Shown: positions 1 through 64,000 of the stretch, in pieces
How positions within the stretch are numbered: the first letter of the stretch is position 1
Layout of the letters: each line of letters begins with the position of its first letter
From: Portibacter marinus
GTDB taxonomy: Bacteria > Bacteroidota > Bacteroidia > Chitinophagales > Saprospiraceae
Length of the DNA stretch: 64,000 bases
Direction: 5' to 3'
Assembly: GCF_021533195.1 (NCBI RefSeq)
Contig: NZ_JAJNKB010000001.1
Location: forward strand, 248,001 to 312,000
Notes under the pieces: model-generated
Database searches by the model: none
Seen by the model: the letters and a program-made list of their open reading frames with translations, nothing else
Told to the model about the DNA's origin: nothing
Position numbers and translations under genes: made by a program

Positions 1-2
1 CT

Positions 3-1385
3 ATAATCGGATCTAATTCTTCACCGAAATGTGTGGATTTGAATCAGGATGGGGTGCTTGACATCGTCCTGGGTGCTGGCAGAAATGAATTTCAGGATTG
101 TCGCATGGGCGTAATAGCTGTCAATGGAGCGTCTGGAGATACGCTATGGACAGCACCATCAACTGATCAAATGTATGGAAGCCCTATTTTCCAGGATATT
201 AATGGTGATGAAACTCCAGATGTCATTATTTCAGGTAGAGATTTAAACCTTTATGCCCTTGATGGAAACAATGGTCATCGGATCTGGAAGTATGAGAAGG
301 CTAGTGACGAGTACAGTCCGGAAGGGCTGGCCCGGTTTAATTTCTATAATCCCATTTTCATTGATGATCAGAACAATGACGATTTACAAGATATCTTAAT
401 TCTAAACAGTGGAAACGTCAATGCGGCGCCATATGACAGCCTTAATCGTTATCCTGGAGTGCTGTTGGTTCTGAATTCTTATAATGGAAATATTCTTCAT
501 CTGGATACCATGCCAGATGGCAAGGAGTCCTACATGTCTCCTGTCCTATACGATTTTGATCATGATGGAAACCAGACACTTATTTTTGGAACGGGAGGTG
601 AGACGATTTCAGGTAATCTGTTCAGAGTTGAACTGGATGACTTTTTGGAATCAGGCTTGCAGTCAGCCAAATTGCTTAGAAGCTATAATAATCAGCATGG
701 CTTTATTGCGCCGCCATTGATTGCTGATTTCAACAACGACGGTTACAAGGATCTCTTAGCGATCAATCATGGAGGGTCAATCTGTTTATTTGACGGCCAA
801 AATGATCTGGCATTAAGCTGGGAAAAAAATCTGGAAGGAGTAGAATTGAATGCTCAAGCCACCGTGGGTTACTTCAACAGCGACGAAAATCTGGATATTT
901 TTATTTCTGGTGCTTTAGGACAATGGCCCAGGAACACAGGGTCAAAACAGTACTTCCTGGATGGTAAAACCGGTGAAATCGACAAAACTTACGAAATTGG
1001 ATGTAGTGGATTTTCATCTCCTTTGTCAATGAATATAGACGAAGATCCTCAAGATGAGGCGCTGCTATACATCAACGATTTTGATTGCCGTCGTTATAAT
1101 ACTACCTATAATCTGGTCTCTCTTTATATTTTTGATCTGGATACTATTTCCATATTTGCTGAGACTTCCGGATTTGGTAAAAATATTAGCTCAACCCCAT
1201 GGATTGGCGATCTTGATGGGGATAATAACTTAGACTTGGTTAGTATCATTGCGGAAAATACAAGAATATTCCACGAGTTTTTAGGTTTTAATGTAATTCG
1301 AAATGAGTATCATTACAATCCTAATGATAAAATTAAATGGTCTTCATATATGGAGGAAAACAACAGGTGTATTTATGAAGACTAG
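3..1385 (+). CDS. FG-GAP/VCBS repeat protein, 5'-truncated by the window edge
   Basis: The frame is open to the first bases of the window, so the gene starts outside; the GTG at 33 is only an internal codon. The visible part has repeated calcium-binding-like motifs of the FG-GAP/VCBS type (DLNQDGVLD near the beginning, then DINGDETPD, DFDHDGN, DFNNDGYKD, DLDGDNNLD), which build a beta-propeller. Such propellers are usually extracellular or outer-membrane-associated. No T9SS sorting domain is seen at the C-terminus, which ends a few residues after the last blade. Its stop lies 11 bases inside the following TonB receptor gene, so the two are probably co-transcribed and translationally coupled. 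The exact role is unknown; it may bind a ligand for the receptor or act in adhesion. Confidence 0.8.
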   Translation: MIGSNSSPKCVDLNQDGVLDIVLGAGRNEFQDCRMGVIAVNGASGDTLWTAPSTDQMYGSPIFQDINGDETPDVIISGRDLNLYALDGNNGHRIWKYEKASDEYSPEGLARFNFYNPIFIDDQNNDDLQDILILNSGNVNAAPYDSLNRYPGVLLVLNSYNGNILHLDTMPDGKESYMSPVLYDFDHDGNQTLIFGTGGETISGNLFRVELDDFLESGLQSAKLLRSYNNQHGFIAPPLIADFNNDGYKDLLAINHGGSICLFDGQNDLALSWEKNLEGVELNAQATVGYFNSDENLDIFISGALGQWPRNTGSKQYFLDGKTGEIDKTYEIGCSGFSSPLSMNIDEDPQDEALLYINDFDCRRYNTTYNLVSLYIFDLDTISIFAETSGFGKNISSTPWIGDLDGDNNLDLVSIIAENTRIFHEFLGFNVIRNEYHYNPNDKIKWSSYMEENNRCIYED

Positions 1386-4059
1386 TTTCTTGCTTTTATT
1401 TACATTGATATTTGCTAACCCTATTTATGGTCAGATAGAGTATGAAGAAGCAAAACAAGTCCTGGAAAAGGCATTCAATGTTCAAATCCATTGCCCTAAG
1501 AAATTTCAACCCAGCCAAGTAGCATTATTGGAAAATGTTTCTGATCATTCTTTAGAAGAAAATATGGATGCATTGCTCAATAACACTACACTTGTTTTTT
1601 TCAAGTATAATGAAGGTCACATCATTATCGGACCCGAAAATATAATAGAGGGAGAAATCAAAGAAGTTAGTGTAAAAGCTGAAAATGAGCTCCTTCGCGA
1701 GAATGAACCTCAATTTGAATCCTATGCTGTAGGTGATCCACAAAACATTGTAAAAGTAGGTGAACATGAGATCAAACTCTACATCTATGATGACAACCTC
1801 AAGGATGGTTTGATCGGTGTTACGGCTATAGTTCAAGAAAGTGATCAGGCCTCCATCACCGACGAGATAGGAATAGTAGAGCTTTCGCTCGGGACTGGTA
1901 ATTATTTGATTGACATCAATTACTTAGGTTATTTATCGAAAACCATTCAACTCAATGTTTTCGGACCAGGAAGAGTCGAAATAGCTTTGTCTAAAGAAGC
2001 AGTCACCCTGGAAGAAGTCACTATCAGTGCCAGCGCTGGTCAAAATAGTATTACGAGAGAAGAAATAGGATTGGAAGCTTTAAGTGCAAGAGAAATCAAA
2101 CGAGTTCCTGCTCTTATGGGCGAGGCAGATGTGATTAAGTCTCTTTTATTACTTCCGGGAGTTTCGACGGTAGGTGAAGGTTCCAGTGGCATTAATATCA
2201 GGGGAGGATCAGTGGATCAGAATCTTATTTTACAAGATGGCATTCCATTGTTCAATGCTTCTCATGTACTTGGGCTTTTCTCGCTTTTTAATCCCGATGT
2301 TGTACAGTCGATAGAGCTTTATAAAGGCAGTCTGCCAGCAAGGTTTGGTGGAAGAGTGGCCTCGGTGATGGACGTAGAGTTAAAAGAAGGTGACTTTACC
2401 AGATGGAAGGGAACAGGAGGTCTAGGGCTCATTTCTTCTAGACTTACTTTCGAAGGGCCGATCATTCCCGAGAAAGTATCACTCCTGTTGGGTGGGAGAT
2501 TCTCGTTTTCTGATTATATATTTTCCAGCATAAGAGTTGCTGAAATAAGAGAAAGCAGGGCAAATTTTTATGATGGTAATGCAAAATTGACCTTCAGATT
2601 AGGTTCCAAAGGTAAATTGAAACTTTCAGCCTATAATTCGTACGACAGGTTCAAATTTGATGACAATTTTGATTTTAATTGGAGAACCACGGCTGGAAGC
2701 GCCAATTTTAACTACGTATTTAATCCTGGGACCTCACTTATAGTGAAAAGTTCATATTCCAATTATTTGAGCGAATTAATTGATCCAACAGTGGGGTCAA
2801 GTTTCAGTTATTCTAATGGTATAAGCAATTTCAAGCTGAAACCATATTTACAATTGAATGATTTCTTGACTCTTAATGCATTTGCAGGATTGGAGATCAA
2901 TCACTATAACATTGCTTCTGGAAGTATAGCACCTTTAACCGATGAATCCTCTCAAACAGAATTTGATTTGGATCCTCAAAAAGGACTTGAAGTTGCTGCT
3001 TTCATTGACCTTACCAAAAATTTAAGCGATTATATCAGTTTGACAGCTGGATTGCGTTACAGCCAGTTTCGAAATCTTGGACCCGGAGAAATCAAAATAT
3101 ATGAAGAGGGAGAAGAAAGGATACGAGAGAATGTTCAGGATATTAAAACTGTAGGTAATAATAAGGTCCTCAAGTTTTTTGATGCATTTGAACCCCGAAC
3201 TTCGTTGAAGGTAATCACCTCTCCTATAAGTTCCCTTAAAATGAGTTTCAATATCACCAATCAATACATCAGTCAGCTCTTCAATACAACATCGGTCACT
3301 CCAGTAGACTTATGGTATGCTAGTAATACTTACGTTGACCCTATTCGAGCTTTCAATTATTCATTAGGATACTTTCTTAGTCTAGATGAAAACAAATGGG
3401 AAAATTCTCTGGAAGTCTTTTATCGAGATATTAAAAATACCATCGAGTACAAAGATATAGCAGAACTCTTTCTCAATCCATTTGTCGAGACAGAACTTTT
3501 GAATGCCATAGGAAGGGCTTACGGCGTTGAATTTTCCATTAAGAAAAATATCGGCCGAATTACGGGTCGCTTGTCCTATACTTATTCCCGCACAGAATCA
3601 AAAACTCAAGGCATATTCCCGCGAGAAAGAATCAATAACAACAATTGGTTTCCATCGAATTATGATCGCCCACATGATTTAAGTCTGATCTCGACCCTTC
3701 AAATCACTCAAAGAAGTTATGCTTCCGTAAATTTTGTATATAGCAGTGGAAGGCCTGTCTCAGCCCCAACCGGTAATATTTCTGTCGGAAATGTCAGAAA
3801 CATACCCGTATATGGTTCCAGAAATAATTTTAGAATTCCTGATTATCACAGAATGGATTTTTCATACACTGTGGAACAGTCTCATAAAAAAGATCAAAAG
3901 TGGCGCAGCAGTTGGACTTTCTCTGTTTACAATCTATATGGACGTCGAAATGCATTCTCCGTATTTTTTACACAAAAGCCCTTCCAAAGTCCGGTTGCTA
4001 ATCGTTTAAGTATTTTAGCCAGACCCATACCATCCCTAACTTATAATTTTAACTTTTAA
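1375..4059 (+). CDS. TonB-dependent receptor with STN and carboxypeptidase-like N-domains
   Basis: An outer-membrane TonB-dependent receptor of 894 residues. The ATG at 1375 is chosen because it begins a clean signal peptide (MKTSFLLLFTLIFANPIYGQ); an upstream ATG at 1303 would bury it. After the signal comes an STN (secretin/TonB short N-terminal) domain at about 20-90, a carboxypeptidase regulatory-like beta-sandwich at about 135-215, a plug domain at about 230-360 (LLLPGVSTVGEGSSGINIRGG, then LPARFGGRVASVMDV), and a barrel ending in an aromatic residue (TYNFNF). STN domains often serve signal transduction through anti-sigma factors, but no sigma/anti-sigma pair is nearby. It overlaps the FG-GAP gene and sits one base before a DUF4249 lipoprotein gene, a pairing common in Bacteroidota. 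The substrate is unknown. Confidence 0.92.
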   Translation: MKTSFLLLFTLIFANPIYGQIEYEEAKQVLEKAFNVQIHCPKKFQPSQVALLENVSDHSLEENMDALLNNTTLVFFKYNEGHIIIGPENIIEGEIKEVSVKAENELLRENEPQFESYAVGDPQNIVKVGEHEIKLYIYDDNLKDGLIGVTAIVQESDQASITDEIGIVELSLGTGNYLIDINYLGYLSKTIQLNVFGPGRVEIALSKEAVTLEEVTISASAGQNSITREEIGLEALSAREIKRVPALMGEADVIKSLLLLPGVSTVGEGSSGINIRGGSVDQNLILQDGIPLFNASHVLGLFSLFNPDVVQSIELYKGSLPARFGGRVASVMDVELKEGDFTRWKGTGGLGLISSRLTFEGPIIPEKVSLLLGGRFSFSDYIFSSIRVAEIRESRANFYDGNAKLTFRLGSKGKLKLSAYNSYDRFKFDDNFDFNWRTTAGSANFNYVFNPGTSLIVKSSYSNYLSELIDPTVGSSFSYSNGISNFKLKPYLQLNDFLTLNAFAGLEINHYNIASGSIAPLTDESSQTEFDLDPQKGLEVAAFIDLTKNLSDYISLTAGLRYSQFRNLGPGEIKIYEEGEERIRENVQDIKTVGNNKVLKFFDAFEPRTSLKVITSPISSLKMSFNITNQYISQLFNTTSVTPVDLWYASNTYVDPIRAFNYSLGYFLSLDENKWENSLEVFYRDIKNTIEYKDIAELFLNPFVETELLNAIGRAYGVEFSIKKNIGRITGRLSYTYSRTESKTQGIFPRERINNNNWFPSNYDRPHDLSLISTLQITQRSYASVNFVYSSGRPVSAPTGNISVGNVRNIPVYGSRNNFRIPDYHRMDFSYTVEQSHKKDQKWRSSWTFSVYNLYGRRNAFSVFFTQKPFQSPVANRLSILARPIPSLTYNFNF

Positions 4060-4060
4060 G

Positions 4061-5092
4061 ATGAATCAAAATTACATATTCTTCATCTTTGTCTTATTAT
4101 GGTTTGCTTCATGTATAGATCAGATACCTGTTAATGTCAAAGAGGATGATTCAGAATATCTTATTGTACAAGCTGCACTTAAAGACAATGAAGATCAGCA
4201 GATCGTAAATATTACCAGCAATTCACCCGATGCCACAGATTTTCAAGCTAATTTTCCAGTCAATGATGCATTAGTATATGTCCTTAAAGATAATTCTCAA
4301 AGATTTGACTTTAGAAATGTAGATGACAGAGGAAACTATGGTCAGACACTTTCTTTAAATACAGGATCATTTTATCAGCTCGTCATTGAATACAAAGGCG
4401 TTCGATATGAATCTACCCATGAAGAATTATTGGAGCCTGTTCCCGTTGGTGAACTCAAAACTAGGGTAACGAATGAATTGGTCAATAATGCTGCCGGTAA
4501 TGTGGTAGAACGTGAAGTCATAAATGTTTTGACCGATATCAACTTACCCGTCGATGAAGAAATTTACCTTAGATATCGTATTGATGGTACATACGAATAC
4601 AGGGAGATAGGTACACCGTCCAATCTTAATCCGGTCACCTGCTATGTCGATGAAATCATCGACTTGAATAATCTCGCCATCATATCCAATACAGGTTTGG
4701 AAGGTGGAAATATTCAAAATAAGTTGATCCTGACTAGAGCTCCTGATTACCGATATTCTTATAATTACTGTATGCATATTAGTCAGGATCGAATCTCAAA
4801 AGAGGCATATGAATTTTGGCGTCTAGTGGAAAATGAATTTAACCGGACTGGGGATATTTTCGAAGCACCTCCCGGAATTATTAGAGGTAATATCAATGAA
4901 ACAGGACCTTCAGACATAGGGTGCATTGGCGTTTTTTCTGTAGCGGCAGTGAGTACCAAAGATTTTCACATTCTTCCCAGTGCAGTGAATAATCCAAGAC
5001 CCCGTTGCCAACCTTTCCCCGCTCCACCGCCTACATGCACCAACTGCCTTTTACTTCCAAAGAGTACTTTAACAAAACCGGAATGCTTCTAA
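4061..5092 (+). CDS. DUF4249 domain lipoprotein
   Basis: A 343-residue lipoprotein with a signal peptide ending in a lipobox-like FASC (Cys18). The body, starting with IDQIPVNVKEDDSEYLIVQAALKD, has the pattern of DUF4249, a family that accompanies STN/plug TonB receptors in Bacteroidota; the function is not established. The C-terminus is rich in Pro and Cys (CQPFPAPPPTCTNC), which may form disulfides in the periplasm or at the surface. The gene starts one base after the receptor stop and overlaps the next gene by 10 bases, so the three form an operon. By position it could be an accessory or surface-exposed partner of the receptor, as SusD is for SusC, but it has no TPR-type SusD signature. 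Confidence 0.85.
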   Translation: MNQNYIFFIFVLLWFASCIDQIPVNVKEDDSEYLIVQAALKDNEDQQIVNITSNSPDATDFQANFPVNDALVYVLKDNSQRFDFRNVDDRGNYGQTLSLNTGSFYQLVIEYKGVRYESTHEELLEPVPVGELKTRVTNELVNNAAGNVVEREVINVLTDINLPVDEEIYLRYRIDGTYEYREIGTPSNLNPVTCYVDEIIDLNNLAIISNTGLEGGNIQNKLILTRAPDYRYSYNYCMHISQDRISKEAYEFWRLVENEFNRTGDIFEAPPGIIRGNINETGPSDIGCIGVFSVAAVSTKDFHILPSAVNNPRPRCQPFPAPPPTCTNCLLLPKSTLTKPECF

Positions 5093-6495
5093 GAAATTTG
5101 ATATTAGTCTCTTTTATTTTACTGAGTCATCATTGCATGAGTCAGCTTGTAGTGAAATTGGATAAAGCTTTCGCGCTCAGTGGTGAAATGGTAAATCTTG
5201 TAGTGCTATCTCAAGACATTGCTTCAGATCATCCTGTCATTTTATTTTTAAGGGATAATAAGGGCGAAATCAGGCAAGAATCTTTAGGGTATTTTCAAAA
5301 AGGCATCGCAAAATTTTCAACCATCATTCCATCAGAACTTGAGGCAGGATGGTATAATTTCAGCGCCATTACTTTTTCAAACCAGAATAAAATACGGCAA
5401 TATGCCAATTTATCTTTTCCACTATATCGTCCTAATTCAAAGATAAGAGGAGATTTGATAACCATTGATCAGCAAATTGAATTAGACAAATGTCCATTTG
5501 AGACACCCCGAATGGATGGTTTTTTATTGTCTGAGCCTGCGTACCTGAGTTCACTTTACAATTCATTAGAATCTGAATATCAATTGATTAGTCAAGGAGA
5601 AGTTTCAGAAAATCATAGAGCTTATCTTCATATTGAAACAAATAACGAGCAAGTATATTTTGGTTTTTTTAATCCATCGATCCCGGAAATAGTTGGTTTA
5701 AGAAAAAGCATGGATAGCATTTATAGCTTTCCGATTGAAAACATCTACTTGCCATTCAGGGGTCAAGTATTAGGAACAGACGCTTTCGGAAGAATTAAAA
5801 ACTATGAGGCGGACTTTGTAAATCTTAATTTTGAATTGCCAGCCGTTCAAAATAGAGGTGAAGTGATTGCGCAAGACCCTATCATTGATGCATATATAGC
5901 ACAACATCTTAAAAGATTGACAATTCAAGTACTTTATTCGCAGAGTTTTTATCAAGCGAATGATACCAATTTGATCAAGGCAGATAATCAGTACAATAAA
6001 GCAGATTTTATTCAATTTAAAAGCGTGCAAGAGTTCATAGAAGAAGTCATTCCAGTAGTGAGATACCGCAAGAGTACTAAAGAATTTGAAATCTTGAATG
6101 AGGAGAAAAAATGGTTTACAGATGGCGCATTGATCATCGTCGACGATGTTGTCACTGACGAGCAAACATTTTTGAAGTCCACTGACTATCAATCATTTGA
6201 ATCCATCAAAATCTTTAGAGATAAGGAGAAATTAAAGAATGCTTTTGGAGCATTTGGAAGGTACGGCGTGATGGTTATTACTACGGATCAATACACTTCG
6301 CAATTTGAAGTTTCTGGCTCAGGTAATAATCAAATGAACATCAAATTCGATGCAGCTGAAGGGCCTGTGTTTTTGAGCACCTCGTTTTCAACTAGTGATT
6401 TGGTATCCACGTTAGCAGATCAGCAGTGCATTTTTCTCAACTATATAACGGATGAGGGATGTATCTTGGAATTAAAAAAGCCAACCAATCCATGA
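5083..6495 (+). CDS. Exported MG2-like protein with a plug-like C-terminal segment
   Basis: A secreted protein of 470 residues with signal peptide MLLRNLILVSFILLSHHCMS; the ATG at 5083 is preferred to one at 5005, which would place 26 unlikely residues before it. Residues about 22-110 (VVKLDKAFALSGEMVNLVVL and following) look like a macroglobulin MG2-type beta-sandwich. Around residues 370-415 the stretch FESIKIFRDKEKLKNAFGAF followed by GRYGVMVITT resembles the end of a TonB receptor plug, as in other large MG2-plus-plug proteins of Bacteroidota. It is the last gene of the receptor/DUF4249 operon and ends in an intrinsic terminator. I do not recognise a precise function; a periplasmic role helping the receptor is plausible. 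Confidence 0.7.
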   Translation: MLLRNLILVSFILLSHHCMSQLVVKLDKAFALSGEMVNLVVLSQDIASDHPVILFLRDNKGEIRQESLGYFQKGIAKFSTIIPSELEAGWYNFSAITFSNQNKIRQYANLSFPLYRPNSKIRGDLITIDQQIELDKCPFETPRMDGFLLSEPAYLSSLYNSLESEYQLISQGEVSENHRAYLHIETNNEQVYFGFFNPSIPEIVGLRKSMDSIYSFPIENIYLPFRGQVLGTDAFGRIKNYEADFVNLNFELPAVQNRGEVIAQDPIIDAYIAQHLKRLTIQVLYSQSFYQANDTNLIKADNQYNKADFIQFKSVQEFIEEVIPVVRYRKSTKEFEILNEEKKWFTDGALIIVDDVVTDEQTFLKSTDYQSFESIKIFRDKEKLKNAFGAFGRYGVMVITTDQYTSQFEVSGSGNNQMNIKFDAAEGPVFLSTSFSTSDLVSTLADQQCIFLNYITDEGCILELKKPTNP

Positions 6496-6509
6496 GGATT
6501 GGCTGGCTT
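6478..6509. terminator. Bidirectional intrinsic terminator between convergent genes
   Basis: A 14-bp stem (one mismatch) with an ATGA loop: left arm from 6478 to 6491, right arm from 6496 to 6509. The left arm overlaps the last codons of the + strand MG2-like gene. On the - strand the hairpin is followed by a run of T (the A-run at 6474-6479), which makes it a good terminator for the DUF2911 gene; in the + direction it is followed by a weaker T-rich stretch. Confidence 0.75.
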
Positions 6510-6531
6510 CGTATATTTTAAGAAAAACTTT

Positions 6532-7047
6532 TTACTTAATTTCTACACCACCTTTCATGTCATCCCAAAGCAACCAAAGTTTTCCACCTTCAATCTTGTA
6601 GGTTAATTGTTCAACCTTCTCAGAATTTTTCTCGGGAGTGGTGACCACGCGCAAGACATCCTTGCTCTCATCGTATTGGTAAGCACCCCATTGATCTGAA
6701 ACTGAATTAAAGACATAAGTCCATTCATTTTCTGCGGGCACAAGGAAAATACTATACTTTCCTGCTTTTAAAGCTTCTCCCTGAACAGTTAATTCTTTGT
6801 CTGACTCAAATGTAGTTGCTTCGTTAGCACCTGCTCTCCATATTTTTCCATAGGGTACCAATTGGCCCCAAATCGCTCTTCCTTTTGCTGAAGGAGCACT
6901 GTAGGCAACGATCACATTTGCATCACCTATTTTAGCTTCTTCTTTCATAGGGGGACTTGCTCTCTTTGACTTATCCTGAGCAACAGCAGTGTTGACCATG
7001 AAAGCGGCCAAAAACATGATAAAGCTTAATTTTAATATCGTTTTCAT
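6532..7047 (-). CDS. DUF2911 exported protein
   Basis: A 171-residue protein with a signal peptide (MKTILKLSFIMFLAAFMVNTAVAQ). The segments RASPPMKEEAKIGDANVIVAYSAPSAKGR, WRAGANEATTF and LKAGKYSIFLVPAENEWTYV are characteristic of DUF2911, a beta-rich periplasmic family widespread in Bacteroidota with no established activity. It appears to be monocistronic: 113 bases separate it from the upstream thioredoxin gene, and a terminator lies just after its stop. No catalytic residues can be assigned. Confidence 0.85.
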   Translation of the reverse strand: MKTILKLSFIMFLAAFMVNTAVAQDKSKRASPPMKEEAKIGDANVIVAYSAPSAKGRAIWGQLVPYGKIWRAGANEATTFESDKELTVQGEALKAGKYSIFLVPAENEWTYVFNSVSDQWGAYQYDESKDVLRVVTTPEKNSEKVEQLTYKIEGGKLWLLWDDMKGGVEIK

Positions 7048-7160
7048 TTTTTATTGTTTTATTATAGTAATACAACTATAATACCGCTGAAAGAAAGGAA
7101 ATGTTCTTTGTTTGTAATTCTTAACAATACTTTAATAGTGCGTTAGTGCCACTCAAGACA

Positions 7161-8339
7161 CTAGTAGTATCTTCCGATCAATTCGTGTTCGACAATGGTT
7201 CTTTTCAAATCTAGAAAATCTACGGTTCCCTGATGCGACCATATCTTAGCTCCGTTATGGTCAATTAACATGGTATACGGAAGTGCTCCATTCCATTCAG
7301 GATCAATTGCTTCGATCAGAGCATACTTATCATCTTTGTCAAAAAGATAGTTCGATACGGCTGATTGCTTGTCTTTCAAAAACTGAAGGGCTTTTTCATG
7401 GGCAGATGGCTTGTCTGCGCTAATGGAAATGAATTCAAAATCACGTGCGCCATACATTCTTTGAAGCACTATGAAATCCGGATATTCCTGAATGCATGGA
7501 CCGCACCATGTAGCCCATACATTAATTAGTCTTAGTTTTCCCGAATCATTGACCTTAAGATCAGCGATCCCTTTTTCATCAATCATCTCCAAAGTTACTG
7601 GTCGTGAAGCCCAATCGAGACTGTCCTTCTCCTTGTATTCAGTCTTCCACGCCCATTTCGTCGAACATCCGAAGGTCTTCGTTTCAGCAATAGATGGTTT
7701 CTCACCTTTAAGTCCTGAATCTATAGCATTCCGCAAATCCTCGCCATTTCCTGTTCCCGGTTCTTCACTACCATCAATTCTTCCCTTATAAATGAGCTTT
7801 CTTTCCTTGTTGAAAACGAAAGCATGAGGAGTTGCAACTGGACCATACTGAAGCGAAACTTCATGGTCATCCCCATCATATAGATAGGGGAAGTTATATC
7901 CTTTATAATCCACCCTAGGTTTCATAGCTTCGAAATCATCATTCAAGTCTGAATAGCCTAATTCATTATATAGAAGACCTAGAGGTGAATTAGATGTAAT
8001 GGCCACCATCTGAAAAGACTGACTCTGGTAATCATCAGTAATATCGATCATTCGGTCTTCGTATGCCTGGGCGGTGGGACAATGATTGCAAGTGAAGATT
8101 ATAGCCAGTACATCGCTCTGATCAAAGTCTGCCAGTTGAACATATTCACCTTTGTGATTCGGAAGCCTGAAATCAGGAGCAGGCTGACCTAATTCCAATG
8201 TTTTTACTTCCTGGGCAGGAAGGGCTTGAGGATTAGGCTGGAAGCCATCATCCAAGGTTTTAGTATCCACATCAGTCTGCATGCAGCTGGTGATGAACAT
8301 TAACCAACATACAAGGAGTATATACTTAGAAAATTTCAT
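7161..8339 (-). CDS. Lipoprotein with two thioredoxin-fold domains (redoxin plus TlpA-like)
   Basis: A 392-residue envelope lipoprotein (lipobox ITSC, Cys19). Domain 1, about residues 48-215, is a peroxiredoxin/AhpC-TSA-like domain with a CNHC motif at Cys84 and Cys87 followed by PTAQAYEDR. Domain 2, about 235-385, is TlpA/ResA-like with WATWCGPC (Cys279, Cys282) and a later cis-proline region (ALPYTMLID). TlpA-type proteins reduce disulfides in the periplasm, for example in cytochrome c maturation; the first domain type is often found alone in Bacteroidota. Fusion of both in one chain suggests electron transfer between them or action on one partner. It is transcribed away from the Tat-exported isomerase gene on the other strand. 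Confidence 0.85.
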   Translation of the reverse strand: MKFSKYILLVCWLMFITSCMQTDVDTKTLDDGFQPNPQALPAQEVKTLELGQPAPDFRLPNHKGEYVQLADFDQSDVLAIIFTCNHCPTAQAYEDRMIDITDDYQSQSFQMVAITSNSPLGLLYNELGYSDLNDDFEAMKPRVDYKGYNFPYLYDGDDHEVSLQYGPVATPHAFVFNKERKLIYKGRIDGSEEPGTGNGEDLRNAIDSGLKGEKPSIAETKTFGCSTKWAWKTEYKEKDSLDWASRPVTLEMIDEKGIADLKVNDSGKLRLINVWATWCGPCIQEYPDFIVLQRMYGARDFEFISISADKPSAHEKALQFLKDKQSAVSNYLFDKDDKYALIEAIDPEWNGALPYTMLIDHNGAKIWSHQGTVDFLDLKRTIVEHELIGRYY

Positions 8340-8382
8340 TTTTATTATTAATTTACTTGATCTAATCTAAATATATAAATTA

Positions 8383-9291
8383 ATGATATACAATAGAAGG
8401 AAATTTATAGCACGATCAGGAATGTTAGCTGCAGGTTCCATGGTACTTCCCATGATTTCATGCAAAGGTACAGCGAATAGTACCGCATCAAGTGAAGCAG
8501 TGATGTCCACGGGTGAAAGTGGGCTGGAACATTTTGGTATACAGCTTTATACGTTGAGAGACGAAATGCCGAAAGATCCTAAAGGAACATTGAAGAAAGT
8601 AGCTGAGTACGGATTTAATCACATCGAATCTTACGAAGGAAAGGATGGTATGTTCTGGGGAATGACCAATAAAGAATTTAAAGCCTACATGGATGAATTA
8701 GGATTGAAGATTGTGGCTTCCCATACCAATATCAATGAAGGTTTAGAGAAAAAGGCAGCAGAGGCCGCTGAGATAGGCATGGAATATATCATTTGTCCAT
8801 ATGTAGGTCCTCAAACTTCCATGGATGCGTGGAAAGGTATCACAGACAAGTTCAATAAGGCGGGAGAAATATGTAGAAAGGAAGGAATCCAGTTTGCCTA
8901 CCACAACCATGCTTATTCATTTAAGGCATTTTCAGGAATGATACCACATGATTATTTGATGGAAAATACCGATCCTGATTTGGTAAAGCATGAAATGGAT
9001 ATTTATTGGGTGGTAACAGGTGGCGCTGATCCGATCGACTACTTGAAGAAATATCCGGGCAGGTTTAAACTCTGTCATGTTAAGGATCGAATGAAAGGTG
9101 TAGATGCGGCCGAAAGCCAGGCCAGTACTACGTTAGGAACTGGAGTAATAGATTTTCCTGAAATACTGAAAGTAGCCAAGGAAAACGGCATGGAGCATTA
9201 TATCATGGAACAAGAGCGGTATGATAATTCTACGCCATTGGAAGAAGCTCAAAAAGGAGCGGCATATTTGAAAGAATTTCAGTTTGCTTAG
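8383..9291 (+). CDS. Tat-exported sugar isomerase/epimerase-like TIM barrel protein
   Basis: 302 residues. The N-terminus has a twin-arginine motif (RRKFIARSGMLAAG) followed by a lipobox-like MISC, so it is probably a Tat-exported lipoprotein. The rest is a xylose isomerase-like TIM barrel: HFGIQLYTLRDEM, GFNHIESYEG, CPYVGP, YHNHAYSF, HEMDIYWVVTGGADP, LCHVKDR and a final MEQERYD, with His/Glu/Asp positions expected for a divalent metal site. Homologues are labelled sugar phosphate isomerase/epimerase, but an exported enzyme is unlikely to meet sugar phosphates; a free sugar or keto-sugar is more likely. It stands alone on its strand. Confidence 0.85.
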   Translation: MIYNRRKFIARSGMLAAGSMVLPMISCKGTANSTASSEAVMSTGESGLEHFGIQLYTLRDEMPKDPKGTLKKVAEYGFNHIESYEGKDGMFWGMTNKEFKAYMDELGLKIVASHTNINEGLEKKAAEAAEIGMEYIICPYVGPQTSMDAWKGITDKFNKAGEICRKEGIQFAYHNHAYSFKAFSGMIPHDYLMENTDPDLVKHEMDIYWVVTGGADPIDYLKKYPGRFKLCHVKDRMKGVDAAESQASTTLGTGVIDFPEILKVAKENGMEHYIMEQERYDNSTPLEEAQKGAAYLKEFQFA

Positions 9292-9428
9292 GATTTAGGT
9301 CAATGTCATTCCGAAGGTATTTGATAGGAAAATTTCAAAATATTGAGTGACAATGCATTACTGAATTTGATCCAGGTGATATAATGTTGTATTCTAAATT
9401 TAGATTAAGAAATTAGGAAAATCCTTTC

Positions 9429-9455
9429 TTGTATTGCAATGTTATTATATATTTG
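9429..9455 (+). promoter_or_regulatory. Bacteroidota-type promoter for the tRNA pair
   Basis: A perfect TAnnTTTG -7 element (TATATTTG at 9448-9455) lies 33 bases upstream of the mature tRNA-Gly, with a TTG at 9429-9431 as a possible -33 element, 16 bases away. This matches the known Bacteroidota vegetative promoter pattern and suits co-transcription of both tRNAs. Confidence 0.6.
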
Positions 9456-9488
9456 CAGTCGCTTTGAAGAAAGTGAGAACAATAGATT

Positions 9489-9561
<73 letters not shown>

Positions 9562-9588
9562 CTAATTATACCCATTTCGCTAAAATTT

Positions 9589-9672
9589 GCCTTGGTGGTG
9601 GAATTGGTAGACACGCAGGACTTAAAATCCTGTGCCCCTTGGGGCGTGCGGGTTCAAGTCCCGCCCGAGGTA
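9589..9672 (+). tRNA. tRNA-Leu (anticodon TAA)
   Basis: An 84-nt class II tRNA: acceptor GCCTTGG/CCGAGGT with a terminal G-T pair, anticodon stem CAGGA/TCCTG around loop CTTAAAA (anticodon TAA), a long variable arm GCCCCTTGGGGC, T arm with GGGTTCAAGTCCC, discriminator A. CCA is not encoded. Its last nine bases also form the start of the 177-bp tandem repeat that follows. Confidence 0.96.
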
Positions 9673-10198
9673 CTATTTTAAACCTTGTAATTCAACAGAG
9701 TTACAAGGTTTTTTTTATTTATTGACCATGTGTGATTGTGGGCGGGACTTGAACGCTACCCTTCCGCCGGGTACGCCGGCGGCTCACTCGCTATAACGCT
9801 TCCAGCGTTATTCCTATAGTTAATGGACCGCTCCCTCACGCCCGAGGTACTATTTTAAACCTTGTAATTCAACAGAGTTACAAGGTTTTTTTTATTTATT
9901 GACCATGTGTGATTGTGGGCGGGACTTGAACGCTACCCTTCCGCCGGGTGTGTCGGCGGCTCACTCGCTATAACGCTTCCAGCGTTATTCCACTAGTAAA
10001 CAGACCGCTCACTCACGCCCGAGGTACTATTTTAAACCTTGTAATTCAACAGAGTTACAAGGTTTTTTTTATTTATTGACCATGTGTGATTGTGGGCGGG
10101 ACTTGAACGCTACCCTTCCGCCGGGTGTGCCGGCGGCTCACTCGCTATAACGCTTCCAGCGTTATTCCACTAGTAAACAGACCGCTCCCTCACTCCCG
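9664..10198 (+). repeat. Three tandem 177-bp repeats nucleated on the tRNA-Leu 3' end
   Basis: Units start at 9664, 9841 and 10018, and a four-base remnant CCCG (10195-10198) marks the start of a fourth. Each unit begins with CCCGAGGTAC, the acceptor 3' half of tRNA-Leu, then carries the terminator hairpin, a reverse copy of the tRNA T-arm (GGGCGGGACTTGAAC), a GC-rich hairpin CCGCCGG/CCGGCGG and a third hairpin ATAACGC/GCGTTAT. Copies 2 and 3 are nearly identical; copy 1 differs mainly in the GC hairpin loop and near its 3' end. No ORF of note and no flanking integrase is present. Expansion between CCCG microhomologies is a likely origin. Confidence 0.93.
9681..9716 (+). terminator. Intrinsic terminator of the tRNA operon, repeated three times
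   Basis: A perfect 10-bp stem (AACCTTGTAA/TTACAAGGTT) with a 10-nt loop, followed by a T-run. It ends the tRNA transcript 8 bases after tRNA-Leu. Because it lies inside the 177-bp repeat, identical copies are found at 9858-9893 and 10035-10070. Confidence 0.88.
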
Positions 10199-10574
10199 TG
10201 ATAAAATGAAAATCAGTTTCTATGATCTGCCAAATTTATTTGCTTGTCCAACACAAAAATTTAAATTACATCAGATAATTAGTACTCTAATATATATATA
10301 GATCACCATCCAGTGCCTTAAAAACTTGGGTGTTCTACAATGACATTTCACCTGATTATTCAAGACTTACTTCTACCCATAAGCAATGAGAAGTATAGAA
10401 AACAGAAAGTAGAAATAATTTTGACATCTATTCAGTGAAAATCTACACCATAGGAATATTGAACTTTATGATACAATAGTCTGTACCTAGATGAGCTCGC
10501 AAAATTATTAGTTAGTGAAATTCTCCTGATTGAAGATCGAAATCCAAATTGACCTGATAACCAAATAAAAGTTA
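10199..10574. other. AT-rich intergenic region without a recognisable feature
   Basis: 376 bases between the repeat and the response regulator stop. I see no ORF, tRNA, clear hairpin terminator or repeat, only an ATATATATA run near 10290. It lies downstream of the phosphorelay operon, so it may hold its 3' UTR. Confidence 0.6.
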
Positions 10575-11108
10575 TTAAAGGTTTTTTTGTAGAACCTTCA
10601 GTATGCCCTGGACTTTTTCGAACTGATCTACCAGTTTATCCATCATCATATCACCTTTCTCAATAGCGGATAAACTGATGGCTTCATCGATATGGGTTTT
10701 CAAGACATCCTTCTCCTGCTTTTCTTTAAACTTTTTGGCCAATACAGATTTAACCTTATTTGCAAGGCTCTCAATATTGTCTTTTAAAATATAACCATCT
10801 GCTCCCTGAAGAATGGTTTCCGCAGCTTTTTCCTCATTGTTCAATGCGCCTGTACAAAAGACAAATGGTATATCAATATCCTGTGTAACCATAAACAACA
10901 ATGCCTCTAAACCAGTGGCACCTTTCAATTCAAAATCACTTACTATGATATCAACCTTCTGACTGGTTACAACCTCTTTAAATGAATTCAAATCTTCACA
11001 GTGAGTGAATTGAGGCGATTTAAATTCCTTCGAAAGATGATGTTTGGCCAATACAAAATCTGAGGTACTGTCTTCTAAAATTAAAAATTTTAAGTTCTTA
11101 AAATCCAT
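10575..11108 (-). CDS. Single-domain response regulator (receiver only)
   Basis: 177 residues: a receiver domain at about 5-125 with the acidic pair E12/D13, phospho-acceptor Asp58 (DIIVSDFELKGATG), the conserved Thr in FVFCTGA and Lys in GYILKD, then a helical tail of about 45 residues with no DNA-binding motif. It therefore acts by protein contact, as in a phosphorelay, rather than on DNA. It is the last of four genes and starts 13 bases after the upstream kinase. The helical tail could be a histidine phosphotransfer-like or dimerising helix; this is a guess. Confidence 0.88.
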   Translation of the reverse strand: MDFKNLKFLILEDSTSDFVLAKHHLSKEFKSPQFTHCEDLNSFKEVVTSQKVDIIVSDFELKGATGLEALLFMVTQDIDIPFVFCTGALNNEEKAAETILQGADGYILKDNIESLANKVKSVLAKKFKEKQEKDVLKTHIDEAISLSAIEKGDMMMDKLVDQFEKVQGILKVLQKNL

Positions 11109-11121
11109 TGCTTGTTAATTG

Positions 11122-12420
11122 CTATAGTTCTTTGTCAATTCTGAATGTAAATATACTACCACCTGACGGATTATCTGCTACAAATATTTCTCCATTATGG
11201 TGTTCAACTATTTTCTTACAATACGCCAGACCTATTCCATGGCCCTCATAATCCATATGTGACCTACTAAACATATTGAAAATATTTTCTTTTTGGTCAT
11301 CTTCTATTCCGATCCCGTTATCACGTATACTAACAACCCACCATTCTTTCTCTTCCTTCTGCTCTATATGAATGCGGGGTGGCACATTTTTTTTTGAAAA
11401 CTTGATGCAGTTACTAACCAAATTTTGTAAAAGTTGCTTGATCTCGATCTTATTCCCTCTTACTGATGATAATTTGCCAAAAGTAATCGTAGCCTTCTTT
11501 TCATTGATAGCAGTATTAAGATCCTGTAAGACCTGAGCAAGCAATTCGTGCATGTTAATCAATTCATAAGATCCACTTTTGCCCAGTTTGGCATAATCCA
11601 GCAAATGTTCTATTAATGCATTCATTCTGGAAGTAGCATCGATAATAAAATTAAAAATCTCAGCAGTCTCGCGATCATGATCTCCTTGCTCTTCTTTAAG
11701 AATTTTTACCATTTCTGTAACCGTCCTGATAGGTTCCTTCAAATCATGGCTGACTATATAAGAAAATTGATCCAACTCTCTGTTTCGACTTGCTAAATTT
11801 CTAATCAAGGCATTATTCTTACGCAATGTGGCCTTAATTTGGAGATTGCTCTCCTCTAATTTCTTACTTGACTGCTCTAACTGTAATAATGAATCTTTAA
11901 GTTCTATTTTACTAAATTCTAATTCCGAGTTGGCACTGTAAATGGTAAAACGCCTTTCAATTATTTTCGCTACTTTGACGATAAGTTTAGTGTCCTCACT
12001 TCTAAGGGAATTCTCGTCAGAATCAACTATGGTCAAAACTCCAATCACGAAGCCTTCATGATCGATAAGTAAAATTCCGTTAAATCTTAAAGCATACAAG
12101 CTTTCACTGGTGTCCTTAAGTTCACTACCAGATAAAGAGGTAAGGACTCCTTCCTTATTCGATTCTATAACTTCAGCGCAAAAAGTTTTGATTGGTAGGT
12201 CTAATGAAGTATTTCCTTGTAAATTACCATAAATCCATTGCGTGTCAAGGTCGTAAAGCGTGATCGCCAACACGGAAGGATGAAGACTGGCATTTAACAA
12301 ATCAAAAATGTCTTCGAAAATGTCATCAGGCATCGAATGCAGTCTGTCATGTTTCAGTTCGTCTACATCCATAAGACTAAACCTAGACTTTTCAAATATA
12401 TTGCTAAGCTCAAGACTCAT
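11122..12420 (-). CDS. Soluble sensor histidine kinase with GAF-like input
   Basis: 432 residues and no membrane segment. An N-terminal GAF-like sensor (about 30-165) is followed by a coiled coil (about 170-212), a HisKA dimerisation domain with H-box IVSHDLKEP (His225) and a HATPase_c domain with N-box LLQNLVSNCIKF, G1 DNGIG and G2 GHGIGLAYC. The kinase would autophosphorylate His225 and pass phosphate to one of the two flanking receiver proteins. The start overlaps the preceding receiver gene by 11 bases, showing tight coupling. The signal is not identifiable; GAF domains bind small molecules or chromophores. Confidence 0.9.
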   Translation of the reverse strand: MSLELSNIFEKSRFSLMDVDELKHDRLHSMPDDIFEDIFDLLNASLHPSVLAITLYDLDTQWIYGNLQGNTSLDLPIKTFCAEVIESNKEGVLTSLSGSELKDTSESLYALRFNGILLIDHEGFVIGVLTIVDSDENSLRSEDTKLIVKVAKIIERRFTIYSANSELEFSKIELKDSLLQLEQSSKKLEESNLQIKATLRKNNALIRNLASRNRELDQFSYIVSHDLKEPIRTVTEMVKILKEEQGDHDRETAEIFNFIIDATSRMNALIEHLLDYAKLGKSGSYELINMHELLAQVLQDLNTAINEKKATITFGKLSSVRGNKIEIKQLLQNLVSNCIKFSKKNVPPRIHIEQKEEKEWWVVSIRDNGIGIEDDQKENIFNMFSRSHMDYEGHGIGLAYCKKIVEHHNGEIFVADNPSGGSIFTFRIDKEL

Positions 12421-12820
12421 AAAATTCTGCCACTATTTTCAACAGCATTTCTTGAGTCAAAGGTTTCGTCGAGAATTCTTTCACAATCCCAAACTCTTTA
12501 GCTTTGTCACGATCCTCCTGAGCTTCAGACGTGGTTAACATACAAACGATCATCTGTGCTTGCATTTTTTTCGGTAATTTCTCATATTCCTTCAAAAAAT
12601 CCCAGCCATTCATTCCAGGCATATTAATGTCTAAGAAAACGATTTCCGGGCAAGCGTATTCGCCATTAACTGCAGTTTTAAGATATTCTAGCGCTTCAGG
12701 AGCACTGTAAGTTACCACTACTTCCTCACAAACATCAGCCTTTGTAATTACTCTTTTGTGTAAAAAATTGTCAGCTTCAGAATCATCAATTAGCATAATC
12801 TTATTCAACTTTTTACTCAT
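12410..12820 (-). CDS. Single-domain response regulator (CheY-like)
   Basis: 136 residues forming a complete receiver domain: acidic pair D12/D13 (LIDDSEADNF), phospho-acceptor Asp64 (IVFLDINMPGMNG), conserved Thr in CMLTTSE and Lys in FSTKPL. The LIDDSEADNFLHKR start resembles receivers that serve bacteriophytochrome-like or hybrid kinases without an output domain. The gene is overlapped at both ends, by 4 bases with the membrane kinase upstream and 11 bases with the GAF kinase downstream, so the four products are made together. Confidence 0.9.
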   Translation of the reverse strand: MSKKLNKIMLIDDSEADNFLHKRVITKADVCEEVVVTYSAPEALEYLKTAVNGEYACPEIVFLDINMPGMNGWDFLKEYEKLPKKMQAQMIVCMLTTSEAQEDRDKAKEFGIVKEFSTKPLTQEMLLKIVAEFYES

Positions 12821-13827
12821 TTTACTTCCTCTTTTTTAAAATTAAATTTTATCGTTGTTCCACCACTCTTGTTGGTCTCCGCAATAATATTACCGCCATG
12901 AAGTTCTACTACACGATGACAAAGAGCGAGACCTAGCCCTCGTCCGTTAAATTTACTTTGAGCGTGTAATTTAGTAAATAAGTGAAAAACTTTAGCATGA
13001 TTTTTTTCATCAATGCCTATGCCGTTATCACTCACCTTAAATTCCCAATCTTCCTCGTTTTCGTCCACCGCCACTTCAATGCGAAGTGGCTTATCCTCAC
13101 TTCGGAATTTACTTGAATTTTCAAAAAGGTTTTTGAAAAGAATTCTAGTTTCCTTTTCCATAGCATTAATGATAGGGGGGGCATCATAATTTATGGGAAG
13201 ATCCATTTCTTCTGAAAGCTTTAAAAATAAATCTCTCAAAGATAGTGGCCTTCTTTTTCTATTCCGTCCTAATCTGGAGTACTGTAGCAATCCATCTATC
13301 AAACCTTTCATTCTCAAAGAGGCTTCACTAATAAATCTAAAGTAAGTCGCCGTTTCATCTTTAAATTCATCTTTATGCTCCTCATTCAGAATTTCTGTAA
13401 AACTTGTTAAAGATCGAAGAGGTTCATTTAAATCGTGTGAAGCCACATAAGCAAAATGTGTCAATTGTGCTTCTTTATCATCTACTCTTTGTTGCAACTC
13501 TTTGACCTTTCGAGATTGGTCAGTATACATTTTTAAGGTAAAATATACCAACCATACTACACCTGTGAAGAGCAACCTCCCAATTAAATCAGCACCCCAT
13601 CCCACTCGTACATTAGCAATACCTATCAGTACTAATATACAAATGATAGAAGCCGACAGCGCACCATTATCTTTTATAAATCTTAAAAAAATAAGTAAAG
13701 GAAGAAGATATAGTATGTAGATAGGTATTTTAGGCCCGACGACAAAGTCAATCAAGAGTATTACAAATCCTAGGATCAGACTTGCAGGAACAGCATACTG
13801 CTTTAAGTAAGTTTCAATCAATCGCAA
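12817..13827 (-). CDS. Membrane-bound sensor histidine kinase
   Basis: 336 residues. Three or four membrane segments occupy about residues 12-100 (SLILGFVILLIDFVVG, IYILYLLPLLIFLRFI, ASIICILVLIGIANV, LLFTGVVWLVYFTLKM), resembling the MASE-like membrane sensor fold with only short loops outside. A short coiled coil leads to HisKA with VASHDLNEP (His131) and HATPase_c with N-box LFKNLFENSSKF, DNGIG and GRGLGLALC. With little periplasmic sequence it may sense membrane or internal signals. First gene of the kinase-receiver-kinase-receiver operon; no DNA-binding protein is encoded nearby. Confidence 0.9.
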   Translation of the reverse strand: MRLIETYLKQYAVPASLILGFVILLIDFVVGPKIPIYILYLLPLLIFLRFIKDNGALSASIICILVLIGIANVRVGWGADLIGRLLFTGVVWLVYFTLKMYTDQSRKVKELQQRVDDKEAQLTHFAYVASHDLNEPLRSLTSFTEILNEEHKDEFKDETATYFRFISEASLRMKGLIDGLLQYSRLGRNRKRRPLSLRDLFLKLSEEMDLPINYDAPPIINAMEKETRILFKNLFENSSKFRSEDKPLRIEVAVDENEEDWEFKVSDNGIGIDEKNHAKVFHLFTKLHAQSKFNGRGLGLALCHRVVELHGGNIIAETNKSGGTTIKFNFKKEEVK

Positions 13828-13866
13828 TACAATATTAGTGTCACTATCGACGAAATAGACAAAATG

Positions 13867-14697
13867 CTATAAAAGTTCGCTTAGTTCAATAAAATCCATA
13901 TCGGTAAAGTCTTTATTTTCCCCAGCCATGGCCCAAATAAACGAATAGCTAGATGTTCCACTTCCAGCGTGTATCGACCATGGAGGTGAAATAATAGCCT
14001 GATTGTTTCTGACCCACATGTGTCTCGTCTGATCCGGCTCTCCCATAAAATGCATTACACCTTGCTTTTCTGGCACATCGAAATAAAGATAGATTTCACT
14101 TCTTCTGTCGTGCGTATGAGGAGGCATGGTGTTCCAGACTGAACCTTTGTGCATGACAGTAAGTCCCATAACTACCTGACAGCTTCCTATACCTTCATTG
14201 TGTATATACTTGTAGATTGTTCTTTCATTGGCGGTTTCAGATGAGCCAAGTGTGACAGGTAGCGCATCTTCTTTTGTAAATAATTTTGTTGGATGTTGCG
14301 CATGAGCCAAAGCTGAAAAACAGTAAAATTTTGCTGGATTTTTAGCATCATCAGAAGAAAATTTTACGTTTTTAATACCTTTTCCTATGTATAAGCATGA
14401 CAATTTCTCCAATTTGTAGGAATCTTCACCTGTTGAAATCTTACCTGTTCCTCCTACATTAATGATTCCGATTTCCCTTCTTTCCAGGAAATATTCACTT
14501 TTTAAGTCTTCATAGTTTTTTAGGTCAATGCTTTCGCCAAGGGGTACAATACCTCCTACTACCATTCGATCATAATGACTATATACAAAGTGTGACTGAC
14601 CATCTTCGAATATTTCTTCAATAAGAAAGTTTTCTCTGAGCTCCTCAGTGTTCATGGTTTCCACCTCGTTCGGGTGAGATTCATAACGTTGTTCCAT
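13867..14697 (-). CDS. kduI: 5-dehydro-4-deoxy-D-glucuronate isomerase
   Basis: 276 residues, the usual KduI length. KduI converts 5-keto-4-deoxyuronate, formed when unsaturated glucuronyl or galacturonyl residues are released, into 3-deoxy-D-glycero-2,5-hexodiulosonate. The bicupin metal site is intact: His194 and His196 with Glu201 in PPHTHDRRSEIY, and His243 in WSIHAG; the GTGKI and MGLTVMHKGSVWNTMPPHTH segments are typical. It acts in the cytoplasm directly after the GH88 step encoded 14 kb upstream. It is the last gene of the utilisation locus on this strand, separated from dctM by the CTAAC-rich array, so it may be transcribed by read-through or from its own promoter. Confidence 0.95.
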   Translation of the reverse strand: MEQRYESHPNEVETMNTEELRENFLIEEIFEDGQSHFVYSHYDRMVVGGIVPLGESIDLKNYEDLKSEYFLERREIGIINVGGTGKISTGEDSYKLEKLSCLYIGKGIKNVKFSSDDAKNPAKFYCFSALAHAQHPTKLFTKEDALPVTLGSSETANERTIYKYIHNEGIGSCQVVMGLTVMHKGSVWNTMPPHTHDRRSEIYLYFDVPEKQGVMHFMGEPDQTRHMWVRNNQAIISPPWSIHAGSGTSSYSFIWAMAGENKDFTDMDFIELSELL

Positions 14698-14744
14698 CTC
14701 TATCTTATATTTTATTTAAATAATTTCGTTTTCAATATTCAGTT

Positions 14745-14772
14745 TTCGCTATTCGCTATTCGCTATTCGCTA
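14745..14772. repeat. Four perfect tandem copies of TTCGCTA
   Basis: A 7-bp unit repeated exactly four times (14745-14751, 14752-14758, 14759-14765, 14766-14772), 48 bases upstream of kduI on the - strand. It adjoins the longer CTAAC array but has a different period and sequence. Confidence 0.93.
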
Positions 14773-14784
14773 ATTTCTAATTTT

Positions 14785-15075
14785 ATCCCCTAAAGCCCTA
14801 ACACGCTAACTCCCTAACGCCCTGACGCCCTAACGCGCTAATATCCTAAAGCCCTAATACCCTCACGCCCCAACGCCCCTAACAAGCTAACTACACTATC
14901 TCCCTAACACGCTAACTCCCTAACGCCCCAACAAGCTAACTCCCTAAAGCCCTCTCCCCAACACCCTAACGCGCTAACTCCCTAACACGCTAACTCCCTA
15001 ACACGCTAACTCCCTAACGCGCTAATAACCTAAAGCCCTAACCCGCTAACTCTTCGACGCCCCAACTACCCCCCT
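14785..15075. repeat. Telomere-like degenerate array, mostly 9-nt period around CTAAC
   Basis: About 290 bases made almost only of variants such as CCCTAACGC, GCTAACTCC and CCCTAAAGC. The CTAAC core recurs mostly every 9 bases, with substitutions but few shifts. The - strand, which is the coding strand of the flanking genes, is GTTAGGG-rich. The array fills the gap between dctM and kduI and its edge reaches the last codons of dctM (stop at 15066-15068). No ORF, hairpin terminator or mobile element border is visible. Function unknown. Confidence 0.9.
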
Positions 15076-16376
15076 AATCCAAACACATTCACCAGCCACA
15101 AACTCAACTGTGGAATAAATGTTACTAAAATTAAAGATACAACCATCGCTGCTAAAAAAGGGAGCAATGGTCTGATCACCTCAGTTACAGATATTTTAGC
15201 CACACCCGCTCCCACAAATAGAATAGTACCCACAGGTGGTGTGCACAGACCAATACATAAATTCAGGACCATAATGATACCAAAATGAACCGGATCCATA
15301 CCCAATTCTACAACCACAGGTAAGAAGATCGGTGTAAAGATCAGTACCGCCGGAGTCATATCCATAAACGTTCCGAAAACCAAGAGCGTCAAATTGATCA
15401 ACAGAAAAATAGCGATCGGATTGCTCACCGTATCTACAAGAAAACCAGTCATTAATTGTGGAATACTTTCAAAGGAAAAAAGCCAGGACATGGCCATTGA
15501 AGTACAAATCAGAAACATGACTATCGCTGTTGTTTTAGCACTATTCAGCAATATCGAAGGTAAATCCTTTATACCAATAGTTCTATATGCAAATCCTAAT
15601 CCACCGGCATATATAATGGCGATGGCGGCGGCTTCAGTAGCAGTGAATATACCCATCACAATCCCACCAACTACCACAACCAACATCAACAAACTCAAAA
15701 AAGATTTTCTAAAATCTGTCCATAGTTGCGAAAGCTTGACCCGATCTCCACGCTTAATTTTTTTTCTATAGGCTATATAGGCCGCTACAACAATAAGGGA
15801 CAATCCAACCAAAAATCCAGGTATATAACCTGCAATAAACAAGGCAGCTACAGATGCCGTTCCACCACTTGCAAGCGCATAGACAATCAAGACATTGCTT
15901 GGTGGAATGAGTAAACCTGTGGTGGAAGATGTTATATTGACCGAAGCACTGAAAGGAACAGGATAGCCTTCGTCCTTCATTCGATCCGTCATCACACTAC
16001 CAATTGCTGAAGCTGCAGCAACTGCTGATCCCGAAATGGCACCAAACAACATAGAGGCAATGACATTGACATATGCCAAACCACCTGGCAAGCTTCCTAC
16101 CATAGATTTTGCCAGGTTGACCAACCGATTGGCTATACCTCCCCTATTCATAAGCTCGCCTGCTAAAATAAAGAAAGGAATGGCCAGCAATGCAAAACTG
16201 TCGATACCCGTTGTCATTCTTTGCGAAACCGTAGTAATTCCCGGAATCAAGGAAATATTAATAAGCAGGGTCACAAGCGTTGATATTCCGATGCTATAGG
16301 CCACAGGCACTCCGTAAGCCAACAATGCAAAAAAGCTAACGAACAATACCAGAATACTGATTAATTCAATCGACAT
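15066..16376 (-). CDS. dctM: TRAP transporter large permease
   Basis: 436 residues with about 12 hydrophobic segments, the size of DctM/SiaM large permeases. Typical segments are FALLAIPFFILAGELMNRGG near the N-terminus, the helical hairpin AISGSAVAAASAIGSVM and the late MVLNLCIGLCTPPVGTILF. It is the sodium-coupled channel unit of a tripartite transporter and works with the small permease (overlapping by 11 bases upstream) and the DctP-type binding protein. Position next to uxuA, an SDR and kduI implies that the cargo is a free uronate such as glucuronate or a 4-deoxy-5-keto derivative. Its 3' end runs into the CTAAC array. Confidence 0.95.
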   Translation of the reverse strand: MSIELISILVLFVSFFALLAYGVPVAYSIGISTLVTLLINISLIPGITTVSQRMTTGIDSFALLAIPFFILAGELMNRGGIANRLVNLAKSMVGSLPGGLAYVNVIASMLFGAISGSAVAAASAIGSVMTDRMKDEGYPVPFSASVNITSSTTGLLIPPSNVLIVYALASGGTASVAALFIAGYIPGFLVGLSLIVVAAYIAYRKKIKRGDRVKLSQLWTDFRKSFLSLLMLVVVVGGIVMGIFTATEAAAIAIIYAGGLGFAYRTIGIKDLPSILLNSAKTTAIVMFLICTSMAMSWLFSFESIPQLMTGFLVDTVSNPIAIFLLINLTLLVFGTFMDMTPAVLIFTPIFLPVVVELGMDPVHFGIIMVLNLCIGLCTPPVGTILFVGAGVAKISVTEVIRPLLPFLAAMVVSLILVTFIPQLSLWLVNVFGLGG

Positions 16377-16842
16377 AATCCGCTATTTTAGAAATGTTGT
16401 AGATTGAATAAAACATAATCAGCAAACCACTAATGGGTACAATACTGTAGATAAAGCCCAGAGAAATGCCCATCGCCGGAGATTGTTGTCCCAAAATAAA
16501 TGTGATGTAGACGAGATTACCCCCACCTATGACCATGACGATCAATGCAAACAACATCATCAGTATCTCGATCATTCTCATCCTCCTTTTCAAGGCCTCT
16601 CCTTCTAGTTTCTTTATGAGGTAGTCCATAGAAAGATGTGCTCTTTTTCCATTAAGGTAAGCCGCTCCTAAAATAGAAAGCCAGATTAAGGAAAATCTGG
16701 CAAACTCCTCTGTAAAAGAGGATGATTGACCGACCACATATCGACTAAAAACCTGCCAGACCACGTCGAGAACCATCAAGGCAAATATAAATATCAGTAT
16801 GCCTTCAATAATCCTATTGACCCCTTTGTAAGCTGTTTCCAT
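16366..16842 (-). CDS. dctQ: TRAP transporter small permease
   Basis: 158 residues with four membrane helices (about 15-37, 48-68, 85-110, 125-148) and the DctQ signatures FSRYVVGQSSSFTEEFARF and LNGKRAHLSMD. DctQ scaffolds the large permease in the inner membrane. The ATG at 16842 is preferred because it lies one base after the dctP stop; another ATG at 16869 would add nine residues and overlap dctP by 26 bases. It is translationally coupled on both sides within the TRAP operon. Confidence 0.92.
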   Translation of the reverse strand: METAYKGVNRIIEGILIFIFALMVLDVVWQVFSRYVVGQSSSFTEEFARFSLIWLSILGAAYLNGKRAHLSMDYLIKKLEGEALKRRMRMIEILMMLFALIVMVIGGGNLVYITFILGQQSPAMGISLGFIYSIVPISGLLIMFYSIYNISKIADYVD

Positions 16843-16843
16843 A

Positions 16844-17827
16844 TTATTTTTGTTGTTCAATTCTTTCAATAAGTGAGGTCATTTCAGGATCATTAGCAAA
16901 TCGCTCCTTCACGATGGATGCTTTTTCTGCAAACTTAGATTTATCTGGTCTGATGATTTCCACACCAGCATCTTCAAGTATGACCATACATTCATCCACA
17001 TTATCCTTCCAAAACTTTTTTTGAGCAACTACGGATGCATCTGCTGCTTGTTGTAACCACTCTTGCTGTTGAGGACTTAAAGTATTCCAAAACTTTGTTC
17101 CGATCACCAGTACATCAGGAAGCGAACTATGTTCATCCAAAGAATAGTATTTGCATATTTCATAATGCCTGGAGGTTACAAAAGATGGTGGATTGTTTTC
17201 GGCCCCATCTACAACCCCTTGTTGTAGAGCAGTGTATAATTCACCGTAAGACATTGGCGTAGCCGAACCACCTAATGCATTGACCATGCTCACGGACATC
17301 TGATCATTCATTACTCTAATCTTCATACCGTTCAAATCATCCGGCTCTACAATTGGCTTTTCCTTGGTGTAAAAGCTTCTGCTACCGGCGTCGTAAAAGC
17401 ATAGTCCTTGTAATAAAAATTCACTACCGGCCTGCAACAACTCTTTACCTACCGGACCTTCTAGTACATTGAACAGATGTTCGTGATCTCGAAAAATATA
17501 GGGGATGCCCAGGACCTTATATTTAGGAGCAAAATTAGACATGGCAGCCGCGCTGACTTTGGTCATACTTATGCTTCCTATTTGAAGTAATTCTAATACC
17601 TCCCTTTCTGAGCCCAATTGACCATCAGGAAAAATCTTTACACTCAGTTTCCCTCCAGATATTCTCTCGGCCTCCTCAGCGAAAACCTCCATTCCTTTAT
17701 GTACGGGATGGCTGATGGGCAAAGTATGTGCTAAGAGAACTCGCTTCGTTTCGGTCACTTCACTGCAAGAATACATCATCAAAGTGCTAAATAATAATAC
17801 TCCTAATAACCTAGTAATTAACGACAT
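16844..17827 (-). CDS. dctP: TRAP transporter solute-binding protein (DctP type), lipoprotein
   Basis: 327 residues with a lipobox-like MMYSC (Cys20), so the binding protein is probably anchored in the inner membrane rather than free, as in other Bacteroidota. DctP-family features: LLAHTLPISHPVHKGMEVFAEE, GSISMTKVSAAAMSNF, MKIRVMNDQMSVSMVNALGG with the arginine that pairs with the ligand carboxylate, and GVVDGAENN. The family binds organic acids; neighbours uxuA and kduI indicate a sugar acid. The gene follows uxuA by two bases. Confidence 0.94.
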   Translation of the reverse strand: MSLITRLLGVLLFSTLMMYSCSEVTETKRVLLAHTLPISHPVHKGMEVFAEEAERISGGKLSVKIFPDGQLGSEREVLELLQIGSISMTKVSAAAMSNFAPKYKVLGIPYIFRDHEHLFNVLEGPVGKELLQAGSEFLLQGLCFYDAGSRSFYTKEKPIVEPDDLNGMKIRVMNDQMSVSMVNALGGSATPMSYGELYTALQQGVVDGAENNPPSFVTSRHYEICKYYSLDEHSSLPDVLVIGTKFWNTLSPQQQEWLQQAADASVVAQKKFWKDNVDECMVILEDAGVEIIRPDKSKFAEKASIVKERFANDPEMTSLIERIEQQK

Positions 17828-17829
17828 AA

Positions 17830-18999
17830 CTATTCTTTCATTGACCTTAATATTCCCAATTCTAACCCCCTTAATTCAGCTAGTCCTCTTAATCTTCCAA
17901 TGGCGGAATAGCCAGGGTTCGTTTGCTTGTGCAAATCATCAAGCATCTTATGTCCATGATCAGGTCGCATAGGTATAGCCCAGTCTGTATGTTCAAGAAT
18001 CTTTCTCATTACCGCATACATGTCTACATCTCCATTCAAATGATCCGCCTCGTAAAAGTTACCATTTTTCTCCCTTTTGGTAGCACGCAAATGCAAAAAG
18101 TTAATCCGATTCGCAAATTTCTCCACCATTTTCGGAAGATCGTTATCAGGCCTCACTCCGTATGATCCGGTGCAAAAGCATAAGCCATTTGCAGGACTGT
18201 CAATATGCTGGAGTATGCTTTCTGCATCTGATTCAGTAGAAACGATTCTTGGCAGTCCCAAAAGTGGAAATGGTGGATCGTCAGGGTGTATGGCTAATTT
18301 TACATCATTCTTTTCAGCCACAGGCACTATTTCATCCAGAAATTGGAACAAGTTTGCCCTCAACTGATCCGCATCAATATTCTGGTAGGTGTCCAAAATC
18401 TCTTGAAATCTGACCAGCGAAAGGACGCCTTCAGTCGTGCCTCCAGGTAAGCCTGCAATAATGTTTTGGGTTAGTTTTTCCTTTTCAGGATGTGACATTT
18501 TACGAAAGTACTGCCAACCTGTATCGACTTCTTCCGCTGTATAATCTTTTTCGGCATTATCTCTATTGAGAATGCATATATCAAAGGCTGCAAATGCTGC
18601 TTTATCAAAGTAGAGCGCTGTAGATCCATCCTTCATGGGATATTCCAGATCAGTTCTTGACCAATCCAAAACCGGCATGAAGTTATAGGTGACGATTCTG
18701 ATATCGCTGGCTGCTAAATGCTCAATAGAAGTTTTGTAATTTTCAATGTATTTTTTATAGTTGCCTGATCTTCTTTTGATGTCTTCATGAACAGGAATAC
18801 TCTCCACAACAGACCACTTTAGCCCGTGATCTTCTATGATTTTTTTTCGCTGCTCAATGGCCTCCTTTGTCCATACTTCTCCACTAGGAATTTCATGAAG
18901 AGCATTTACTATACCTGAGGCTCCTGCTTGTCTGATATCTGCCAAAGAAACTGAATCCTTAGGACCATACCATCGCCATGTTTGTTCTAATCTACCCAT
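17830..18999 (-). CDS. uxuA: Mannonate dehydratase
   Basis: 389 residues, the normal UxuA length. The enzyme dehydrates D-mannonate to 2-keto-3-deoxy-D-gluconate in the cytoplasm. Seen in the sequence: [19 protein letters not shown] at the start, [54 protein letters not shown] and MRPDHGHKM near residue 345, all typical of the TIM-barrel family with Fe/Mn ligands. It is preceded by two bases after the SDR gene, giving the expected fructuronate reduction then mannonate dehydration order. It therefore serves D-glucuronate released from the polymer after isomerisation to fructuronate; that isomerase (UxaC) is not in the window. Confidence 0.96.
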
Positions 19000-19001
19000 A
19001 A

Positions 19002-19799
19002 TTATACACCACTAAATGCTGAAAAACCGCCGTCAATCGGCACAATAATCCCAGTAATAAATGAAGACCTGTCATCGCACAACCATAAGATGGTACTTAC
19101 CAATTCTTCAGGCTTTCCAAATCTTTTCATTGGCGTCTGACTGATGATTGTCTTACCCCGATCGGTCAAGCTTCCATCTTGATTCAAGAGTAAGTCGCGA
19201 TTCTGATCAGCCACCAGAAATCCGGGAGCGATGGCATTGACTCGAATCCCCTCCCCATATTTATTGAGGACCTCTACGGCCATAGATCTCGTAAAATTGT
19301 CGATCGCCGCTTTTGAAGCAGAATATCCTACGACTCTGGTTAATGGAAGAATTGCGGACATTGAAGAAATATTGATGATACAGCCTGATTTTTGTTTCAC
19401 CATCGGCTTTGCAAAGGCAATGGTTGGGATCACTGTACCCAGTAAATTGAGGTCATTGACCTTTTTGAATTCTTCAATCTTAAGATCAAAAAGTGTTTGA
19501 TCTGGCATGATGGTAGCACCGGGCATGTTTCCACCTGCACCATTAATTAAAACATCTACCTTACCCGCTTTAGAAATGACCTGAGTGACCGCATGAGCCA
19601 TAGCTTTTTCGTCTAAAACATCTCCAATGATATAATCTATATTGGTCCCTTCTTCAGCTAGTTCGGCCACAACATCTCTACACTTGCGTTCATTCCTCGC
19701 TATGATAAAAACTTTTGCACCACGCTCTCCCAAGCCCTGTGCAATAGCCTTACCTATGGTTCCGTTTCCTCCCGTAATACAAACTACCTTGTCTTTCAT
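19002..19799 (-). CDS. SDR oxidoreductase, probable D-mannonate oxidoreductase (fructuronate reductase)
   Basis: 265 residues, classical short-chain dehydrogenase: cofactor motif TGGNGTIG (9-16), NGAGG (86-90), catalytic Ser146, Tyr159 and Lys163 (YSASK). The insert [17 protein letters not shown] after NGAGG and the late tail [24 protein letters not shown] match SDR-type D-mannonate oxidoreductases such as Bacillus YjmF/UxuB, not the long-chain UxuB of enterobacteria. The neighbour uxuA supports reduction of D-fructuronate to D-mannonate. The alternative, KduD (reduction of 3-deoxy-hexodiulosonate), cannot be excluded, since kduI is in the same locus without another candidate reductase. Contiguous with the lyase gene upstream. 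Confidence 0.85.
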
Positions 19800-22700
19800 C
19801 TATTTCACAATCAGTTTTTTGTAAATGTTTTCTTGGGCATTTAAAGATATACTTAATACATAAACTCCCGGATCAAATTTCTGATTAATCAAAACCTGGC
19901 CCTTTGACTTAGTATAGAATACCTTTTGACCTGCCATCGTGAAGATAGAAATTTCGGCTACCATGAACTCAGGTGACTTAATTTGAAAACTTCCATTCGT
20001 CGGATTGGGATAGATGACAACTTTGTCAGCAGCAATAATGCCGTCAACGCTGCTCGTACCCATGAATTTAAGAATGTAGTTCGCTTGAGTGAAGCCGTCT
20101 TGCGCTGTTACAGTAATGGTAACCGTCGTCAAGTTTTCAACTGAGGTGGTATCAAATCGAACATTTGCCAAATCAGATTGAGTTGTGACTTCGATCGCCG
20201 GTAATGCACTGTTTTCTATGGTTAAATCATAGATAAGCGAGTCCGGGTCGAAATCCGGGATTACTTCTCCATCGAGTGAAATAGAGTTTAAACTTGCTAC
20301 ACTGCTGAGGAACAAGTCTTCCGGTAATGTTGGTCCTTCCCCCGGGCCTTTGTCCTGATTAGGCAAAATGGCTATCCAATCCACGATCGATCCACACTCA
20401 GAACCACCTAACTTTCCAAAATCAAAGTAATGATTCGAATCATCGTCTCCTGAAACTGCTATGGCAAATGGCTCTGGGTTTTCATCTAGGTACATGGTTG
20501 TCTCATTGCCCTTCATCACAACTCTTACCAAATGAAATTCTTCATCAAAATCGAAATTGTAGGACTCTTCTACGAGTGGCTCAGATCTTTCAAATTTGAT
20601 GGTATTGTGATTGATCTTAATCTTCTCTCTCCATCCAAAACTTCTGACTTCAAAGAAGGTTATATTCTTAACGTCCGGATTGATTCCTTTAATTCTTGCC
20701 ACTACTGTAAAAGCAGTATCCTGTTCTTCCAAACGATATCTCCATCTGAACTTCTGATCATCTGACAGATCTGCAAACATATAAAAGTTGTTTCCGGAGC
20801 CGTTCGGATCCACTAAGATGGTATCCAATTCCGGATTTACAGGAATGTCCTTAGGCTCGTAAAACGATGTCTCTAGATCCAATCTGGCATTGGCTCTATA
20901 AACATCCCACCCATTATCCTTTTCACTTTTGAGCATGGTGATCAAATAGGTGTGAGTGTTGAAATTATCCTGAGCAACTACCTTAATAGTAGCAGTAAAA
21001 AACTCATCTTCCTCACTAATCTCAATGTTGGTCGTCGCTTTGCGAAAACTGGTCTGAAGATTTATTGTCGGCAATTCACTGTTATTCAATGTTACAGTGT
21101 ATTCAAATGCATTTGATGAAAAGCCCTCAATTGACAAACCATTGATCTGTAATTCACTTAAAGTGGCATCATTACTTAAAATAAAATCCGATGGAAGTTC
21201 GGGACCTTCTTTAGGCCCATAAGCTTGATTTGGCAAGATAGTCATCCAATCCACAAAGCTTCCAGTTGGCGTCCCACCTGACTTTCCAAATTCAAAATTG
21301 CTTCCACCATCTGATTCTTCGGAATATCCTACTGCAAATGGAACAGGATTTTCATCCACGTAAACGGTCATTACCTGATCCTCCATAGTCACTCGCACAA
21401 TATGAAAATCTGCATCAAAATCGAAAGGAATGTCAGATTCAATGACTGGAGTCGATTTCTCCAGTTTAAAATTGTCATGATTTATTCTCAATTTATCTCT
21501 CACTCCTCCTAATCTGATTTCAAAGTATCCCACGTTTTTAGCTTCCTCAAATCCTTTTATTCTGGCTACTACAGTGAAGGCAGTATCAGAATCTTCAAAT
21601 TCGTACCTCCATCTGAATTTCTCATCACTGTTTTCAAAATATTGATATATGTTATTGGTCGGAACAAGTGGGTCAACCATCACTTCATCGATTTCGGGTT
21701 CTTCAGGAATGTCTCTTGGTTCCATGAAATTAGTTTCCAGATCCAATCGATCCTCACCTCTGTAAACCAGCCATGGACCATCTGAATTTTCGCCTGCTGT
21801 AGAGAAGGACCAAATGGGGCCTAAAGTGACACCATTAACATTCTTCTGACCAATTTGCCAGAAATAAGTTGAGTCTGACTCAAGCATTAGCGAGTAAGTG
21901 TTTTCTGCTTGGGTCGAAAGTAAAATAAGTTCATTCTGTAATCCAAAAAAGATCAGACTACTATCTGTATTTTCTCCTAAATCCCATCTTAGAGTGACTG
22001 TGTTACTGATATCTTCAGTACCGTCTGCCGGGAAAGGATTTGTAGGTTCATCAGGCAAAGCATCTGAGGGATCAGTGGTTACATTCACCGTATTGCTGAA
22101 GTCGGATTCATTACCTGCAGCATCTACTGCAGAAGCATACACAGTGTAATCAGTCCCACCTGTTAATCCAGTAATTTCAGTGTGGAGCTCTGAAGTTTTC
22201 AAAAACTCTATTCCATTCAGATAAATCAAATATTCAGTTACACCAAAATTATCTGAAGACTCTTCCCAGGACAGCCCGATCGTATTGATGGTCACCTTAT
22301 CTGCCATCAAATTGGAAGGTGCCGATGGTGCCTCTTCATCAACAAAGACCATGTCATCCGCAGGACAAAGTGTTTCACTTGTTTCGGATATACAAAAATC
22401 ACTAAAACGCACTATTTCATCCTTTAATCCTTCAACTTTTCTTCTGTAAACTCCCCATTTTGGTCTGGAATACTCACCTCCATCTCTCCATAAATCAATG
22501 TCATTGTTACTATAGTTGACCAGTTCGACACCGGATTTTAAATCTTTTAAAGTGATGAGTAGATTACCGTTTTCCGAATGCTTTTGGTAGATATAAGCCT
22601 CGATCCAGTTTCCTAAAAAGGGTTCAATGTCCGTGCTCACTACCTTACCGAGATCATTGCCGGTGTCTCCACCATTGTGGATCACTTCTAACTTGGAAGT

Positions 22701-23165
22701 TCTTAAGGTTATTGTAATGACCGGAAAGCCACTATCCTCTCCACCTTTAATTTTGTTTTGAAATATATGACAGAAAGAACTGCTTCCTTTGAAGTCCTCT
22801 GGTATCTTAAACTTCCACCTATAATAGGACTCTGAACCCAAATCATGCTGTGACTCCGCATTCGTGCCAGGTCCACCTTTAATTTCCATTCTAACACGAT
22901 CAAAAACTTGACATCGATCATTATCTTCTGCGATATGAGAATGAAATTCAAAGACATTTCTATCCAGAATGTTATCCATGATCTGAGTCACGTGAGGTCC
23001 AAATTCAGTATGTACACAATCAGGTGACTCTATGTCCAGACCTGCAGCCAAAATGGCATCGTAACCACTTCCACTTTCTCCATTAGGATTTAGAGTAATT
23101 TGAGCATGTGTAGTTAGTATGGTCGTAAGTATTAAAGCAAATAGGTATAAATTCTTCATATCCAA
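19800..23165 (-). CDS. T9SS-secreted multidomain polysaccharide lyase (heparinase I/glucuronan lyase fold)
   Basis: 1121 residues. Signal peptide, then at about 25-265 a jelly-roll lyase domain (SESYYRWKFKIPEDF, FCHIFQNKIKG, WIEAYIYQKHS, WGVYRRKVEGL) like the polysaccharide lyase families that include heparinase I and PL20 glucuronan lyase. Next come a fibronectin III domain (about 285-370), a second Fn3-like domain (about 380-460), and two copies of a roughly 285-residue module (about 463-745 and 751-1035), each a LamG-like sandwich followed by a cadherin-like beta-sandwich. A type A T9SS sorting domain (about 1040-1121, VIYPNPTNGSFQ and GVYVLSISL) ends it. It should be surface or extracellular and make the first cuts. 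Overlaps the upstream PL38-like gene by 10 bases. Confidence 0.85.
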   Translation of the reverse strand: MDMKNLYLFALILTTILTTHAQITLNPNGESGSGYDAILAAGLDIESPDCVHTEFGPHVTQIMDNILDRNVFEFHSHIAEDNDRCQVFDRVRMEIKGGPGTNAESQHDLGSESYYRWKFKIPEDFKGSSSFCHIFQNKIKGGEDSGFPVITITLRTSKLEVIHNGGDTGNDLGKVVSTDIEPFLGNWIEAYIYQKHSENGNLLITLKDLKSGVELVNYSNNDIDLWRDGGEYSRPKWGVYRRKVEGLKDEIVRFSDFCISETSETLCPADDMVFVDEEAPSAPSNLMADKVTINTIGLSWEESSDNFGVTEYLIYLNGIEFLKTSELHTEITGLTGGTDYTVYASAVDAAGNESDFSNTVNVTTDPSDALPDEPTNPFPADGTEDISNTVTLRWDLGENTDSSLIFFGLQNELILLSTQAENTYSLMLESDSTYFWQIGQKNVNGVTLGPIWSFSTAGENSDGPWLVYRGEDRLDLETNFMEPRDIPEEPEIDEVMVDPLVPTNNIYQYFENSDEKFRWRYEFEDSDTAFTVVARIKGFEEAKNVGYFEIRLGGVRDKLRINHDNFKLEKSTPVIESDIPFDFDADFHIVRVTMEDQVMTVYVDENPVPFAVGYSEESDGGSNFEFGKSGGTPTGSFVDWMTILPNQAYGPKEGPELPSDFILSNDATLSELQINGLSIEGFSSNAFEYTVTLNNSELPTINLQTSFRKATTNIEISEEDEFFTATIKVVAQDNFNTHTYLITMLKSEKDNGWDVYRANARLDLETSFYEPKDIPVNPELDTILVDPNGSGNNFYMFADLSDDQKFRWRYRLEEQDTAFTVVARIKGINPDVKNITFFEVRSFGWREKIKINHNTIKFERSEPLVEESYNFDFDEEFHLVRVVMKGNETTMYLDENPEPFAIAVSGDDDSNHYFDFGKLGGSECGSIVDWIAILPNQDKGPGEGPTLPEDLFLSSVASLNSISLDGEVIPDFDPDSLIYDLTIENSALPAIEVTTQSDLANVRFDTTSVENLTTVTITVTAQDGFTQANYILKFMGTSSVDGIIAADKVVIYPNPTNGSFQIKSPEFMVAEISIFTMAGQKVFYTKSKGQVLINQKFDPGVYVLSISLNAQENIYKKLIVK

Positions 23166-24319
23166 TTATGTGGGTACCACAGAGGAAAATTCCTCTTGAC
23201 TTCTTCTGATTTTTTTTCTGGGTCTAATGATTTCCATATTGCTAATATAGACTGGTCTTCGTAGGCAAGACCTGCGAGTAATAATCCTACAGAACGAATC
23301 GGTATTTCATCAAAATGTGAAACATCAGGTGGAAAAGTCCACCTAGATTTATCTTCGATGTAAGGCAACATGTAGTCAAATGCTTTTTTTACGCTGCCGT
23401 GTTCTCCTTCATAATTCCACAAATCGCCCTGATCGCTTGCCAACTCACAAAGTACAGCATATCCTTCCAGATTAAACAGCGAGTAGTTATAGGGTTTGGT
23501 TCTCGATAATTCATCAGGAAAAGAGCCATCATCCGCCATCTGAGCTGAAATAAGTTTCATAAATTGCTCACGGGAAACTTTTCTTAAATCTTCTCGCTCT
23601 GCCAATGCTGAAAATGCCGCCATTTGAGCAGCCCACCACGTACTGTGATTATTTCCATGATCCTTTTCATCTAATCCGTATTGATGGGTATTCATCCAGG
23701 TTGCATATTGATCAAACCAATTTTTAAAGCCGTCATACTCTTCAAGAGTGAGATATTCTAACTGTCTTAAGTTCATGATTGATTTTGCAACTTCAATCAA
23801 ATGAATGGTATCGATGATTCCAATTCCTCTTCCGGTATGCCTACCTTTAATCGCTTGCGCATAAAGTAGGCTCGGATTCATTAATGTCTCTTTATTAATG
23901 AAAAAGGCAGTCAAATGCGTCAGCGCATGGTCAGCGTATTTTTCTTCTCCGGTGATTTTATATGCTGCAACTAAAGTTGAAACCCATTCATTAAGATTCC
24001 GCATTGCTATTCTATGTTCTAAGAAGTTATTGGGATTACTCAAGCCATCTTTCCTGATGTAAGGACCTTCAGGATCATCAGGATTCATCCACCAGTAATC
24101 ACCCTCTGAATAGAAATCGTGGATACCTCCTTCACTTCGATCACTGACAAACATGGTGATTGGTGTCGGTTCCTGGTTAAGAAATTCTTGCGCTTTCTCA
24201 ACGATTTCCCTGGCCCTTTCATCTAAAACTGCTTCCACATCCACTCCTGCTGTGTTCCCGACAGTCGATGGTTCACACGAAGCCATAGATATTAACAATA
24301 AGTATATCAGCTTTTTCAT
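23156..24319 (-). CDS. PL38-like (alginate lyase fold) lipoprotein lyase, copy 2
   Basis: 387 residues with lipobox ISMASC (Cys15). The (alpha/alpha)-barrel alginate lyase domain fills the chain; the segment HDFYSEGDYWWMNPDDPEGPYIRKDG followed by SNPNNFLEHR, then MNPSLLYAQAIKGRHTGRGIG and DHGNNHSTWWAAQ, is the hallmark of PL38 and relatives. PL38 members studied act on beta-1,4-glucuronan, so the same is inferred here. The enzyme is probably anchored in the outer membrane facing the periplasm. The start overlaps the stop of copy 1 by four bases (ATGA). The two copies share about the same length and motifs but differ in many positions, so they are an old duplication. Confidence 0.86.
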   Translation of the reverse strand: MKKLIYLLLISMASCEPSTVGNTAGVDVEAVLDERAREIVEKAQEFLNQEPTPITMFVSDRSEGGIHDFYSEGDYWWMNPDDPEGPYIRKDGLSNPNNFLEHRIAMRNLNEWVSTLVAAYKITGEEKYADHALTHLTAFFINKETLMNPSLLYAQAIKGRHTGRGIGIIDTIHLIEVAKSIMNLRQLEYLTLEEYDGFKNWFDQYATWMNTHQYGLDEKDHGNNHSTWWAAQMAAFSALAEREDLRKVSREQFMKLISAQMADDGSFPDELSRTKPYNYSLFNLEGYAVLCELASDQGDLWNYEGEHGSVKKAFDYMLPYIEDKSRWTFPPDVSHFDEIPIRSVGLLLAGLAYEDQSILAIWKSLDPEKKSEEVKRNFPLWYPHNWI

Positions 24320-25464
24320 TCTTCTAATAATTTCCAGATTAATAAATGACTTTCTGTACTTCCTTTGTGAGGATTGTCATTTTTCCACACATCCATATAT
24401 TCGGGACGATTAAGCCCAATACCTGCTAAAAATAGAAATTCACTATGTGCAGGATTGAATGTTGGTTCTAATTCTGTTTGGTAATTCCACTTTTCAGGAT
24501 CTTTGAAAAATTGGTAACCAAACTCAACAGCTTTAGCAATACCTCCTTTGTCAGTCTTGTAGCTCCAGGCATCGAAAGATGTGGCCGATAACAGTTCCGC
24601 ATATGATGTCCATGCATAGAGCGTATAATTGGTGTAATGTGACGGCTTGGTTCGCTCTAATTCATGGGGGAAACGCCCAATGCTATCCATCTGGATTTGT
24701 AGCTGAGATTTAAATTGCTCAATTGCAACTTGCATGACATCAGGGTCATTAGCGACTAATCCGTAGGATGCAATCTGAGCGCCCCACCAGGTACTGTGAT
24801 TGTTGTTATTATTCTTCTCATCCATCCCATGGGAATGCGTCGTAGCCCATTCTGCAAATTGACCAAACCAGTTTTTCACTCCTCTGAGATCTTCAGAATC
24901 GATGAACTTTTTCTCTTCTAATACTCGAATACTATTAGAAACATTGATCAGTCCAATCACATCAATCATACCTATCCCTCTCCCATCTACAATACCCTTG
25001 ATCGCTTGAGCATACAAAAGAGATGGATTCATATAGGTGGCACTATCAACAAACCAGGCATTGAGATGGGAAAGAATATGTTCTGAATATCGCTTGTCAC
25101 CCTCTATAATTGTTGCTATAGTAAGATCACATACGATATCTTCAAAATCTTTGATTGCAGATCTATGTGCTGTAAAAAGTTCGGGATTACTTTGACCATC
25201 CTTTCTAATATAGGGTCCGTCTGGATGTTCTGGATCCGGCCACCAATACCGCCCTTCCGAATAGTAGTCGTGCTTACCTCCTTTGCTCCTGGTGGCCTTA
25301 AATGTTGTTACAGTTACAGGTGCCGACGACAAATGTTTTTTCGCCCTGCTTAAAATGGCCTCGGTATCAAATCCATCATATCCCGCATCACTTCCACTTT
25401 CGGTTGAGGTACAAGCCGCAAAAAACATGAATACTATATAATAAAATATGGCTCTACTATACAT
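24316..25464 (-). CDS. PL38-like (alginate lyase fold) lipoprotein lyase, copy 1
   Basis: 382 residues, lipoprotein (FFAACTS, Cys18). Same architecture as its downstream neighbour: KHDYYSEGRYWWPDPEHPDG, PYIRKDGQSNPELFTAHR, MNPSLLYAQAIKGIVDGRGIG and NNNNNHSTWWGAQ, where the Asn-His-Ser-Thr region carries likely catalytic residues of the alginate lyase fold. Expected to cleave glucuronate-rich chains by beta-elimination, giving unsaturated ends for the GH88 enzyme. It starts one base after the GH2 gene stop. Two paralogues in tandem suggest exo/endo division of labour or different chain decorations; the sequence alone does not tell which. Confidence 0.87.
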   Translation of the reverse strand: MYSRAIFYYIVFMFFAACTSTESGSDAGYDGFDTEAILSRAKKHLSSAPVTVTTFKATRSKGGKHDYYSEGRYWWPDPEHPDGPYIRKDGQSNPELFTAHRSAIKDFEDIVCDLTIATIIEGDKRYSEHILSHLNAWFVDSATYMNPSLLYAQAIKGIVDGRGIGMIDVIGLINVSNSIRVLEEKKFIDSEDLRGVKNWFGQFAEWATTHSHGMDEKNNNNNHSTWWGAQIASYGLVANDPDVMQVAIEQFKSQLQIQMDSIGRFPHELERTKPSHYTNYTLYAWTSYAELLSATSFDAWSYKTDKGGIAKAVEFGYQFFKDPEKWNYQTELEPTFNPAHSEFLFLAGIGLNRPEYMDVWKNDNPHKGSTESHLLIWKLLEE

Positions 25465-28400
25465 CTATTTGTCTTGACAAGCTTGTACTACCTGCTTCCT
25501 AAACTCATATTCAGTTTTGGGACCATTGATTCCCTCAGCCCAACTTGCCATAAATCTATAATTTAATTTTTTACCTGCATTTTCGAATAGCATTAAATGA
25601 CTTAACTCGTCTTCAATGATAACAGGACCTTCCTCGTTTGAAGCCATGACCGCCATGCCTAAGTCCTGATGGTGAAATGATTGTTCACCATAAGTATAGA
25701 GGTAGGTATGATCATCCATATTGCCTGAAGTCGCATGGGGCAAATGTTTTACGACACCAGTTACCCATTTCATATCTTCCGGAAGTTGTCCGTCTTTTAC
25801 GCTCATCTCTATTTCACTCCAAAAGTCGCCGGTTTTCAAACGCCAATCCTGAATCACCGTAAAAGTCTTTCCCCCTATTTTTAAGTCATTGAATATCGTT
25901 CTGACCTGGGCAACGTCCCCTCCGCTTTCAATCACCTCAATTTCCTTAGAATTCCAATCTGACAAAGTATAAACCGAGTCATTATAATATATGCCCGGGC
26001 TCCCCATACCCAAAGAATTACCCACTTTTAAAATGTCCGAACCCCAATTCATCAAATTGTGATAATCCCAGGAAACGGTATCCATTACTAAATCGTTCAC
26101 TTGCTTACCATAGATATCAAATCGATGTCTGTAATCGGCGTAATAACGGTAAGCCACTTTATCATTTTCAAGTACAGGTCCCTCGAACATAAACCATTTA
26201 TTCTGGCCAGTCAATGTCTTTGGTACTGATACTTTCTTCATATCCCTGTAAGGTCCAGAAATCTTAGTTTTTTCAGTGTCATTGTATTCGACAGGTTGAA
26301 TTTTCATGACTACCTGTGCTTTTGCTTCCACCGGCTTCAAATTCAGGTAGCTTCCTTTGAAATCTTGATTTCTGGCTTCAATGACAGCAGGACCTTCGCC
26401 CAGTTCCACTTCAATTGCAGCTCTTCCGTTAGCCATTTCAATGACTTGACTTCTGGTGGGTGTTCCGTAATCCTTTAACAACCTTCCTGAACCATCTAAT
26501 GAAAAGTACATTCGTCCTTCGTAGTCCAGCACTCGATTACCGTCTTTATCCATCATGAATGCTTCTACCAATGTATTTCCATTGGGCAAAAGATGGCTTT
26601 GTAGTTGGACAATGTCGGGATTACCCGACTGATTATAGGTATAATCAATATTGATTTTATCCTCTGCTACCACCTTTCCTCCTTTATATCCCATTGCCTT
26701 TAACTCATTCGCTCCTTCGTCAAATCTTATATTCCATCGCAATCCACTTGCAGGAAAATCTCCCAATTTGCGATCTTTTGTTCCTAAAGATTGGCCATTT
26801 AAGATCAATTCCACACTTTCACAGTTGCTGTAAATGCAAACTTCTCTTTCCTTATTTTCAGGTCCCTGCCTACGCGTCCATGTGTGTGACTCAATGTATA
26901 TCATAGGTTCATCCGACCAATAACTCTTAAAAACAAAATAGGCATCCTTTGGCTCTCCATTTCTATCCACCAAACCTTTCTGATTCAAATATGGAATCGA
27001 ATTTTCTGGTCTAAGAGGTGTACCAAAATCTTTGAAGGCCCATTGCGCATTTCCAGTGAAATCAGGCATGGTCTCAGATACAGAAAGATGCCAATCAAAT
27101 AAATCGACAATATAATTTTCAGTCCAGTCTCCCTCCTTAGCAATATTTTTAATATTGACTTGATTCGAGACCTCTTCCCAATCATCCTCACTCAACATTC
27201 CTGAGCCTGTAATTGGATTCTCGGTATGTCTACCCACATGACTGGAACCTCCATACTCCATATGAAGAAATGCCGGATATTTCTCCATGCTTTCCTGAAT
27301 TGATTTTTCGTATCCCGTATAAACCCCTGCGTACCACCCAGACCAGATAGAAGGTGAAAAAACATCCACAAGATCAGCACCATCATAATATTTCCTGATC
27401 GCGGTTAACCTCGAAGGATCCATTTCATGTGCTATGTTGTTCAATTCCGTTAAATATTTATTGATTTCCTGTGTATCATCACCATTTTCGAAATCCGGCA
27501 ACCAGTAAACTTCATTACCCAATGACCAGAAAAATATGCTTGGATGATTTATATTTTGACTGATTTGTTCCTGAAGGAGACGCTTTCCGTTGTCCTTCCA
27601 GATTTGATTTCCAACTCCTCCCCGACACCAGGGCAGTTCATCCCAAACGATTATGCCCAGTTCATCACATGCCTTGTAGATTTCAGGATCCTGCGGATAG
27701 TGCCCCAATCTCAGGAAATTTGCTCCGAGATCTTTTATCTGTTCAATATCCTTTCTATGTAATTCATTGGGCATGGCCGCACCGAAACCGGCATGTTCTT
27801 CATGTCGGTGAGTACCACGCAAAAGAACTCGCTCACCGTTTAGAAAAAATGGTCCGTTCTTTTCAAATTTGTAAAAACGAAAACCAATGTGATCTTTGAC
27901 AGAATCATGCAGGTCGTCACCCTTTATTAAAGCTACTTCTAATTCATAAAGGTTTGGCGATTTTGGTGACCATAATTTAGGATTTGACAGCGTCGGTAAT
28001 TCTAAAGTAAGTGACTTCTGATTTTTTAAGTCAATGGTATTTTCACTCACAATTTGCCTTGATTCAGGATCGATGAGACTGGCCATAATTTTACAGTCCT
28101 GACACTTTTCAGCTTGCGCAATATTGACTTCCACAATAGCGTCAGCAGTAATCTTGGTGACGCTTGTCGGGTGAATTTTGGCGTTTGCAATGTGAATGTT
28201 GGGCACTTTCTTTACCCAAACGTCTCTGGTAAGGCCACCATAGATAAAGAAGTCTGATTTCTGAGAAGGTATAATTTCAGGATTGTAGGAGTTGTCTACA
28301 CGTATCATAATATCTTGCTGACCATCCGTTTTTAAATATTTCGTGATATCGATCTCGAATCCAACATATCCACCAACATGATTTCCAGCCAATTCGCCAT

Positions 28401-28752
28401 TGACATAAACGTCGGTTGAAATATTAGATCCTTCAAAATAGAGTAAGTAACTCACTCCATCAGAAGGATCTAATTGAAGTGTTTTTCTATACCAACTGGC
28501 GTCTCTTCGATATCCTGGGCTATTGTCTACTGCATCCCATTGGTTCCATGTGTGAGGTAAATCGATACTCGTCCAGGAAGGATCCTGAGTAGCCAATTTT
28601 AGATCTGAAATGTTCTTTTCAAGGTATTGCCAACCTTCGTTGATGTTTTCAATGCTTCTTTGTGTTTTATTCCCTGCATTATCCAATAAATCTGCGTTTC
28701 TGGAAATAAACATGACCAGGATCAATGCCAATATTCTCAAAACAAGGGACAT
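25465..28752 (-). CDS. GH2 glycoside hydrolase fused to a DUF4861 domain
   Basis: 1095 residues. N-terminal signal segment, then the GH2 sugar-binding jelly roll (about 35-205, DLPHTWNQWDA, SWYRKTL), an Ig-like domain (about 215-310) and the TIM barrel with acid/base Glu414 (SLGNE) and nucleophile Glu499 (HMEYGG), 85 residues apart as expected. GH2-type C-domains follow to about 830. The last 265 residues (FEGPVLENDKVAYRYYADYR, NWGSDILKVGNSLGMGS) look like DUF4861, normally a separate protein in uronic-acid loci. The GH2 specificity could be beta-galactosidase, beta-glucuronidase or beta-galacturonidase; the locus favours release of a side or backbone sugar from a uronate polymer. Follows GH88 by six bases. 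Confidence 0.87.
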   Translation of the reverse strand: MSLVLRILALILVMFISRNADLLDNAGNKTQRSIENINEGWQYLEKNISDLKLATQDPSWTSIDLPHTWNQWDAVDNSPGYRRDASWYRKTLQLDPSDGVSYLLYFEGSNISTDVYVNGELAGNHVGGYVGFEIDITKYLKTDGQQDIMIRVDNSYNPEIIPSQKSDFFIYGGLTRDVWVKKVPNIHIANAKIHPTSVTKITADAIVEVNIAQAEKCQDCKIMASLIDPESRQIVSENTIDLKNQKSLTLELPTLSNPKLWSPKSPNLYELEVALIKGDDLHDSVKDHIGFRFYKFEKNGPFFLNGERVLLRGTHRHEEHAGFGAAMPNELHRKDIEQIKDLGANFLRLGHYPQDPEIYKACDELGIIVWDELPWCRGGVGNQIWKDNGKRLLQEQISQNINHPSIFFWSLGNEVYWLPDFENGDDTQEINKYLTELNNIAHEMDPSRLTAIRKYYDGADLVDVFSPSIWSGWYAGVYTGYEKSIQESMEKYPAFLHMEYGGSSHVGRHTENPITGSGMLSEDDWEEVSNQVNIKNIAKEGDWTENYIVDLFDWHLSVSETMPDFTGNAQWAFKDFGTPLRPENSIPYLNQKGLVDRNGEPKDAYFVFKSYWSDEPMIYIESHTWTRRQGPENKEREVCIYSNCESVELILNGQSLGTKDRKLGDFPASGLRWNIRFDEGANELKAMGYKGGKVVAEDKINIDYTYNQSGNPDIVQLQSHLLPNGNTLVEAFMMDKDGNRVLDYEGRMYFSLDGSGRLLKDYGTPTRSQVIEMANGRAAIEVELGEGPAVIEARNQDFKGSYLNLKPVEAKAQVVMKIQPVEYNDTEKTKISGPYRDMKKVSVPKTLTGQNKWFMFEGPVLENDKVAYRYYADYRHRFDIYGKQVNDLVMDTVSWDYHNLMNWGSDILKVGNSLGMGSPGIYYNDSVYTLSDWNSKEIEVIESGGDVAQVRTIFNDLKIGGKTFTVIQDWRLKTGDFWSEIEMSVKDGQLPEDMKWVTGVVKHLPHATSGNMDDHTYLYTYGEQSFHHQDLGMAVMASNEEGPVIIEDELSHLMLFENAGKKLNYRFMASWAEGINGPKTEYEFRKQVVQACQDK

Positions 28753-28758
28753 ATATTT

Positions 28759-29919
28759 TTATTTTATAGCATCTCTCCTTAAGAGTGCTTCGATGTAGTA
28801 ATAGTCTGCGTAGACGATTGGTTGGTCTACTTCAAATTCACCTGGAACACTGCCGGTGCTATGCAGCAACAAAAAAGGAGCGATATTGGATTGATACTTG
28901 TCAGTTGCCAGTGATTCGAGAATCTGGTCTGTCCAGGATAAGTACCAATCTGTATTTTCCTGATCATATCTTATCAGCTCAAGTAAAGCCGATGCAGTCA
29001 CTGTTGCAGCTGAAACATCACGTGGTTCATCTGGAATATTTGGAGCATTAAAATCCCAGTAAGGAATCTTATCCTCCGGTAAATTAGGATGGTTGTAAAT
29101 GTATTGCGCACTTTTCTTGGCACGATCCAGAAAAATATCATTTCCAGTTCTTCCATAGGCCACTGTAAAGCCATATAAGCCCCATGCCTGACCTCTGGAC
29201 CATGCGGACTCATCACTATAGCCTTGATGTGTTGTTTTCAATCGGGGTTCGAAGGTTGTGGTATCGAAATCTACCACATGAAAGCAGCTATTATCAGCCC
29301 TGTAGTGATGCTCATTAGTCGTTAATGCATGTTGAGTTGCAATATGATGAAATGTAGAATCACCCGTAAACCTGGTGGCATCAAATAACATTTCCAAGTT
29401 CATCATATTATCGATAATGACCGGAAATTGCCAGACATCAGCATTCCAATCCCAGGATCTGATCGATCCAATATTTTCGTTATATCTGTTGATTAGGGTT
29501 TTGGAAGCAGTAATTACCACATTTTTGTATGCTTCATTTTCTGTGATGGCGTAGGCTTTACCAAAGGAGGAATTCAATTTAAATCCAAGATCATGAGTAT
29601 GATCATCATATTTTTCTTTCTCTATGAAAGCGGTCCAGTCTTCTGCTGCCTTTTTAATACTATCATTTTGACTATAGCTGTACAATTGCCATAATGTTCC
29701 TGGAAAGAATCCACTGGTCCACTGACGCGAATTACCTGTAATCAGGCTTCCATCTTCCTCCAAAGATCGGGGAATGGCGGTTGAGTCAAGTGGAATGACG
29801 TTGATGTAACCCAGCATCTTTTCGGAAGCCACATCCAACTGTGAACGGTTAGTCATATCATTGTCCGCACAGCAATACAATGCTGTAGTAACACATAAAA
29901 TTACTAGTAGAAATCTCAT
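28759..29919 (-). CDS. GH88 unsaturated glucuronyl hydrolase, lipoprotein
   Basis: 386 residues with a short signal and Cys near residue 16-17 (LYCCAD), so a likely lipoprotein. GH88 enzymes hydrate the 4,5-double bond of unsaturated glucuronyl oligosaccharides made by lyases and release 5-keto-4-deoxyuronate. The two catalytic aspartates are present: Asp110 in THDLGFK and Asp170 in IDNMMNLE. Further family segments are SRQWTSGFFPGTLW, WNADVWQFPVI, TTHQGYSDESAWSRGQAWGLYG and ADYYYIEALLRR. Its product is the substrate of KduI. It is the first gene of a closely packed ten-gene run to dctM, and a strong terminator-like hairpin lies just 17 bases upstream of its start. Confidence 0.94.
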   Translation of the reverse strand: MRFLLVILCVTTALYCCADNDMTNRSQLDVASEKMLGYINVIPLDSTAIPRSLEEDGSLITGNSRQWTSGFFPGTLWQLYSYSQNDSIKKAAEDWTAFIEKEKYDDHTHDLGFKLNSSFGKAYAITENEAYKNVVITASKTLINRYNENIGSIRSWDWNADVWQFPVIIDNMMNLEMLFDATRFTGDSTFHHIATQHALTTNEHHYRADNSCFHVVDFDTTTFEPRLKTTHQGYSDESAWSRGQAWGLYGFTVAYGRTGNDIFLDRAKKSAQYIYNHPNLPEDKIPYWDFNAPNIPDEPRDVSAATVTASALLELIRYDQENTDWYLSWTDQILESLATDKYQSNIAPFLLLHSTGSVPGEFEVDQPIVYADYYYIEALLRRDAIK

Positions 29920-29929
29920 GAAAGTATTT

Positions 29930-29966
29930 AAAAAAGGGCCACTCCCAGAATTAGTGGAAGTAGCCC
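29930..29966 (-). terminator. Intrinsic terminator inside the utilisation locus
   Basis: On the - strand, GGGCTACTTCC and GGGAGTGGCCC form an 11-bp stem (two G-T pairs) with a 9-nt loop, followed by six T (29935-29930). It lies 15 bases after the stop of the beta-helix gene and 10 bases before the GH88 start, so it should separate the receptor/beta-helix transcript from the enzyme/transport genes or reduce their level. Confidence 0.85.
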
Positions 29967-29981
29967 ATGAATATGATTGAA

Positions 29982-31562
29982 TTACTGTAAAACTATGTTT
30001 CTAACCATTTTACCACCCTCAGTCTGTACTTGGGCGATATACATACCTGAGCTAAGGCCCTCAGCATTGGACCAGGAAACGGTATGTGTACCTTGACTTT
30101 TCTGACCATTAAATACTGTAGCCATCGTTTGACCTTGCACATTAAAAATTCTTACACTGACATTTCCATTCTTTGGATTATCAAATTGGAAAGTAATGTT
30201 TCCAGATGACGGATTAGGAAATGCTCTTAGTTCGATCATAGGATTAAATACTTCTGATGTCGAAACAGAATAATCACATAGGAAAGTTGAGCCAATTGGT
30301 CCTCCACTGGTAGATGCAGTAGCTGAAACGGCATCATCGGAAAAGCAAGGATCAAATTCAGCATAATTAAACAAATAGCCTCTATCATAATCTGAGCCAG
30401 CAAAGCTGATGTCTTCAACCATGATATTGGTAATTCCTGTACTGTCTGGGTAAGTTACTGCTTCGAATGCATATTGAATGATCGGTGCTCTATCTGGAAT
30501 ATTTCCTAATTCCAAAACTTCAGTAAAATATGCCATTTCCGGATCTTCTAATAGTGCAGCATAAGTAGGACTTAATACCGGTGGTTGTGAGACTGAATCG
30601 AAAGTTTCATAATGATTCAGTACATCTTCCGTCCAGAAAATGTTATTATTAGACATAATAGCAGAAGCTCCTTCTACGATCGTATCCAAAGACACTAAGA
30701 AATTGACTGAATCTGCAAAATTAATTTGCTCGTTAGCCAACGTTGGTGAAGTTCCAATAATACTTGGATTCATGAATAAATTATCTGTAATGACGGACTC
30801 TTTGGTATTTCTCAACTGAATCATACCGTGACGACCAACGTGATTGAACACAGTATTATTAGAAAATTCAAAGTAATTCAAACCTTGCATTCTAAAACCG
30901 ATAAATAATCTATCCAGAATGTTATGCATTACATTCCCATGTATCACCACAGAATCCGCAAATGAAGTACGCGGATCTACAATTCTACCATTACCCTGTA
31001 ATTTAGCGTAATCTCCCAAATTTCTAATCCAATTATCAATAATGAAGACACTGCTTCCATCACCTTCACTTCGCACAATGGCTTGTCTGTTTTTCTCAAG
31101 AATACAATTTTGAATCACATATTTTTGATTCTCTCCAAAAGCCCTGATAGGGTTGGTTTCATAATTGGAAGCCAATGGTCCCTCGTCTCCCATGATGACA
31201 AATAGATCATCCCAGACAAAACTACCGGTTCCACTGTATAATCGAGCTAGACTTGAGCCTCCAGTCTTATTTGCACGAGAAACAACAGGCTTTCCCAGTG
31301 CTTCGTCACCAGTGGCACCTAATTTAAAGTCGAAATCCCATTTAGCCTCAAATGTAAAAAAGTAGAGAGAACCTCTTTCAAGGAGATACTCATAATTATT
31401 TTGAGTGCCATCAGCCGCTGTATCTGCCTCAATAAAATCACTTAAATAAGTAAAAGGAAAATCCTCAGTTCCATCTAAGTTAGGTGGCACTGTTATACTC
31501 TGTGCCATAATGCCTGATCCTAGAAAAACCAGGGTTAAGAGTGTAAAGTAAAATCGTTTCAT
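29982..31562 (-). CDS. T9SS-secreted right-handed beta-helix protein
   Basis: 526 residues with a signal peptide (MKRFYFTLLTLVFLGSGIMAQ). Residues about 130-300 show repeated turns such as YVIQNCILEKNRQAIVRSEG, VFIIDNWIRNLGDYAKLQ, FEFSNNTVFNHVGRHGMIQL and SVITDNLFMNPS, typical of a parallel beta-helix as in PL6/pectate lyase and DUF5123-type proteins. A type A T9SS sorting domain (AFPNPSSGNITFQF, SSGMYIAQVQTEGG) closes the protein, so it should be at the cell surface. It follows the TonB receptor by 32 bases, the place where SusD normally stands. Catalytic residues cannot be assigned with confidence; it could be a lyase or a glycan binder. Confidence 0.83.
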   Translation of the reverse strand: MKRFYFTLLTLVFLGSGIMAQSITVPPNLDGTEDFPFTYLSDFIEADTAADGTQNNYEYLLERGSLYFFTFEAKWDFDFKLGATGDEALGKPVVSRANKTGGSSLARLYSGTGSFVWDDLFVIMGDEGPLASNYETNPIRAFGENQKYVIQNCILEKNRQAIVRSEGDGSSVFIIDNWIRNLGDYAKLQGNGRIVDPRTSFADSVVIHGNVMHNILDRLFIGFRMQGLNYFEFSNNTVFNHVGRHGMIQLRNTKESVITDNLFMNPSIIGTSPTLANEQINFADSVNFLVSLDTIVEGASAIMSNNNIFWTEDVLNHYETFDSVSQPPVLSPTYAALLEDPEMAYFTEVLELGNIPDRAPIIQYAFEAVTYPDSTGITNIMVEDISFAGSDYDRGYLFNYAEFDPCFSDDAVSATASTSGGPIGSTFLCDYSVSTSEVFNPMIELRAFPNPSSGNITFQFDNPKNGNVSVRIFNVQGQTMATVFNGQKSQGTHTVSWSNAEGLSSGMYIAQVQTEGGKMVRNIVLQ

Positions 31563-31594
31563 ATTGCTAACATTTAATTTTTAAATAGTTTAAT

Positions 31595-34519
31595 TTATCT
31601 AATTATATATTCGACGCCTATCGTGGCGGTAGAACCATATCTTTCTCTATTCGTAATGAATTCGGGAGACCTGAAAAAGTTGATGTCTTTCTGGTCACTG
31701 AGATTATTAAGATTTAGGAAGGCATTGAAATTTCTATTGAATCTTTGCTTGAAAACCATGTCGAATCTCCAAAATTGATTGCTAAATCTATCTTTATCTG
31801 CATTAGAGCTATATCCAGTTAATTTAGATCCTTGATAAGCAGCAGATGTTCTAAAGGAAAATCCACCAATATCATACCCCAATGAAGTATTAAATATGTG
31901 CCTGGCTTGACCTATTAGATCTACCTCGCGCTGAAATGGAATCACTAGGATTTGTGTTTGAAAAAAAGGAAAAACACCTGTTCTTACGGTTTCTTCTCTA
32001 AAAGAATTGATCGTCGTCTGCGAAAATAAACGAGTATAGTTTGCACTTAGGACCAAACCATCAAAAGGCTTAGGAAGAAAGTTAAGATTAGTCTGAATGT
32101 CCAATTCAAAACCCTGAACATTTGATACAGGAGAATTAACAAACGTCGTTAATTCAGCATTCCCGAATCCCTGCTCAGGAAATCCATAAGCCATTACGAG
32201 AGAATCGCTATTCAAGCCTATTATGAATGGATAGAAAGCGTCCTTAATTTGCTTATAAAATACACCCGCAGAAATCAATCCCCATTTACCTGAATAAGCC
32301 GTTGCAAACAAATCATAATTTGTGGATACGGATGGTTTTAGATCTGGATTTCCCTGCTCTATTCTTAAATCTCCCCCCCTATTTACGATAGTAGCTGGAA
32401 CCAAATAATCGTAATTTGGTCTTGCCAAGGTAGTAGAATAAGAAGCTCTTAAATCAAACCAGGAGAATGGTTTATATTTTAAATGAAGGTGGGGCATCAA
32501 CACTCCATACTGTGCCTCTGCACTTCTTTCCTGCACATTCCCACTTTCTCCAAAGTCGCCATCAAGGTCAGCATATAAGCCATTATAACTGTTGTCTGAG
32601 TATTCATATCTGATACCAGGAATCAAAGTAATTTTATCTTTGATCTTTGCTTTGAGCATAGCATATGCAGCATATACTTGTTCCTCTAAATCATAATTAT
32701 TGACGTCCTGATATCTGTAATCTCTTAAGTCATCTGCAAATAATTCACTAAATCTGATCATCCTGTCTGGATCAAATTCATTGCTTAACTCTACAACCTC
32801 TCCTTTTTCATTGGTGAAGGTCTGAGGTGTATCATTCTGAAAATTACTCATGGCGTAATAGAACTTTCCGGTAGGGTCAACACCAGTAGCTCCTTGTCCG
32901 TTTTCATCAAAAGGTAAAAATCTATTATTATTAAGAAGATAATAGAGCCTTGCCCTCTCTTCATCATAATTCCTGTCTTTCATTGTATTGATAGCCTTCA
33001 CTCCAGCTTTGAAATTGATAGAGTTTGCATCTCTCTTGAAAACATTGAAGTCGAAATTGACATATCCTGTCGTAATTTCCTCTGAATTGCCGCTTGTTGA
33101 GGATGCAATTTGCAGTAAGAAGCTAGAAGTAGGATCTATATCCAGAAAATTATAGTAATTGAATGGATTTCTTCTGGAATTTTCGCTGTTTACTTCGGGA
33201 TCGAACGGTGACCTGTTGTTATTAAAAGTCTGGGTATAATCAATAGGCGTCATTCCAGATACTCTGGAAACAGAGGTACCCCAATCCACATTGACTATAT
33301 TTGAGCGGTGTCTGGCCGTAATTGATCCTGAAAATAAATCAATAGAACTTTCTGTAACGTTAGGGTTATATCTGACCTGAAATCCACCAACATTGTATTG
33401 TTCTATATGATCAAAGCGATCACGTGATGTTCTGGAATATAGGCCAAGTACATTAAAATCAGAATTGTTGCCGATCTTAAAATCAAATCCCAATGTCCCA
33501 TTGGTACGATATCTTTGTTCTTTTCTTTTCACATACGTTAAACTACTTCCCTGTTGTTCGAAAATATTTAACGCCGTATCGATAACGTTCTTTGTATTGT
33601 CAGTCCATCCAACTCTAATGGTTTCACCACCTCGATTAAATCTCTCCGTATTCGCAGTAGCGATGACACCCAATTTGTTATCGAAAAATCGCTGAGAAAA
33701 AGACAGTGTCGCCTTATAGTCCGTGAATGTATTTTCCAAAAAGTTAGCACCACCTAAAACTTTCATTGCTATTTTTCTATCCTCTGGTGCACGCATAATA
33801 TTCAGATTTACTGAACCTCCTATGGCATCCCCATCCATATCAGGAGTAGGAGATTTGAATAATTCTACTCCTGAGAGTAACTCGGGAGAAATTAGGGATA
33901 AATCTACAGATCGGTCAGCACCTGATGTGGAAGGTAATCTCACCCCATTAATTGAAATGGCTGTAAACTTAGGATCTAAGCCTCTCACAACTATCTTAGA
34001 ACCTTCACCACCGCTTCTATTGATGGCGACCCCAGGAAGTCGAGATATAGCTTCAGCTGCATTGACATCAGGAAGCTCTTTAATCTTTTCGACAGAAATA
34101 AAATTACCGATGGCATCGGAATTTAGCTGTTGGTTAATCGCTTTAACTTGGCCCAGAGCTTGTGCAGTAATTACAACCTCAGTACCCAAAATTGACTCGG
34201 GTTTGAGTTCAACAGATATGGAAGTATTTTCACCTTCCACTACAGTCACTGGAATTTCTTCTGTGGCATAAGAAACGTATGATATAACTATAACTTGTTC
34301 CCCTACTGGAACATTGGTCAGAACAAACTTTCCATCATAATCTGTATTTGTGCCCGTAGAAGTTGATCCTTTTAAATAAACATTGGCCCCTGGAAGCCCG
34401 AAACCGCCATCGCCATCATTAACTTCACCTACAACGCTACCAGTTTGAGCCGCACCAATTACAGAAATCAGTACCCCCACCATCAAAAGACAGAGATTTT
34501 TACATACAGTATTCATCAT
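31595..34519 (-). CDS. TonB-dependent receptor of the polyuronate locus, SusD-independent type
   Basis: 974 residues: signal peptide, carboxypeptidase-like domain at about 28-110 (GSVVGEVNDGDGGFGLPGAN), plug at about 130-250 (IGNFISVEKIKELPDVNAAE, AISRLPGVAINRSGGEGSKI, VRGLDPKFTAISINGVRLP, MDGDAIGGSVNL) and a 22-stranded barrel. The TSGADRSVDLSLISPELLSG and DAIGGSVN motifs belong to the large receptor group used for oligosaccharides in both Bacteroidota and Proteobacteria without SusD. It should import oligouronides across the outer membrane. It heads its transcript, 130 bases downstream of the hybrid regulator gene, and is followed by the beta-helix gene and an intrinsic terminator. Confidence 0.93.
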   Translation of the reverse strand: MMNTVCKNLCLLMVGVLISVIGAAQTGSVVGEVNDGDGGFGLPGANVYLKGSTSTGTNTDYDGKFVLTNVPVGEQVIVISYVSYATEEIPVTVVEGENTSISVELKPESILGTEVVITAQALGQVKAINQQLNSDAIGNFISVEKIKELPDVNAAEAISRLPGVAINRSGGEGSKIVVRGLDPKFTAISINGVRLPSTSGADRSVDLSLISPELLSGVELFKSPTPDMDGDAIGGSVNLNIMRAPEDRKIAMKVLGGANFLENTFTDYKATLSFSQRFFDNKLGVIATANTERFNRGGETIRVGWTDNTKNVIDTALNIFEQQGSSLTYVKRKEQRYRTNGTLGFDFKIGNNSDFNVLGLYSRTSRDRFDHIEQYNVGGFQVRYNPNVTESSIDLFSGSITARHRSNIVNVDWGTSVSRVSGMTPIDYTQTFNNNRSPFDPEVNSENSRRNPFNYYNFLDIDPTSSFLLQIASSTSGNSEEITTGYVNFDFNVFKRDANSINFKAGVKAINTMKDRNYDEERARLYYLLNNNRFLPFDENGQGATGVDPTGKFYYAMSNFQNDTPQTFTNEKGEVVELSNEFDPDRMIRFSELFADDLRDYRYQDVNNYDLEEQVYAAYAMLKAKIKDKITLIPGIRYEYSDNSYNGLYADLDGDFGESGNVQERSAEAQYGVLMPHLHLKYKPFSWFDLRASYSTTLARPNYDYLVPATIVNRGGDLRIEQGNPDLKPSVSTNYDLFATAYSGKWGLISAGVFYKQIKDAFYPFIIGLNSDSLVMAYGFPEQGFGNAELTTFVNSPVSNVQGFELDIQTNLNFLPKPFDGLVLSANYTRLFSQTTINSFREETVRTGVFPFFQTQILVIPFQREVDLIGQARHIFNTSLGYDIGGFSFRTSAAYQGSKLTGYSSNADKDRFSNQFWRFDMVFKQRFNRNFNAFLNLNNLSDQKDINFFRSPEFITNRERYGSTATIGVEYIIR

Positions 34520-34649
34520 AAAACTTTATTTGCAGTCTTATAGTAGGTTAAAGAATTAAAATAAGTCCTTAAACCTATCTTGCTAACATTATACCTTAAA
34601 GCTAGCAGAATACTAACACATAAAAGTCCAGATGTAGGAGGAAAAAAGT

Positions 34650-37600
34650 CTAAACCCTAAAAGCTACGGTATATTCAGAAGGATTTTTACCAAATTCTTT
34701 CTGAAAAACTTTACTAAAGTATTTCGGATCTTTGTAGCCAACCATAAATGCTACTTCGTGCACATTCAGCTTTCCGGTCTCCAATAATTGAATGGCTCTC
34801 TTCATTCTGAAGGATTTCAAAAAGTTCTTAGGCGTCATATCAGTCATGGCCTTAATTTTGGTAAAAAGCAAAGCTCTACTAACTGCTAACTCATGTGCAA
34901 ACTGCTCAATTTTGAATTCTGGATTGTCAATATTTGTTTCTACCAGCTTGAGTAAATTTTGTAAAAATTGTTCGTCGGCAGAAGTAATCTCGAGATCCTT
35001 TGGATTGAACGCTTTATCAGCGAGTGCTTCCTTGATCATCTTTTGTTGTGCCAACAAATTTTCTACTTTGTACCTCAGCTCATCAGGATGAAACGGCTTC
35101 GAAATAAAATCATTGGCCCCGGATTTCAATCCCTCCAGTTTATCATCCAAAAGCGTTCTAGCTGTCAACAAAATCAGTGGAATGTGAGAAGTACTGAGGT
35201 CGCTCCTAATTTCATTGCAAAATGTGATACCATCCATCTCAGGCATCATCACATCACTAATAATGAGATCAGGTTGGTATTCGCGACTTTTCATCAATCC
35301 CTCTTTACCGTCAGATGCAATTACAATTTTGTACTTACCATCAAAAATAGAGGTAATATAATCCAGGACTTCTCTATTGTCATCAACTACCAGTAACTTA
35401 AGTGTACTTTCAGAAATAATTGACCGCTCTTCTGTGGCTTCGGAAGGCAGGACAATCTCCGTGGGTTTAGCTATAGCCTCAAATTGTCTCACTTCTACAA
35501 TTTCCTTAGAGCTAAAATGTGACTTTCCTTTTTGCAGATTCACAATAAACCGAGCACCATTCCCTTCCTTACTTTCCACATCCAGGCGGCCCTTGTGAAG
35601 TTCTACCAATTCTTTACTCAAAGCCAATCCGATTCCTGTTCCTTTGATCAAATTGCTAGTCTCCCCTGGATTCTTCTCATAGAACCGCTGAAATATTTGG
35701 TTGTGCAAATGCTTGGGAATGCCTTCTCCCGAGTCTTGAACGACCACCATAACCTTGGTTTGCTCTTCCAATATTGATAGGATAATTTCTCCTTGATGAG
35801 GAGTGAATTTAAAAGCATTTGATAACAAGTTAAATAACACCTTTTCAATCTTCTCTTCGTCTATCCATACTTTCAAATCGTCATTTGGTAAAATCAATTT
35901 GTAATTGATATCCATTAAATTTGCGTGATCCTCAAATAATCCATAGATTTTCGAAAGATATGGTTTCAGTTGTACCTCAGTCACTTTCATTGGCTCGTGA
36001 CCTGCTTCCATTTTTCTGAAGGTCATCAATTGGTTGACAAGATTAAGCATTCGCTGAGAGTTACTGTTGATTTTCAGTAATTTGTCTTTGAGTGCTTCAT
36101 AATCATAAGACTTAAGATTCTTAATCAAATCCTCTATAGGACCTATGATTAAAGTCAATGGTGTCCGGAATTCATGAGCCACATTCGTAAAGAAATTCAG
36201 TTTCAACCTGTGCAGTTCCTCCTTCTGCAGCTTTTCCTTCAACTCAAATTGGTAAGAATCTCTTAACCGAAGATATCTCAAAATGGCATAAATTCCTGCT
36301 ATGCCTATTAAAATATAAAGTAAATAAGCCCACCATGTTCTCCATGGCGGTGGTAATACCTCTATTTCCAATTTTTTAACTTCATCGTTCCACTTTCCTG
36401 CACTGTTTCCACCTTTCAGCAAGAATGTATATGTGCCATGTCTTTGAATAGTATAGGTCGCTGAAGGTTGACCTATAGAAGTAATCCACTCTTGATCCAG
36501 CCCTTCTAATTTATAGGAATAATAATTATTGTCAGGATTAGAGTAATCAAGTGCGGCAAAATTTATTGTAAAATTTGCCTGGTTATATTTGAAGAGTACT
36601 TTTTCAATTTCATTGATATTATGCTCTAATTTTAATGGTCTGTTATTTTGCGTAATGCCAGTAAAAACAACAGGCGGTTCGAAATCATTAATTATAATTT
36701 GCTGTGGATCAAACCTGGTATAACCATTGACACCGCCGAAAATTATATCGCCATTCGCAGTTCTATAATAGGCATTAAAGTTAAACTCAGAATTCGTAAG
36801 TCCATTTGCATTATTGAAATTGATAAATTGTTCATCATCCTTGCAAAATCTGGAAATACCGTTATTTGTACTCAACCACAAATAGCCTTTCTCATCCTCT
36901 ATAATACCAAAAACCGTATTGCCCGCCAAACCGTCAAACGTAGAATAACTTTTTGACTCCAATGTCTTAGGATTCCATTTGATTAAGCCATTACTAATTG
37001 TACCCAGCCATAGATTTCCTTTGTTATCTTCCTGGATGCTGTAAATTTTGATATCCTCAAGGTAACGTTTGAAAACAAAAGGTAACCCATTGCCATCTAC
37101 TTCTATTTGATTCAATCCTCTGGCTGTTCCCAACCATATTTCATCACTACTTGATCTGAACAATACCCGAATGAAGTCAGAACTCACTGATAGTGAATCA
37201 AGATCATTATGTTGATAGATCACCACCTCACCCGTAGCTTTATCATAGATATTCAAACCTCCTGCATAGGTGGCTATCCAGATCTTAGCGTCCTGAATCA
37301 ATAAATCATAAACATTATCATTAGACAAGCCTTCTTCCAGACCTAGATTTTCAAAAGTCTGTGTTTTGATATTAAATTTATCCAGACCCGAACTGAAATG
37401 CCCTATCCATAAATCATCTCCATCTAATAATAGTTGTTTTACATTTGAACCAGCGATCGTATTAGAATGGTCGTCCGGTACAAAGTGTTTATAGGTTTGA
37501 AGGTTAACGTCATAGAAATTTAGTCCTCCACCTTCTGTTCCAATCCATAGGTCACCATTCTGATCCTCAGCAAATGAACTGACTACGGGAGCACTCAAAC

Positions 37601-38684
37601 CTTGATGATACGGAGAATAGGTGTAGTTCTTAAATTGATTATACCCTTCATCAAGATGATTGACGCCACCGTAGTAGGTTCCAATCCACATACTACCTTT
37701 TCGATCTGCATAGAGCGCCTTAATAGAGTTATCAGTCAATGCATTCTTCAAGGAGCGATCACTCTTATATAAGGTCATTTCTTCCGTCTTCGTATCCAGT
37801 AAATTAAGTCCATCGAATGTGCCTATCCACAAGCGATTTGGCGCATCAAAGCAAAGAGATCGAATAATATTACTACCCAATGTATTTGATACTTCAGAAT
37901 TGCTCTTTAAATGCTTTAGTATTTTGCCTTCTGAATCTAATTGAATTATTCCGAATTGATCTGTTCCTAGCCATATGGTTCCATCCACATTTCTGACCAT
38001 TGCTGTAATAATTGATTGGTTCAATGATTCCCCTAAATCAATCTTTGCAAAGCCCTTGGTGTTCAAATCAAATGAATAAAGTCCATTCCTGGTTCCTATC
38101 CAAAATGTAGATGGTCCCATGTCCAAAATATGTGTAATTGTGTTGGTGTTGGAAGCATCAGTATTTCTATAAAGTTTAAATTGGCTAGTGACCGGATTGT
38201 ATTCATTTAAGCCTTTAGAAGTACCTACCCAAACCTGATTTTCACCTTTTCTGTAAATGCAGGAAATATGATTGGATGCCAAACCGGACAAATTATCAAC
38301 TTCGTGACGGAAGCTGGTAAAGGTATAGGTGTCAAGATCAAGATAACTCAACCCTTCCAATGTGCCAATCCATAGTAAATTTTCAAAAGGATCAGTGTAA
38401 AGGCTCCGAACATCATTTCCCACAGGTCCATTATCGGAATCTCCTTTACGGAAAATCGTGAAATTATACCCATCATATTTGTTCAAACCATCCCGGGTAC
38501 CGAACCATAAGAAGCCATCTGTATCTTCGGTGATGGCGAAAACTGAGGACTGTGAAAGCCCGTCCTGGCGGCCAAGCTTTTTGAAATATGTCGCATCTTG
38601 TGCAACAAGCACTACACTCCAGCAGGTCCATGCTAAAAGCAGTAAACCTCTTACCAGTGATAAGTTAGTTTTACAGTTATTCAT
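34650..38684 (-). CDS. Hybrid two-component system regulator (sensor, kinase, receiver and AraC in one chain)
   Basis: 1344 residues. Signal peptide, then about 14 two-component-regulator propeller repeats (GLSQSSVFAITEDTDGFLWF and FGTRDGLNKYDG onward, to about 670), a Y_Y_Y domain (about 690-765), one membrane helix (about 775-800, WWAYLLYILIGIAGIYAIL), HisKA with His837 (NVAHEFRTPL), HATPase_c (about 945-1060), a receiver with Asp1144 (LIISDVMMPEMDG) and an AraC-type HTH (about 1235-1344). This is the one-protein sensor/transcription factor that controls glycan loci in Bacteroidota by binding an oligosaccharide in the periplasm. It should activate the adjoining receptor and enzyme genes. 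A TATATTTG -7 element precedes its start. Confidence 0.96.
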   Translation of the reverse strand: MNNCKTNLSLVRGLLLLAWTCWSVVLVAQDATYFKKLGRQDGLSQSSVFAITEDTDGFLWFGTRDGLNKYDGYNFTIFRKGDSDNGPVGNDVRSLYTDPFENLLWIGTLEGLSYLDLDTYTFTSFRHEVDNLSGLASNHISCIYRKGENQVWVGTSKGLNEYNPVTSQFKLYRNTDASNTNTITHILDMGPSTFWIGTRNGLYSFDLNTKGFAKIDLGESLNQSIITAMVRNVDGTIWLGTDQFGIIQLDSEGKILKHLKSNSEVSNTLGSNIIRSLCFDAPNRLWIGTFDGLNLLDTKTEEMTLYKSDRSLKNALTDNSIKALYADRKGSMWIGTYYGGVNHLDEGYNQFKNYTYSPYHQGLSAPVVSSFAEDQNGDLWIGTEGGGLNFYDVNLQTYKHFVPDDHSNTIAGSNVKQLLLDGDDLWIGHFSSGLDKFNIKTQTFENLGLEEGLSNDNVYDLLIQDAKIWIATYAGGLNIYDKATGEVVIYQHNDLDSLSVSSDFIRVLFRSSSDEIWLGTARGLNQIEVDGNGLPFVFKRYLEDIKIYSIQEDNKGNLWLGTISNGLIKWNPKTLESKSYSTFDGLAGNTVFGIIEDEKGYLWLSTNNGISRFCKDDEQFINFNNANGLTNSEFNFNAYYRTANGDIIFGGVNGYTRFDPQQIIINDFEPPVVFTGITQNNRPLKLEHNINEIEKVLFKYNQANFTINFAALDYSNPDNNYYSYKLEGLDQEWITSIGQPSATYTIQRHGTYTFLLKGGNSAGKWNDEVKKLEIEVLPPPWRTWWAYLLYILIGIAGIYAILRYLRLRDSYQFELKEKLQKEELHRLKLNFFTNVAHEFRTPLTLIIGPIEDLIKNLKSYDYEALKDKLLKINSNSQRMLNLVNQLMTFRKMEAGHEPMKVTEVQLKPYLSKIYGLFEDHANLMDINYKLILPNDDLKVWIDEEKIEKVLFNLLSNAFKFTPHQGEIILSILEEQTKVMVVVQDSGEGIPKHLHNQIFQRFYEKNPGETSNLIKGTGIGLALSKELVELHKGRLDVESKEGNGARFIVNLQKGKSHFSSKEIVEVRQFEAIAKPTEIVLPSEATEERSIISESTLKLLVVDDNREVLDYITSIFDGKYKIVIASDGKEGLMKSREYQPDLIISDVMMPEMDGITFCNEIRSDLSTSHIPLILLTARTLLDDKLEGLKSGANDFISKPFHPDELRYKVENLLAQQKMIKEALADKAFNPKDLEITSADEQFLQNLLKLVETNIDNPEFKIEQFAHELAVSRALLFTKIKAMTDMTPKNFLKSFRMKRAIQLLETGKLNVHEVAFMVGYKDPKYFSKVFQKEFGKNPSEYTVAFRV

Positions 38685-38695
38685 ATTCGTGTAAA

Positions 38696-38703
38696 CAAAT
38701 ATA
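38696..38703 (-). promoter_or_regulatory. Candidate -7 promoter element of the hybrid regulator gene
   Basis: TATATTTG on the - strand matches TAnnTTTG exactly and ends 11 bases upstream of the ATG. A TTTG lies upstream at a spacing of 23 bases, longer than usual, so the -33 element is uncertain. Confidence 0.5.
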
Positions 38704-38797
38704 ATCTTTTTTTAATAGCGTGATTTCAAACAAAACAGTACAGTACAGCTGCTCCTCATACTTCTATTATCTTTTTTCTTTCTAATAAATAATTCAT

Positions 38798-39595
38798 ATG
38801 TTTAAAGGACTAACGAATATAGGCATCATACTGCTACTTTGTCTTGCCATTTCCTGCGAGGAAGAACTTGTAGATCATGAAATGGAGGAAGAGGAGATCG
38901 AAATTCCTGAAGCCAATGTCTTGTTGGCCAATGGCGGATGTCCTGACACTTTAATTCCTTTCTATTTAGAGAAAGATGGACAATTAATGATTGAAATGGA
39001 GAGTGCTGATTATGATGCCACTTCATGGACACTAGACAGTGTTTTATCTGGAGCGTCGAACGATAAATATCTAGTATGGAAAGGGAGTAATCACTATTCG
39101 GATCCTGGTAAAGGTTTGTTAAACTTTCGAATAAGAATTGAAAATCCTGGCACCTATCGCTTTCTATGGAGATCTAGAATTACTCAAGGCAATTCTAACA
39201 CGGATTTTAACGATTCATGGTTGCGCATTCCTAATGCCGATCATTTTTATGGTAAAAGAGATAGTGACGGTCATATTGTATATCCTAAAGGTACCAATCA
39301 AGACCCGATAGTGGATAGCGAGGGCCAGGCGCACACGATGCCGGAGGGTGCAGGAAAAGATGGTTGGTTTAAAATTTATATGAACAGGCTTGGCTCATGG
39401 GCTTGGATATCGAGAACAAGTGACAACGACCCACACCAAATCTTTGCTATTTTTGATGAAGCAGGAGATTATACCATACAGATTGCAGGCAGATCGACAA
39501 ATCATGGAATTGATAAACTGACGATGTTTTTGACTCACATACCACAGAATACAGCTACTGCTACTAATGTGTTAAGTGATGCACTATGCGAATAA
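38798..39595 (+). CDS. Lipoprotein with a carbohydrate-binding-like jelly roll
   Basis: 265 residues, lipobox AISC (Cys20) followed by a very acidic stretch (EEELVDHEMEEEEIEI) of the kind seen in surface-exported Bacteroidota lipoproteins. From about residue 60 the chain reads like a CBM6/CBM35-type beta-sandwich (LMIEMESADYD, KYLVWKGSNHYSDPGKG, LLNFRIRIENPGTYRFLWRS, SWLRIPNADHFYG, AGDYTIQIAGRSTNHGIDKL). No catalytic motif is seen. It is divergent from the hybrid regulator gene at the edge of the polyuronate locus, so a surface glycan-binding protein is the best guess. Three residues LNF, RFL and TIQ mark alternating strands; the ligand is unknown. Confidence 0.72.
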   Translation: MFKGLTNIGIILLLCLAISCEEELVDHEMEEEEIEIPEANVLLANGGCPDTLIPFYLEKDGQLMIEMESADYDATSWTLDSVLSGASNDKYLVWKGSNHYSDPGKGLLNFRIRIENPGTYRFLWRSRITQGNSNTDFNDSWLRIPNADHFYGKRDSDGHIVYPKGTNQDPIVDSEGQAHTMPEGAGKDGWFKIYMNRLGSWAWISRTSDNDPHQIFAIFDEAGDYTIQIAGRSTNHGIDKLTMFLTHIPQNTATATNVLSDALCE

Positions 39596-39600
39596 GAATA

Positions 39601-39954
39601 CTATTCAATAACAAAAGTAGATCTCAGTCTTTCGCCGGTGTAGGTAAGAAGTTCTAAATCATATTGTCCGGCAGAATATTCAGAATAATCAATTTCATAG
39701 ATTCCGTCTACACTCACCTTGCTGACGTCATCTGTAAAAGCGATATTGCTTTTATTCTTAATGATCTGAAGTGATTTCACATTAGTGGTTAAAAGTTCAA
39801 AATCCAAATAAATAATCTTAAAGTCTTTATCCTTAAAAATTGGGAAATCCACTTCGACAACTTTGACTGCAGTTGGTGGATCCAATACTGTGGTATGAGC
39901 GCTTCCCAGTGCGAAAGTAAATGTCAAAAGCAAAGAAAATAAAGTGGTTCTCAT
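39601..39954 (-). CDS. Small exported protein of unknown function
   Basis: 117 residues with a signal peptide (MRTTLFSLLLTFTFALGSAH). The mature part of about 95 residues is beta-rich and ends YSAGQYDLELLTYTGERLRSTFVIE, which resembles the last strands of a T9SS-type or Ig-like sandwich but has no other domain to secrete. I do not recognise a family with certainty. It converges with the surface lipoprotein gene, the two stops lying five bases apart, and has no operon partner. Confidence 0.65.
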   Translation of the reverse strand: MRTTLFSLLLTFTFALGSAHTTVLDPPTAVKVVEVDFPIFKDKDFKIIYLDFELLTTNVKSLQIIKNKSNIAFTDDVSKVSVDGIYEIDYSEYSAGQYDLELLTYTGERLRSTFVIE

Positions 39955-40025
39955 TCTTTAATTGTTTAATTTTTTAGTCCTGTACCTATAGGACACTAAG
40001 CAAGAACGTTACCCAATTCATTTTA

Positions 40026-40655
40026 TTATGTTTTATCGAAATATGTAAATAATACGTCATTAATATTGTTGTAAGCGACATCACCCGAAGCGAGAAATTC
40101 GCCCAATTTCCTCCATTTCGCGATTTCGATATCTTCTTCTTTCTGCGCTACCAGCTTGGTATCCGAACTTGTCATGTGATACCATTTTGTTTTTTTCAAG
40201 ATTCTTTGTTTACTTAAATTTTTAAAAACATGGTAAGTGGTGGTCAATTTCGCTCCCCTAGTTAAATTTTTTAAACCACACTCTTCTTTAACCTCACGCA
40301 CAGCTGCCATTTTATAATCTTCACCATTATCCAACTTCCCTTTCGGCAAATCCCAGAAGCCTCTGCGGTATATAAAAAGTATTTGCTCCTTCTTGTTGGT
40401 CACCAATCCACCTGCTGCCTTCACGATTTTGAACAAGGACATAAAATCATTGAAAAGCTTTTCTACATCTTCATAATGAACAACGATGGCTTTGTAATTA
40501 TTCGATTTCTCCAGGTTGTCAATGTAATTTAGCAAGGCCTTTTTCTTGCCTAAGTAGACGAAGGCCAAAACGTGATCGCGTGGATATATCTGCTTCTTAA
40601 AATCCTTGGATGAAATAAGGATCAATGGCGTTTCGTTGATATAGATTTTGTACAT
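40026..40655 (-). CDS. Nudix hydrolase
   Basis: 209 residues, cytoplasmic. The Nudix box is complete: Gly106, Glu112, Arg120, Glu121, Glu124, Glu125 and Gly127 in GKLDNGED followed by REVKEECGL, the metal-pyrophosphate catalytic site. A distinct N-terminal part of about 75 residues (MYKIYINETPLILISSKDF) precedes it, a layout common to a Bacteroidota Nudix group of unknown substrate. Likely substrates are nucleoside diphosphate derivatives or diadenosine polyphosphates; the sequence does not decide. Divergent from the M42 peptidase gene. Confidence 0.92.
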   Translation of the reverse strand: MYKIYINETPLILISSKDFKKQIYPRDHVLAFVYLGKKKALLNYIDNLEKSNNYKAIVVHYEDVEKLFNDFMSLFKIVKAAGGLVTNKKEQILFIYRRGFWDLPKGKLDNGEDYKMAAVREVKEECGLKNLTRGAKLTTTYHVFKNLSKQRILKKTKWYHMTSSDTKLVAQKEEDIEIAKWRKLGEFLASGDVAYNNINDVLFTYFDKT

Positions 40656-40763
40656 TTGCGCACTGTTGTTTTTCTTTTGCCTGTCTTTTTAAGACAGCGC
40701 AAATTGCGAAAAATTTCCAAAAACAACACATTAATTGAACGAAGACAAAAACGGAAATCGAGT

Positions 40764-41840
40764 ATGAGCAGTATTACTGGGAAGGCAAAAAAGTTTTTAT
40801 TTGAATATTTATCTAATGCCTCACCTACGGGTTTTGAATCTCCCGGACAGAAAATATGGTTAGAATACCTTAAGCCTTTCGTGGATGAAGTTCATCTGGA
40901 TAATTACGGTACAAGCTATGGAATCATCAATCCCGGGAAAAAATATAAAGTTGTGATAGAAGCTCATGCAGATGAGATTTCATGGTTTGTCAACTATATA
41001 TCTGACAATGGTTTTATTTCAGTCATTAGAAATGGAGGTTCCGACCACGTCATTGCTCCTTCTAAAAGGGTAAATATTCATACTAAAGATGGCATTGTGC
41101 AAGGTGTTTTTGGCTGGCCAGCTATCCATACCAGAAAAGCAAAGGATACCAATAACAATCCTTCACTCAGCAATATTTTTATTGACGTTGGCGCAAAAAA
41201 TAAAGATGAAGTGTTGGAAATGGGCATTCATGTGGGTTGCGTCATCACCTATCCCGATGATCTGTTTCAAATGAAAGATTTCTACGTCGGTCGAGCTCTC
41301 GACAACAAGATGGGAGGCTTTTGCATTGCAGAAGTTGCGAGAATGCTGAAGGAGAAAAAGAAAAAACTACCTTTTAGCTTATATGTCGTCAATGCCGTTC
41401 AGGAAGAAATTGGGCTCAGGGGTGCACAGATGATTGCTAATACCATTCAGCCTGATGTAGCAATCATCACTGATGTTTGTCACGATACCAATACGCCCAT
41501 GATCAAAACGAAAGAACAAGGAGATATCAAGGCGGGGAAAGGACCTGCATTAACTTATGCACCAGCCGTTCACAACAAATTACTTCAACAGGTCATTGAC
41601 ATTGCTGAAAAGAAAAAAATACCGTTTCAACGACAAGCTTCATCCCGAAGTACAGGAACAGATACTGATGCTTTCGCATACTCAAACAAAGGGGTGCCTT
41701 CAGTATTGATATCCCTACCATTGCGATACATGCATACTACTGTAGAAATGGCACACAAAGATGATATCAGTAATGTCAGCAAATTGATCTATGAAACATT
41801 GCTAACGATCAAAGACGGTCAGTCGTATAAATACTTTTGA
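40764..41840 (+). CDS. M42 family metallopeptidase
   Basis: 358 residues from the ATG at 40764; an upstream ATG at 40656 would add 36 basic residues unlike the family start. M42 enzymes (glutamyl aminopeptidase, deblocking aminopeptidase) form large cytoplasmic tetrahedral complexes that trim peptides. Metal and catalytic residues: His68 and Asp70 (EAHADEI), the bridging Asp in GRALDNKMGG, Glu-Glu in NAVQEEIGLRGA, Asp in ITDVCHD and the late His in RYMHTTVEMAH. Its stop overlaps the start of the UbiA-like gene by four bases. Confidence 0.92.
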   Translation: MSSITGKAKKFLFEYLSNASPTGFESPGQKIWLEYLKPFVDEVHLDNYGTSYGIINPGKKYKVVIEAHADEISWFVNYISDNGFISVIRNGGSDHVIAPSKRVNIHTKDGIVQGVFGWPAIHTRKAKDTNNNPSLSNIFIDVGAKNKDEVLEMGIHVGCVITYPDDLFQMKDFYVGRALDNKMGGFCIAEVARMLKEKKKKLPFSLYVVNAVQEEIGLRGAQMIANTIQPDVAIITDVCHDTNTPMIKTKEQGDIKAGKGPALTYAPAVHNKLLQQVIDIAEKKKIPFQRQASSRSTGTDTDAFAYSNKGVPSVLISLPLRYMHTTVEMAHKDDISNVSKLIYETLLTIKDGQSYKYF

Positions 41841-42706
41841 AAGCGCTGCGAAAACTAGTTGACTTCTACATTTATAGCAGCATCCACATTGCGCTGGGAG
41901 CCACTCTTAGTGTTTTACTTTGTTACGCAGTTTTAACTCATATTCCAGATAGTGATTACCCCCTTTTTGTTTTTTCTTCAACGATGTTCTTGTACGGCAT
42001 TCATAGAATTGTGGGGATAAAGAAAGTTGAAAAATTTGACAAAGAAGGACGTTTTGCAGTCATCAAAAAGTTTAGAGTTCATTTGATTTTATATGCGCTC
42101 TTTGGTGGAATTGCTTCCATCTACTTTTTCTCCTCGCTTCCCACCCAAATACAATTGCTTCTGATCATTCCTGGAGGAATCGCGATGCTATATGTGTTGC
42201 CTCTTTTCACAGGTCAGAAGCGGCTTCGGGACTTTGACTTCATTAAAATTTACCTGATTGTTGTGAATTGGGCACTCATTATCGGATTAATTCCTTATGT
42301 GGAGGTAGTGGGATTTCTCGATGGAAACGGAGTGTTGTATACCGTTGAAAAGGCTTGCTTCATTTTCGCCATCACGGTACCTTTTGACATCAGGGACATT
42401 AAAGTAGATGAACACAATGGAGTGAGTACAATTCCCAGAAAAATAGGCGTAAGAAAATCCTACCATCTCTCTTACATACTTATAATGCTTGCTATTCTGA
42501 TGGTTGCTTGTCTCAGTTATCAAGGGTTATATTCTGGTTTAGTAGGTCTAGGCTTAATCGCGGGCTATTTGATAACAATTGCCTGCACCAAATGGACAAA
42601 AGGGAAATCAGACGATTATTTTTTTTCGGGTCTTTTAGATGGAACCATCGCCCTAGTAGCGCTGATAGGCATTGTTTTAAGCGGGATTCTTCAGGTTTTA
42701 CTATGA
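41837..42706 (+). CDS. UbiA-like prenyltransferase family membrane protein
   Basis: 289 residues with eight or nine membrane helices. The second aspartate-rich motif of UbiA enzymes is clear (DIRDIKVDEHNGVSTIPRKIG), but the first (normally NDxxDxxxD) is poorly preserved: after helix 2 the chain has GIHRIVGIKKVEKFDKEGRF. UbiA enzymes transfer prenyl groups to aromatic acceptors in the membrane; members of this Bacteroidota subgroup have no known substrate. The start is TTG, overlapping the M42 stop by four bases, which argues for coupled translation. Confidence 0.75.
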   Translation: MKALRKLVDFYIYSSIHIALGATLSVLLCYAVLTHIPDSDYPLFVFSSTMFLYGIHRIVGIKKVEKFDKEGRFAVIKKFRVHLILYALFGGIASIYFFSSLPTQIQLLLIIPGGIAMLYVLPLFTGQKRLRDFDFIKIYLIVVNWALIIGLIPYVEVVGFLDGNGVLYTVEKACFIFAITVPFDIRDIKVDEHNGVSTIPRKIGVRKSYHLSYILIMLAILMVACLSYQGLYSGLVGLGLIAGYLITIACTKWTKGKSDDYFFSGLLDGTIALVALIGIVLSGILQVLL

Positions 42707-42825
42707 CGCTTTGCAAAACCTTGAACCTTAGATAAATCAATAGCGGTTTTGCCATGATTATCTTCCTCTTCTTGACGATTAATTCGATAAACTTGTTTTA
42801 ACAAGCAAGTTTTAGACCCTCGTGA
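42691..42825 (-). pseudogene. Possible ankyrin-like gene relic
   Basis: A 44-codon open frame without a good start, ending inside the UbiA-like gene. It contains EEEDNHGKTAIDLSKVQGF, close to the ankyrin repeat signature (DxxGKTAxDLA). The same frame continues upstream past one stop codon (TGA at 42826-42828) to about 42940 with protein-like sequence (KHFRDLAIIFDDRKTLVHLDSLACLYK). Too short and interrupted to be a functional gene; the match may be chance. Confidence 0.3.
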
Positions 42826-43055
42826 TCAATTGTTGATCATGCTCATTTTATAAAGGCAGGCTAAAGAATCTAAATGAACAAGCGTTTTGCGATCATCGAA
42901 TATGATTGCCAAATCGCGAAAATGCTTAACATACATCGCAATATTTAGATTAGGATCCTACTATCCTTGGGGATGGAAAGCAGGGTATTCACAATAATTG
43001 TCTTCTCCGTTTCTAAGAAACCTGGCGCAGGTTTAGATCGAAGGAGATTACTTTT
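42826..43055. other. Intergenic region between convergent UbiA-like and trmD genes
   Basis: No complete gene. It holds the upstream part of the possible ankyrin-like relic, a 24-codon + strand ORF at 42874-42948 (MNKRFAIIEYDCQIAKML), and a perfect 7-bp stem palindrome AAACCTG-GCG-CAGGTTT at 43018-43034, just after the trmD stop, which may help end trmD transcription although the following T-run is weak. Confidence 0.55.
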
Positions 43056-43733
43056 CTAGTCTGAAAGTAGATCAGGTCGTCTTTCCCTTGTTCTTTGTAA
43101 TGCCTGTTCTTCTCTCCAGGCTTCGATCTTCGCATCATTTCCTGAAAGCAAAACCTCAGGAACTTTCCAACCGTTGTAATTAGCCGGTCTAGTATACACA
43201 GGTGGCGCTAGCATTCCATCCTGAAAGGAATCAAATAGTGCGGAAGTTTCGTCATTGAGCACACCGGGCAATAATCTACCAATTGAATCTACTAAAACTG
43301 CTGCTGCCAATTCTCCTCCGGATAATACATAACTGCCTATCGATATTTCCTTAGTCACCAGATGCTCCCGCAGCCTTTCATCGATCCCTTTATAGTGTCC
43401 GCAAATCAGCACAATGTGGTTTTTTAAAGAAAGTTGATTGGCCATATGCTGATTATACATTTCACCATCAGGAGTCAAATAAATGATTTCATCGGGTTGG
43501 CCATCAGAAACTATAAAGTCAATGCACTTCAGAATGGGTTCAATACACATGACCATTCCCGCACCACCACCGTACTGATAATCATCTATTTTGTGGTGTT
43601 TGCCAATGCCATATTTCCTTAGATCATGCACTGCAACGTGCAATAATGACTTTTCGGCAGCTCTTTTCATAATAGAATGCTCAAACGGGCTTTCTAACAA
43701 TTCCGGAACTGCCGAAATAATGTCAATTTTCAT
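43056..43733 (-). CDS. trmD: tRNA (guanine-37-N1) methyltransferase
   Basis: 225 residues, the normal TrmD size. It methylates G37 of tRNAs with S-adenosylmethionine and prevents frameshifting. The trefoil-knot SAM site is visible: IVLICGHYKGIDERL and EISIGSYVLSGGELAAAVLVDS, with MKIDIISAVPELLESPFEHSI at the N-terminus and the YGGGAGMVM segment. It follows the FKBP gene with no spacer, making a three-gene operon with the M20 peptidase gene. Confidence 0.97.
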   Translation of the reverse strand: MKIDIISAVPELLESPFEHSIMKRAAEKSLLHVAVHDLRKYGIGKHHKIDDYQYGGGAGMVMCIEPILKCIDFIVSDGQPDEIIYLTPDGEMYNQHMANQLSLKNHIVLICGHYKGIDERLREHLVTKEISIGSYVLSGGELAAAVLVDSIGRLLPGVLNDETSALFDSFQDGMLAPPVYTRPANYNGWKVPEVLLSGNDAKIEAWREEQALQRTRERRPDLLSD

Positions 43734-44402
43734 TTATTGAACTTCCAGTAATTCTACTTCAAAGATCAAAGCAGCATAAGGAGGAATTTGGCCTCCAGCA
43801 CCACGTTCGCCGTATGCTAAGTCATAAGGAATATAAATTTTCCATTTACTACCCTCCTTCATCAGTTGCAACGCTTCAGTCCATCCTGCAATTACACCAT
43901 TGACAGGAAAAGAAATCGGCTCGCCTCTTTTAATAGAACTATCGAAAACCGTTCCGTCGATCAACATTCCTTCGTAATGCACCTTAACCTTGTCCGTTGG
44001 TCCTGGTGTAGCACCCTCTCCTTCTTTCAATACTTCATATTGCAGACCTGTATCTGTCGTTTTGATTTCTTCTCTTTTAGCATTCTCGGCAAGAAAGGCT
44101 TCTCCTGCACCTCTTGCTGCTGCAGACTTTTCAGCAGCTTTTTCCTGCGCATACTTATTAACCAAAGCCTGGGCCTCATCATTAGGAACCTTTAAATCAT
44201 TCCCTTGTAAAACATCATTGATCGCATCAGCCATAGAATCCGCATTGATATTGTCAAAACCTTGTTGTTTCAGATTTTGACCCATCAGAATTCCAATGCT
44301 ATAACTTAGTGAGTCCATTTTATTCATTGTATTTTGTGCCTCCAGTGTGAGGCTATTTAGTAAAACGATGGTCATAACCACCTTCATTAATATTTTCATC
44401 AA
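43734..44402 (-). CDS. FKBP-type peptidyl-prolyl cis-trans isomerase (Mip/FkpA-like)
   Basis: 222 residues. Signal peptide, an N-terminal dimerisation domain at about 28-110 (MDSLSYSIGILMGQNLKQQG), and an FKBP catalytic domain at about 118-221 (TGLQYEVLKEGEGATPGPTD, VKVHYEGMLIDGTVFDSS, FPVNGVIAGWTEALQLMKEG, IPYDLAYGERGAGGQIPPYA). It assists folding of proteins in the periplasm or outer membrane. The start overlaps the M20 peptidase stop by four bases; trmD follows directly. Confidence 0.94.
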   Translation of the reverse strand: MMKILMKVVMTIVLLNSLTLEAQNTMNKMDSLSYSIGILMGQNLKQQGFDNINADSMADAINDVLQGNDLKVPNDEAQALVNKYAQEKAAEKSAAARGAGEAFLAENAKREEIKTTDTGLQYEVLKEGEGATPGPTDKVKVHYEGMLIDGTVFDSSIKRGEPISFPVNGVIAGWTEALQLMKEGSKWKIYIPYDLAYGERGAGGQIPPYAALIFEVELLEVQ

Positions 44403-45790
44403 CCTTGTTTTAATTCTGCGTAATTTTTAAAGTATTCAGGGATGGTTTCTATTCCTTTGTAAAAATTAAATAGACCATAATGTTCATTGGGAGAGTGAAT
44501 ATCATCAGAATCTAAGCCAAAACCCATGAGAACGGTCTTCACGTTTAGAACTTCCTCAAAAAGGGCAACAATGGGGATACTGCCGCCACCTCTGACTGGA
44601 ATAGGCTCTCTACCATAGGCACGTTTCATGGCCTCGTGTGCAGCTTTATATTCCGGGGTATCTATAGGCGTTACCACTGGGTGTCCACCATGATGTGGTT
44701 TCACTTCCACCTTGACACTTTTTGGTGCAATTTTCAAGAAATGCTTAGTAAATAATTCTGTAATTTCATCGGGATCCTGATTGGGTACAAGTCGCATGCT
44801 TATTTTCGCATAAGCCTTCGAAGGCAAAACAGTTTTCGCACCCTCTCCAGTATAACCACCCCACATGCCATTGACATCCAGGGTCGGTCTCGTACTTGTT
44901 CGTTCTATCGTAGTATATCCGGTCTCGCCTCTGACTTCATCTACTTGTAATTCGTCCATATATTCACCGAGGTCAAATGGGGCGGAGTTGACAGCTTCTC
45001 GTTCTTTTTTATCCAGCTCCACTACTTTATCGTAGAAACCATCTACAGTAATGCGATTATCATCGTCTTTTAAGCTGGCTATCATCTGACACAAGACATT
45101 TATGGGATTGGCCACACCACCCCCGTAAACTCCAGAATGCAAATCTTTATTAGGTCCGGTGACTTCAACTTCAACATAACTTAAACCCCTCAGTCCGGTG
45201 GTAATCGAAGGAACATCATTAGCAATAACACTGGTATCTGAAATCAAAATGACATCGCAACTGAGCATCTCGGCATTTTCACGGCAAAATAATTCCAAAT
45301 GATCTGAACCGACTTCTTCCTCACCTTCTATCATAAATTTAACATTACAAGGCAATTGATTCGTCGCATTCATGGCTTCGAATGCCTTAACATGCATGAA
45401 AAACTGACCTTTATCATCAGCTGATCCTCTGGCAAATATTGCTCCCTCTGGATGAAGTCTGGTCTCTTTAATCACCGGCTCAAACGGAGGAGAGTCCCAT
45501 AGTTCCAATGGTTCAGCCGGTTGAACATCATAATGCCCATATACCAGGATCGTAGGTTTACTATCGTCAATAATTTTTTCACCATATACCACAGGGTGAC
45601 CATCGGTTTCGTAGATCTCAGCCTTATCTACCCCAGCAATAATCATGTTTCTTTGAATCCATTTAGCTGCCTCGTGCATATCTTCTTTATGCTCAGGCCT
45701 GGCACTCACGGAAGGTATTCTAAGCAATTCTAGTAATTCTTCCAGAAATCTCTTCTTATTGTGGTCAATGTAATTCTGAATTGCATCCAT
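44399..45790 (-). CDS. M20 family dipeptidase
   Basis: 463 residues from the ATG at 45790 (MDAIQNYIDHNKKRFLEEL); an upstream in-frame ATG at 45838 would prepend 16 residues foreign to the family. Cytosolic zinc dipeptidase of the PepV/CNDP-like group: metal ligands in VYGHYDVQPAEPLELW and FARGSADDKGQ, catalytic Glu-Glu in MIEGEEEVGSDHLE, then ISDTS, DLHSGVYGGGVANPI and the final His in GFGLDSDDIHSPNEHYG. First gene of the operon with FKBP and trmD. Confidence 0.94.
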   Translation of the reverse strand: MDAIQNYIDHNKKRFLEELLELLRIPSVSARPEHKEDMHEAAKWIQRNMIIAGVDKAEIYETDGHPVVYGEKIIDDSKPTILVYGHYDVQPAEPLELWDSPPFEPVIKETRLHPEGAIFARGSADDKGQFFMHVKAFEAMNATNQLPCNVKFMIEGEEEVGSDHLELFCRENAEMLSCDVILISDTSVIANDVPSITTGLRGLSYVEVEVTGPNKDLHSGVYGGGVANPINVLCQMIASLKDDDNRITVDGFYDKVVELDKKEREAVNSAPFDLGEYMDELQVDEVRGETGYTTIERTSTRPTLDVNGMWGGYTGEGAKTVLPSKAYAKISMRLVPNQDPDEITELFTKHFLKIAPKSVKVEVKPHHGGHPVVTPIDTPEYKAAHEAMKRAYGREPIPVRGGGSIPIVALFEEVLNVKTVLMGFGLDSDDIHSPNEHYGLFNFYKGIETIPEYFKNYAELKQG

Positions 45791-45952
45791 CTTTCCGATT
45801 TTATTGTTTTGTGGCGCAAATATAACGAAGTGTATCACAATTGAAGTTTATTCAGAGACATATATGCTACTATTATATCACACTTTTTATAATATGTTTT
45901 AATTCTACTGTTATTTATTGCATCTTTGCACTATAACACTAACATTCATTTC

Positions 45953-47017
45953 TTGGATATTCTTACGAAGTTTTATAAAATTTTATCTATTGGTCTTTTG
46001 ATTGGCATGATTGCACCGGGCACAGCCAATGGTCAAATAACGAATTCTGATACCAACAGTAGTGCTATCCAGTCAGATGATGGTCATGGTTTTGATAAAA
46101 CAGCATATAGAAGTCTGACCATAGAAGATTATCTAAGAAAATTTACAGAAATGTCCGACCAACTCGAAGTCAAGAATGAAGAGTTAGCCTCTTTGCAGTA
46201 TAGGATAGAGGCGGTCAAAGATCGTTCAAAAGAGGTAGAAGGTCAATCTCAGAAAGAATTGTTCAGAGAAAACATCAGAACACTAGGACTTTCAGAAAAT
46301 CAATTGACAGAAGAGATAAAACTGCTCAAGAAGGGGCTTCGGTTGTTGCAGGAAAATAGATCAAGCACCACTTCAGATAAGCTGGAAGTACTAAAAGAGA
46401 TTGGTAAAATAGAACAAGAAATTATAGCAATTAGAACAAGTTCAGAAGCTGCAAAGTCTGAAATCATCTTAAGTAAAGTGCAAATAGATGAACGAGAGGT
46501 ATACCTCAATCCTCCCAAGCCAACCTGCAATATCGTCTTTAATGGCATAGACGCTCAAACCGATAAGCCTAGAAAAGAAACCGGAAAGGAATTTCTGTTC
46601 GGATATACCCACCCTAAATTGAAAAACTTTTTCAAAGAAAATGACTTTTTAAAATGTGAAGTGAAGCTGCTTGAACTTGATGGTAAAAAATATCTGTGGA
46701 TGTATATCACCATATCATCTAAAGATGCTATCAAGAACTATGGTTATATAGCCCGCAACAATCCCATGAAATTTGAACTATTGAATGGCGAAATATTGTA
46801 TGTTGCCACTGCTCAAAATGCACAAGGTCGATTGGAGACCATTACTGGCAACACGAACTACGAAGTTGTTCTTCCTCTAGATCGGTCGATGTCTAAGCAA
46901 TTGGAAAGGGGTGAAATCGATAAAATTGGCATCATGTGGAGCTCAGGATATGAGCAATATGAAATATACAATGTTGATGTTGTCATGAATCAAATAGAAT
47001 GCTTAAATCAACTTTAA
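45953..47017 (+). CDS. Exported coiled-coil protein of unknown function
   Basis: About 354 residues. I place the start at TTG 45953, which gives a good signal peptide (DILTKFYKILSIGLLIGMIAPGTANGQ); a TTG at 45926 is possible but lies within a promoter-like CATCTTTG. After the signal, residues about 55-180 form a heptad-rich coiled coil (LRKFTEMSDQLEVKNEELAS and RLLQENRSSTTSDKLEVLKE). The C-terminal 160 residues are a beta-rich domain with FNGIDAQTDKPRKETGKEFLF and KIGIMWSSGYEQYEIYNVDV that I do not recognise. miaE begins at the next base, so both are co-transcribed. Confidence 0.7.
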   Translation: MDILTKFYKILSIGLLIGMIAPGTANGQITNSDTNSSAIQSDDGHGFDKTAYRSLTIEDYLRKFTEMSDQLEVKNEELASLQYRIEAVKDRSKEVEGQSQKELFRENIRTLGLSENQLTEEIKLLKKGLRLLQENRSSTTSDKLEVLKEIGKIEQEIIAIRTSSEAAKSEIILSKVQIDEREVYLNPPKPTCNIVFNGIDAQTDKPRKETGKEFLFGYTHPKLKNFFKENDFLKCEVKLLELDGKKYLWMYITISSKDAIKNYGYIARNNPMKFELLNGEILYVATAQNAQGRLETITGNTNYEVVLPLDRSMSKQLERGEIDKIGIMWSSGYEQYEIYNVDVVMNQIECLNQL

Positions 47018-47599
47018 ATGTTAGGACTTAAGTTACCAACAGATCCAAGATGGGTAGATATGGCTGAAATGTCGATCCAGGATATCTTGACAGACCATGC
47101 ATATTGCGAACAAAAAGCAGCCACCTTTTGTATTTCACTCATCAGTCAGTATCCTGATAAATTTGAAATGGTCGAAGAATTGGCACCCATAGTAACTGAA
47201 GAATGGGGCCATTTCAGAATGGTTTTGAAGGAATTAAAAGATCGAAACCTGAAATTGGGACATCAAAGAAAAGATGAATACGTCAATGGCTTATTAAAAT
47301 TTCAGAAGAAGGGTGGATCTTTTGATGATAGATTGTTAGAGAAATTGCTGACTTGCGCTCTCATTGAGGCCAGAAGTTGTGAAAGGTTTCGCTTACTTTC
47401 ATTGCACATATCAGAGGAAGCCCTTAAAGATTTCTATCATAAATTCATGGTTTCTGAAGCAGGGCATTATCGCTTGTTCATTGACCTGGCTAAGAAATAT
47501 GCGGGAGAAGAAAAAGCATTAAAAAGATGGTCGGAGTACCTGGAATATGAAGCTCAGCTTTTGCAGTCCATGGAGCTTCGTGGTGATAGAATGCATTAA
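47018..47599 (+). CDS. miaE: tRNA-(ms2io6A37) hydroxylase, MiaE
   Basis: 193 residues, ferritin-like di-iron enzyme that hydroxylates the isopentenyl group of ms2i6A37 in tRNA. Iron ligands are in DHAYCEQKAA, TEEWGHFRMVL, IEARSCERFRLL and SEAGHYRLFIDL, the standard Glu/His pattern of MiaE. It starts directly after the stop of the exported coiled-coil gene. Its stop is followed by a hairpin that also ends the convergent gene. Confidence 0.95.
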   Translation: MLGLKLPTDPRWVDMAEMSIQDILTDHAYCEQKAATFCISLISQYPDKFEMVEELAPIVTEEWGHFRMVLKELKDRNLKLGHQRKDEYVNGLLKFQKKGGSFDDRLLEKLLTCALIEARSCERFRLLSLHISEEALKDFYHKFMVSEAGHYRLFIDLAKKYAGEEKALKRWSEYLEYEAQLLQSMELRGDRMH

Positions 47600-47629
47600 A
47601 AAAGGGCCATTGAATTTCATCAACAGCCC
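47598..47629. terminator. Terminator between convergent miaE and the TPR/PD40 gene
   Basis: A 10-bp stem with two G-T pairs (GGGCTGTTGA/TCAATGGCCC on the - strand, 47604-47629) with a 6-nt loop, followed on the - strand by six T. The A-run overlaps the TAA stop of miaE. Strong for the - strand, weak for the + strand. Confidence 0.7.
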
Positions 47630-47651
47630 ACTTTAAACCATTACGTTTTAC

Positions 47652-49661
47652 CTAATTTTGTTTTAGTTTCTCAAGATAACCATTGTTGTCAATCACTATA
47701 TGAGCCTCCGTAAATCCTCTATTCTTAGCTTTCAACATCGCTTTCTGAGCGTTGTCTAAGCTTCCGTATCCGCTCAATATAAATATAGTGTATTGACCTT
47801 TGGTCCATTGCTCAATTTCACCTAAATCATTGACCCTGGAAATATCGAACCAAAGAGGATCGGTATAGGATGCTAATCTGACTTTGTAGTTACTGGTTTG
47901 GGAAGCTGGTGTGAAAGTACTTGAGAAATTTCCCTGACTATTACCATTTTTAGAATCTCCTACCAACTCTAATTCAGATGTCAATAAAGGTTCATGAACG
48001 ATAAAGGCATCATTATATCCCATTCCTTTTACAGAACTTAGAATCTTCGCAGCCTCATTTCTATCATAATAATACCCTAACCTAATCTTTGTTGCGCTAT
48101 TCTTATGTACCTTGTAAAGATTACCCAGATTCGTAAGCTTTTTAAAGGTTCCTACATTTGCTTGACTTTTAGAAAGAGATGCCACTTGAATATAATATAC
48201 TTTTGAAGGTGGAGCTGATAAGATCAGATTATGTTTAGCCAGCAATCTCGCATCTTCAAGGGAAAAATTGTTATCCGCCAGGTAAAATTTCGGATCACTC
48301 ATGCTCGCTAATGAAGTATTTTCAGAGCTTTCTACGGTTCCTTCAACTTCCATATCCTCTAGATTCACAGCTCCTGGTATATCTGCATCAGCCATCATCA
48401 TTCCTTCCATTGGAGTAGCATAATAAATGTCATCTTTACCTGCTCCACCCATTCGATTAGAAGTGAAGTAAAACTTTCCATCAACAGGCGAAATCACAAA
48501 GAAATAATCATCCATAAGTGAATTCACACCCTTCCCCATATTGATGGCTTCTTCAAACTCTAAAGCTCCTACCCTTTCTGAAATGAAATTGTCATAACCT
48601 CCAAAACCAGCTCTAAAGTCTGACGCAAAGAATAGAAAATTATCATCCTCGCTATAAAATGGAGATATTTCATTTCCTGGTGTGTTTACGTTGGGTCCAA
48701 GATTTACAGGAAGCGACCAGCCACCTTCCTTGTACTGAGACATATATATGTCGTAACCTCCAAAACCTCCTGGTCTGTTAGATGCAAAATATAAAAGCTT
48801 ACCTCCATTTGCCAGGGACGCAAATCCGGTAGAAAATCCTGTTTCATTATATGGGAATGGCCTCTCTTGATCAAAGTCGCCTTCTTTTGTTTTTTCAGCG
48901 ACAAATAATGACATGTTTGAGTCATCATGCCTGACAAATTTCACACCGTCTTTGAAGTTATTTTTCGTATAAGCTATTATATCCGATCCTGAACCATATG
49001 TGATTGGGCCTAGATGATAAGAAGACTTTAAATCATCTCTAAGCATGGCAATCTGATCTCCTTTGACTGCAAACATTTGATTCGCATTGGCCGTAAGAAT
49101 AGATCTGTTTTTTCTGCTATTAAGCCCTTCTAAATCTGTTCTGAATGAATTGAAAACCAGCATATCATCCTTAAAAGAGACCGCAAAATCAGATGTGTTA
49201 GAGTTATGAGCAAATGGCTTCACATCATATTTATCATCTTCTTCCATCAATTGCATAGCAGCATCACACGATTCGGCAAAGTGCTGCCCGATCTCCATAT
49301 CAAACTCCATGTACTTAATGTAGGTCAATTTTGCATTGGCGATGTCTCCTGTAGACTTAAGTAAATGGCCATAATGTAGGTAAGCCAACGGATTAATGTT
49401 TTCTTTAGTAGTCAACTGGTCGTACCAGTTGAGAGCTTCCGTTACATTATTCTGCATCCTATAACTTTCAGCAAGATTATACATGGCCTCTGTGTTACCG
49501 GGATGATTCGTTAAAATTTTCTTGTAGTTCTCGATTGCTAAATCATAAGCCTCTAATTCGTATTGTTTATCTGCAATGGCCAGAAGATCCTGGCTGCTTA
49601 AGGTAGAGGAATGAAAAGCAAAAGCTACGCCCACCAGAAAATATAGTAGTCTTTTGTTCAT
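47652..49661 (-). CDS. TPR / PD40 propeller / SPOR-like envelope protein (PorE-like without OmpA domain)
   Basis: 669 residues from ATG 49661 (signal MNKRLLYFLVGVAFAFHSSTLSSQ); the ATG at 49715 precedes it by 18 unlikely residues. TPR repeats at about 25-140 (YDLAIENYKKILTNHPGNTE), then PD40/WD40-like blades at about 155-415 (LLYFASNRPGGFGGYDIY, FFASDFRAGFGGYDN, KFYFTSNRMGGAGKDDIYYA). The C-terminal third has two SPOR-like segments (YYIQVASLSKSQANVGTF and YKVRLASYTDPLWF) with further SPOR-like ends (GYNDAFIV, GFTEAHIV). The front half matches PorE-type T9SS accessory proteins, but the peptidoglycan-binding OmpA domain is replaced by SPOR-like repeats. Confidence 0.82.
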   Translation of the reverse strand: MNKRLLYFLVGVAFAFHSSTLSSQDLLAIADKQYELEAYDLAIENYKKILTNHPGNTEAMYNLAESYRMQNNVTEALNWYDQLTTKENINPLAYLHYGHLLKSTGDIANAKLTYIKYMEFDMEIGQHFAESCDAAMQLMEEDDKYDVKPFAHNSNTSDFAVSFKDDMLVFNSFRTDLEGLNSRKNRSILTANANQMFAVKGDQIAMLRDDLKSSYHLGPITYGSGSDIIAYTKNNFKDGVKFVRHDDSNMSLFVAEKTKEGDFDQERPFPYNETGFSTGFASLANGGKLLYFASNRPGGFGGYDIYMSQYKEGGWSLPVNLGPNVNTPGNEISPFYSEDDNFLFFASDFRAGFGGYDNFISERVGALEFEEAINMGKGVNSLMDDYFFVISPVDGKFYFTSNRMGGAGKDDIYYATPMEGMMMADADIPGAVNLEDMEVEGTVESSENTSLASMSDPKFYLADNNFSLEDARLLAKHNLILSAPPSKVYYIQVASLSKSQANVGTFKKLTNLGNLYKVHKNSATKIRLGYYYDRNEAAKILSSVKGMGYNDAFIVHEPLLTSELELVGDSKNGNSQGNFSSTFTPASQTSNYKVRLASYTDPLWFDISRVNDLGEIEQWTKGQYTIFILSGYGSLDNAQKAMLKAKNRGFTEAHIVIDNNGYLEKLKQN

Positions 49662-49920
49662 AATTTTGAGCTTAGAATTTATATTAATAGAAACAAATAT
49701 ATAAAAATAGTTCATTGACAGTATATAACAAATAACATTTTTTCATTATATGACGTGTTGAGATAAGGTGAACTCCGCATTTTTTATTGATTTTGTTGGA
49801 AAGTCTTGTTTAGATAAACATCGATGTGCCTTAGTCAAGAGGGGCCCTGCGATAATAAAGACTTTATTATTCTGCTATCAATAGATAATAATTATATTGT
49901 AGGCTGAATCACGACTCAAT

Positions 49921-52899
49921 ATGAAAATGAAATTAGTCTTAGTTATACCTATCATATTTAGCTTCATTTATACCTTTCATGCTCAGCAACTTACGCACCG
50001 TCAGGGTCAGGTTTTAGTTGAACTTAAAAAAGGTCAATCTGCAGATGAAGGTCTGGAGTTTCTTCAAAATAAACTTGGTATCAATACAGCACTTCAGGCC
50101 GAAATGCTTATTGAACAACCCATGAATGTTTGGAAAATAAAGTTTGACCATGCGCAAATAAATCAAATCAGACTTTTACAGGCCGCTAAAGAGGTACCCT
50201 ATTTTATACATGCTCAAAATAATCATTTCATTAGTCAGAGAGTGATTCCTGATGATCCCGATTTTACAGAGCAGTGGCAATATATCAACGTAGGTGATAA
50301 CGGAGGAATAGAAAATGCAGATCTGGACATTGATGAAGCTTGGAATGCGACGACTGGTGGCATAACCTCTTCAGGAGATACCATTGTGGTTTGCGTCATA
50401 GATGACGGTCTTGATCCTGAACATGAAGATTTTGGTGACAATGTGTGGATCAATTATAATGAAATTCCCGACAATAACATAGACGATGATAACAACGGAT
50501 ACATCGATGACTACTTCGGATGGGACACCTATAACAATAACGGAGAGGTTTATCAGGGAGGTGGACATGGCACTCCTGTCACTGGAATCATAGGGGCTCA
50601 AGGTAATAATGGAATAGGCGTCACGGGTGTTAACTGGGACGTCCAGTTGATGATCGTCAGAGGTGGCGGTGTGGATGAAGCATCTGCACTTTCCGCTTAT
50701 GCTTATCCATATATCATGCGACAAAGATACAATGAATCGAATGGTTCGGAGGGTGCTTTCGTTGTAGCCACTAATTCTTCTTGGGGAATAGATTTCGGAC
50801 AGGTAGAAGATGCTCCGCTGTGGTGCAACTTCTACGATTCATTGGGAATGGTAGGTATCCTGAATTGTGGGGCGACGATCAATGCAGAGGTAGATGTGGA
50901 TGTAGAGGGCGATTTGCCTACTTCTTGCACCAGTGATTTCTTAATATCGGTAAGTAATGTCAACAGATCTTTTGAGAAAGAGGAAGCCTCAGGCTTTGGA
51001 GTAGAAAGCATCGATCTGGGTGCTTTCGGAACCGGGACCTATACCACGAGAAGTGGCAATGGATACGGATTTTTTGATGGTACTTCAGCAGCCACACCAC
51101 ATGTAACAGGTGCAGTGGCACTTCTGTATGCCCTTCCCTATCCAGAGCTCAGCAATCTGGCTAAAGAAAATCCAGCCAGTGCTGCACGGCTCATTAAAAA
51201 TATCATTCTGGGAAGCGTGAGAAAAGATGATAAATTTAATGACCTTTTCAAATCAGGTGGTGTGCTGAACCTTAAAAATGCTGTTGAACTGATGGGCAAT
51301 ATATTTAGTGAATGTTCATTTCCACTCACCATCAATGTCGATCGCTTTGATTTGGACTCAACCACGGTCAGCTGGTCTGACATGGAATCCGCAGATAGTT
51401 ATGATTTGAGATACAAAAAGCAAAGCGATACTTTGTGGACCGAGGTAATCGGAGTAGCATCTCCATTTACTATTAGTCAATTAGACGATTGCGAAATATA
51501 CGAGGTACAGGTCAGATCTGTTTGTTCGACCGATACCACCAGTGATTATAGCTTTTCGTTCAATTTTGAGTCACTGGGATGTTGTCGAGCTCCAGAAGGT
51601 TTGCTGGGTGAAAATGACGCCATTTTAGTAGACGAAAATGCAATATTGTTAAGTTGGAACCCTGATCTTGATCACGATAGCTATTCTATAGAATATAATG
51701 TGGTGGGAAGCAACGCCATCGACACCGTCACAAGTGTAAATAATTTTATCCTTCTAGAGGATCTTGCGTTTTGTGAGGCATATGAATTCAGAGTGGTAGC
51801 CAACTGTATTACCGGAGAATTAACACCCTATTCAGAGGTATTTAGCGCAACTACAGCATGTGGACGATGTTCTAACTTACCGTATTGCCTTCCTCCGCCG
51901 TTAGAAAATTTTGGGGAGTGGATTGAATCGGTAACACTGGATGGGCAGTTAGCTGAAACAGGCGAGGATTTTGGTTATGGCAACTATGCTGGTTTCTTCG
52001 ATCTTGACCTGAGGGTCGGAACAGAGATTGAACTAAAGGTAAATAAAGGTTTTACCGATATCTCTTTTGAAGAATGGGTGAAAGTTTGGATTGACATCAA
52101 TGTGGACGGCATGTTCAGTGATGATGAATTGGTTTTCGACGAAGGAGAAGCTACTGAGAATAATATAGATACCACCATAATAGTCCAGGGCGATGTTTCT
52201 CCAGGGTTGACCAGAATGAGAGTTGGAATGGTTTATCTTGATGAACCTATACCATGTGAAGATCCAGATGTGTTTTTAGCTTTTGGTGAATATGAAGATT
52301 ACTGTGTCAATCTAATTGGTCCTTGTGATTATGGCTTGGATCTCATTTCTATCGACCCTGGAATGACAGATGCAAATGTTACTTACTCCATGGTAGATAC
52401 CTCAATTGCTTACAACTTAAGGTACAAGGAGGTGGATCAAGGTGATGACGACTGGAATACCATAAGCGTTTTGGATACCATGGCGATGATCTCTGACTTG
52501 ACAGAGTGTACTGCGTATGTACTTCAGCTAAGAGCAGTCTGCCTGGTAGACACTTCTGGATTTGAAGCTGTATCTGACACATTCTTTACTTTAGGAGACG
52601 AGAATTGTATGGTCAATGTTGAGGATTTCGCGATTGAATTGTTTGATGTGAAAGCTGCACCTAATCCATTCATTTCAGAATTAAGTTTGAACATTCAGAG
52701 CCAGGTTACTGATGATGTCGTGATTCAAGTTTATAATATCAGTGGTCAAAAAATTCATAGAAGCGAAACGAGATTAAGCAGTGGACACAATGTCTATCGT
52801 TTTAATGATTCTTCTTCCTGGATGGCTGGAGTATACCTAATTAGAATACAGGCCAAGCAATATCATACCAGTCAAAAAGTAATTAAGCTCGGAAGGTAA
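49921..52899 (+). CDS. Subtilisin-like serine protease (S8) secreted by T9SS
   Basis: 992 residues. Signal peptide, a propeptide-like N-domain (about 25-105), and an S8 catalytic domain (about 110-440) with Asp161 (VCVIDDGLD), His216 (GGGHGTPVTG), oxyanion Asn285 and Ser389 (FDGTSAATPH). It continues with two fibronectin III domains (about 460-650), a GEVED-type domain (about 670-800, KVWIDINVDGMFSDDELVFD and EYEDYCVNL), a third Fn3 domain (about 800-890) and a type A T9SS sorting domain (about 905-992, AAPNPFISELSLNI). It is an extracellular protease for nutrition or surface processing. It stands alone and converges with the SLC13 gene, stops one base apart. Confidence 0.95.
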   Translation: MKMKLVLVIPIIFSFIYTFHAQQLTHRQGQVLVELKKGQSADEGLEFLQNKLGINTALQAEMLIEQPMNVWKIKFDHAQINQIRLLQAAKEVPYFIHAQNNHFISQRVIPDDPDFTEQWQYINVGDNGGIENADLDIDEAWNATTGGITSSGDTIVVCVIDDGLDPEHEDFGDNVWINYNEIPDNNIDDDNNGYIDDYFGWDTYNNNGEVYQGGGHGTPVTGIIGAQGNNGIGVTGVNWDVQLMIVRGGGVDEASALSAYAYPYIMRQRYNESNGSEGAFVVATNSSWGIDFGQVEDAPLWCNFYDSLGMVGILNCGATINAEVDVDVEGDLPTSCTSDFLISVSNVNRSFEKEEASGFGVESIDLGAFGTGTYTTRSGNGYGFFDGTSAATPHVTGAVALLYALPYPELSNLAKENPASAARLIKNIILGSVRKDDKFNDLFKSGGVLNLKNAVELMGNIFSECSFPLTINVDRFDLDSTTVSWSDMESADSYDLRYKKQSDTLWTEVIGVASPFTISQLDDCEIYEVQVRSVCSTDTTSDYSFSFNFESLGCCRAPEGLLGENDAILVDENAILLSWNPDLDHDSYSIEYNVVGSNAIDTVTSVNNFILLEDLAFCEAYEFRVVANCITGELTPYSEVFSATTACGRCSNLPYCLPPPLENFGEWIESVTLDGQLAETGEDFGYGNYAGFFDLDLRVGTEIELKVNKGFTDISFEEWVKVWIDINVDGMFSDDELVFDEGEATENNIDTTIIVQGDVSPGLTRMRVGMVYLDEPIPCEDPDVFLAFGEYEDYCVNLIGPCDYGLDLISIDPGMTDANVTYSMVDTSIAYNLRYKEVDQGDDDWNTISVLDTMAMISDLTECTAYVLQLRAVCLVDTSGFEAVSDTFFTLGDENCMVNVEDFAIELFDVKAAPNPFISELSLNIQSQVTDDVVIQVYNISGQKIHRSETRLSSGHNVYRFNDSSSWMAGVYLIRIQAKQYHTSQKVIKLGR

Positions 52900-52900
52900 G

Positions 52901-54700
52901 TCACAAGTACCTCATTTGGAGAAGATATATGGCTGCAATCCACAGCAGAAAGGAAAGGATACCACCTATGACCAGGAAGTGTTTGAACCTGTAAATTCCC
53001 ATGCCATAGATGATGGTATTGGTCTGGTACCCTATCGGCGTAAAAAAGCTGAAATTGGCACTAAACATAACCGCCAAAATAAAAGCCTTTGGATCAATAT
53101 CGAGCTTTAGAGCAAGGGCGATCGCAATAGGAGTCATGATAATAGCCGTCGCGTTATTGGATATAACTCCACTCATCACCATCGTGAACAAGAAAAGTAA
53201 AGCCATAACTATCGTAGGAGCAAGAGATGAAAATAAAATGGTCAGTTGATTGATCAAAAAATCATCTGCACCTGTGTTTTGCATGGCAATGCCGATGGGA
53301 ATCATTCCAGCCAAAAGGAAGATAACAGGCCAATTGATGGCCTTATAAGCGTTTGACAACGAAGTGGCTCCGGTGAATATTAACAAAAAACTACCTATCA
53401 ACGTAGCTAACAAGATATTAGTAGTACCTGAAGCAGCAAGGCCCACAACAATTAGTAGTGTCAGTATGGCGAAGTTTCGCCTCCAGGGCCTGACTGCCGT
53501 GACATCTTCATACTCTTCAAACAACAGAAAATTTCTCTCTCTCTCTAACTCGCTTAAAAAATCTTTATTGGTAGAAAGGAGTATTCTATCACCAGCCTCG
53601 ATAGTGATCGTACTATCCAAGTCCTTTACAATCCTGCTTTTTTGATTCAGAATGGTTTTGTGTTTCTTGATGGCCAATGGGATTGCAGAATTACCGAACA
53701 TATTTGTCAGTTGCTTCAGAGAGCTACCAATTACGTTTGACCCCGGCATGACGATGACTTCTCCGATTTCAAAATCATCCCGATCATGTTCATCCGTAGC
53801 AATGTTATCCTTAGCATTCAATATGACATATTCATCATTGTCTTTAAGTTCAGCCAACTTTTCGACAGTAGCTCGAATAAGAATTTTATCATTTTGATCA
53901 ATTCTATAAAATTTCGAAGGCGAAAATACTCCGGTATTTCTTCTTTCAACAGAGAGTATATTAATGTCATCCTCATTTAGTGAAGGTATCTCTTTGATGG
54001 TTTGTCCAGCATATGCACTTGTAGAAGAAAGTTGGATGTTGGTAATGTAATCATCGATCTGGTATGCATCGATAAGCGGACCTCGTTTTCTTTTTCGAAT
54101 GACGAACGGTACCAATATTGCTACTACAACTATGGCAATGGCCATAAAAACCAGTCCAAATCCTGTGAATTCGAAGAAGCCTAGCTTGGTCACTCCTCTA
54201 CGCTCTGCAATTTCATTGACGATCAGATTCGTGGATGTTCCCATTAAAGTAGCGCTTCCTCCCACTATTCCAGCAAAAGAGATGGGCAACAAATACATCG
54301 CATTATCTAATTTACCCTGAGCATGTAACTCTGAAATCATCTTGATGAAGACGATGACCACTGCAGTTGTGGAAATAAAGGCAGATATCGTACCGACAGC
54401 AACCATCAAAACGGGGATTGCGAAGATAAAAGGCCACTTGACTACTGGTGAAAGAGCATTAGAAAGTAGTTTGATCACACCATTCCGTTCCAGAGCCCAT
54501 GCAATGATCATTAAATTTAAAATGGTAATGACTGCAGGGTTTGAAAATCCTGAGATGGCTTCTTCAGGAGTAACCAATCCGAAGGCAGTCAGTAAAACCA
54601 TGATACCGAAAGCCGTTTTATCAACAGGAAGGAGTTCTAAAGCGAAAATGACGATAGAGACTGCCAATATTGATAACAGAATGATTATATCCGCATTCAT
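52901..54700 (-). CDS. SLC13/DASS family transporter with two RCK-C domains
   Basis: 599 residues: about 11-12 membrane segments divided by a soluble insert. N-terminal transporter half (about 1-205) with SFAGIVGGSATLMGTSTNLIVN, two TrkA-C/RCK-C domains (about 215-290 and 300-380, each with the I-V-x-PGS or K-x-I-P pattern such as EVIVMPGSNVIGSSLKQL), and a second half (about 395-599) with NNATAIIMTPIAIALA and FFTPIGYQTNTIIYG. The SNT/NAT motifs bind sodium and substrate in this family, which carries sulfate or dicarboxylates. The RCK domains suggest regulation by a nucleotide or ion. Confidence 0.92.
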   Translation of the reverse strand: MNADIIILLSILAVSIVIFALELLPVDKTAFGIMVLLTAFGLVTPEEAISGFSNPAVITILNLMIIAWALERNGVIKLLSNALSPVVKWPFIFAIPVLMVAVGTISAFISTTAVVIVFIKMISELHAQGKLDNAMYLLPISFAGIVGGSATLMGTSTNLIVNEIAERRGVTKLGFFEFTGFGLVFMAIAIVVVAILVPFVIRKRKRGPLIDAYQIDDYITNIQLSSTSAYAGQTIKEIPSLNEDDINILSVERRNTGVFSPSKFYRIDQNDKILIRATVEKLAELKDNDEYVILNAKDNIATDEHDRDDFEIGEVIVMPGSNVIGSSLKQLTNMFGNSAIPLAIKKHKTILNQKSRIVKDLDSTITIEAGDRILLSTNKDFLSELERERNFLLFEEYEDVTAVRPWRRNFAILTLLIVVGLAASGTTNILLATLIGSFLLIFTGATSLSNAYKAINWPVIFLLAGMIPIGIAMQNTGADDFLINQLTILFSSLAPTIVMALLFLFTMVMSGVISNNATAIIMTPIAIALALKLDIDPKAFILAVMFSANFSFFTPIGYQTNTIIYGMGIYRFKHFLVIGGILSFLLWIAAIYLLQMRYL

Positions 54701-54736
54701 GGAAGAAGAATTGCTACCCTAGAAATAACATTAGTC

Positions 54737-55708
54737 TTAGTCTTGTTCAAATTTTACTAAAATAAAAACAATTCCCAGTCCTAGTAAAAAAGATATACCA
54801 CAAAGCATAATTTGAGGGTCAAAAAACAAATAGTCTCCCGGTAAAACTTTGACTTCCTTAATCAACTGAATTTGGTCACTGAGCAGAAGGTCCTTATTCA
54901 TTACTGTCACATCGGTGATCATCTCATTGGTGTCCTTGATTATCCATGAAGCGGGATTCCGCCAAGGCCAAATTTTATTGAGTGAGCCTAACATGAAACC
55001 AGTGAGGATGGCAAGTGTCTGATTTTTATAATGTTTGAAAGTGTAAGAAAGAATACGACTGAAAAGCACCAAACCTATCAAGCAACCCAAAGCAAAGAAA
55101 AAGATGACAAATATACTGCTGGAAGCAAAAGTACTCAAGGCCTGTTCAGCTTCTCCCCGTATGATGGTATACATTCCCAGCAAGAGTAAAATGAAACTTC
55201 CGGAAACGCCAGGCAGCAATAAGGCACTTATGGCAATCATTCCTGATATCATAACCAGCAAGAAATTAGTAGTTCCTTCAGCCGGGCTAAGCAGTGTTAC
55301 CCCGAAAGCTACTGCAAACCCTATTAAAACAAAGACAATACCTACTGCATTCCAATGATCAATTTTTCTCGCAATATAAATGGCAGATGCAATGATTAAT
55401 CCAAAGAAAAAGGCCCAGAGTGGTGCCTGAAAATTAGTAAGCAAATATCCTATCAGAAAAATTCCGGAAACCACACCAACAGCCATTCCTAAACCTAACA
55501 ATAACAAGAAATTGCCATTAATCGCTTTCCAAAAACCACCAATTCCCTGTTTCTTAATTACCCCGATTAAGGAGAAATTAAAAGCTTTGATGGTGTTGAT
55601 CAATTCTTCATAAATACCCGTAATAAAAGCTATAGTGCCTCCACTTACACCCGGAATAACCTCTGCTATCCCCATAGCCAATCCCTTTACAATCAGTCCT
55701 AATCTCAT
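54737..55708 (-). CDS. DUF368 membrane protein
   Basis: 323 residues with about nine membrane helices. The start MRLGLIVKGLAMGIAEVIPG followed by VSGGTIAFITGIYEEL and the later ALLLPGVSGSFILLLLGMYT are the repeated DUF368 motifs. Members of this family (also called PopT) have been linked to recycling of the undecaprenyl phosphate carrier across the membrane. ATG 55708 is chosen: it lies one base after the stop of the upstream nuclease-like gene; an ATG at 55726 overlaps it. Confidence 0.9.
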   Translation of the reverse strand: MRLGLIVKGLAMGIAEVIPGVSGGTIAFITGIYEELINTIKAFNFSLIGVIKKQGIGGFWKAINGNFLLLLGLGMAVGVVSGIFLIGYLLTNFQAPLWAFFFGLIIASAIYIARKIDHWNAVGIVFVLIGFAVAFGVTLLSPAEGTTNFLLVMISGMIAISALLLPGVSGSFILLLLGMYTIIRGEAEQALSTFASSSIFVIFFFALGCLIGLVLFSRILSYTFKHYKNQTLAILTGFMLGSLNKIWPWRNPASWIIKDTNEMITDVTVMNKDLLLSDQIQLIKEVKVLPGDYLFFDPQIMLCGISFLLGLGIVFILVKFEQD

Positions 55709-55709
55709 A

Positions 55710-56858
55710 TTAGTGTTTTCTACCAAAAATCCTCTTCAACCCAAAAGCTTTATCCAGACGGTCATCGATTTCCGAAATGATGCCTACACGGTCAAAGTCC
55801 GGTTGACCAGCATCTACCCAGGCTGTATACCAGCAATCAGCAACAGCTTTAATGCTCGACCGCATTCTGTTTTCAACCATTCCATCTAATCGCCGATGAT
55901 AAGCTTCGGCGTATCCCTCACATTCCAGCCTGACCGTAGACCCTAATCTTTTTTCATAACAATACTGCTTATCCTCATCATACTCAGAGCGTAATTCCAA
56001 TTCTACCTCAAGCACCTTATTAAGATATCCATGAGAATCCTCAACAATACCCCAGAAAAAAGATTCCTTATCATCAATGTAGTCTGCTTGGCCCACAATA
56101 AAATCATATTGTTCTTCTGCAAATAGTTCAGGTAGGCGACTTTCCCAAAATGCATGAATTCCCTCCTGTCCAGACATTTGTCCATTATAATTCTCTGTGG
56201 TATGGAGAGGAACATGTGCATCCGCGATATAATGACCCATATCTGCAGCAATTCTTAAGATTCTATTGACATCCCTTGTTTGGAAAGCTTCTGTCAATCT
56301 ATACTGTTGAACACCTAGCTCGTAAGGCAGTATGCCGTAAGTTGAAAAAACATCTACAAACCTAAATTGTGAACAAGTAGTCGCCTTCAAGTCAAAATAC
56401 TTCATCAAGCTGTCGCACACATAGGTTTGCTCGTCCTCATAACGCTGAGACATCCAATTGTTCTTAATAAATTTCCTCGCATTTTGAAATTCCTTACTAT
56501 GCTCGCTATCACTAAAAGTGATGATGGTCGTGTCTCTGTCATTTACCAATAAAAACGCTCCAAACTTAGTCACTGCATCTACGTAATTTCTGGGCACACT
56601 TTCAAAAGGACGATCACCCCAGTGGTCTATATCGATATAATGTCTTACCGCCTCAAAAGGTGTTGCATACCTCCTTTTATCAGGATCAACTGCATGTTCT
56701 GAGAGATAGTCGATGTTACTTTTAAATAAATTGATCATGTCCCCGGGCAAACAATAAACCGCTGTTCTATTGATAAGGCGATGCCCATAGAACCCCCAGG
56801 TAGAAGTGAAACCTGAGAAAACAAATAAGATCAAAAGAAACTTAATAGAATTCCTCAT
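55710..56858 (-). CDS. S1/P1 nuclease / zinc phospholipase C-like exported protein
   Basis: 382 residues from ATG 56858 (signal MRNSIKFLLILFVFSGFTSTWG). The mature N-terminal FYGHRLINRTAVYCLPGDM begins right after cleavage, as in S1/P1 nucleases and phospholipase C where the N-terminal residue binds zinc. Further zinc ligand candidates are HYIDIDHWG, GHYIADAHVPLHTTENYNGQ and GIHAFWESR. It would hydrolyse phosphodiesters (nucleic acid or lipid) in the periplasm. Overlaps the DUF4340 gene by 17 bases. Confidence 0.85.
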   Translation of the reverse strand: MRNSIKFLLILFVFSGFTSTWGFYGHRLINRTAVYCLPGDMINLFKSNIDYLSEHAVDPDKRRYATPFEAVRHYIDIDHWGDRPFESVPRNYVDAVTKFGAFLLVNDRDTTIITFSDSEHSKEFQNARKFIKNNWMSQRYEDEQTYVCDSLMKYFDLKATTCSQFRFVDVFSTYGILPYELGVQQYRLTEAFQTRDVNRILRIAADMGHYIADAHVPLHTTENYNGQMSGQEGIHAFWESRLPELFAEEQYDFIVGQADYIDDKESFFWGIVEDSHGYLNKVLEVELELRSEYDEDKQYCYEKRLGSTVRLECEGYAEAYHRRLDGMVENRMRSSIKAVADCWYTAWVDAGQPDFDRVGIISEIDDRLDKAFGLKRIFGRKH

Positions 56859-57861
56859 AGCGCCATAGTATTTTTCTGAAAAGCAGGTCCTGAACAATCA
56901 TGAATTCACCCCAACTGCAATCTGCAAAATAGCGCTCAATTCGACGATCCTGGTCTACACCTCGCGTATTGATATCGGGATTATAAACATCGATTTGAGG
57001 AAATAATCTTACACTTTTAGTCTGATCCTGAATGTCAGTTACAGACACTACAGCGATGGGTACCAAAGATTGAATAGAGTCTTTGAGTGGATGATTATTT
57101 TCATATGCTTCAGCATCAACATCCTGAAAGGCTCTTACAAAAGCCTGGATTGCTCCCGCTTTAGCTTCTCCTGAGATCGAATAGCCATCCTTATTGTAAG
57201 GCTTTACTTCAAACTTATCATTGCTTTCACGAACAACCATGAAAGACTGCTTCTCTTCTTTTGGATAGCGAACAGATATTTGTTTGATCTCTTCCCTATC
57301 ATAGGAAAAAACTGTTCTATCTCTAATATGATCCACATTATCCACCAAAAATCGTCCTCTTAAGCTTCCTTCGAAATTGGGTAATTCTAAAACATAAGGC
57401 TGCGTGTAGCCATCCATTAAAAATACTGTGCCCAATTCTCCTCCCGTTGTACCTCCCACCTGATACCCTTTAAGCAATACCCCTTTTTCATTGTACACTT
57501 CAACCTTAATGCCCAACCTGCCTATGGCCTTCATCATATTGTCATAAGCAGCTTTGGGTGGTATATATTTTAATTGCAGACCTGTCAATACATCTAACAA
57601 GTTTCCCATCACATTAGAATGAACTTCATGCTTGCCATTGGCCACCCAGATATCGCCCTTTTTCTCTAAAATCATTTTCCTGCCATTGCGCTGTGCCAAT
57701 AATATCTTGGAAATGTCCTCTCTTTCTTTAATCGCAAATTGTCGATCTCTGATATCAATAGAGGACGATGACGTATTATTGTTTTTTACCAGAAAATAGC
57801 CCAGTATCGCTAAAATAGCAAGAATACAAGCCAGGATAAAGGTCGTCCTACTATTCTTCAT
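56842..57861 (-). CDS. DUF4340 protein, N-terminal membrane anchor
   Basis: 339 residues: one membrane helix at about 8-25 (FILACILAILAILGYFLV), then beta-rich periplasmic DUF4340 repeats (ILLAQRNGRKMILEKKGDIW, YQVGGTTGGELGTVFLM, FLVDNVDHIRDRTVFSYDRE, IKQISVRYPKEE). DUF4340 proteins accompany GldG-type ABC components. It overlaps gldG by 11 bases and follows it in the same transcript, so it is likely part of the same complex. Function unknown. Confidence 0.88.
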   Translation of the reverse strand: MKNSRTTFILACILAILAILGYFLVKNNNTSSSSIDIRDRQFAIKEREDISKILLAQRNGRKMILEKKGDIWVANGKHEVHSNVMGNLLDVLTGLQLKYIPPKAAYDNMMKAIGRLGIKVEVYNEKGVLLKGYQVGGTTGGELGTVFLMDGYTQPYVLELPNFEGSLRGRFLVDNVDHIRDRTVFSYDREEIKQISVRYPKEEKQSFMVVRESNDKFEVKPYNKDGYSISGEAKAGAIQAFVRAFQDVDAEAYENNHPLKDSIQSLVPIAVVSVTDIQDQTKSVRLFPQIDVYNPDINTRGVDQDRRIERYFADCSWGEFMIVQDLLFRKILWRYEEFY

Positions 57862-59557
57862 ATTTTCGACTGTACTTTCTTCTACGATAAAAATAATAGC
57901 TCATACCCATGAGAACCAGAAATAAAATGGGCAACCCTAGATTGAGAAACTGCCAAAAACCCCTCTCATTTTGGATCTTCACTCGATTCAATAAACGCAA
58001 CTTGACATCTTTTCCTCTTGCTTCTATCAAACCTTTTTCATCTAATAAATACTCAATAGAATTGAATACAAATTGTTGATTTCCTTTGAATTGTATCTGC
58101 TCCCAACGATTGTATCCAAGTGCAGAGGTCCTGTTACTTCTGGGATCGTACAGGTTTTTAGCAAAGTCAGAATCAGAAATAACAATCATTTTTGTGGGTG
58201 AAGATTCCGCTTGAAATTCCGCTCCTATCTGTTCAAGCATATCATCCATTCGCTGAGAAACCCTGTTTTGAAAAAAGGATTCAAACTGCCCTTCCAATAA
58301 AACAGCGATTGGTTGCGGACCTTTATCAAACTTGCTTTCATCCATTTCATATCGTAGGAAGTCAAAGTTCATACGCATCGGTGCTACCTGAAATCTTGAG
58401 AAATTGGAGCTGCTTAATAAAATTTCCTTATCGATATTGGCTCTGGTCTGTATGGTATCGATGGTACTTGGAAAGAAGAAATTGACCCGATCGATGCTTT
58501 TAACGATTGGGTGCTGTGATTTCGATGCCACAAGTGGATGATAAACATAGGGAATGAGTTCTTGTTGAGGTTTTCCACCTTGTGTGCCAATGACTTGTGG
58601 AATCCTGGTACTCTCTATATCGAGGACCAGATTTGGCTGAATTCTGATTCCGTATTTGAACAGCATATCCTCAAGGTCCAGTGGATAGATATTGGGTAGA
58701 TAATTTCCATATTTGCTGATCGAATCAAGAGATACATCCAGGTAATCTATCATCCACAAGACTTTACCACCGTTCATAATGTATTGGTCTATTTTGAATT
58801 GATCCTGAAGTGAAAATTCTTCAGTAGGTCCGGCAATGATCAATAAATCCAAAGACTTTCCAAGGACAGGGATACTGTCGAGATTTATCCTGCCCACATC
58901 ATAATTAGCTCGCAAAAGACCTTCAAGAGCAACAGTTTGTTGAGCTGCCAGCTCTCCCTGACCTTCGGTCAATAGAATATTGGGCTTGTCAGGATTGGCT
59001 AATTTTTGAATGGCATCCGCAAACTTGAATTCAAGCAAACTGACCGAGTTGTTCAAAGCCATTTCCGCATTGATGCCCTGCCCCTGTGGTTCAAGCAGAT
59101 TTACAGCAATGGATCGTTCACCCATATTTAATAAAGCATATGGATAAATTAATTTTTCGGTGGTCTCATTATCATTAGCCACCCTCAGATTCGTAGGGAG
59201 TAATCCAATCTCAGCCAACTCTTCTTTTCGGGCATTGACCTCTTCAGTGCTGCCTTTGGTTGGGTCTTCAAAGTCAAACTCAATCAATGGATTAATGCTT
59301 CTGAAGTCTTTTATAGTTTCAAGTGTGGATTGACGAAGTCTTTTGAATCCGGATTCAAGATTTCCATCCAAAAGGATTCTGACATAAACCACTTCATCTA
59401 CTTCTTCCAGAAATTCCTGTGTGGCATCCGTTAAGGTATATCTCTTTTCTTCGGTAAAGTCCCAAATTTCATACACATAATTGCCTACAACATTTAGTGC
59501 GATGATGACGCACAAAAACAGTCCAAAATTCATAAAATCTCTCTTCATCATCACCAA
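57851..59557 (-). CDS. gldG: Gliding-motility ABC transporter substrate-binding component GldG
   Basis: 568 residues: N-terminal helix (FGLFLCVIIALNVVGNYVYE), periplasmic ABC-type uncharacterised transport domain (EEKRYTLTDATQEFLEEVDE, VVYVRILLDGNLESGFKRL, ILLTEGQGE, VLWMIDYLDVSLDSISKYGN), and a C-terminal helix (FLNLGLPILFLVLMGMSYYF) followed by a basic tail. The family works with GldF and GldA; in Flavobacterium the trio is needed for gliding, though in many species it is present without visible motility. It overlaps gldF by seven bases. Confidence 0.93.
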   Translation of the reverse strand: MVMMKRDFMNFGLFLCVIIALNVVGNYVYEIWDFTEEKRYTLTDATQEFLEEVDEVVYVRILLDGNLESGFKRLRQSTLETIKDFRSINPLIEFDFEDPTKGSTEEVNARKEELAEIGLLPTNLRVANDNETTEKLIYPYALLNMGERSIAVNLLEPQGQGINAEMALNNSVSLLEFKFADAIQKLANPDKPNILLTEGQGELAAQQTVALEGLLRANYDVGRINLDSIPVLGKSLDLLIIAGPTEEFSLQDQFKIDQYIMNGGKVLWMIDYLDVSLDSISKYGNYLPNIYPLDLEDMLFKYGIRIQPNLVLDIESTRIPQVIGTQGGKPQQELIPYVYHPLVASKSQHPIVKSIDRVNFFFPSTIDTIQTRANIDKEILLSSSNFSRFQVAPMRMNFDFLRYEMDESKFDKGPQPIAVLLEGQFESFFQNRVSQRMDDMLEQIGAEFQAESSPTKMIVISDSDFAKNLYDPRSNRTSALGYNRWEQIQFKGNQQFVFNSIEYLLDEKGLIEARGKDVKLRLLNRVKIQNERGFWQFLNLGLPILFLVLMGMSYYFYRRRKYSRKYEE

Positions 59558-60282
59558 TTCTTTTTATCAATGGACAGCTTAGTGGCTAAAATAAATATCA
59601 CTATCACTGAAAAAAAGTAAAGAATATCTCTGGTATCCAGAACACCCCGACTAATGGAATTATAGTGATATTCGATGCCTAACTTCTGAACCAAGTCATC
59701 AAATCTTCCGAAAAAAATAGGAAGAGAGCTCAAGTATTGAAAACCCCAATGAAAAAGGAAACAAAGAAAAGCCCCTATAACGAAAGATACGATTTGATTG
59801 CGGCTGATCGATGATGAAAAGATACCAATGGATGTAAAAACCGCTGACAATAGTAGCAAGCCAATGTACGAGCCTAACACTGCTCCAGAATCAATATTCC
59901 CCACCGGCGATCCCAATTGATGTACAGAATAAAAATACAGCAGCGTAGGAATCAAAGCAAAAATCACCAATAACAGCACTGAAAAGTACTTACCTAAAAT
60001 CAATTTTAAGCTAGATATCGGCTTGGTCAGCAAAAGCTCAAGAGTTCCATTTTGGTGTTCTTCCGCAAAGCTCCTCATGGAAATGGCTGGAATTAAAAAA
60101 ATAAATACCATGGGAGCGATCGTGAACAATTGGTCTAAAGTGGCATAATTATAATTTAATACACTGGTCTCTTGAAATACCCACATGAAAAGTCCTAAAA
60201 AAAGGAGGAATACACCAATGATGATATAGGCAATCAAAGAACTAAAATAGGCACTTAATTCTCGGGATATTATCGTTAACAT
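59551..60282 (-). CDS. gldF: Gliding-motility ABC transporter permease GldF
   Basis: 243 residues with six membrane helices of the ABC-2 permease type (LIAYIIIGVFLLFLGLFMWV, FTIAPMVFIFLIPAISMRSF, YFSVLLLVIFALIPTLLYFY, IGLLLLSAVFTSIGIFSSS). The segment SFAEEHQNGTLELLLTKPIS is the family hallmark after helix 2. Shares a single base with the stop of gldA (end to start at 60282), so ATPase, permease and GldG are made together. Confidence 0.93.
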   Translation of the reverse strand: MLTIISRELSAYFSSLIAYIIIGVFLLFLGLFMWVFQETSVLNYNYATLDQLFTIAPMVFIFLIPAISMRSFAEEHQNGTLELLLTKPISSLKLILGKYFSVLLLVIFALIPTLLYFYSVHQLGSPVGNIDSGAVLGSYIGLLLLSAVFTSIGIFSSSISRNQIVSFVIGAFLCFLFHWGFQYLSSLPIFFGRFDDLVQKLGIEYHYNSISRGVLDTRDILYFFSVIVIFILATKLSIDKKNW

Positions 60283-61190
60283 TAGTTTGCCGTTAATTTT
60301 GTAAACACTTCTTCCATGGTATAGTCATCCATTCTCATACCTAATAAAATTAATCCTTCTTCTACCGCAAACTTGAATAATGATTCCCTGACTTTAACAT
60401 CCTTTTCACAGATCAAAGTATATCTTGAACCTTGACTTGACTTTATCCTTTTTACTCCATTGATATTTAACAACTTACGTTCCTCTATAGCTTTGTCTAA
60501 TTCAAGGTAGATGACCTTTTCTTGTTGCTGAAATTGTGTGAGGACATCGATGGAATCATTGGCTACGATTTGACCTTTATTGATAATGATGACACGATCA
60601 CAAAGGGCCTGTACTTCTTGCATAATGTGAGAAGAGAAAAGGACTGTTTTTTCCTGACCCAAATTTCTGATGAGCGATCGGATTTCTAACAACTGATTAG
60701 GATCCAGACCGGTCGTGGGTTCATCGAGGATAAGCACTTCAGGATCATGTATCAAGGCCTGGGCCAATCCCACTCTCTGACGGTAACCTTTAGATAAAGC
60801 TCCAATTTTCTTGTGTGATTCTCGGCTAAGGCCTGTAAGATGAATCAGCTCCTCTACTCTGTTTTTTCTGTCTCCGATTTTATGAAGGCCAGCAATAAAC
60901 ATTAGGTATTCCCTGACAAACATGTCCTTGTAGAGTGGATTGTGTTCTGGCAGGTAGCCTATTTTTTCACGAACTTGTGCGGCATCCTCAGAGACATCCA
61001 AATTACAGACTCTGGCCTCTCCACTGGTAGCAGGTATATAGGACGTAAGAATTTTCATGGTTGTGGTTTTACCCGCGCCGTTCGGTCCTAGAAATCCTAC
61101 GATTTCACCTTTATTCACAGAGAAGCTAATGTTTTTTATAGCCTTCTGATCGCCATATACTTTAGTCACATTCCTAATTTCGATGGACAT
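60282..61190 (-). CDS. gldA: ABC transporter ATP-binding protein GldA
   Basis: 302 residues: Walker A GPNGAGKTT (about 35-43), Q-loop IGYLPEHNPLY, signature LSKGYRQRVGLAQALIHDP, Walker B VLILDEPTTGLDP and switch His in LFSSHIM. The C-terminal 80 residues (KVIYLELDKAIEERKLLNI and MRMDDYTMEEVFTKLTAN) are the usual regulatory tail of GldA-like ABC-2 ATPases. The start overlaps the truB stop by 17 bases. Direct linkage of gldA with gldF and gldG supports the name. Confidence 0.93.
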   Translation of the reverse strand: MSIEIRNVTKVYGDQKAIKNISFSVNKGEIVGFLGPNGAGKTTTMKILTSYIPATSGEARVCNLDVSEDAAQVREKIGYLPEHNPLYKDMFVREYLMFIAGLHKIGDRKNRVEELIHLTGLSRESHKKIGALSKGYRQRVGLAQALIHDPEVLILDEPTTGLDPNQLLEIRSLIRNLGQEKTVLFSSHIMQEVQALCDRVIIINKGQIVANDSIDVLTQFQQQEKVIYLELDKAIEERKLLNINGVKRIKSSQGSRYTLICEKDVKVRESLFKFAVEEGLILLGMRMDDYTMEEVFTKLTAN

Positions 61191-61896
61191 CCTTGATTTC
61201 TTTGATTAAATGATCCAGGTTCCAGGCAAATTTAACGTTGTAGCCTGCCGTTTTAGTCCGTCTCAAAGCAGTTAGATAAGCACCATTTTCGAGTTTTAGT
61301 CCAAAATCATGGGCTAAAGTACGAATATAAGTCCCTTTAGAGCATTTTACCTCAAAATCAACAAAAGGCATTCTAACATCATTTATAACAAAGTCATGTA
61401 TTATTACTGGTCTGGATTTCATCTTGACTTCCTCACCACTTCTGACCCGCCTATGACTGGGCACACCATCAATTTTAATTGCTGAATAAACAGGAGGATA
61501 TTGCTCAATCTCTCCAATGAATTGCTCAGCTGTTTGCTGAATCATTTCCTGATTGATATGGTGGGTCTCGAAATGCTCCTCCTCATCCATTTCTCCATCA
61601 TAGGATAAGGTAGTAGCACCCAGTTTTAAGGTTCCGGTATAGGTTTTATCCAAGTCCGTTAACTCATTGATTTTCTTTGTATAACGACCTGTACAAATCA
61701 AAAGTAACCCGGTTGCTAATGGATCCAAAGTTCCTGCGTGACCCACTTTAATTTTCTTTACGCCCAGAGCATGCTTTAAGGTATACCTTATTTTATTGAC
61801 CACATCGAAAGAGGTCCATGTCAATGGTTTGTCCACCAAAAGAAGACTACCTTCCAGAAAATCTGTTTCTGCAATATTTTCTGCGTGGGAGATCAT
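61174..61896 (-). CDS. truB: tRNA pseudouridine-55 synthase
   Basis: 240 residues. Catalytic Asp58 in GHAGTLDPLATGLLL; other TruB segments are LLLVDKPLTWTSFDVVNKIR, YTGTLKLGATTLSYD, QYPPVYSAIKIDGVPSHRRV and CSKGTYIRTLAHDFG. It forms pseudouridine 55 in the T loop of tRNAs. The ATG at 61896 overlaps the uppP stop as ATGA, a stronger choice than the in-frame ATG at 61938. Confidence 0.96.
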   Translation of the reverse strand: MISHAENIAETDFLEGSLLLVDKPLTWTSFDVVNKIRYTLKHALGVKKIKVGHAGTLDPLATGLLLICTGRYTKKINELTDLDKTYTGTLKLGATTLSYDGEMDEEEHFETHHINQEMIQQTAEQFIGEIEQYPPVYSAIKIDGVPSHRRVRSGEEVKMKSRPVIIHDFVINDVRMPFVDFEVKCSKGTYIRTLAHDFGLKLENGAYLTALRRTKTAGYNVKFAWNLDHLIKEIKDVHRN

Positions 61897-62684
61897 AATA
61901 AATATATCAAAAGACTGATGATGGCAACTGCAAAGCAATAATATGAAAAATACTTTAACTGACTTTTTCGGACAATTTTAATCATCAGGGTGCAGGCAAA
62001 TAAACCTGTAACAAAAGCGGATAGAAATCCAATACCTAGTTCAGCCATGTTGGCAGCATTAGCTGAAAAGCTACCATCCAATAGATCTTTAGCTATTTTT
62101 CCAAATATTAGTGGAAGTACCATTAGAAAAGAAAATCTGGCAGCAGTTTCTCGATCCAGTCCCAGCAGTACGGATGTAGAAATGGTTGCTCCAGACCTGG
62201 AAATACCAGGTAGAATGGCAATGGCCTGGGCAATACCTACTACAAGAGCATTGGTAAAATTCAGAGATCTATCAGTTTGTTTTGCACGATCTGCAACAAA
62301 TAGTAAAAGACCCGTGATCATCAGCATTAACGCTACTAATATGATGTTCTTGTTAAAAAGCGATTCAAGTTGGTCTTCAAAAAACAAACCCACCACTACT
62401 GCTGGTACCATCGATAAAATCACAAAACAAGTGAATTGGGTTTCTTTATTCCATTTAAATTTAAGCAAACCTTTAATCAATTCCCAAACCGTTTGACGAA
62501 ACACCACAATGGTTGACAAAGCAGTTGCAAAATGAAGTACAACAGTCATCAGTAATGACTCCTCCCCCACCGCATCATCATTCAGAAAGTATTTAAAGAG
62601 TTCGAGATGTCCACTACTACTCACTGGAAGAAACTCGGTCAGACCCTGCACAATACCAAGTATGGCAGCCTTGATCAATTCCAT
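61893..62684 (-). CDS. uppP: Undecaprenyl-diphosphate phosphatase
   Basis: 263 residues with about eight membrane helices. Active-site motifs are intact: GIVQGLTEFLPVSSSGHLEL near the N-terminus and ILPGISRSGATIS near residue 160. UppP (BacA) dephosphorylates undecaprenyl diphosphate so the carrier can be reused for cell wall synthesis. Placed between the DUF3098 gene (six bases upstream) and truB (4-base overlap), an order common in Bacteroidota. Confidence 0.97.
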   Translation of the reverse strand: MELIKAAILGIVQGLTEFLPVSSSGHLELFKYFLNDDAVGEESLLMTVVLHFATALSTIVVFRQTVWELIKGLLKFKWNKETQFTCFVILSMVPAVVVGLFFEDQLESLFNKNIILVALMLMITGLLLFVADRAKQTDRSLNFTNALVVGIAQAIAILPGISRSGATISTSVLLGLDRETAARFSFLMVLPLIFGKIAKDLLDGSFSANAANMAELGIGFLSAFVTGLFACTLMIKIVRKSQLKYFSYYCFAVAIISLLIYLL

Positions 62685-62690
62685 TAAAAG

Positions 62691-63011
62691 CTATTTGAAG
62701 ATGGCAAAAATCTCAACGACTAAACCAGCCAAGATAAAAATGGGTGCAATAAGCGTCCTCCTGGTGCTATAGATAATGCTGTCATCCCAGACATCAGGAG
62801 AGGGCATTTGACCTCCGGACATCAAAAGCATGCCTATAAATATCAATCCAGCGCCGACTAGCATGTATATATAATTATCCTTTCCAAAACTTAATGCATT
62901 TGCCGATGGCGTCTGTGCTCCCTTACCCAGCGTAGATTTTGTCGGTTTAAGTGTATTAGAAGACTTCGCCGGTTTTGACGTAGTCACCACTACTTTCTTC
63001 TTCTTAGCCAT
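62691..63011 (-). CDS. DUF3098 small membrane protein
   Basis: 106 residues: a basic, Lys/Thr/Ser-rich N-terminal tail of about 45 residues (MAKKKKVVVTTSKPAKSSN), then two membrane helices (about 50-67, YIYMLVGAGLIFIGMLLM, and 88-105, TLIAPIFILAGLVVEIFAIF) joined by the loop MSGGQMPSPDVWDDSIIYS, which is diagnostic of DUF3098. The family regularly sits between ftsX and uppP in Bacteroidota; function unknown. ftsX ends 38 bases upstream. Confidence 0.92.
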   Translation of the reverse strand: MAKKKKVVVTTSKPAKSSNTLKPTKSTLGKGAQTPSANALSFGKDNYIYMLVGAGLIFIGMLLMSGGQMPSPDVWDDSIIYSTRRTLIAPIFILAGLVVEIFAIFK

Positions 63012-63049
63012 TTATATTAAGTTTTCGCAAATGTATAAATAATTTTACT

Positions 63050-63892
63050 TCATGAGTACAAATCCTCTTCTCTCATCGCCAAAAATCTGTTTAAAATTGC
63101 ATTGGTACTTAATAAATTGACTAAAAAACCTACCAACAACATGATTATTGCTACCAGCACAATATTCCAGACACTCACTATTTGCTGTATCGTTTGATTA
63201 GAATACATCAGATAAATGATGGCAATGATGAAAAGTAACACCGCTATTCCTCCAGATAAAAGACCAGAGTAAAATGCCCTTTGTAAAAATGGTCGTTTAA
63301 TAAAATTCCAATCTGAACCCAAAAGCTTGAGAGTATAGAACGAAGTTTTGGATTCCGCCAGGCTAAGTTTGATGGCATTAAAAATCAAAGTGAAAGCCAG
63401 AATAGAAAAGAAAACTCCAATTACCAATGCCAATCTAGAAAATTTTCTGACATTGGTTTGAATTTGATCTACATAGGAGGTTTGAGCATAGGCCTCCTTC
63501 ACTTCAGGCATGCGCTTGATTAGCTCAAGATTCAATTGGTCCTTAGAAATATTTAGCTGGTAGGTGTCGTAGAACGGGTTTTCTCCTTCGATATCAAGAA
63601 AAGCAGCTCCTAATTCTCGTTCCATGAGCCTTTTCGCATCCTCTCTGGAGGTATAACGGATTGTTGATTGTACGGCACCGGGGATTGCAGCAAGTTGAGG
63701 CGTTAAATCATTTTTAACATTTGGTTTCACTTCGATTAACACACTTGTTTCGTTCCTAAGCGTTTTCACAAGTGAATTGCTCTTAAAAGCAATCATAAAA
63801 TACACCCCTATAAAAAACAGCATCAAACTTGTGCATATAATTATGGGTATGGACCTGGAAGAAAATAAATACTTTATAACTTTGACCATCAA
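63050..63892 (-). CDS. ftsX: Cell division protein FtsX (ABC-type permease)
   Basis: 280 residues with an N-terminal helix (IPIIICTSLMLFFIGVYFMI), a periplasmic loop (about 45-155, ETSVLIEVKPN, YTSREDAKRLMERELG, ENPFYDTYQLNI) and three helices in the C-terminal half with ESKTSFYTLKLLGSDWNFIKR, the coupling segment. FtsX with the ATPase FtsE regulates cell wall hydrolases in division; ftsE is not in the window. The alternative start is the second Met. Divergent from the + strand gene at the edge. Confidence 0.94.
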   Translation of the reverse strand: MMVKVIKYLFSSRSIPIIICTSLMLFFIGVYFMIAFKSNSLVKTLRNETSVLIEVKPNVKNDLTPQLAAIPGAVQSTIRYTSREDAKRLMERELGAAFLDIEGENPFYDTYQLNISKDQLNLELIKRMPEVKEAYAQTSYVDQIQTNVRKFSRLALVIGVFFSILAFTLIFNAIKLSLAESKTSFYTLKLLGSDWNFIKRPFLQRAFYSGLLSGGIAVLLFIIAIIYLMYSNQTIQQIVSVWNIVLVAIIMLLVGFLVNLLSTNAILNRFLAMREEDLYS

Positions 63893-63911
63893 TCATGACT
63901 CAATTATCTTG
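63881..63911 (+). promoter_or_regulatory. Candidate promoter for the gene at the right edge
   Basis: TTTG at 63881-63884 and TATCTTG at 63905-63911 are spaced by 20 bases, close to the Bacteroidota -33/-7 pattern (the last positions of the -7 differ). The + strand ATG follows at 63928. Confidence 0.4.
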
Positions 63912-63927
63912 CGAAGATATTAGCAAA

Positions 63928-64000
63928 ATGCGATATATGAACATTAATGCACTTCTAATTTTACTGATCGTCGTCTTTAACGCCATTGCTCTAAAGGCAC
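63928..64000 (+). CDS. Start of an exported protein, truncated by the window edge
   Basis: The frame from ATG 63928 (or ATG 63937) reads MRYMNINALLILLIVVFNAI and continues to the edge, a hydrophobic signal-peptide-like N-terminus. It is divergent from ftsX with 35 bases between starts. Nothing further can be said about the product. Confidence 0.55.
   Translation, partial: MRYMNINALLILLIVVFNAIALKA

Follow-up and report, generated by a model that had tools for sequence, protein, structure and literature searches.

A probable glucuronate-polymer locus of Portibacter marinus with a TonB-dependent receptor paired with a beta-helix protein and no SusD

The Portibacter marinus locus spans positions 13867-39595 of the window, by which we mean the whole 64,000-nt stretch of DNA that was analysed, and its predicted genes were confirmed at the coordinates given in an earlier note on this DNA. 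All genes lie on the minus strand except a possible last member on the plus strand. The low-coordinate end carries genes for uronate catabolism and import: kduI, encoding 5-dehydro-4-deoxy-D-glucuronate isomerase (13867..14697; NF002091, 431.9 bits, cut-off 250), the TRAP transporter genes dctM for the large permease (15066..16376; TIGR00786, 452.7 bits, cut-off 268), dctQ for the small permease (16366..16869; PF04290, 97.6 bits, cut-off 28.3) and dctP for a predicted uronate-type solute-binding protein (16844..17827; PF03480, over cut-off), the mannonate dehydratase gene uxuA (17830..18999; TIGR00695, 542.8 bits, cut-off 200) and an SDR gene for a fructuronate/mannonate oxidoreductase in the UxuB role (19002..19799; NF006132/PRK08277 ‘D-mannonate oxidoreductase’, 361 bits, cut-off 281). 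These are followed by a 1121-aa candidate secreted endo-lyase (19800..23165), two PL38-type lyases, PL38a (23156..24319; PF05426, 250.6 bits) and PL38b (24316..25464; PF05426, 258.9 bits), a candidate GH2 beta-glucuronidase fused to DUF4861 (25465..28752) and a GH88-type unsaturated glucuronyl hydrolase (28759..29919), and then by a 526-aa secreted right-handed beta-helix protein (29982..31562), a TonB-dependent receptor (31595..34519) and a hybrid two-component regulator in which Pfam recognises Reg_prop, Y_Y_Y, HisKA, HATPase, receiver and AraC domains (34650..38684). Both the ORFs and their families bear out the set that the earlier note had listed, from the regulator, the receptor, the secreted lyase and the two PL38-like lyases to GH2-DUF4861, GH88, uxuA, the SDR, kduI and dctPQM. 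By eye, PL38a and PL38b show an N-terminal cysteine, and dctP one near its N-terminus, that suggests lipoproteins. A promoter and terminator scan of the kduI-dctM region returned no more sites than shuffled sequence did.

The core of the locus was found again in Lewinella, Neolewinella, Phaeodactylibacter and Saprospiraceae records, and as other genera share a large part of this gene set, its co-occurrence is not due to chance. We describe it as a probable glucuronate-polymer locus of the Saprospiraceae/Lewinella type, conserved in part across genera. Its possible last member, a 265-aa putative lipoprotein (38798..39595, plus strand) without a Pfam or NCBIfam match, has a homologue adjoining the regulator only in L096 among 29 related loci, several of which end short of that position.

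The more unusual feature of the locus, more so than its TRAP transporter, is the pair formed by the receptor and the beta-helix gene that sits 32 bp behind it. The receptor, which has a CarbopepD_reg_2 domain (PF13715, PF07715 and PF00593 were matched), is of the TonB-Xanth-Caul type, scoring 383.9 bits against the TIGR01782 cut-off of 310, and its 7 listed families include no SusC model, in keeping with the earlier note, which had called the receptor non-SusC. The same holds for its relatives, with TIGR01782 matched in 24/24 of those scanned, as C-terminal halves only, and no SusC model listed. A beta-helix gene lies directly behind the receptor in 25/25 assessable named loci (29 in all), the count leaving out L099, which matched through the T9SS tail only, and L074, L082, L089 and L097, which lie at a contig edge or have too little upstream sequence. 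We observed the same arrangement in a phylum-wide sample made up of one best match each from 28 of 35 genomes with a match (G000 and G080 not counted), where the best matches to the beta-helix family stand directly behind a TonB-Xanth-Caul-type receptor in all 27 assessable cases (28 in all, L159 having no upstream sequence). Conversely, a family sample showed a receptor of the subclass followed by a beta-helix gene in 35/36 assessable cases (38 in all; L218 and L220, whose receptors are cut by contig ends, were left out), and one receptor of the subclass has no partner (L219). Among the 30 loci of the family sample (L105-L134) the receptor was found upstream by ORF in 27 and by tblastn in L108 and L127, with L130 at a contig edge. 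For the count that starts from the receptor, a same-strand beta-helix gene up to 3.5 kb away was accepted as partner, since some receptor matches span the N-terminal half only. The counts are not all independent, because several genomes and contigs occur both in the named loci and in the family sample. Within the P. marinus genome the pairing holds in 2/2 cases, and another genome (G080) holds four pairs; first-look candidates were scored up to 5, 7 or 12 per genome depending on the search, so that paralogue numbers are lower bounds. The receptor and the beta-helix protein are thus a recurrent pair, which many distantly related members of this phylum share.

The two genes also diverge together. 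Distances within the pair correlate with an r of 0.96, whereas the corresponding values with GH2 are -0.01 and -0.04 (n=13; the permutations on these distances ignore phylogeny), and without the window, L070 and L071 the values are 0.89 for the pair against 0.29 and 0.19 with GH2 (n=10). Once the deepest split is removed the contrast is smaller but persists, at 0.87 against 0.66-0.68 for GH88 and the regulator (n=11) and, in a larger set, at 0.80 against 0.66-0.69 (n=16). A literature search on the pair as such found nothing, which, given poor coverage of subscription journals, is weak evidence of absence. A table for B. thetaiotaomicron places a receptor next to a DUF4957 gene (BT1025-26) and also contains pectinesterase, DUF5123 and receptor genes (BT4109-14) (PMC10434189), so that the adjacency itself is not unseen.

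A search of the whole genome with PF07980 gave 13 SusD matches, none of them within the window. An HMM built on 11 of these 13 SusD stretches, several of which are partial ORFs, likewise had no match in the window when ORFs of at least 200 aa were searched, and over 76 related stretches it found no SusD tied to a pair, its only two matches both lying apart from the pair. The genome also holds 29 sulfatase matches (28 over cut-off), none of them in the locus. The earlier note was therefore right that the locus lacks SusD and sulfatase, but its description ‘SusD-less’ was incomplete, because the receptor has a dedicated partner gene that was missing from its list. The contig does carry a SusD some 23 kb away from the locus (C11:237609-239333), where it follows an ORF that by eye is SusC-like, as might be expected if this were an ordinary SusCD-type PUL whose SusD had been lost or overlooked nearby. 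We consider this highly improbable and reject it: that SusD, the nearest found, has its own neighbours, the locus receptor belongs to a subfamily other than SusC, and in none of the 76 related stretches is a SusD tied to the pair.

The structure model of the 526-aa beta-helix protein (pLDDT 80.7) had no Foldseek match at E 0.001 or better, the top rows being mainly Ig-like domains, whereas VIA-align resolved the helix. Its highest score is to residues 426-747 of the PL6 lyase 7dmk (Z 26.8), and its best matches are the C-terminal beta-helix domains (residues 426-756) of two-domain PL6 lyases, namely BcAlyPL6 7dmk, AlyGC 5gkd and Patl3640 7o7t, at Z 21.5-26.8 and 13-16% identity; shorter PL6 enzymes are also listed, at Z 15-16. 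The N-terminal domain of the two-domain lyases has no counterpart in the window protein, which in turn differs from them in its T9SS type A C-terminal sorting domain (PF18962, 45.8 bits, cut-off 27). With E values allowed up to 1, some relatives of the protein match the beta-helix families DUF4957 (5/17; best 1.1e-6) and DUF5123 (3/17; best 0.027), whereas the window protein matches neither, and its T9SS tail is again a difference. Two of 10 relatives scanned have CBM35 over cut-off, and L078 encodes a tandem helix-fasciclin-helix protein.

We infer that the beta-helix protein is a surface glycan-binding partner in the role of SusD. The fold is shared by PL6, PL1, PL9 and C5-epimerases, however, and the protein might itself be a surface polysaccharide lyase or epimerase, distantly PL6-like, that makes the oligomers the receptor imports; a secreted lyase travelling with its receptor would also give adjacency and co-divergence. 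Consistent with this, many charged residues are invariant in the close clade, including E156, K157, R159, R218, R244 and H245, and two Arg columns and one Glu column in the helix are nearly invariant over 17 distant members. Yet the helix part has 9 columns that are fully invariant, and none of these is Lys, Arg, His, Asp or Glu, and the best fold matches are to C-terminal domains, while in two-domain PL6 lyases the active site is in the N-terminal domain. Specifically, the listed AlyGC R241A mutant is matched at 439-727, which places the mutated residue outside the matched range. The pair moreover also adjoins GH9 and GH5-type genes, where uronate elimination makes no sense. We regard a lyase or epimerase as rather unlikely and a binding partner as the better reading of the protein.

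Among the enzymes of the locus, the 1121-aa secreted lyase candidate has a jelly-roll lyase-type domain in its N-terminal part, fn3, an accessory region that is duplicated internally (47% identity over 283 columns) and a T9SS type A sorting domain (PF18962, 37.3 bits, cut-off 27). Its PF14099 score of 26.0 bits is below the cut-off of 29.9, and the predicted fold (model pLDDT 78) is that of PL20/PL13-type lyases, between which the lyase domain is tied: in VIA it scores Z 18.9 to the PL20 glucuronan lyase 2zzj, which ranks first, and 18.1 to heparinase I, at 10-12% identity, and in Foldseek heparinase I ranks first (many rows there were generic lectin-like beta sandwiches and were ignored). The GH2 enzyme has as its best solved relatives the gut bacterial enzymes 6d1p (636 bits) and 6d7j (625 bits; named Beta-Glucuronidase), over 740-751 residues. 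An N-x-K motif, which is the carboxylate motif in GH2 beta-glucuronidases, is present at residue 590, with NQK aligned with 6d1p/6d7j, although the score is below that of the NCBIfam equivalog NF050095 (363 against 950). Unlike the gut enzymes, the window GH2 has DUF4861 fused C-terminally (147.7 bits), a domain that forms a separate neighbouring ORF in 6 related loci and on which a literature search, with subscription journals poorly covered, found nothing. The GH88 protein exceeds its Pfam cut-off (PF07470, 30.5 against 26.6), and its closest relative of solved structure, similar over the full length, is 3wiw (294 bits), which we take to come from Pedobacter heparinus and to act there on heparin disaccharides. 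PL38a and PL38b match 3nfv (168 and 185.5 bits) and, over about 320 residues, 8bdq (134.5 and 157 bits), which is called PL38 (PMC12088678), and both are predicted to have PL38-type lyase activity. The enzymes listed for this family are CUL-I, TpPL38A, BoPL38, Aly38A and RiPL38, and alginate, hyaluronan and chondroitin sulfate are further substrates known for PL38 (PMC13027841).

The target is probably an unsulfated, glucuronic-acid-rich polymer, as the earlier note had proposed, and beta-1,4-glucuronan is most likely if a single substrate is to be named. Glucuronan is a tentative assignment, in line with the caution of that note on the exact substrate, because PL38 is polyspecific and the fold of the secreted lyase is tied between PL20 and PL13. 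Another uronate polymer, such as alginate, an unsulfated glycosaminoglycan-like polymer or a glucuronate-rich exopolysaccharide with neutral sugars, is quite possible even though we lean towards glucuronan; the heparinase I match, the identity of the closest solved GH88 and the alginate, hyaluronan and chondroitin sulfate activities of PL38 members all fit it. On the other side, a pure glucuronate polymer accounts for the beta-glucuronidase, the GH88 and the presence of a UxuA as well as a KduI route, and the locus has no sulfatase. No locus gene is over the cut-off of any family of enzymes for hexosamine, xylose, rhamnose or mannose, a scan that leaves unaccounted for DUF4861, the 265-aa protein and the C-terminal region of the 1121-aa lyase.

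The presence of a dctPQM TRAP transporter, also claimed earlier, is confirmed, with dctM, dctQ, dctP and uxuA all over their model cut-offs. By sequence, the solved TRAP binding proteins closest to dctP are 4N8Y and 4X8R, which are described as bound to galacturonate and glucuronate (PMC11668362), and dctPQM is accordingly predicted to be of the uronate type. The earlier note had stressed the use of TRAP in place of a major facilitator permease as a difference from the standard layout in the phylum. The transporter does lie inside the locus, 6 further genomes (G062, G095 and the genomes of L070, L075, L076 and L096) carry dctP within or close to their orthologous locus, and for the inner-membrane step of alginate PULs one paper gives MFS or ToaABC (PMC12472053). 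That this is the novel part is nevertheless very doubtful and we reject it on precedent, as a PUL of marine NS5 flavobacteria has TRAP beside uronate isomerase and mannonate dehydratase (PMC9122927) and glucuronate and galacturonate TRAP binding proteins are already known. The NS5_D PUL is distinct in other respects, having GH95 and fructokinase in many members, and the passage describing it names no lyases of the locus families. For downstream catabolism, UxaC and KDPG aldolase were found in the genome, UxaC about 32 kb from the locus (within it in L043), while no KduD in the genome is over cut-off (best 309 bits against 369).

The analysis thus establishes gene content, families, adjacency, the co-divergence of the pair and the predicted folds. 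On balance we favour as their explanation a catabolic locus that acts on an unsulfated polymer rich in glucuronic acid, with beta-1,4-glucuronan the likeliest, and that has a SusD-independent import pair of a TonB-Xanth-Caul-type receptor and a T9SS-exported beta-helix protein. We infer the substrate, the binding role and physical contact of the pair, the cellular location of the enzymes and the order of steps, which might run as follows. Oligosaccharides would be sensed by the hybrid sensor, switching the locus on, and the polymer would be cut outside the cell by the T9SS-exported jelly-roll lyase. The surface-held beta-helix protein may then bind oligo-uronides and pass them to the receptor, a job done elsewhere by SusD or a surface glycan-binding lipoprotein, after which the PL38 lyases, GH88 and GH2 beta-glucuronidase would convert oligomers to 4-deoxy-5-keto-uronate and glucuronate. 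These monomers would be imported by the TRAP system and converted to KDG by KduI (with a putative KduD) and by UxaC, the SDR and UxuA, and then processed by KDPG aldolase.

As in SusC/SusD PULs, a TonB-dependent receptor has its partner encoded directly beside it, and a hybrid two-component regulator is found together with lyases and hydrolases; the locus differs in the TIGR01782 type of the receptor, in a partner that is a beta-helix protein with a T9SS tail, and in the use of TRAP for the inner-membrane step. We tentatively suggest, at somewhat less than even chances, that Bacteroidota import glycans across the outer membrane by a second machine that does without SusD, in which a TonB-Xanth-Caul-type receptor works with a dedicated surface-exported beta-helix protein as glycan-binding lid or tether, and which is phylum-wide, can be multicopy and, in much the way that SusCD is, is put to use on uronate polymers as well as on cellulose-like and other glycans. 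Bacteroidota PUL prediction rests on the SusC/SusD pair, so if this is true, PUL finders keyed on SusCD would miss the receptor/beta-helix class, the importers of many glycan loci would so far have gone unrecognised, and a new architecture of receptor and partner would be open to structural and genetic testing. The locus also indicates the cultured Lewinella cohaerens and Neolewinella antarctica as places to test glucuronan use.

The locus (13867-39595) reads on the minus strand from its regulator to its catabolic genes. First come the hybrid two-component regulator and a receptor that is TonB-dependent and of the TonB-Xanth-Caul type (31595-34519), then a T9SS-tailed protein of 526 aa (29982-31562), a GH88-like hydrolase and a GH2 domain joined to DUF4861. 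Two PF05426/PL38-type lyases and the 1121-aa T9SS protein (19800-23165) follow, and an SDR, uxuA, dctP, dctQ, dctM and kduI complete the row. The earlier note had identified the genes it named correctly but passed over the 526-aa protein. Its description of the locus as free of SusD and sulfatases is borne out: none of the 13 SusD matches in the genome lies in the window, where a profile of 11 own-genome SusDs also found none, and none of the 28 sulfatases over the cut-off lies in the locus. A divergent 265-aa putative lipoprotein (38798-39595, starting at 38798) has no family matches, and its homologue (39%) adjoins the regulator in the related locus L096. By eye, an early cysteine in DctP (16844-17827), both PL38-type lyases (23156-25464) and the GH88 protein (28759-29919) suggests that these are lipoproteins. 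Past kduI, four same-strand ORFs (10575-13827), which include histidine kinases and a receiver protein, seem to make up a signalling cluster of their own.

The 526-aa protein is predicted to form a right-handed beta-helix followed by a sorting domain (pLDDT 80.7). Foldseek alone found nothing for this model at E 0.001. In VIA-align, rows 1-6 are all C-terminal domains of two-domain PL6 lyases: 7dmk leads with its residues 426-747 (299 aligned at rmsd 2.8, Z 26.8), five more score Z 21.5-22.4, and the next rows after the PL6 domains are at 20.2 and 19.1. One entry is the AlyGC R241A mutant, whose residue 241, a catalytic one, lies outside the matched range. Across 17 relatives, none of the nine invariant columns of the helix part has a charged residue, but Arg in two columns and Glu in one hardly vary; in the close clade, many charged residues are conserved. 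Among 10 further relatives scanned, L146 and L153 have a CBM35 match that passes the cut-off, and L150 and L157 have one that falls short of it. Tandem beta-helix proteins of ~1095 aa occur in L078 (8228-11509), with a fasciclin domain between the copies, and in L082 (458-3748).

The 526-aa gene directly follows the receptor in all 25 assessable named loci (29 in total), a receptor precedes a 526-aa-type gene in 10/10 more distant relatives from other family genomes, and a same-strand receptor lies directly upstream in 27/27 assessable loci of 28 newly fetched from the phylum sample, one per genome. These samples overlap partly, and scoring covered only part of the candidates in each genome. 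A profile built on the helix part, excluding the T9SS tail, matched 24/150 family genomes and 37/247 phylum genomes. In reverse, a search of the 150 family genomes with the receptor retrieved 38 stretches, and in 35 of these a beta-helix gene follows within 3.5 kb; two of the remaining three break off at a contig end and L219 genuinely lacks a partner, giving 35 of 36 assessable. TIGR01782 was matched by all 24 phylum-sample receptors scanned as C-terminal halves, with no SusC model among the listed matches. Both receptors of this subclass in the own genome are paired with its two beta-helix proteins. The second pair (L163, 6778-12079, contig C63) is followed by a sulfatase, and its receptor ORF is extended at the N-terminus and preceded by genes that by eye resemble a sigma factor and an anti-sigma factor.

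Pairwise distances of receptor and beta-helix correlate at r 0.96 in the 13 loci with all three genes, versus -0.04 and -0.01 against GH2. When GH88 replaces GH2 as control, the pair stands at 0.94 versus 0.39 and 0.41 (n=13), and with the regulator at 0.92 versus 0.43 and 0.45 (n=19). The partial correlation of the pair was equalled in 0/2000 permutations every time, and the two control combinations gave 324/2000 and 851/2000, the permutations ignoring phylogeny. Part of this correlation stems from a single deep division, which separates the window, L070 and L071 from the rest in both genes of the pair; with these three left out, the pair gives 0.89 versus 0.29 and 0.19 for GH2 (n=10), 0.87 versus 0.68 and 0.66 for GH88 (n=11), and 0.80 versus 0.69 and 0.66 for the regulator (n=16). 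The pair is thus still distinct from GH2, and less so from GH88 and the regulator. Within a partly conserved locus, the two genes have diverged, or were exchanged, as one unit.

A search of the named genomes with the 526-aa family found 30 loci; they belong to Lewinella, Neolewinella, Phaeodactylibacter and many Saprospiraceae MAGs. In the most complete (L070, L075, L079, L084, L096), the regulator is followed by the receptor, the 526-aa protein, GH88, GH2, DUF4861, one or two PL38 and the T9SS lyase, with GH88 and DUF4861 missing from L096, and SDR and uxuA come next wherever the stretch extends far enough; the remaining loci retain only parts of this order. Two related genomes retain nearly the full set including TRAP and kduI, of which G062 has the regulator not adjacent to the receptor and G095 has one PL38-type lyase in the stretch. 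Going by contig coordinates, which also served to identify the contigs, the genomes of L070, L075, L076 and L096 have dctP a short way behind the locus; no close DctP was found in those of L085 and L094, where no lyases directly adjoin the pair. Elsewhere, genes near pairs encode GH9, GH5-type, GH88 and CBM96 proteins as well as uxuA or kduI homologues, and none of 10 scanned neighbours matched SusD. The profile of own-genome SusDs, run on 737 ORFs from 76 related stretches, found two: one in L072, upstream, where two genes' distance separates it from the receptor of the pair, and another in L057, where there is no pair. Because the partner stays constant while the enzyme set changes, binding and delivery explain the beta-helix protein better than catalysis, and it may fill a SusD-like role.

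The N-terminal domain of the 1121-aa candidate lyase has a jelly-roll fold in a predicted model (pLDDT 78), which VIA-align places about equally near the PL20 glucuronan lyase 2zzj (Z 18.9) and the PL13 enzyme heparinase I (Z 18.1). An internal duplication spans ~283 residues (47% identical), and orthologues in L074, L075, L079, L084 and L096 (833-875 aa) are about one duplication unit shorter, with 1010 aa in L071 and only 361 aa in L070. The GH2 part is nearest to the gut bacterial enzymes 6d1p and 6d7j, of which 6d7j is named Beta-Glucuronidase, and retains the N-x-K carboxylate motif. GH2 and DUF4861 are a single ORF here (25465-28752), separate adjoining ORFs in L070, L075, L076, L079, L084 and G062 (L042), and several other loci have GH2 without DUF4861. 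The GH88-like protein is nearest to 3wiw. For both PF05426 proteins, the nearest structures are 3nfv and 8bdq, the latter termed PL38 in PMC12088678; PL38 is polyspecific, and of the lyases listed in PMC13027841 two act on alginate, two on glucuronan and one on hyaluronan/chondroitin. The TRAP binding protein is nearest to 4n8y and 4x8r, whose ligands are galacturonate and glucuronate (PMC11668362). UxaC is encoded on the contig of the locus at a distance of ~32 kb, but in another genome it is part of the orthologous locus itself (L043); KDPG aldolase matches were found in the genome, and no KduD match there reached its cut-off. Taken together, the lyases, GH2, GH88, TRAP binding protein and uronate catabolism genes would fit a polymer almost solely of beta-linked glucuronate, of which beta-1,4-glucuronan is the simplest.

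The dctPQM transporter is present as the earlier note described, but a Bacteroidota PUL with TRAP and uronate genes is already known (PMC9122927). In a B. thetaiotaomicron table in PMC10434189, DUF4957 is one neighbour of receptor genes, and pectinesterase with DUF5123 another; the passages seen make no comment on a pair. Since these arrangements are known and the literature searched, which omits most subscription journals, yielded no paper describing the receptor/beta-helix pair, we would file the locus as TonB-dependent glycan uptake in which both the class of receptor and its partner are different. In another phylum genome (L175, 2463-14502), a pair lies beside a kduI homologue, an SDR and, by eye, a UxaC-like ORF, together with a weak pectate-lyase match below the cut-off. 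Near other pairs is a ~700-aa T9SS protein (L073, 15375-17492; L085, 17059-19158) whose tail is the sole Pfam match in the two scanned; ORFs of similar size occur in L077, L078, L087 and L094, and this protein may represent a lyase or binding protein not yet described.
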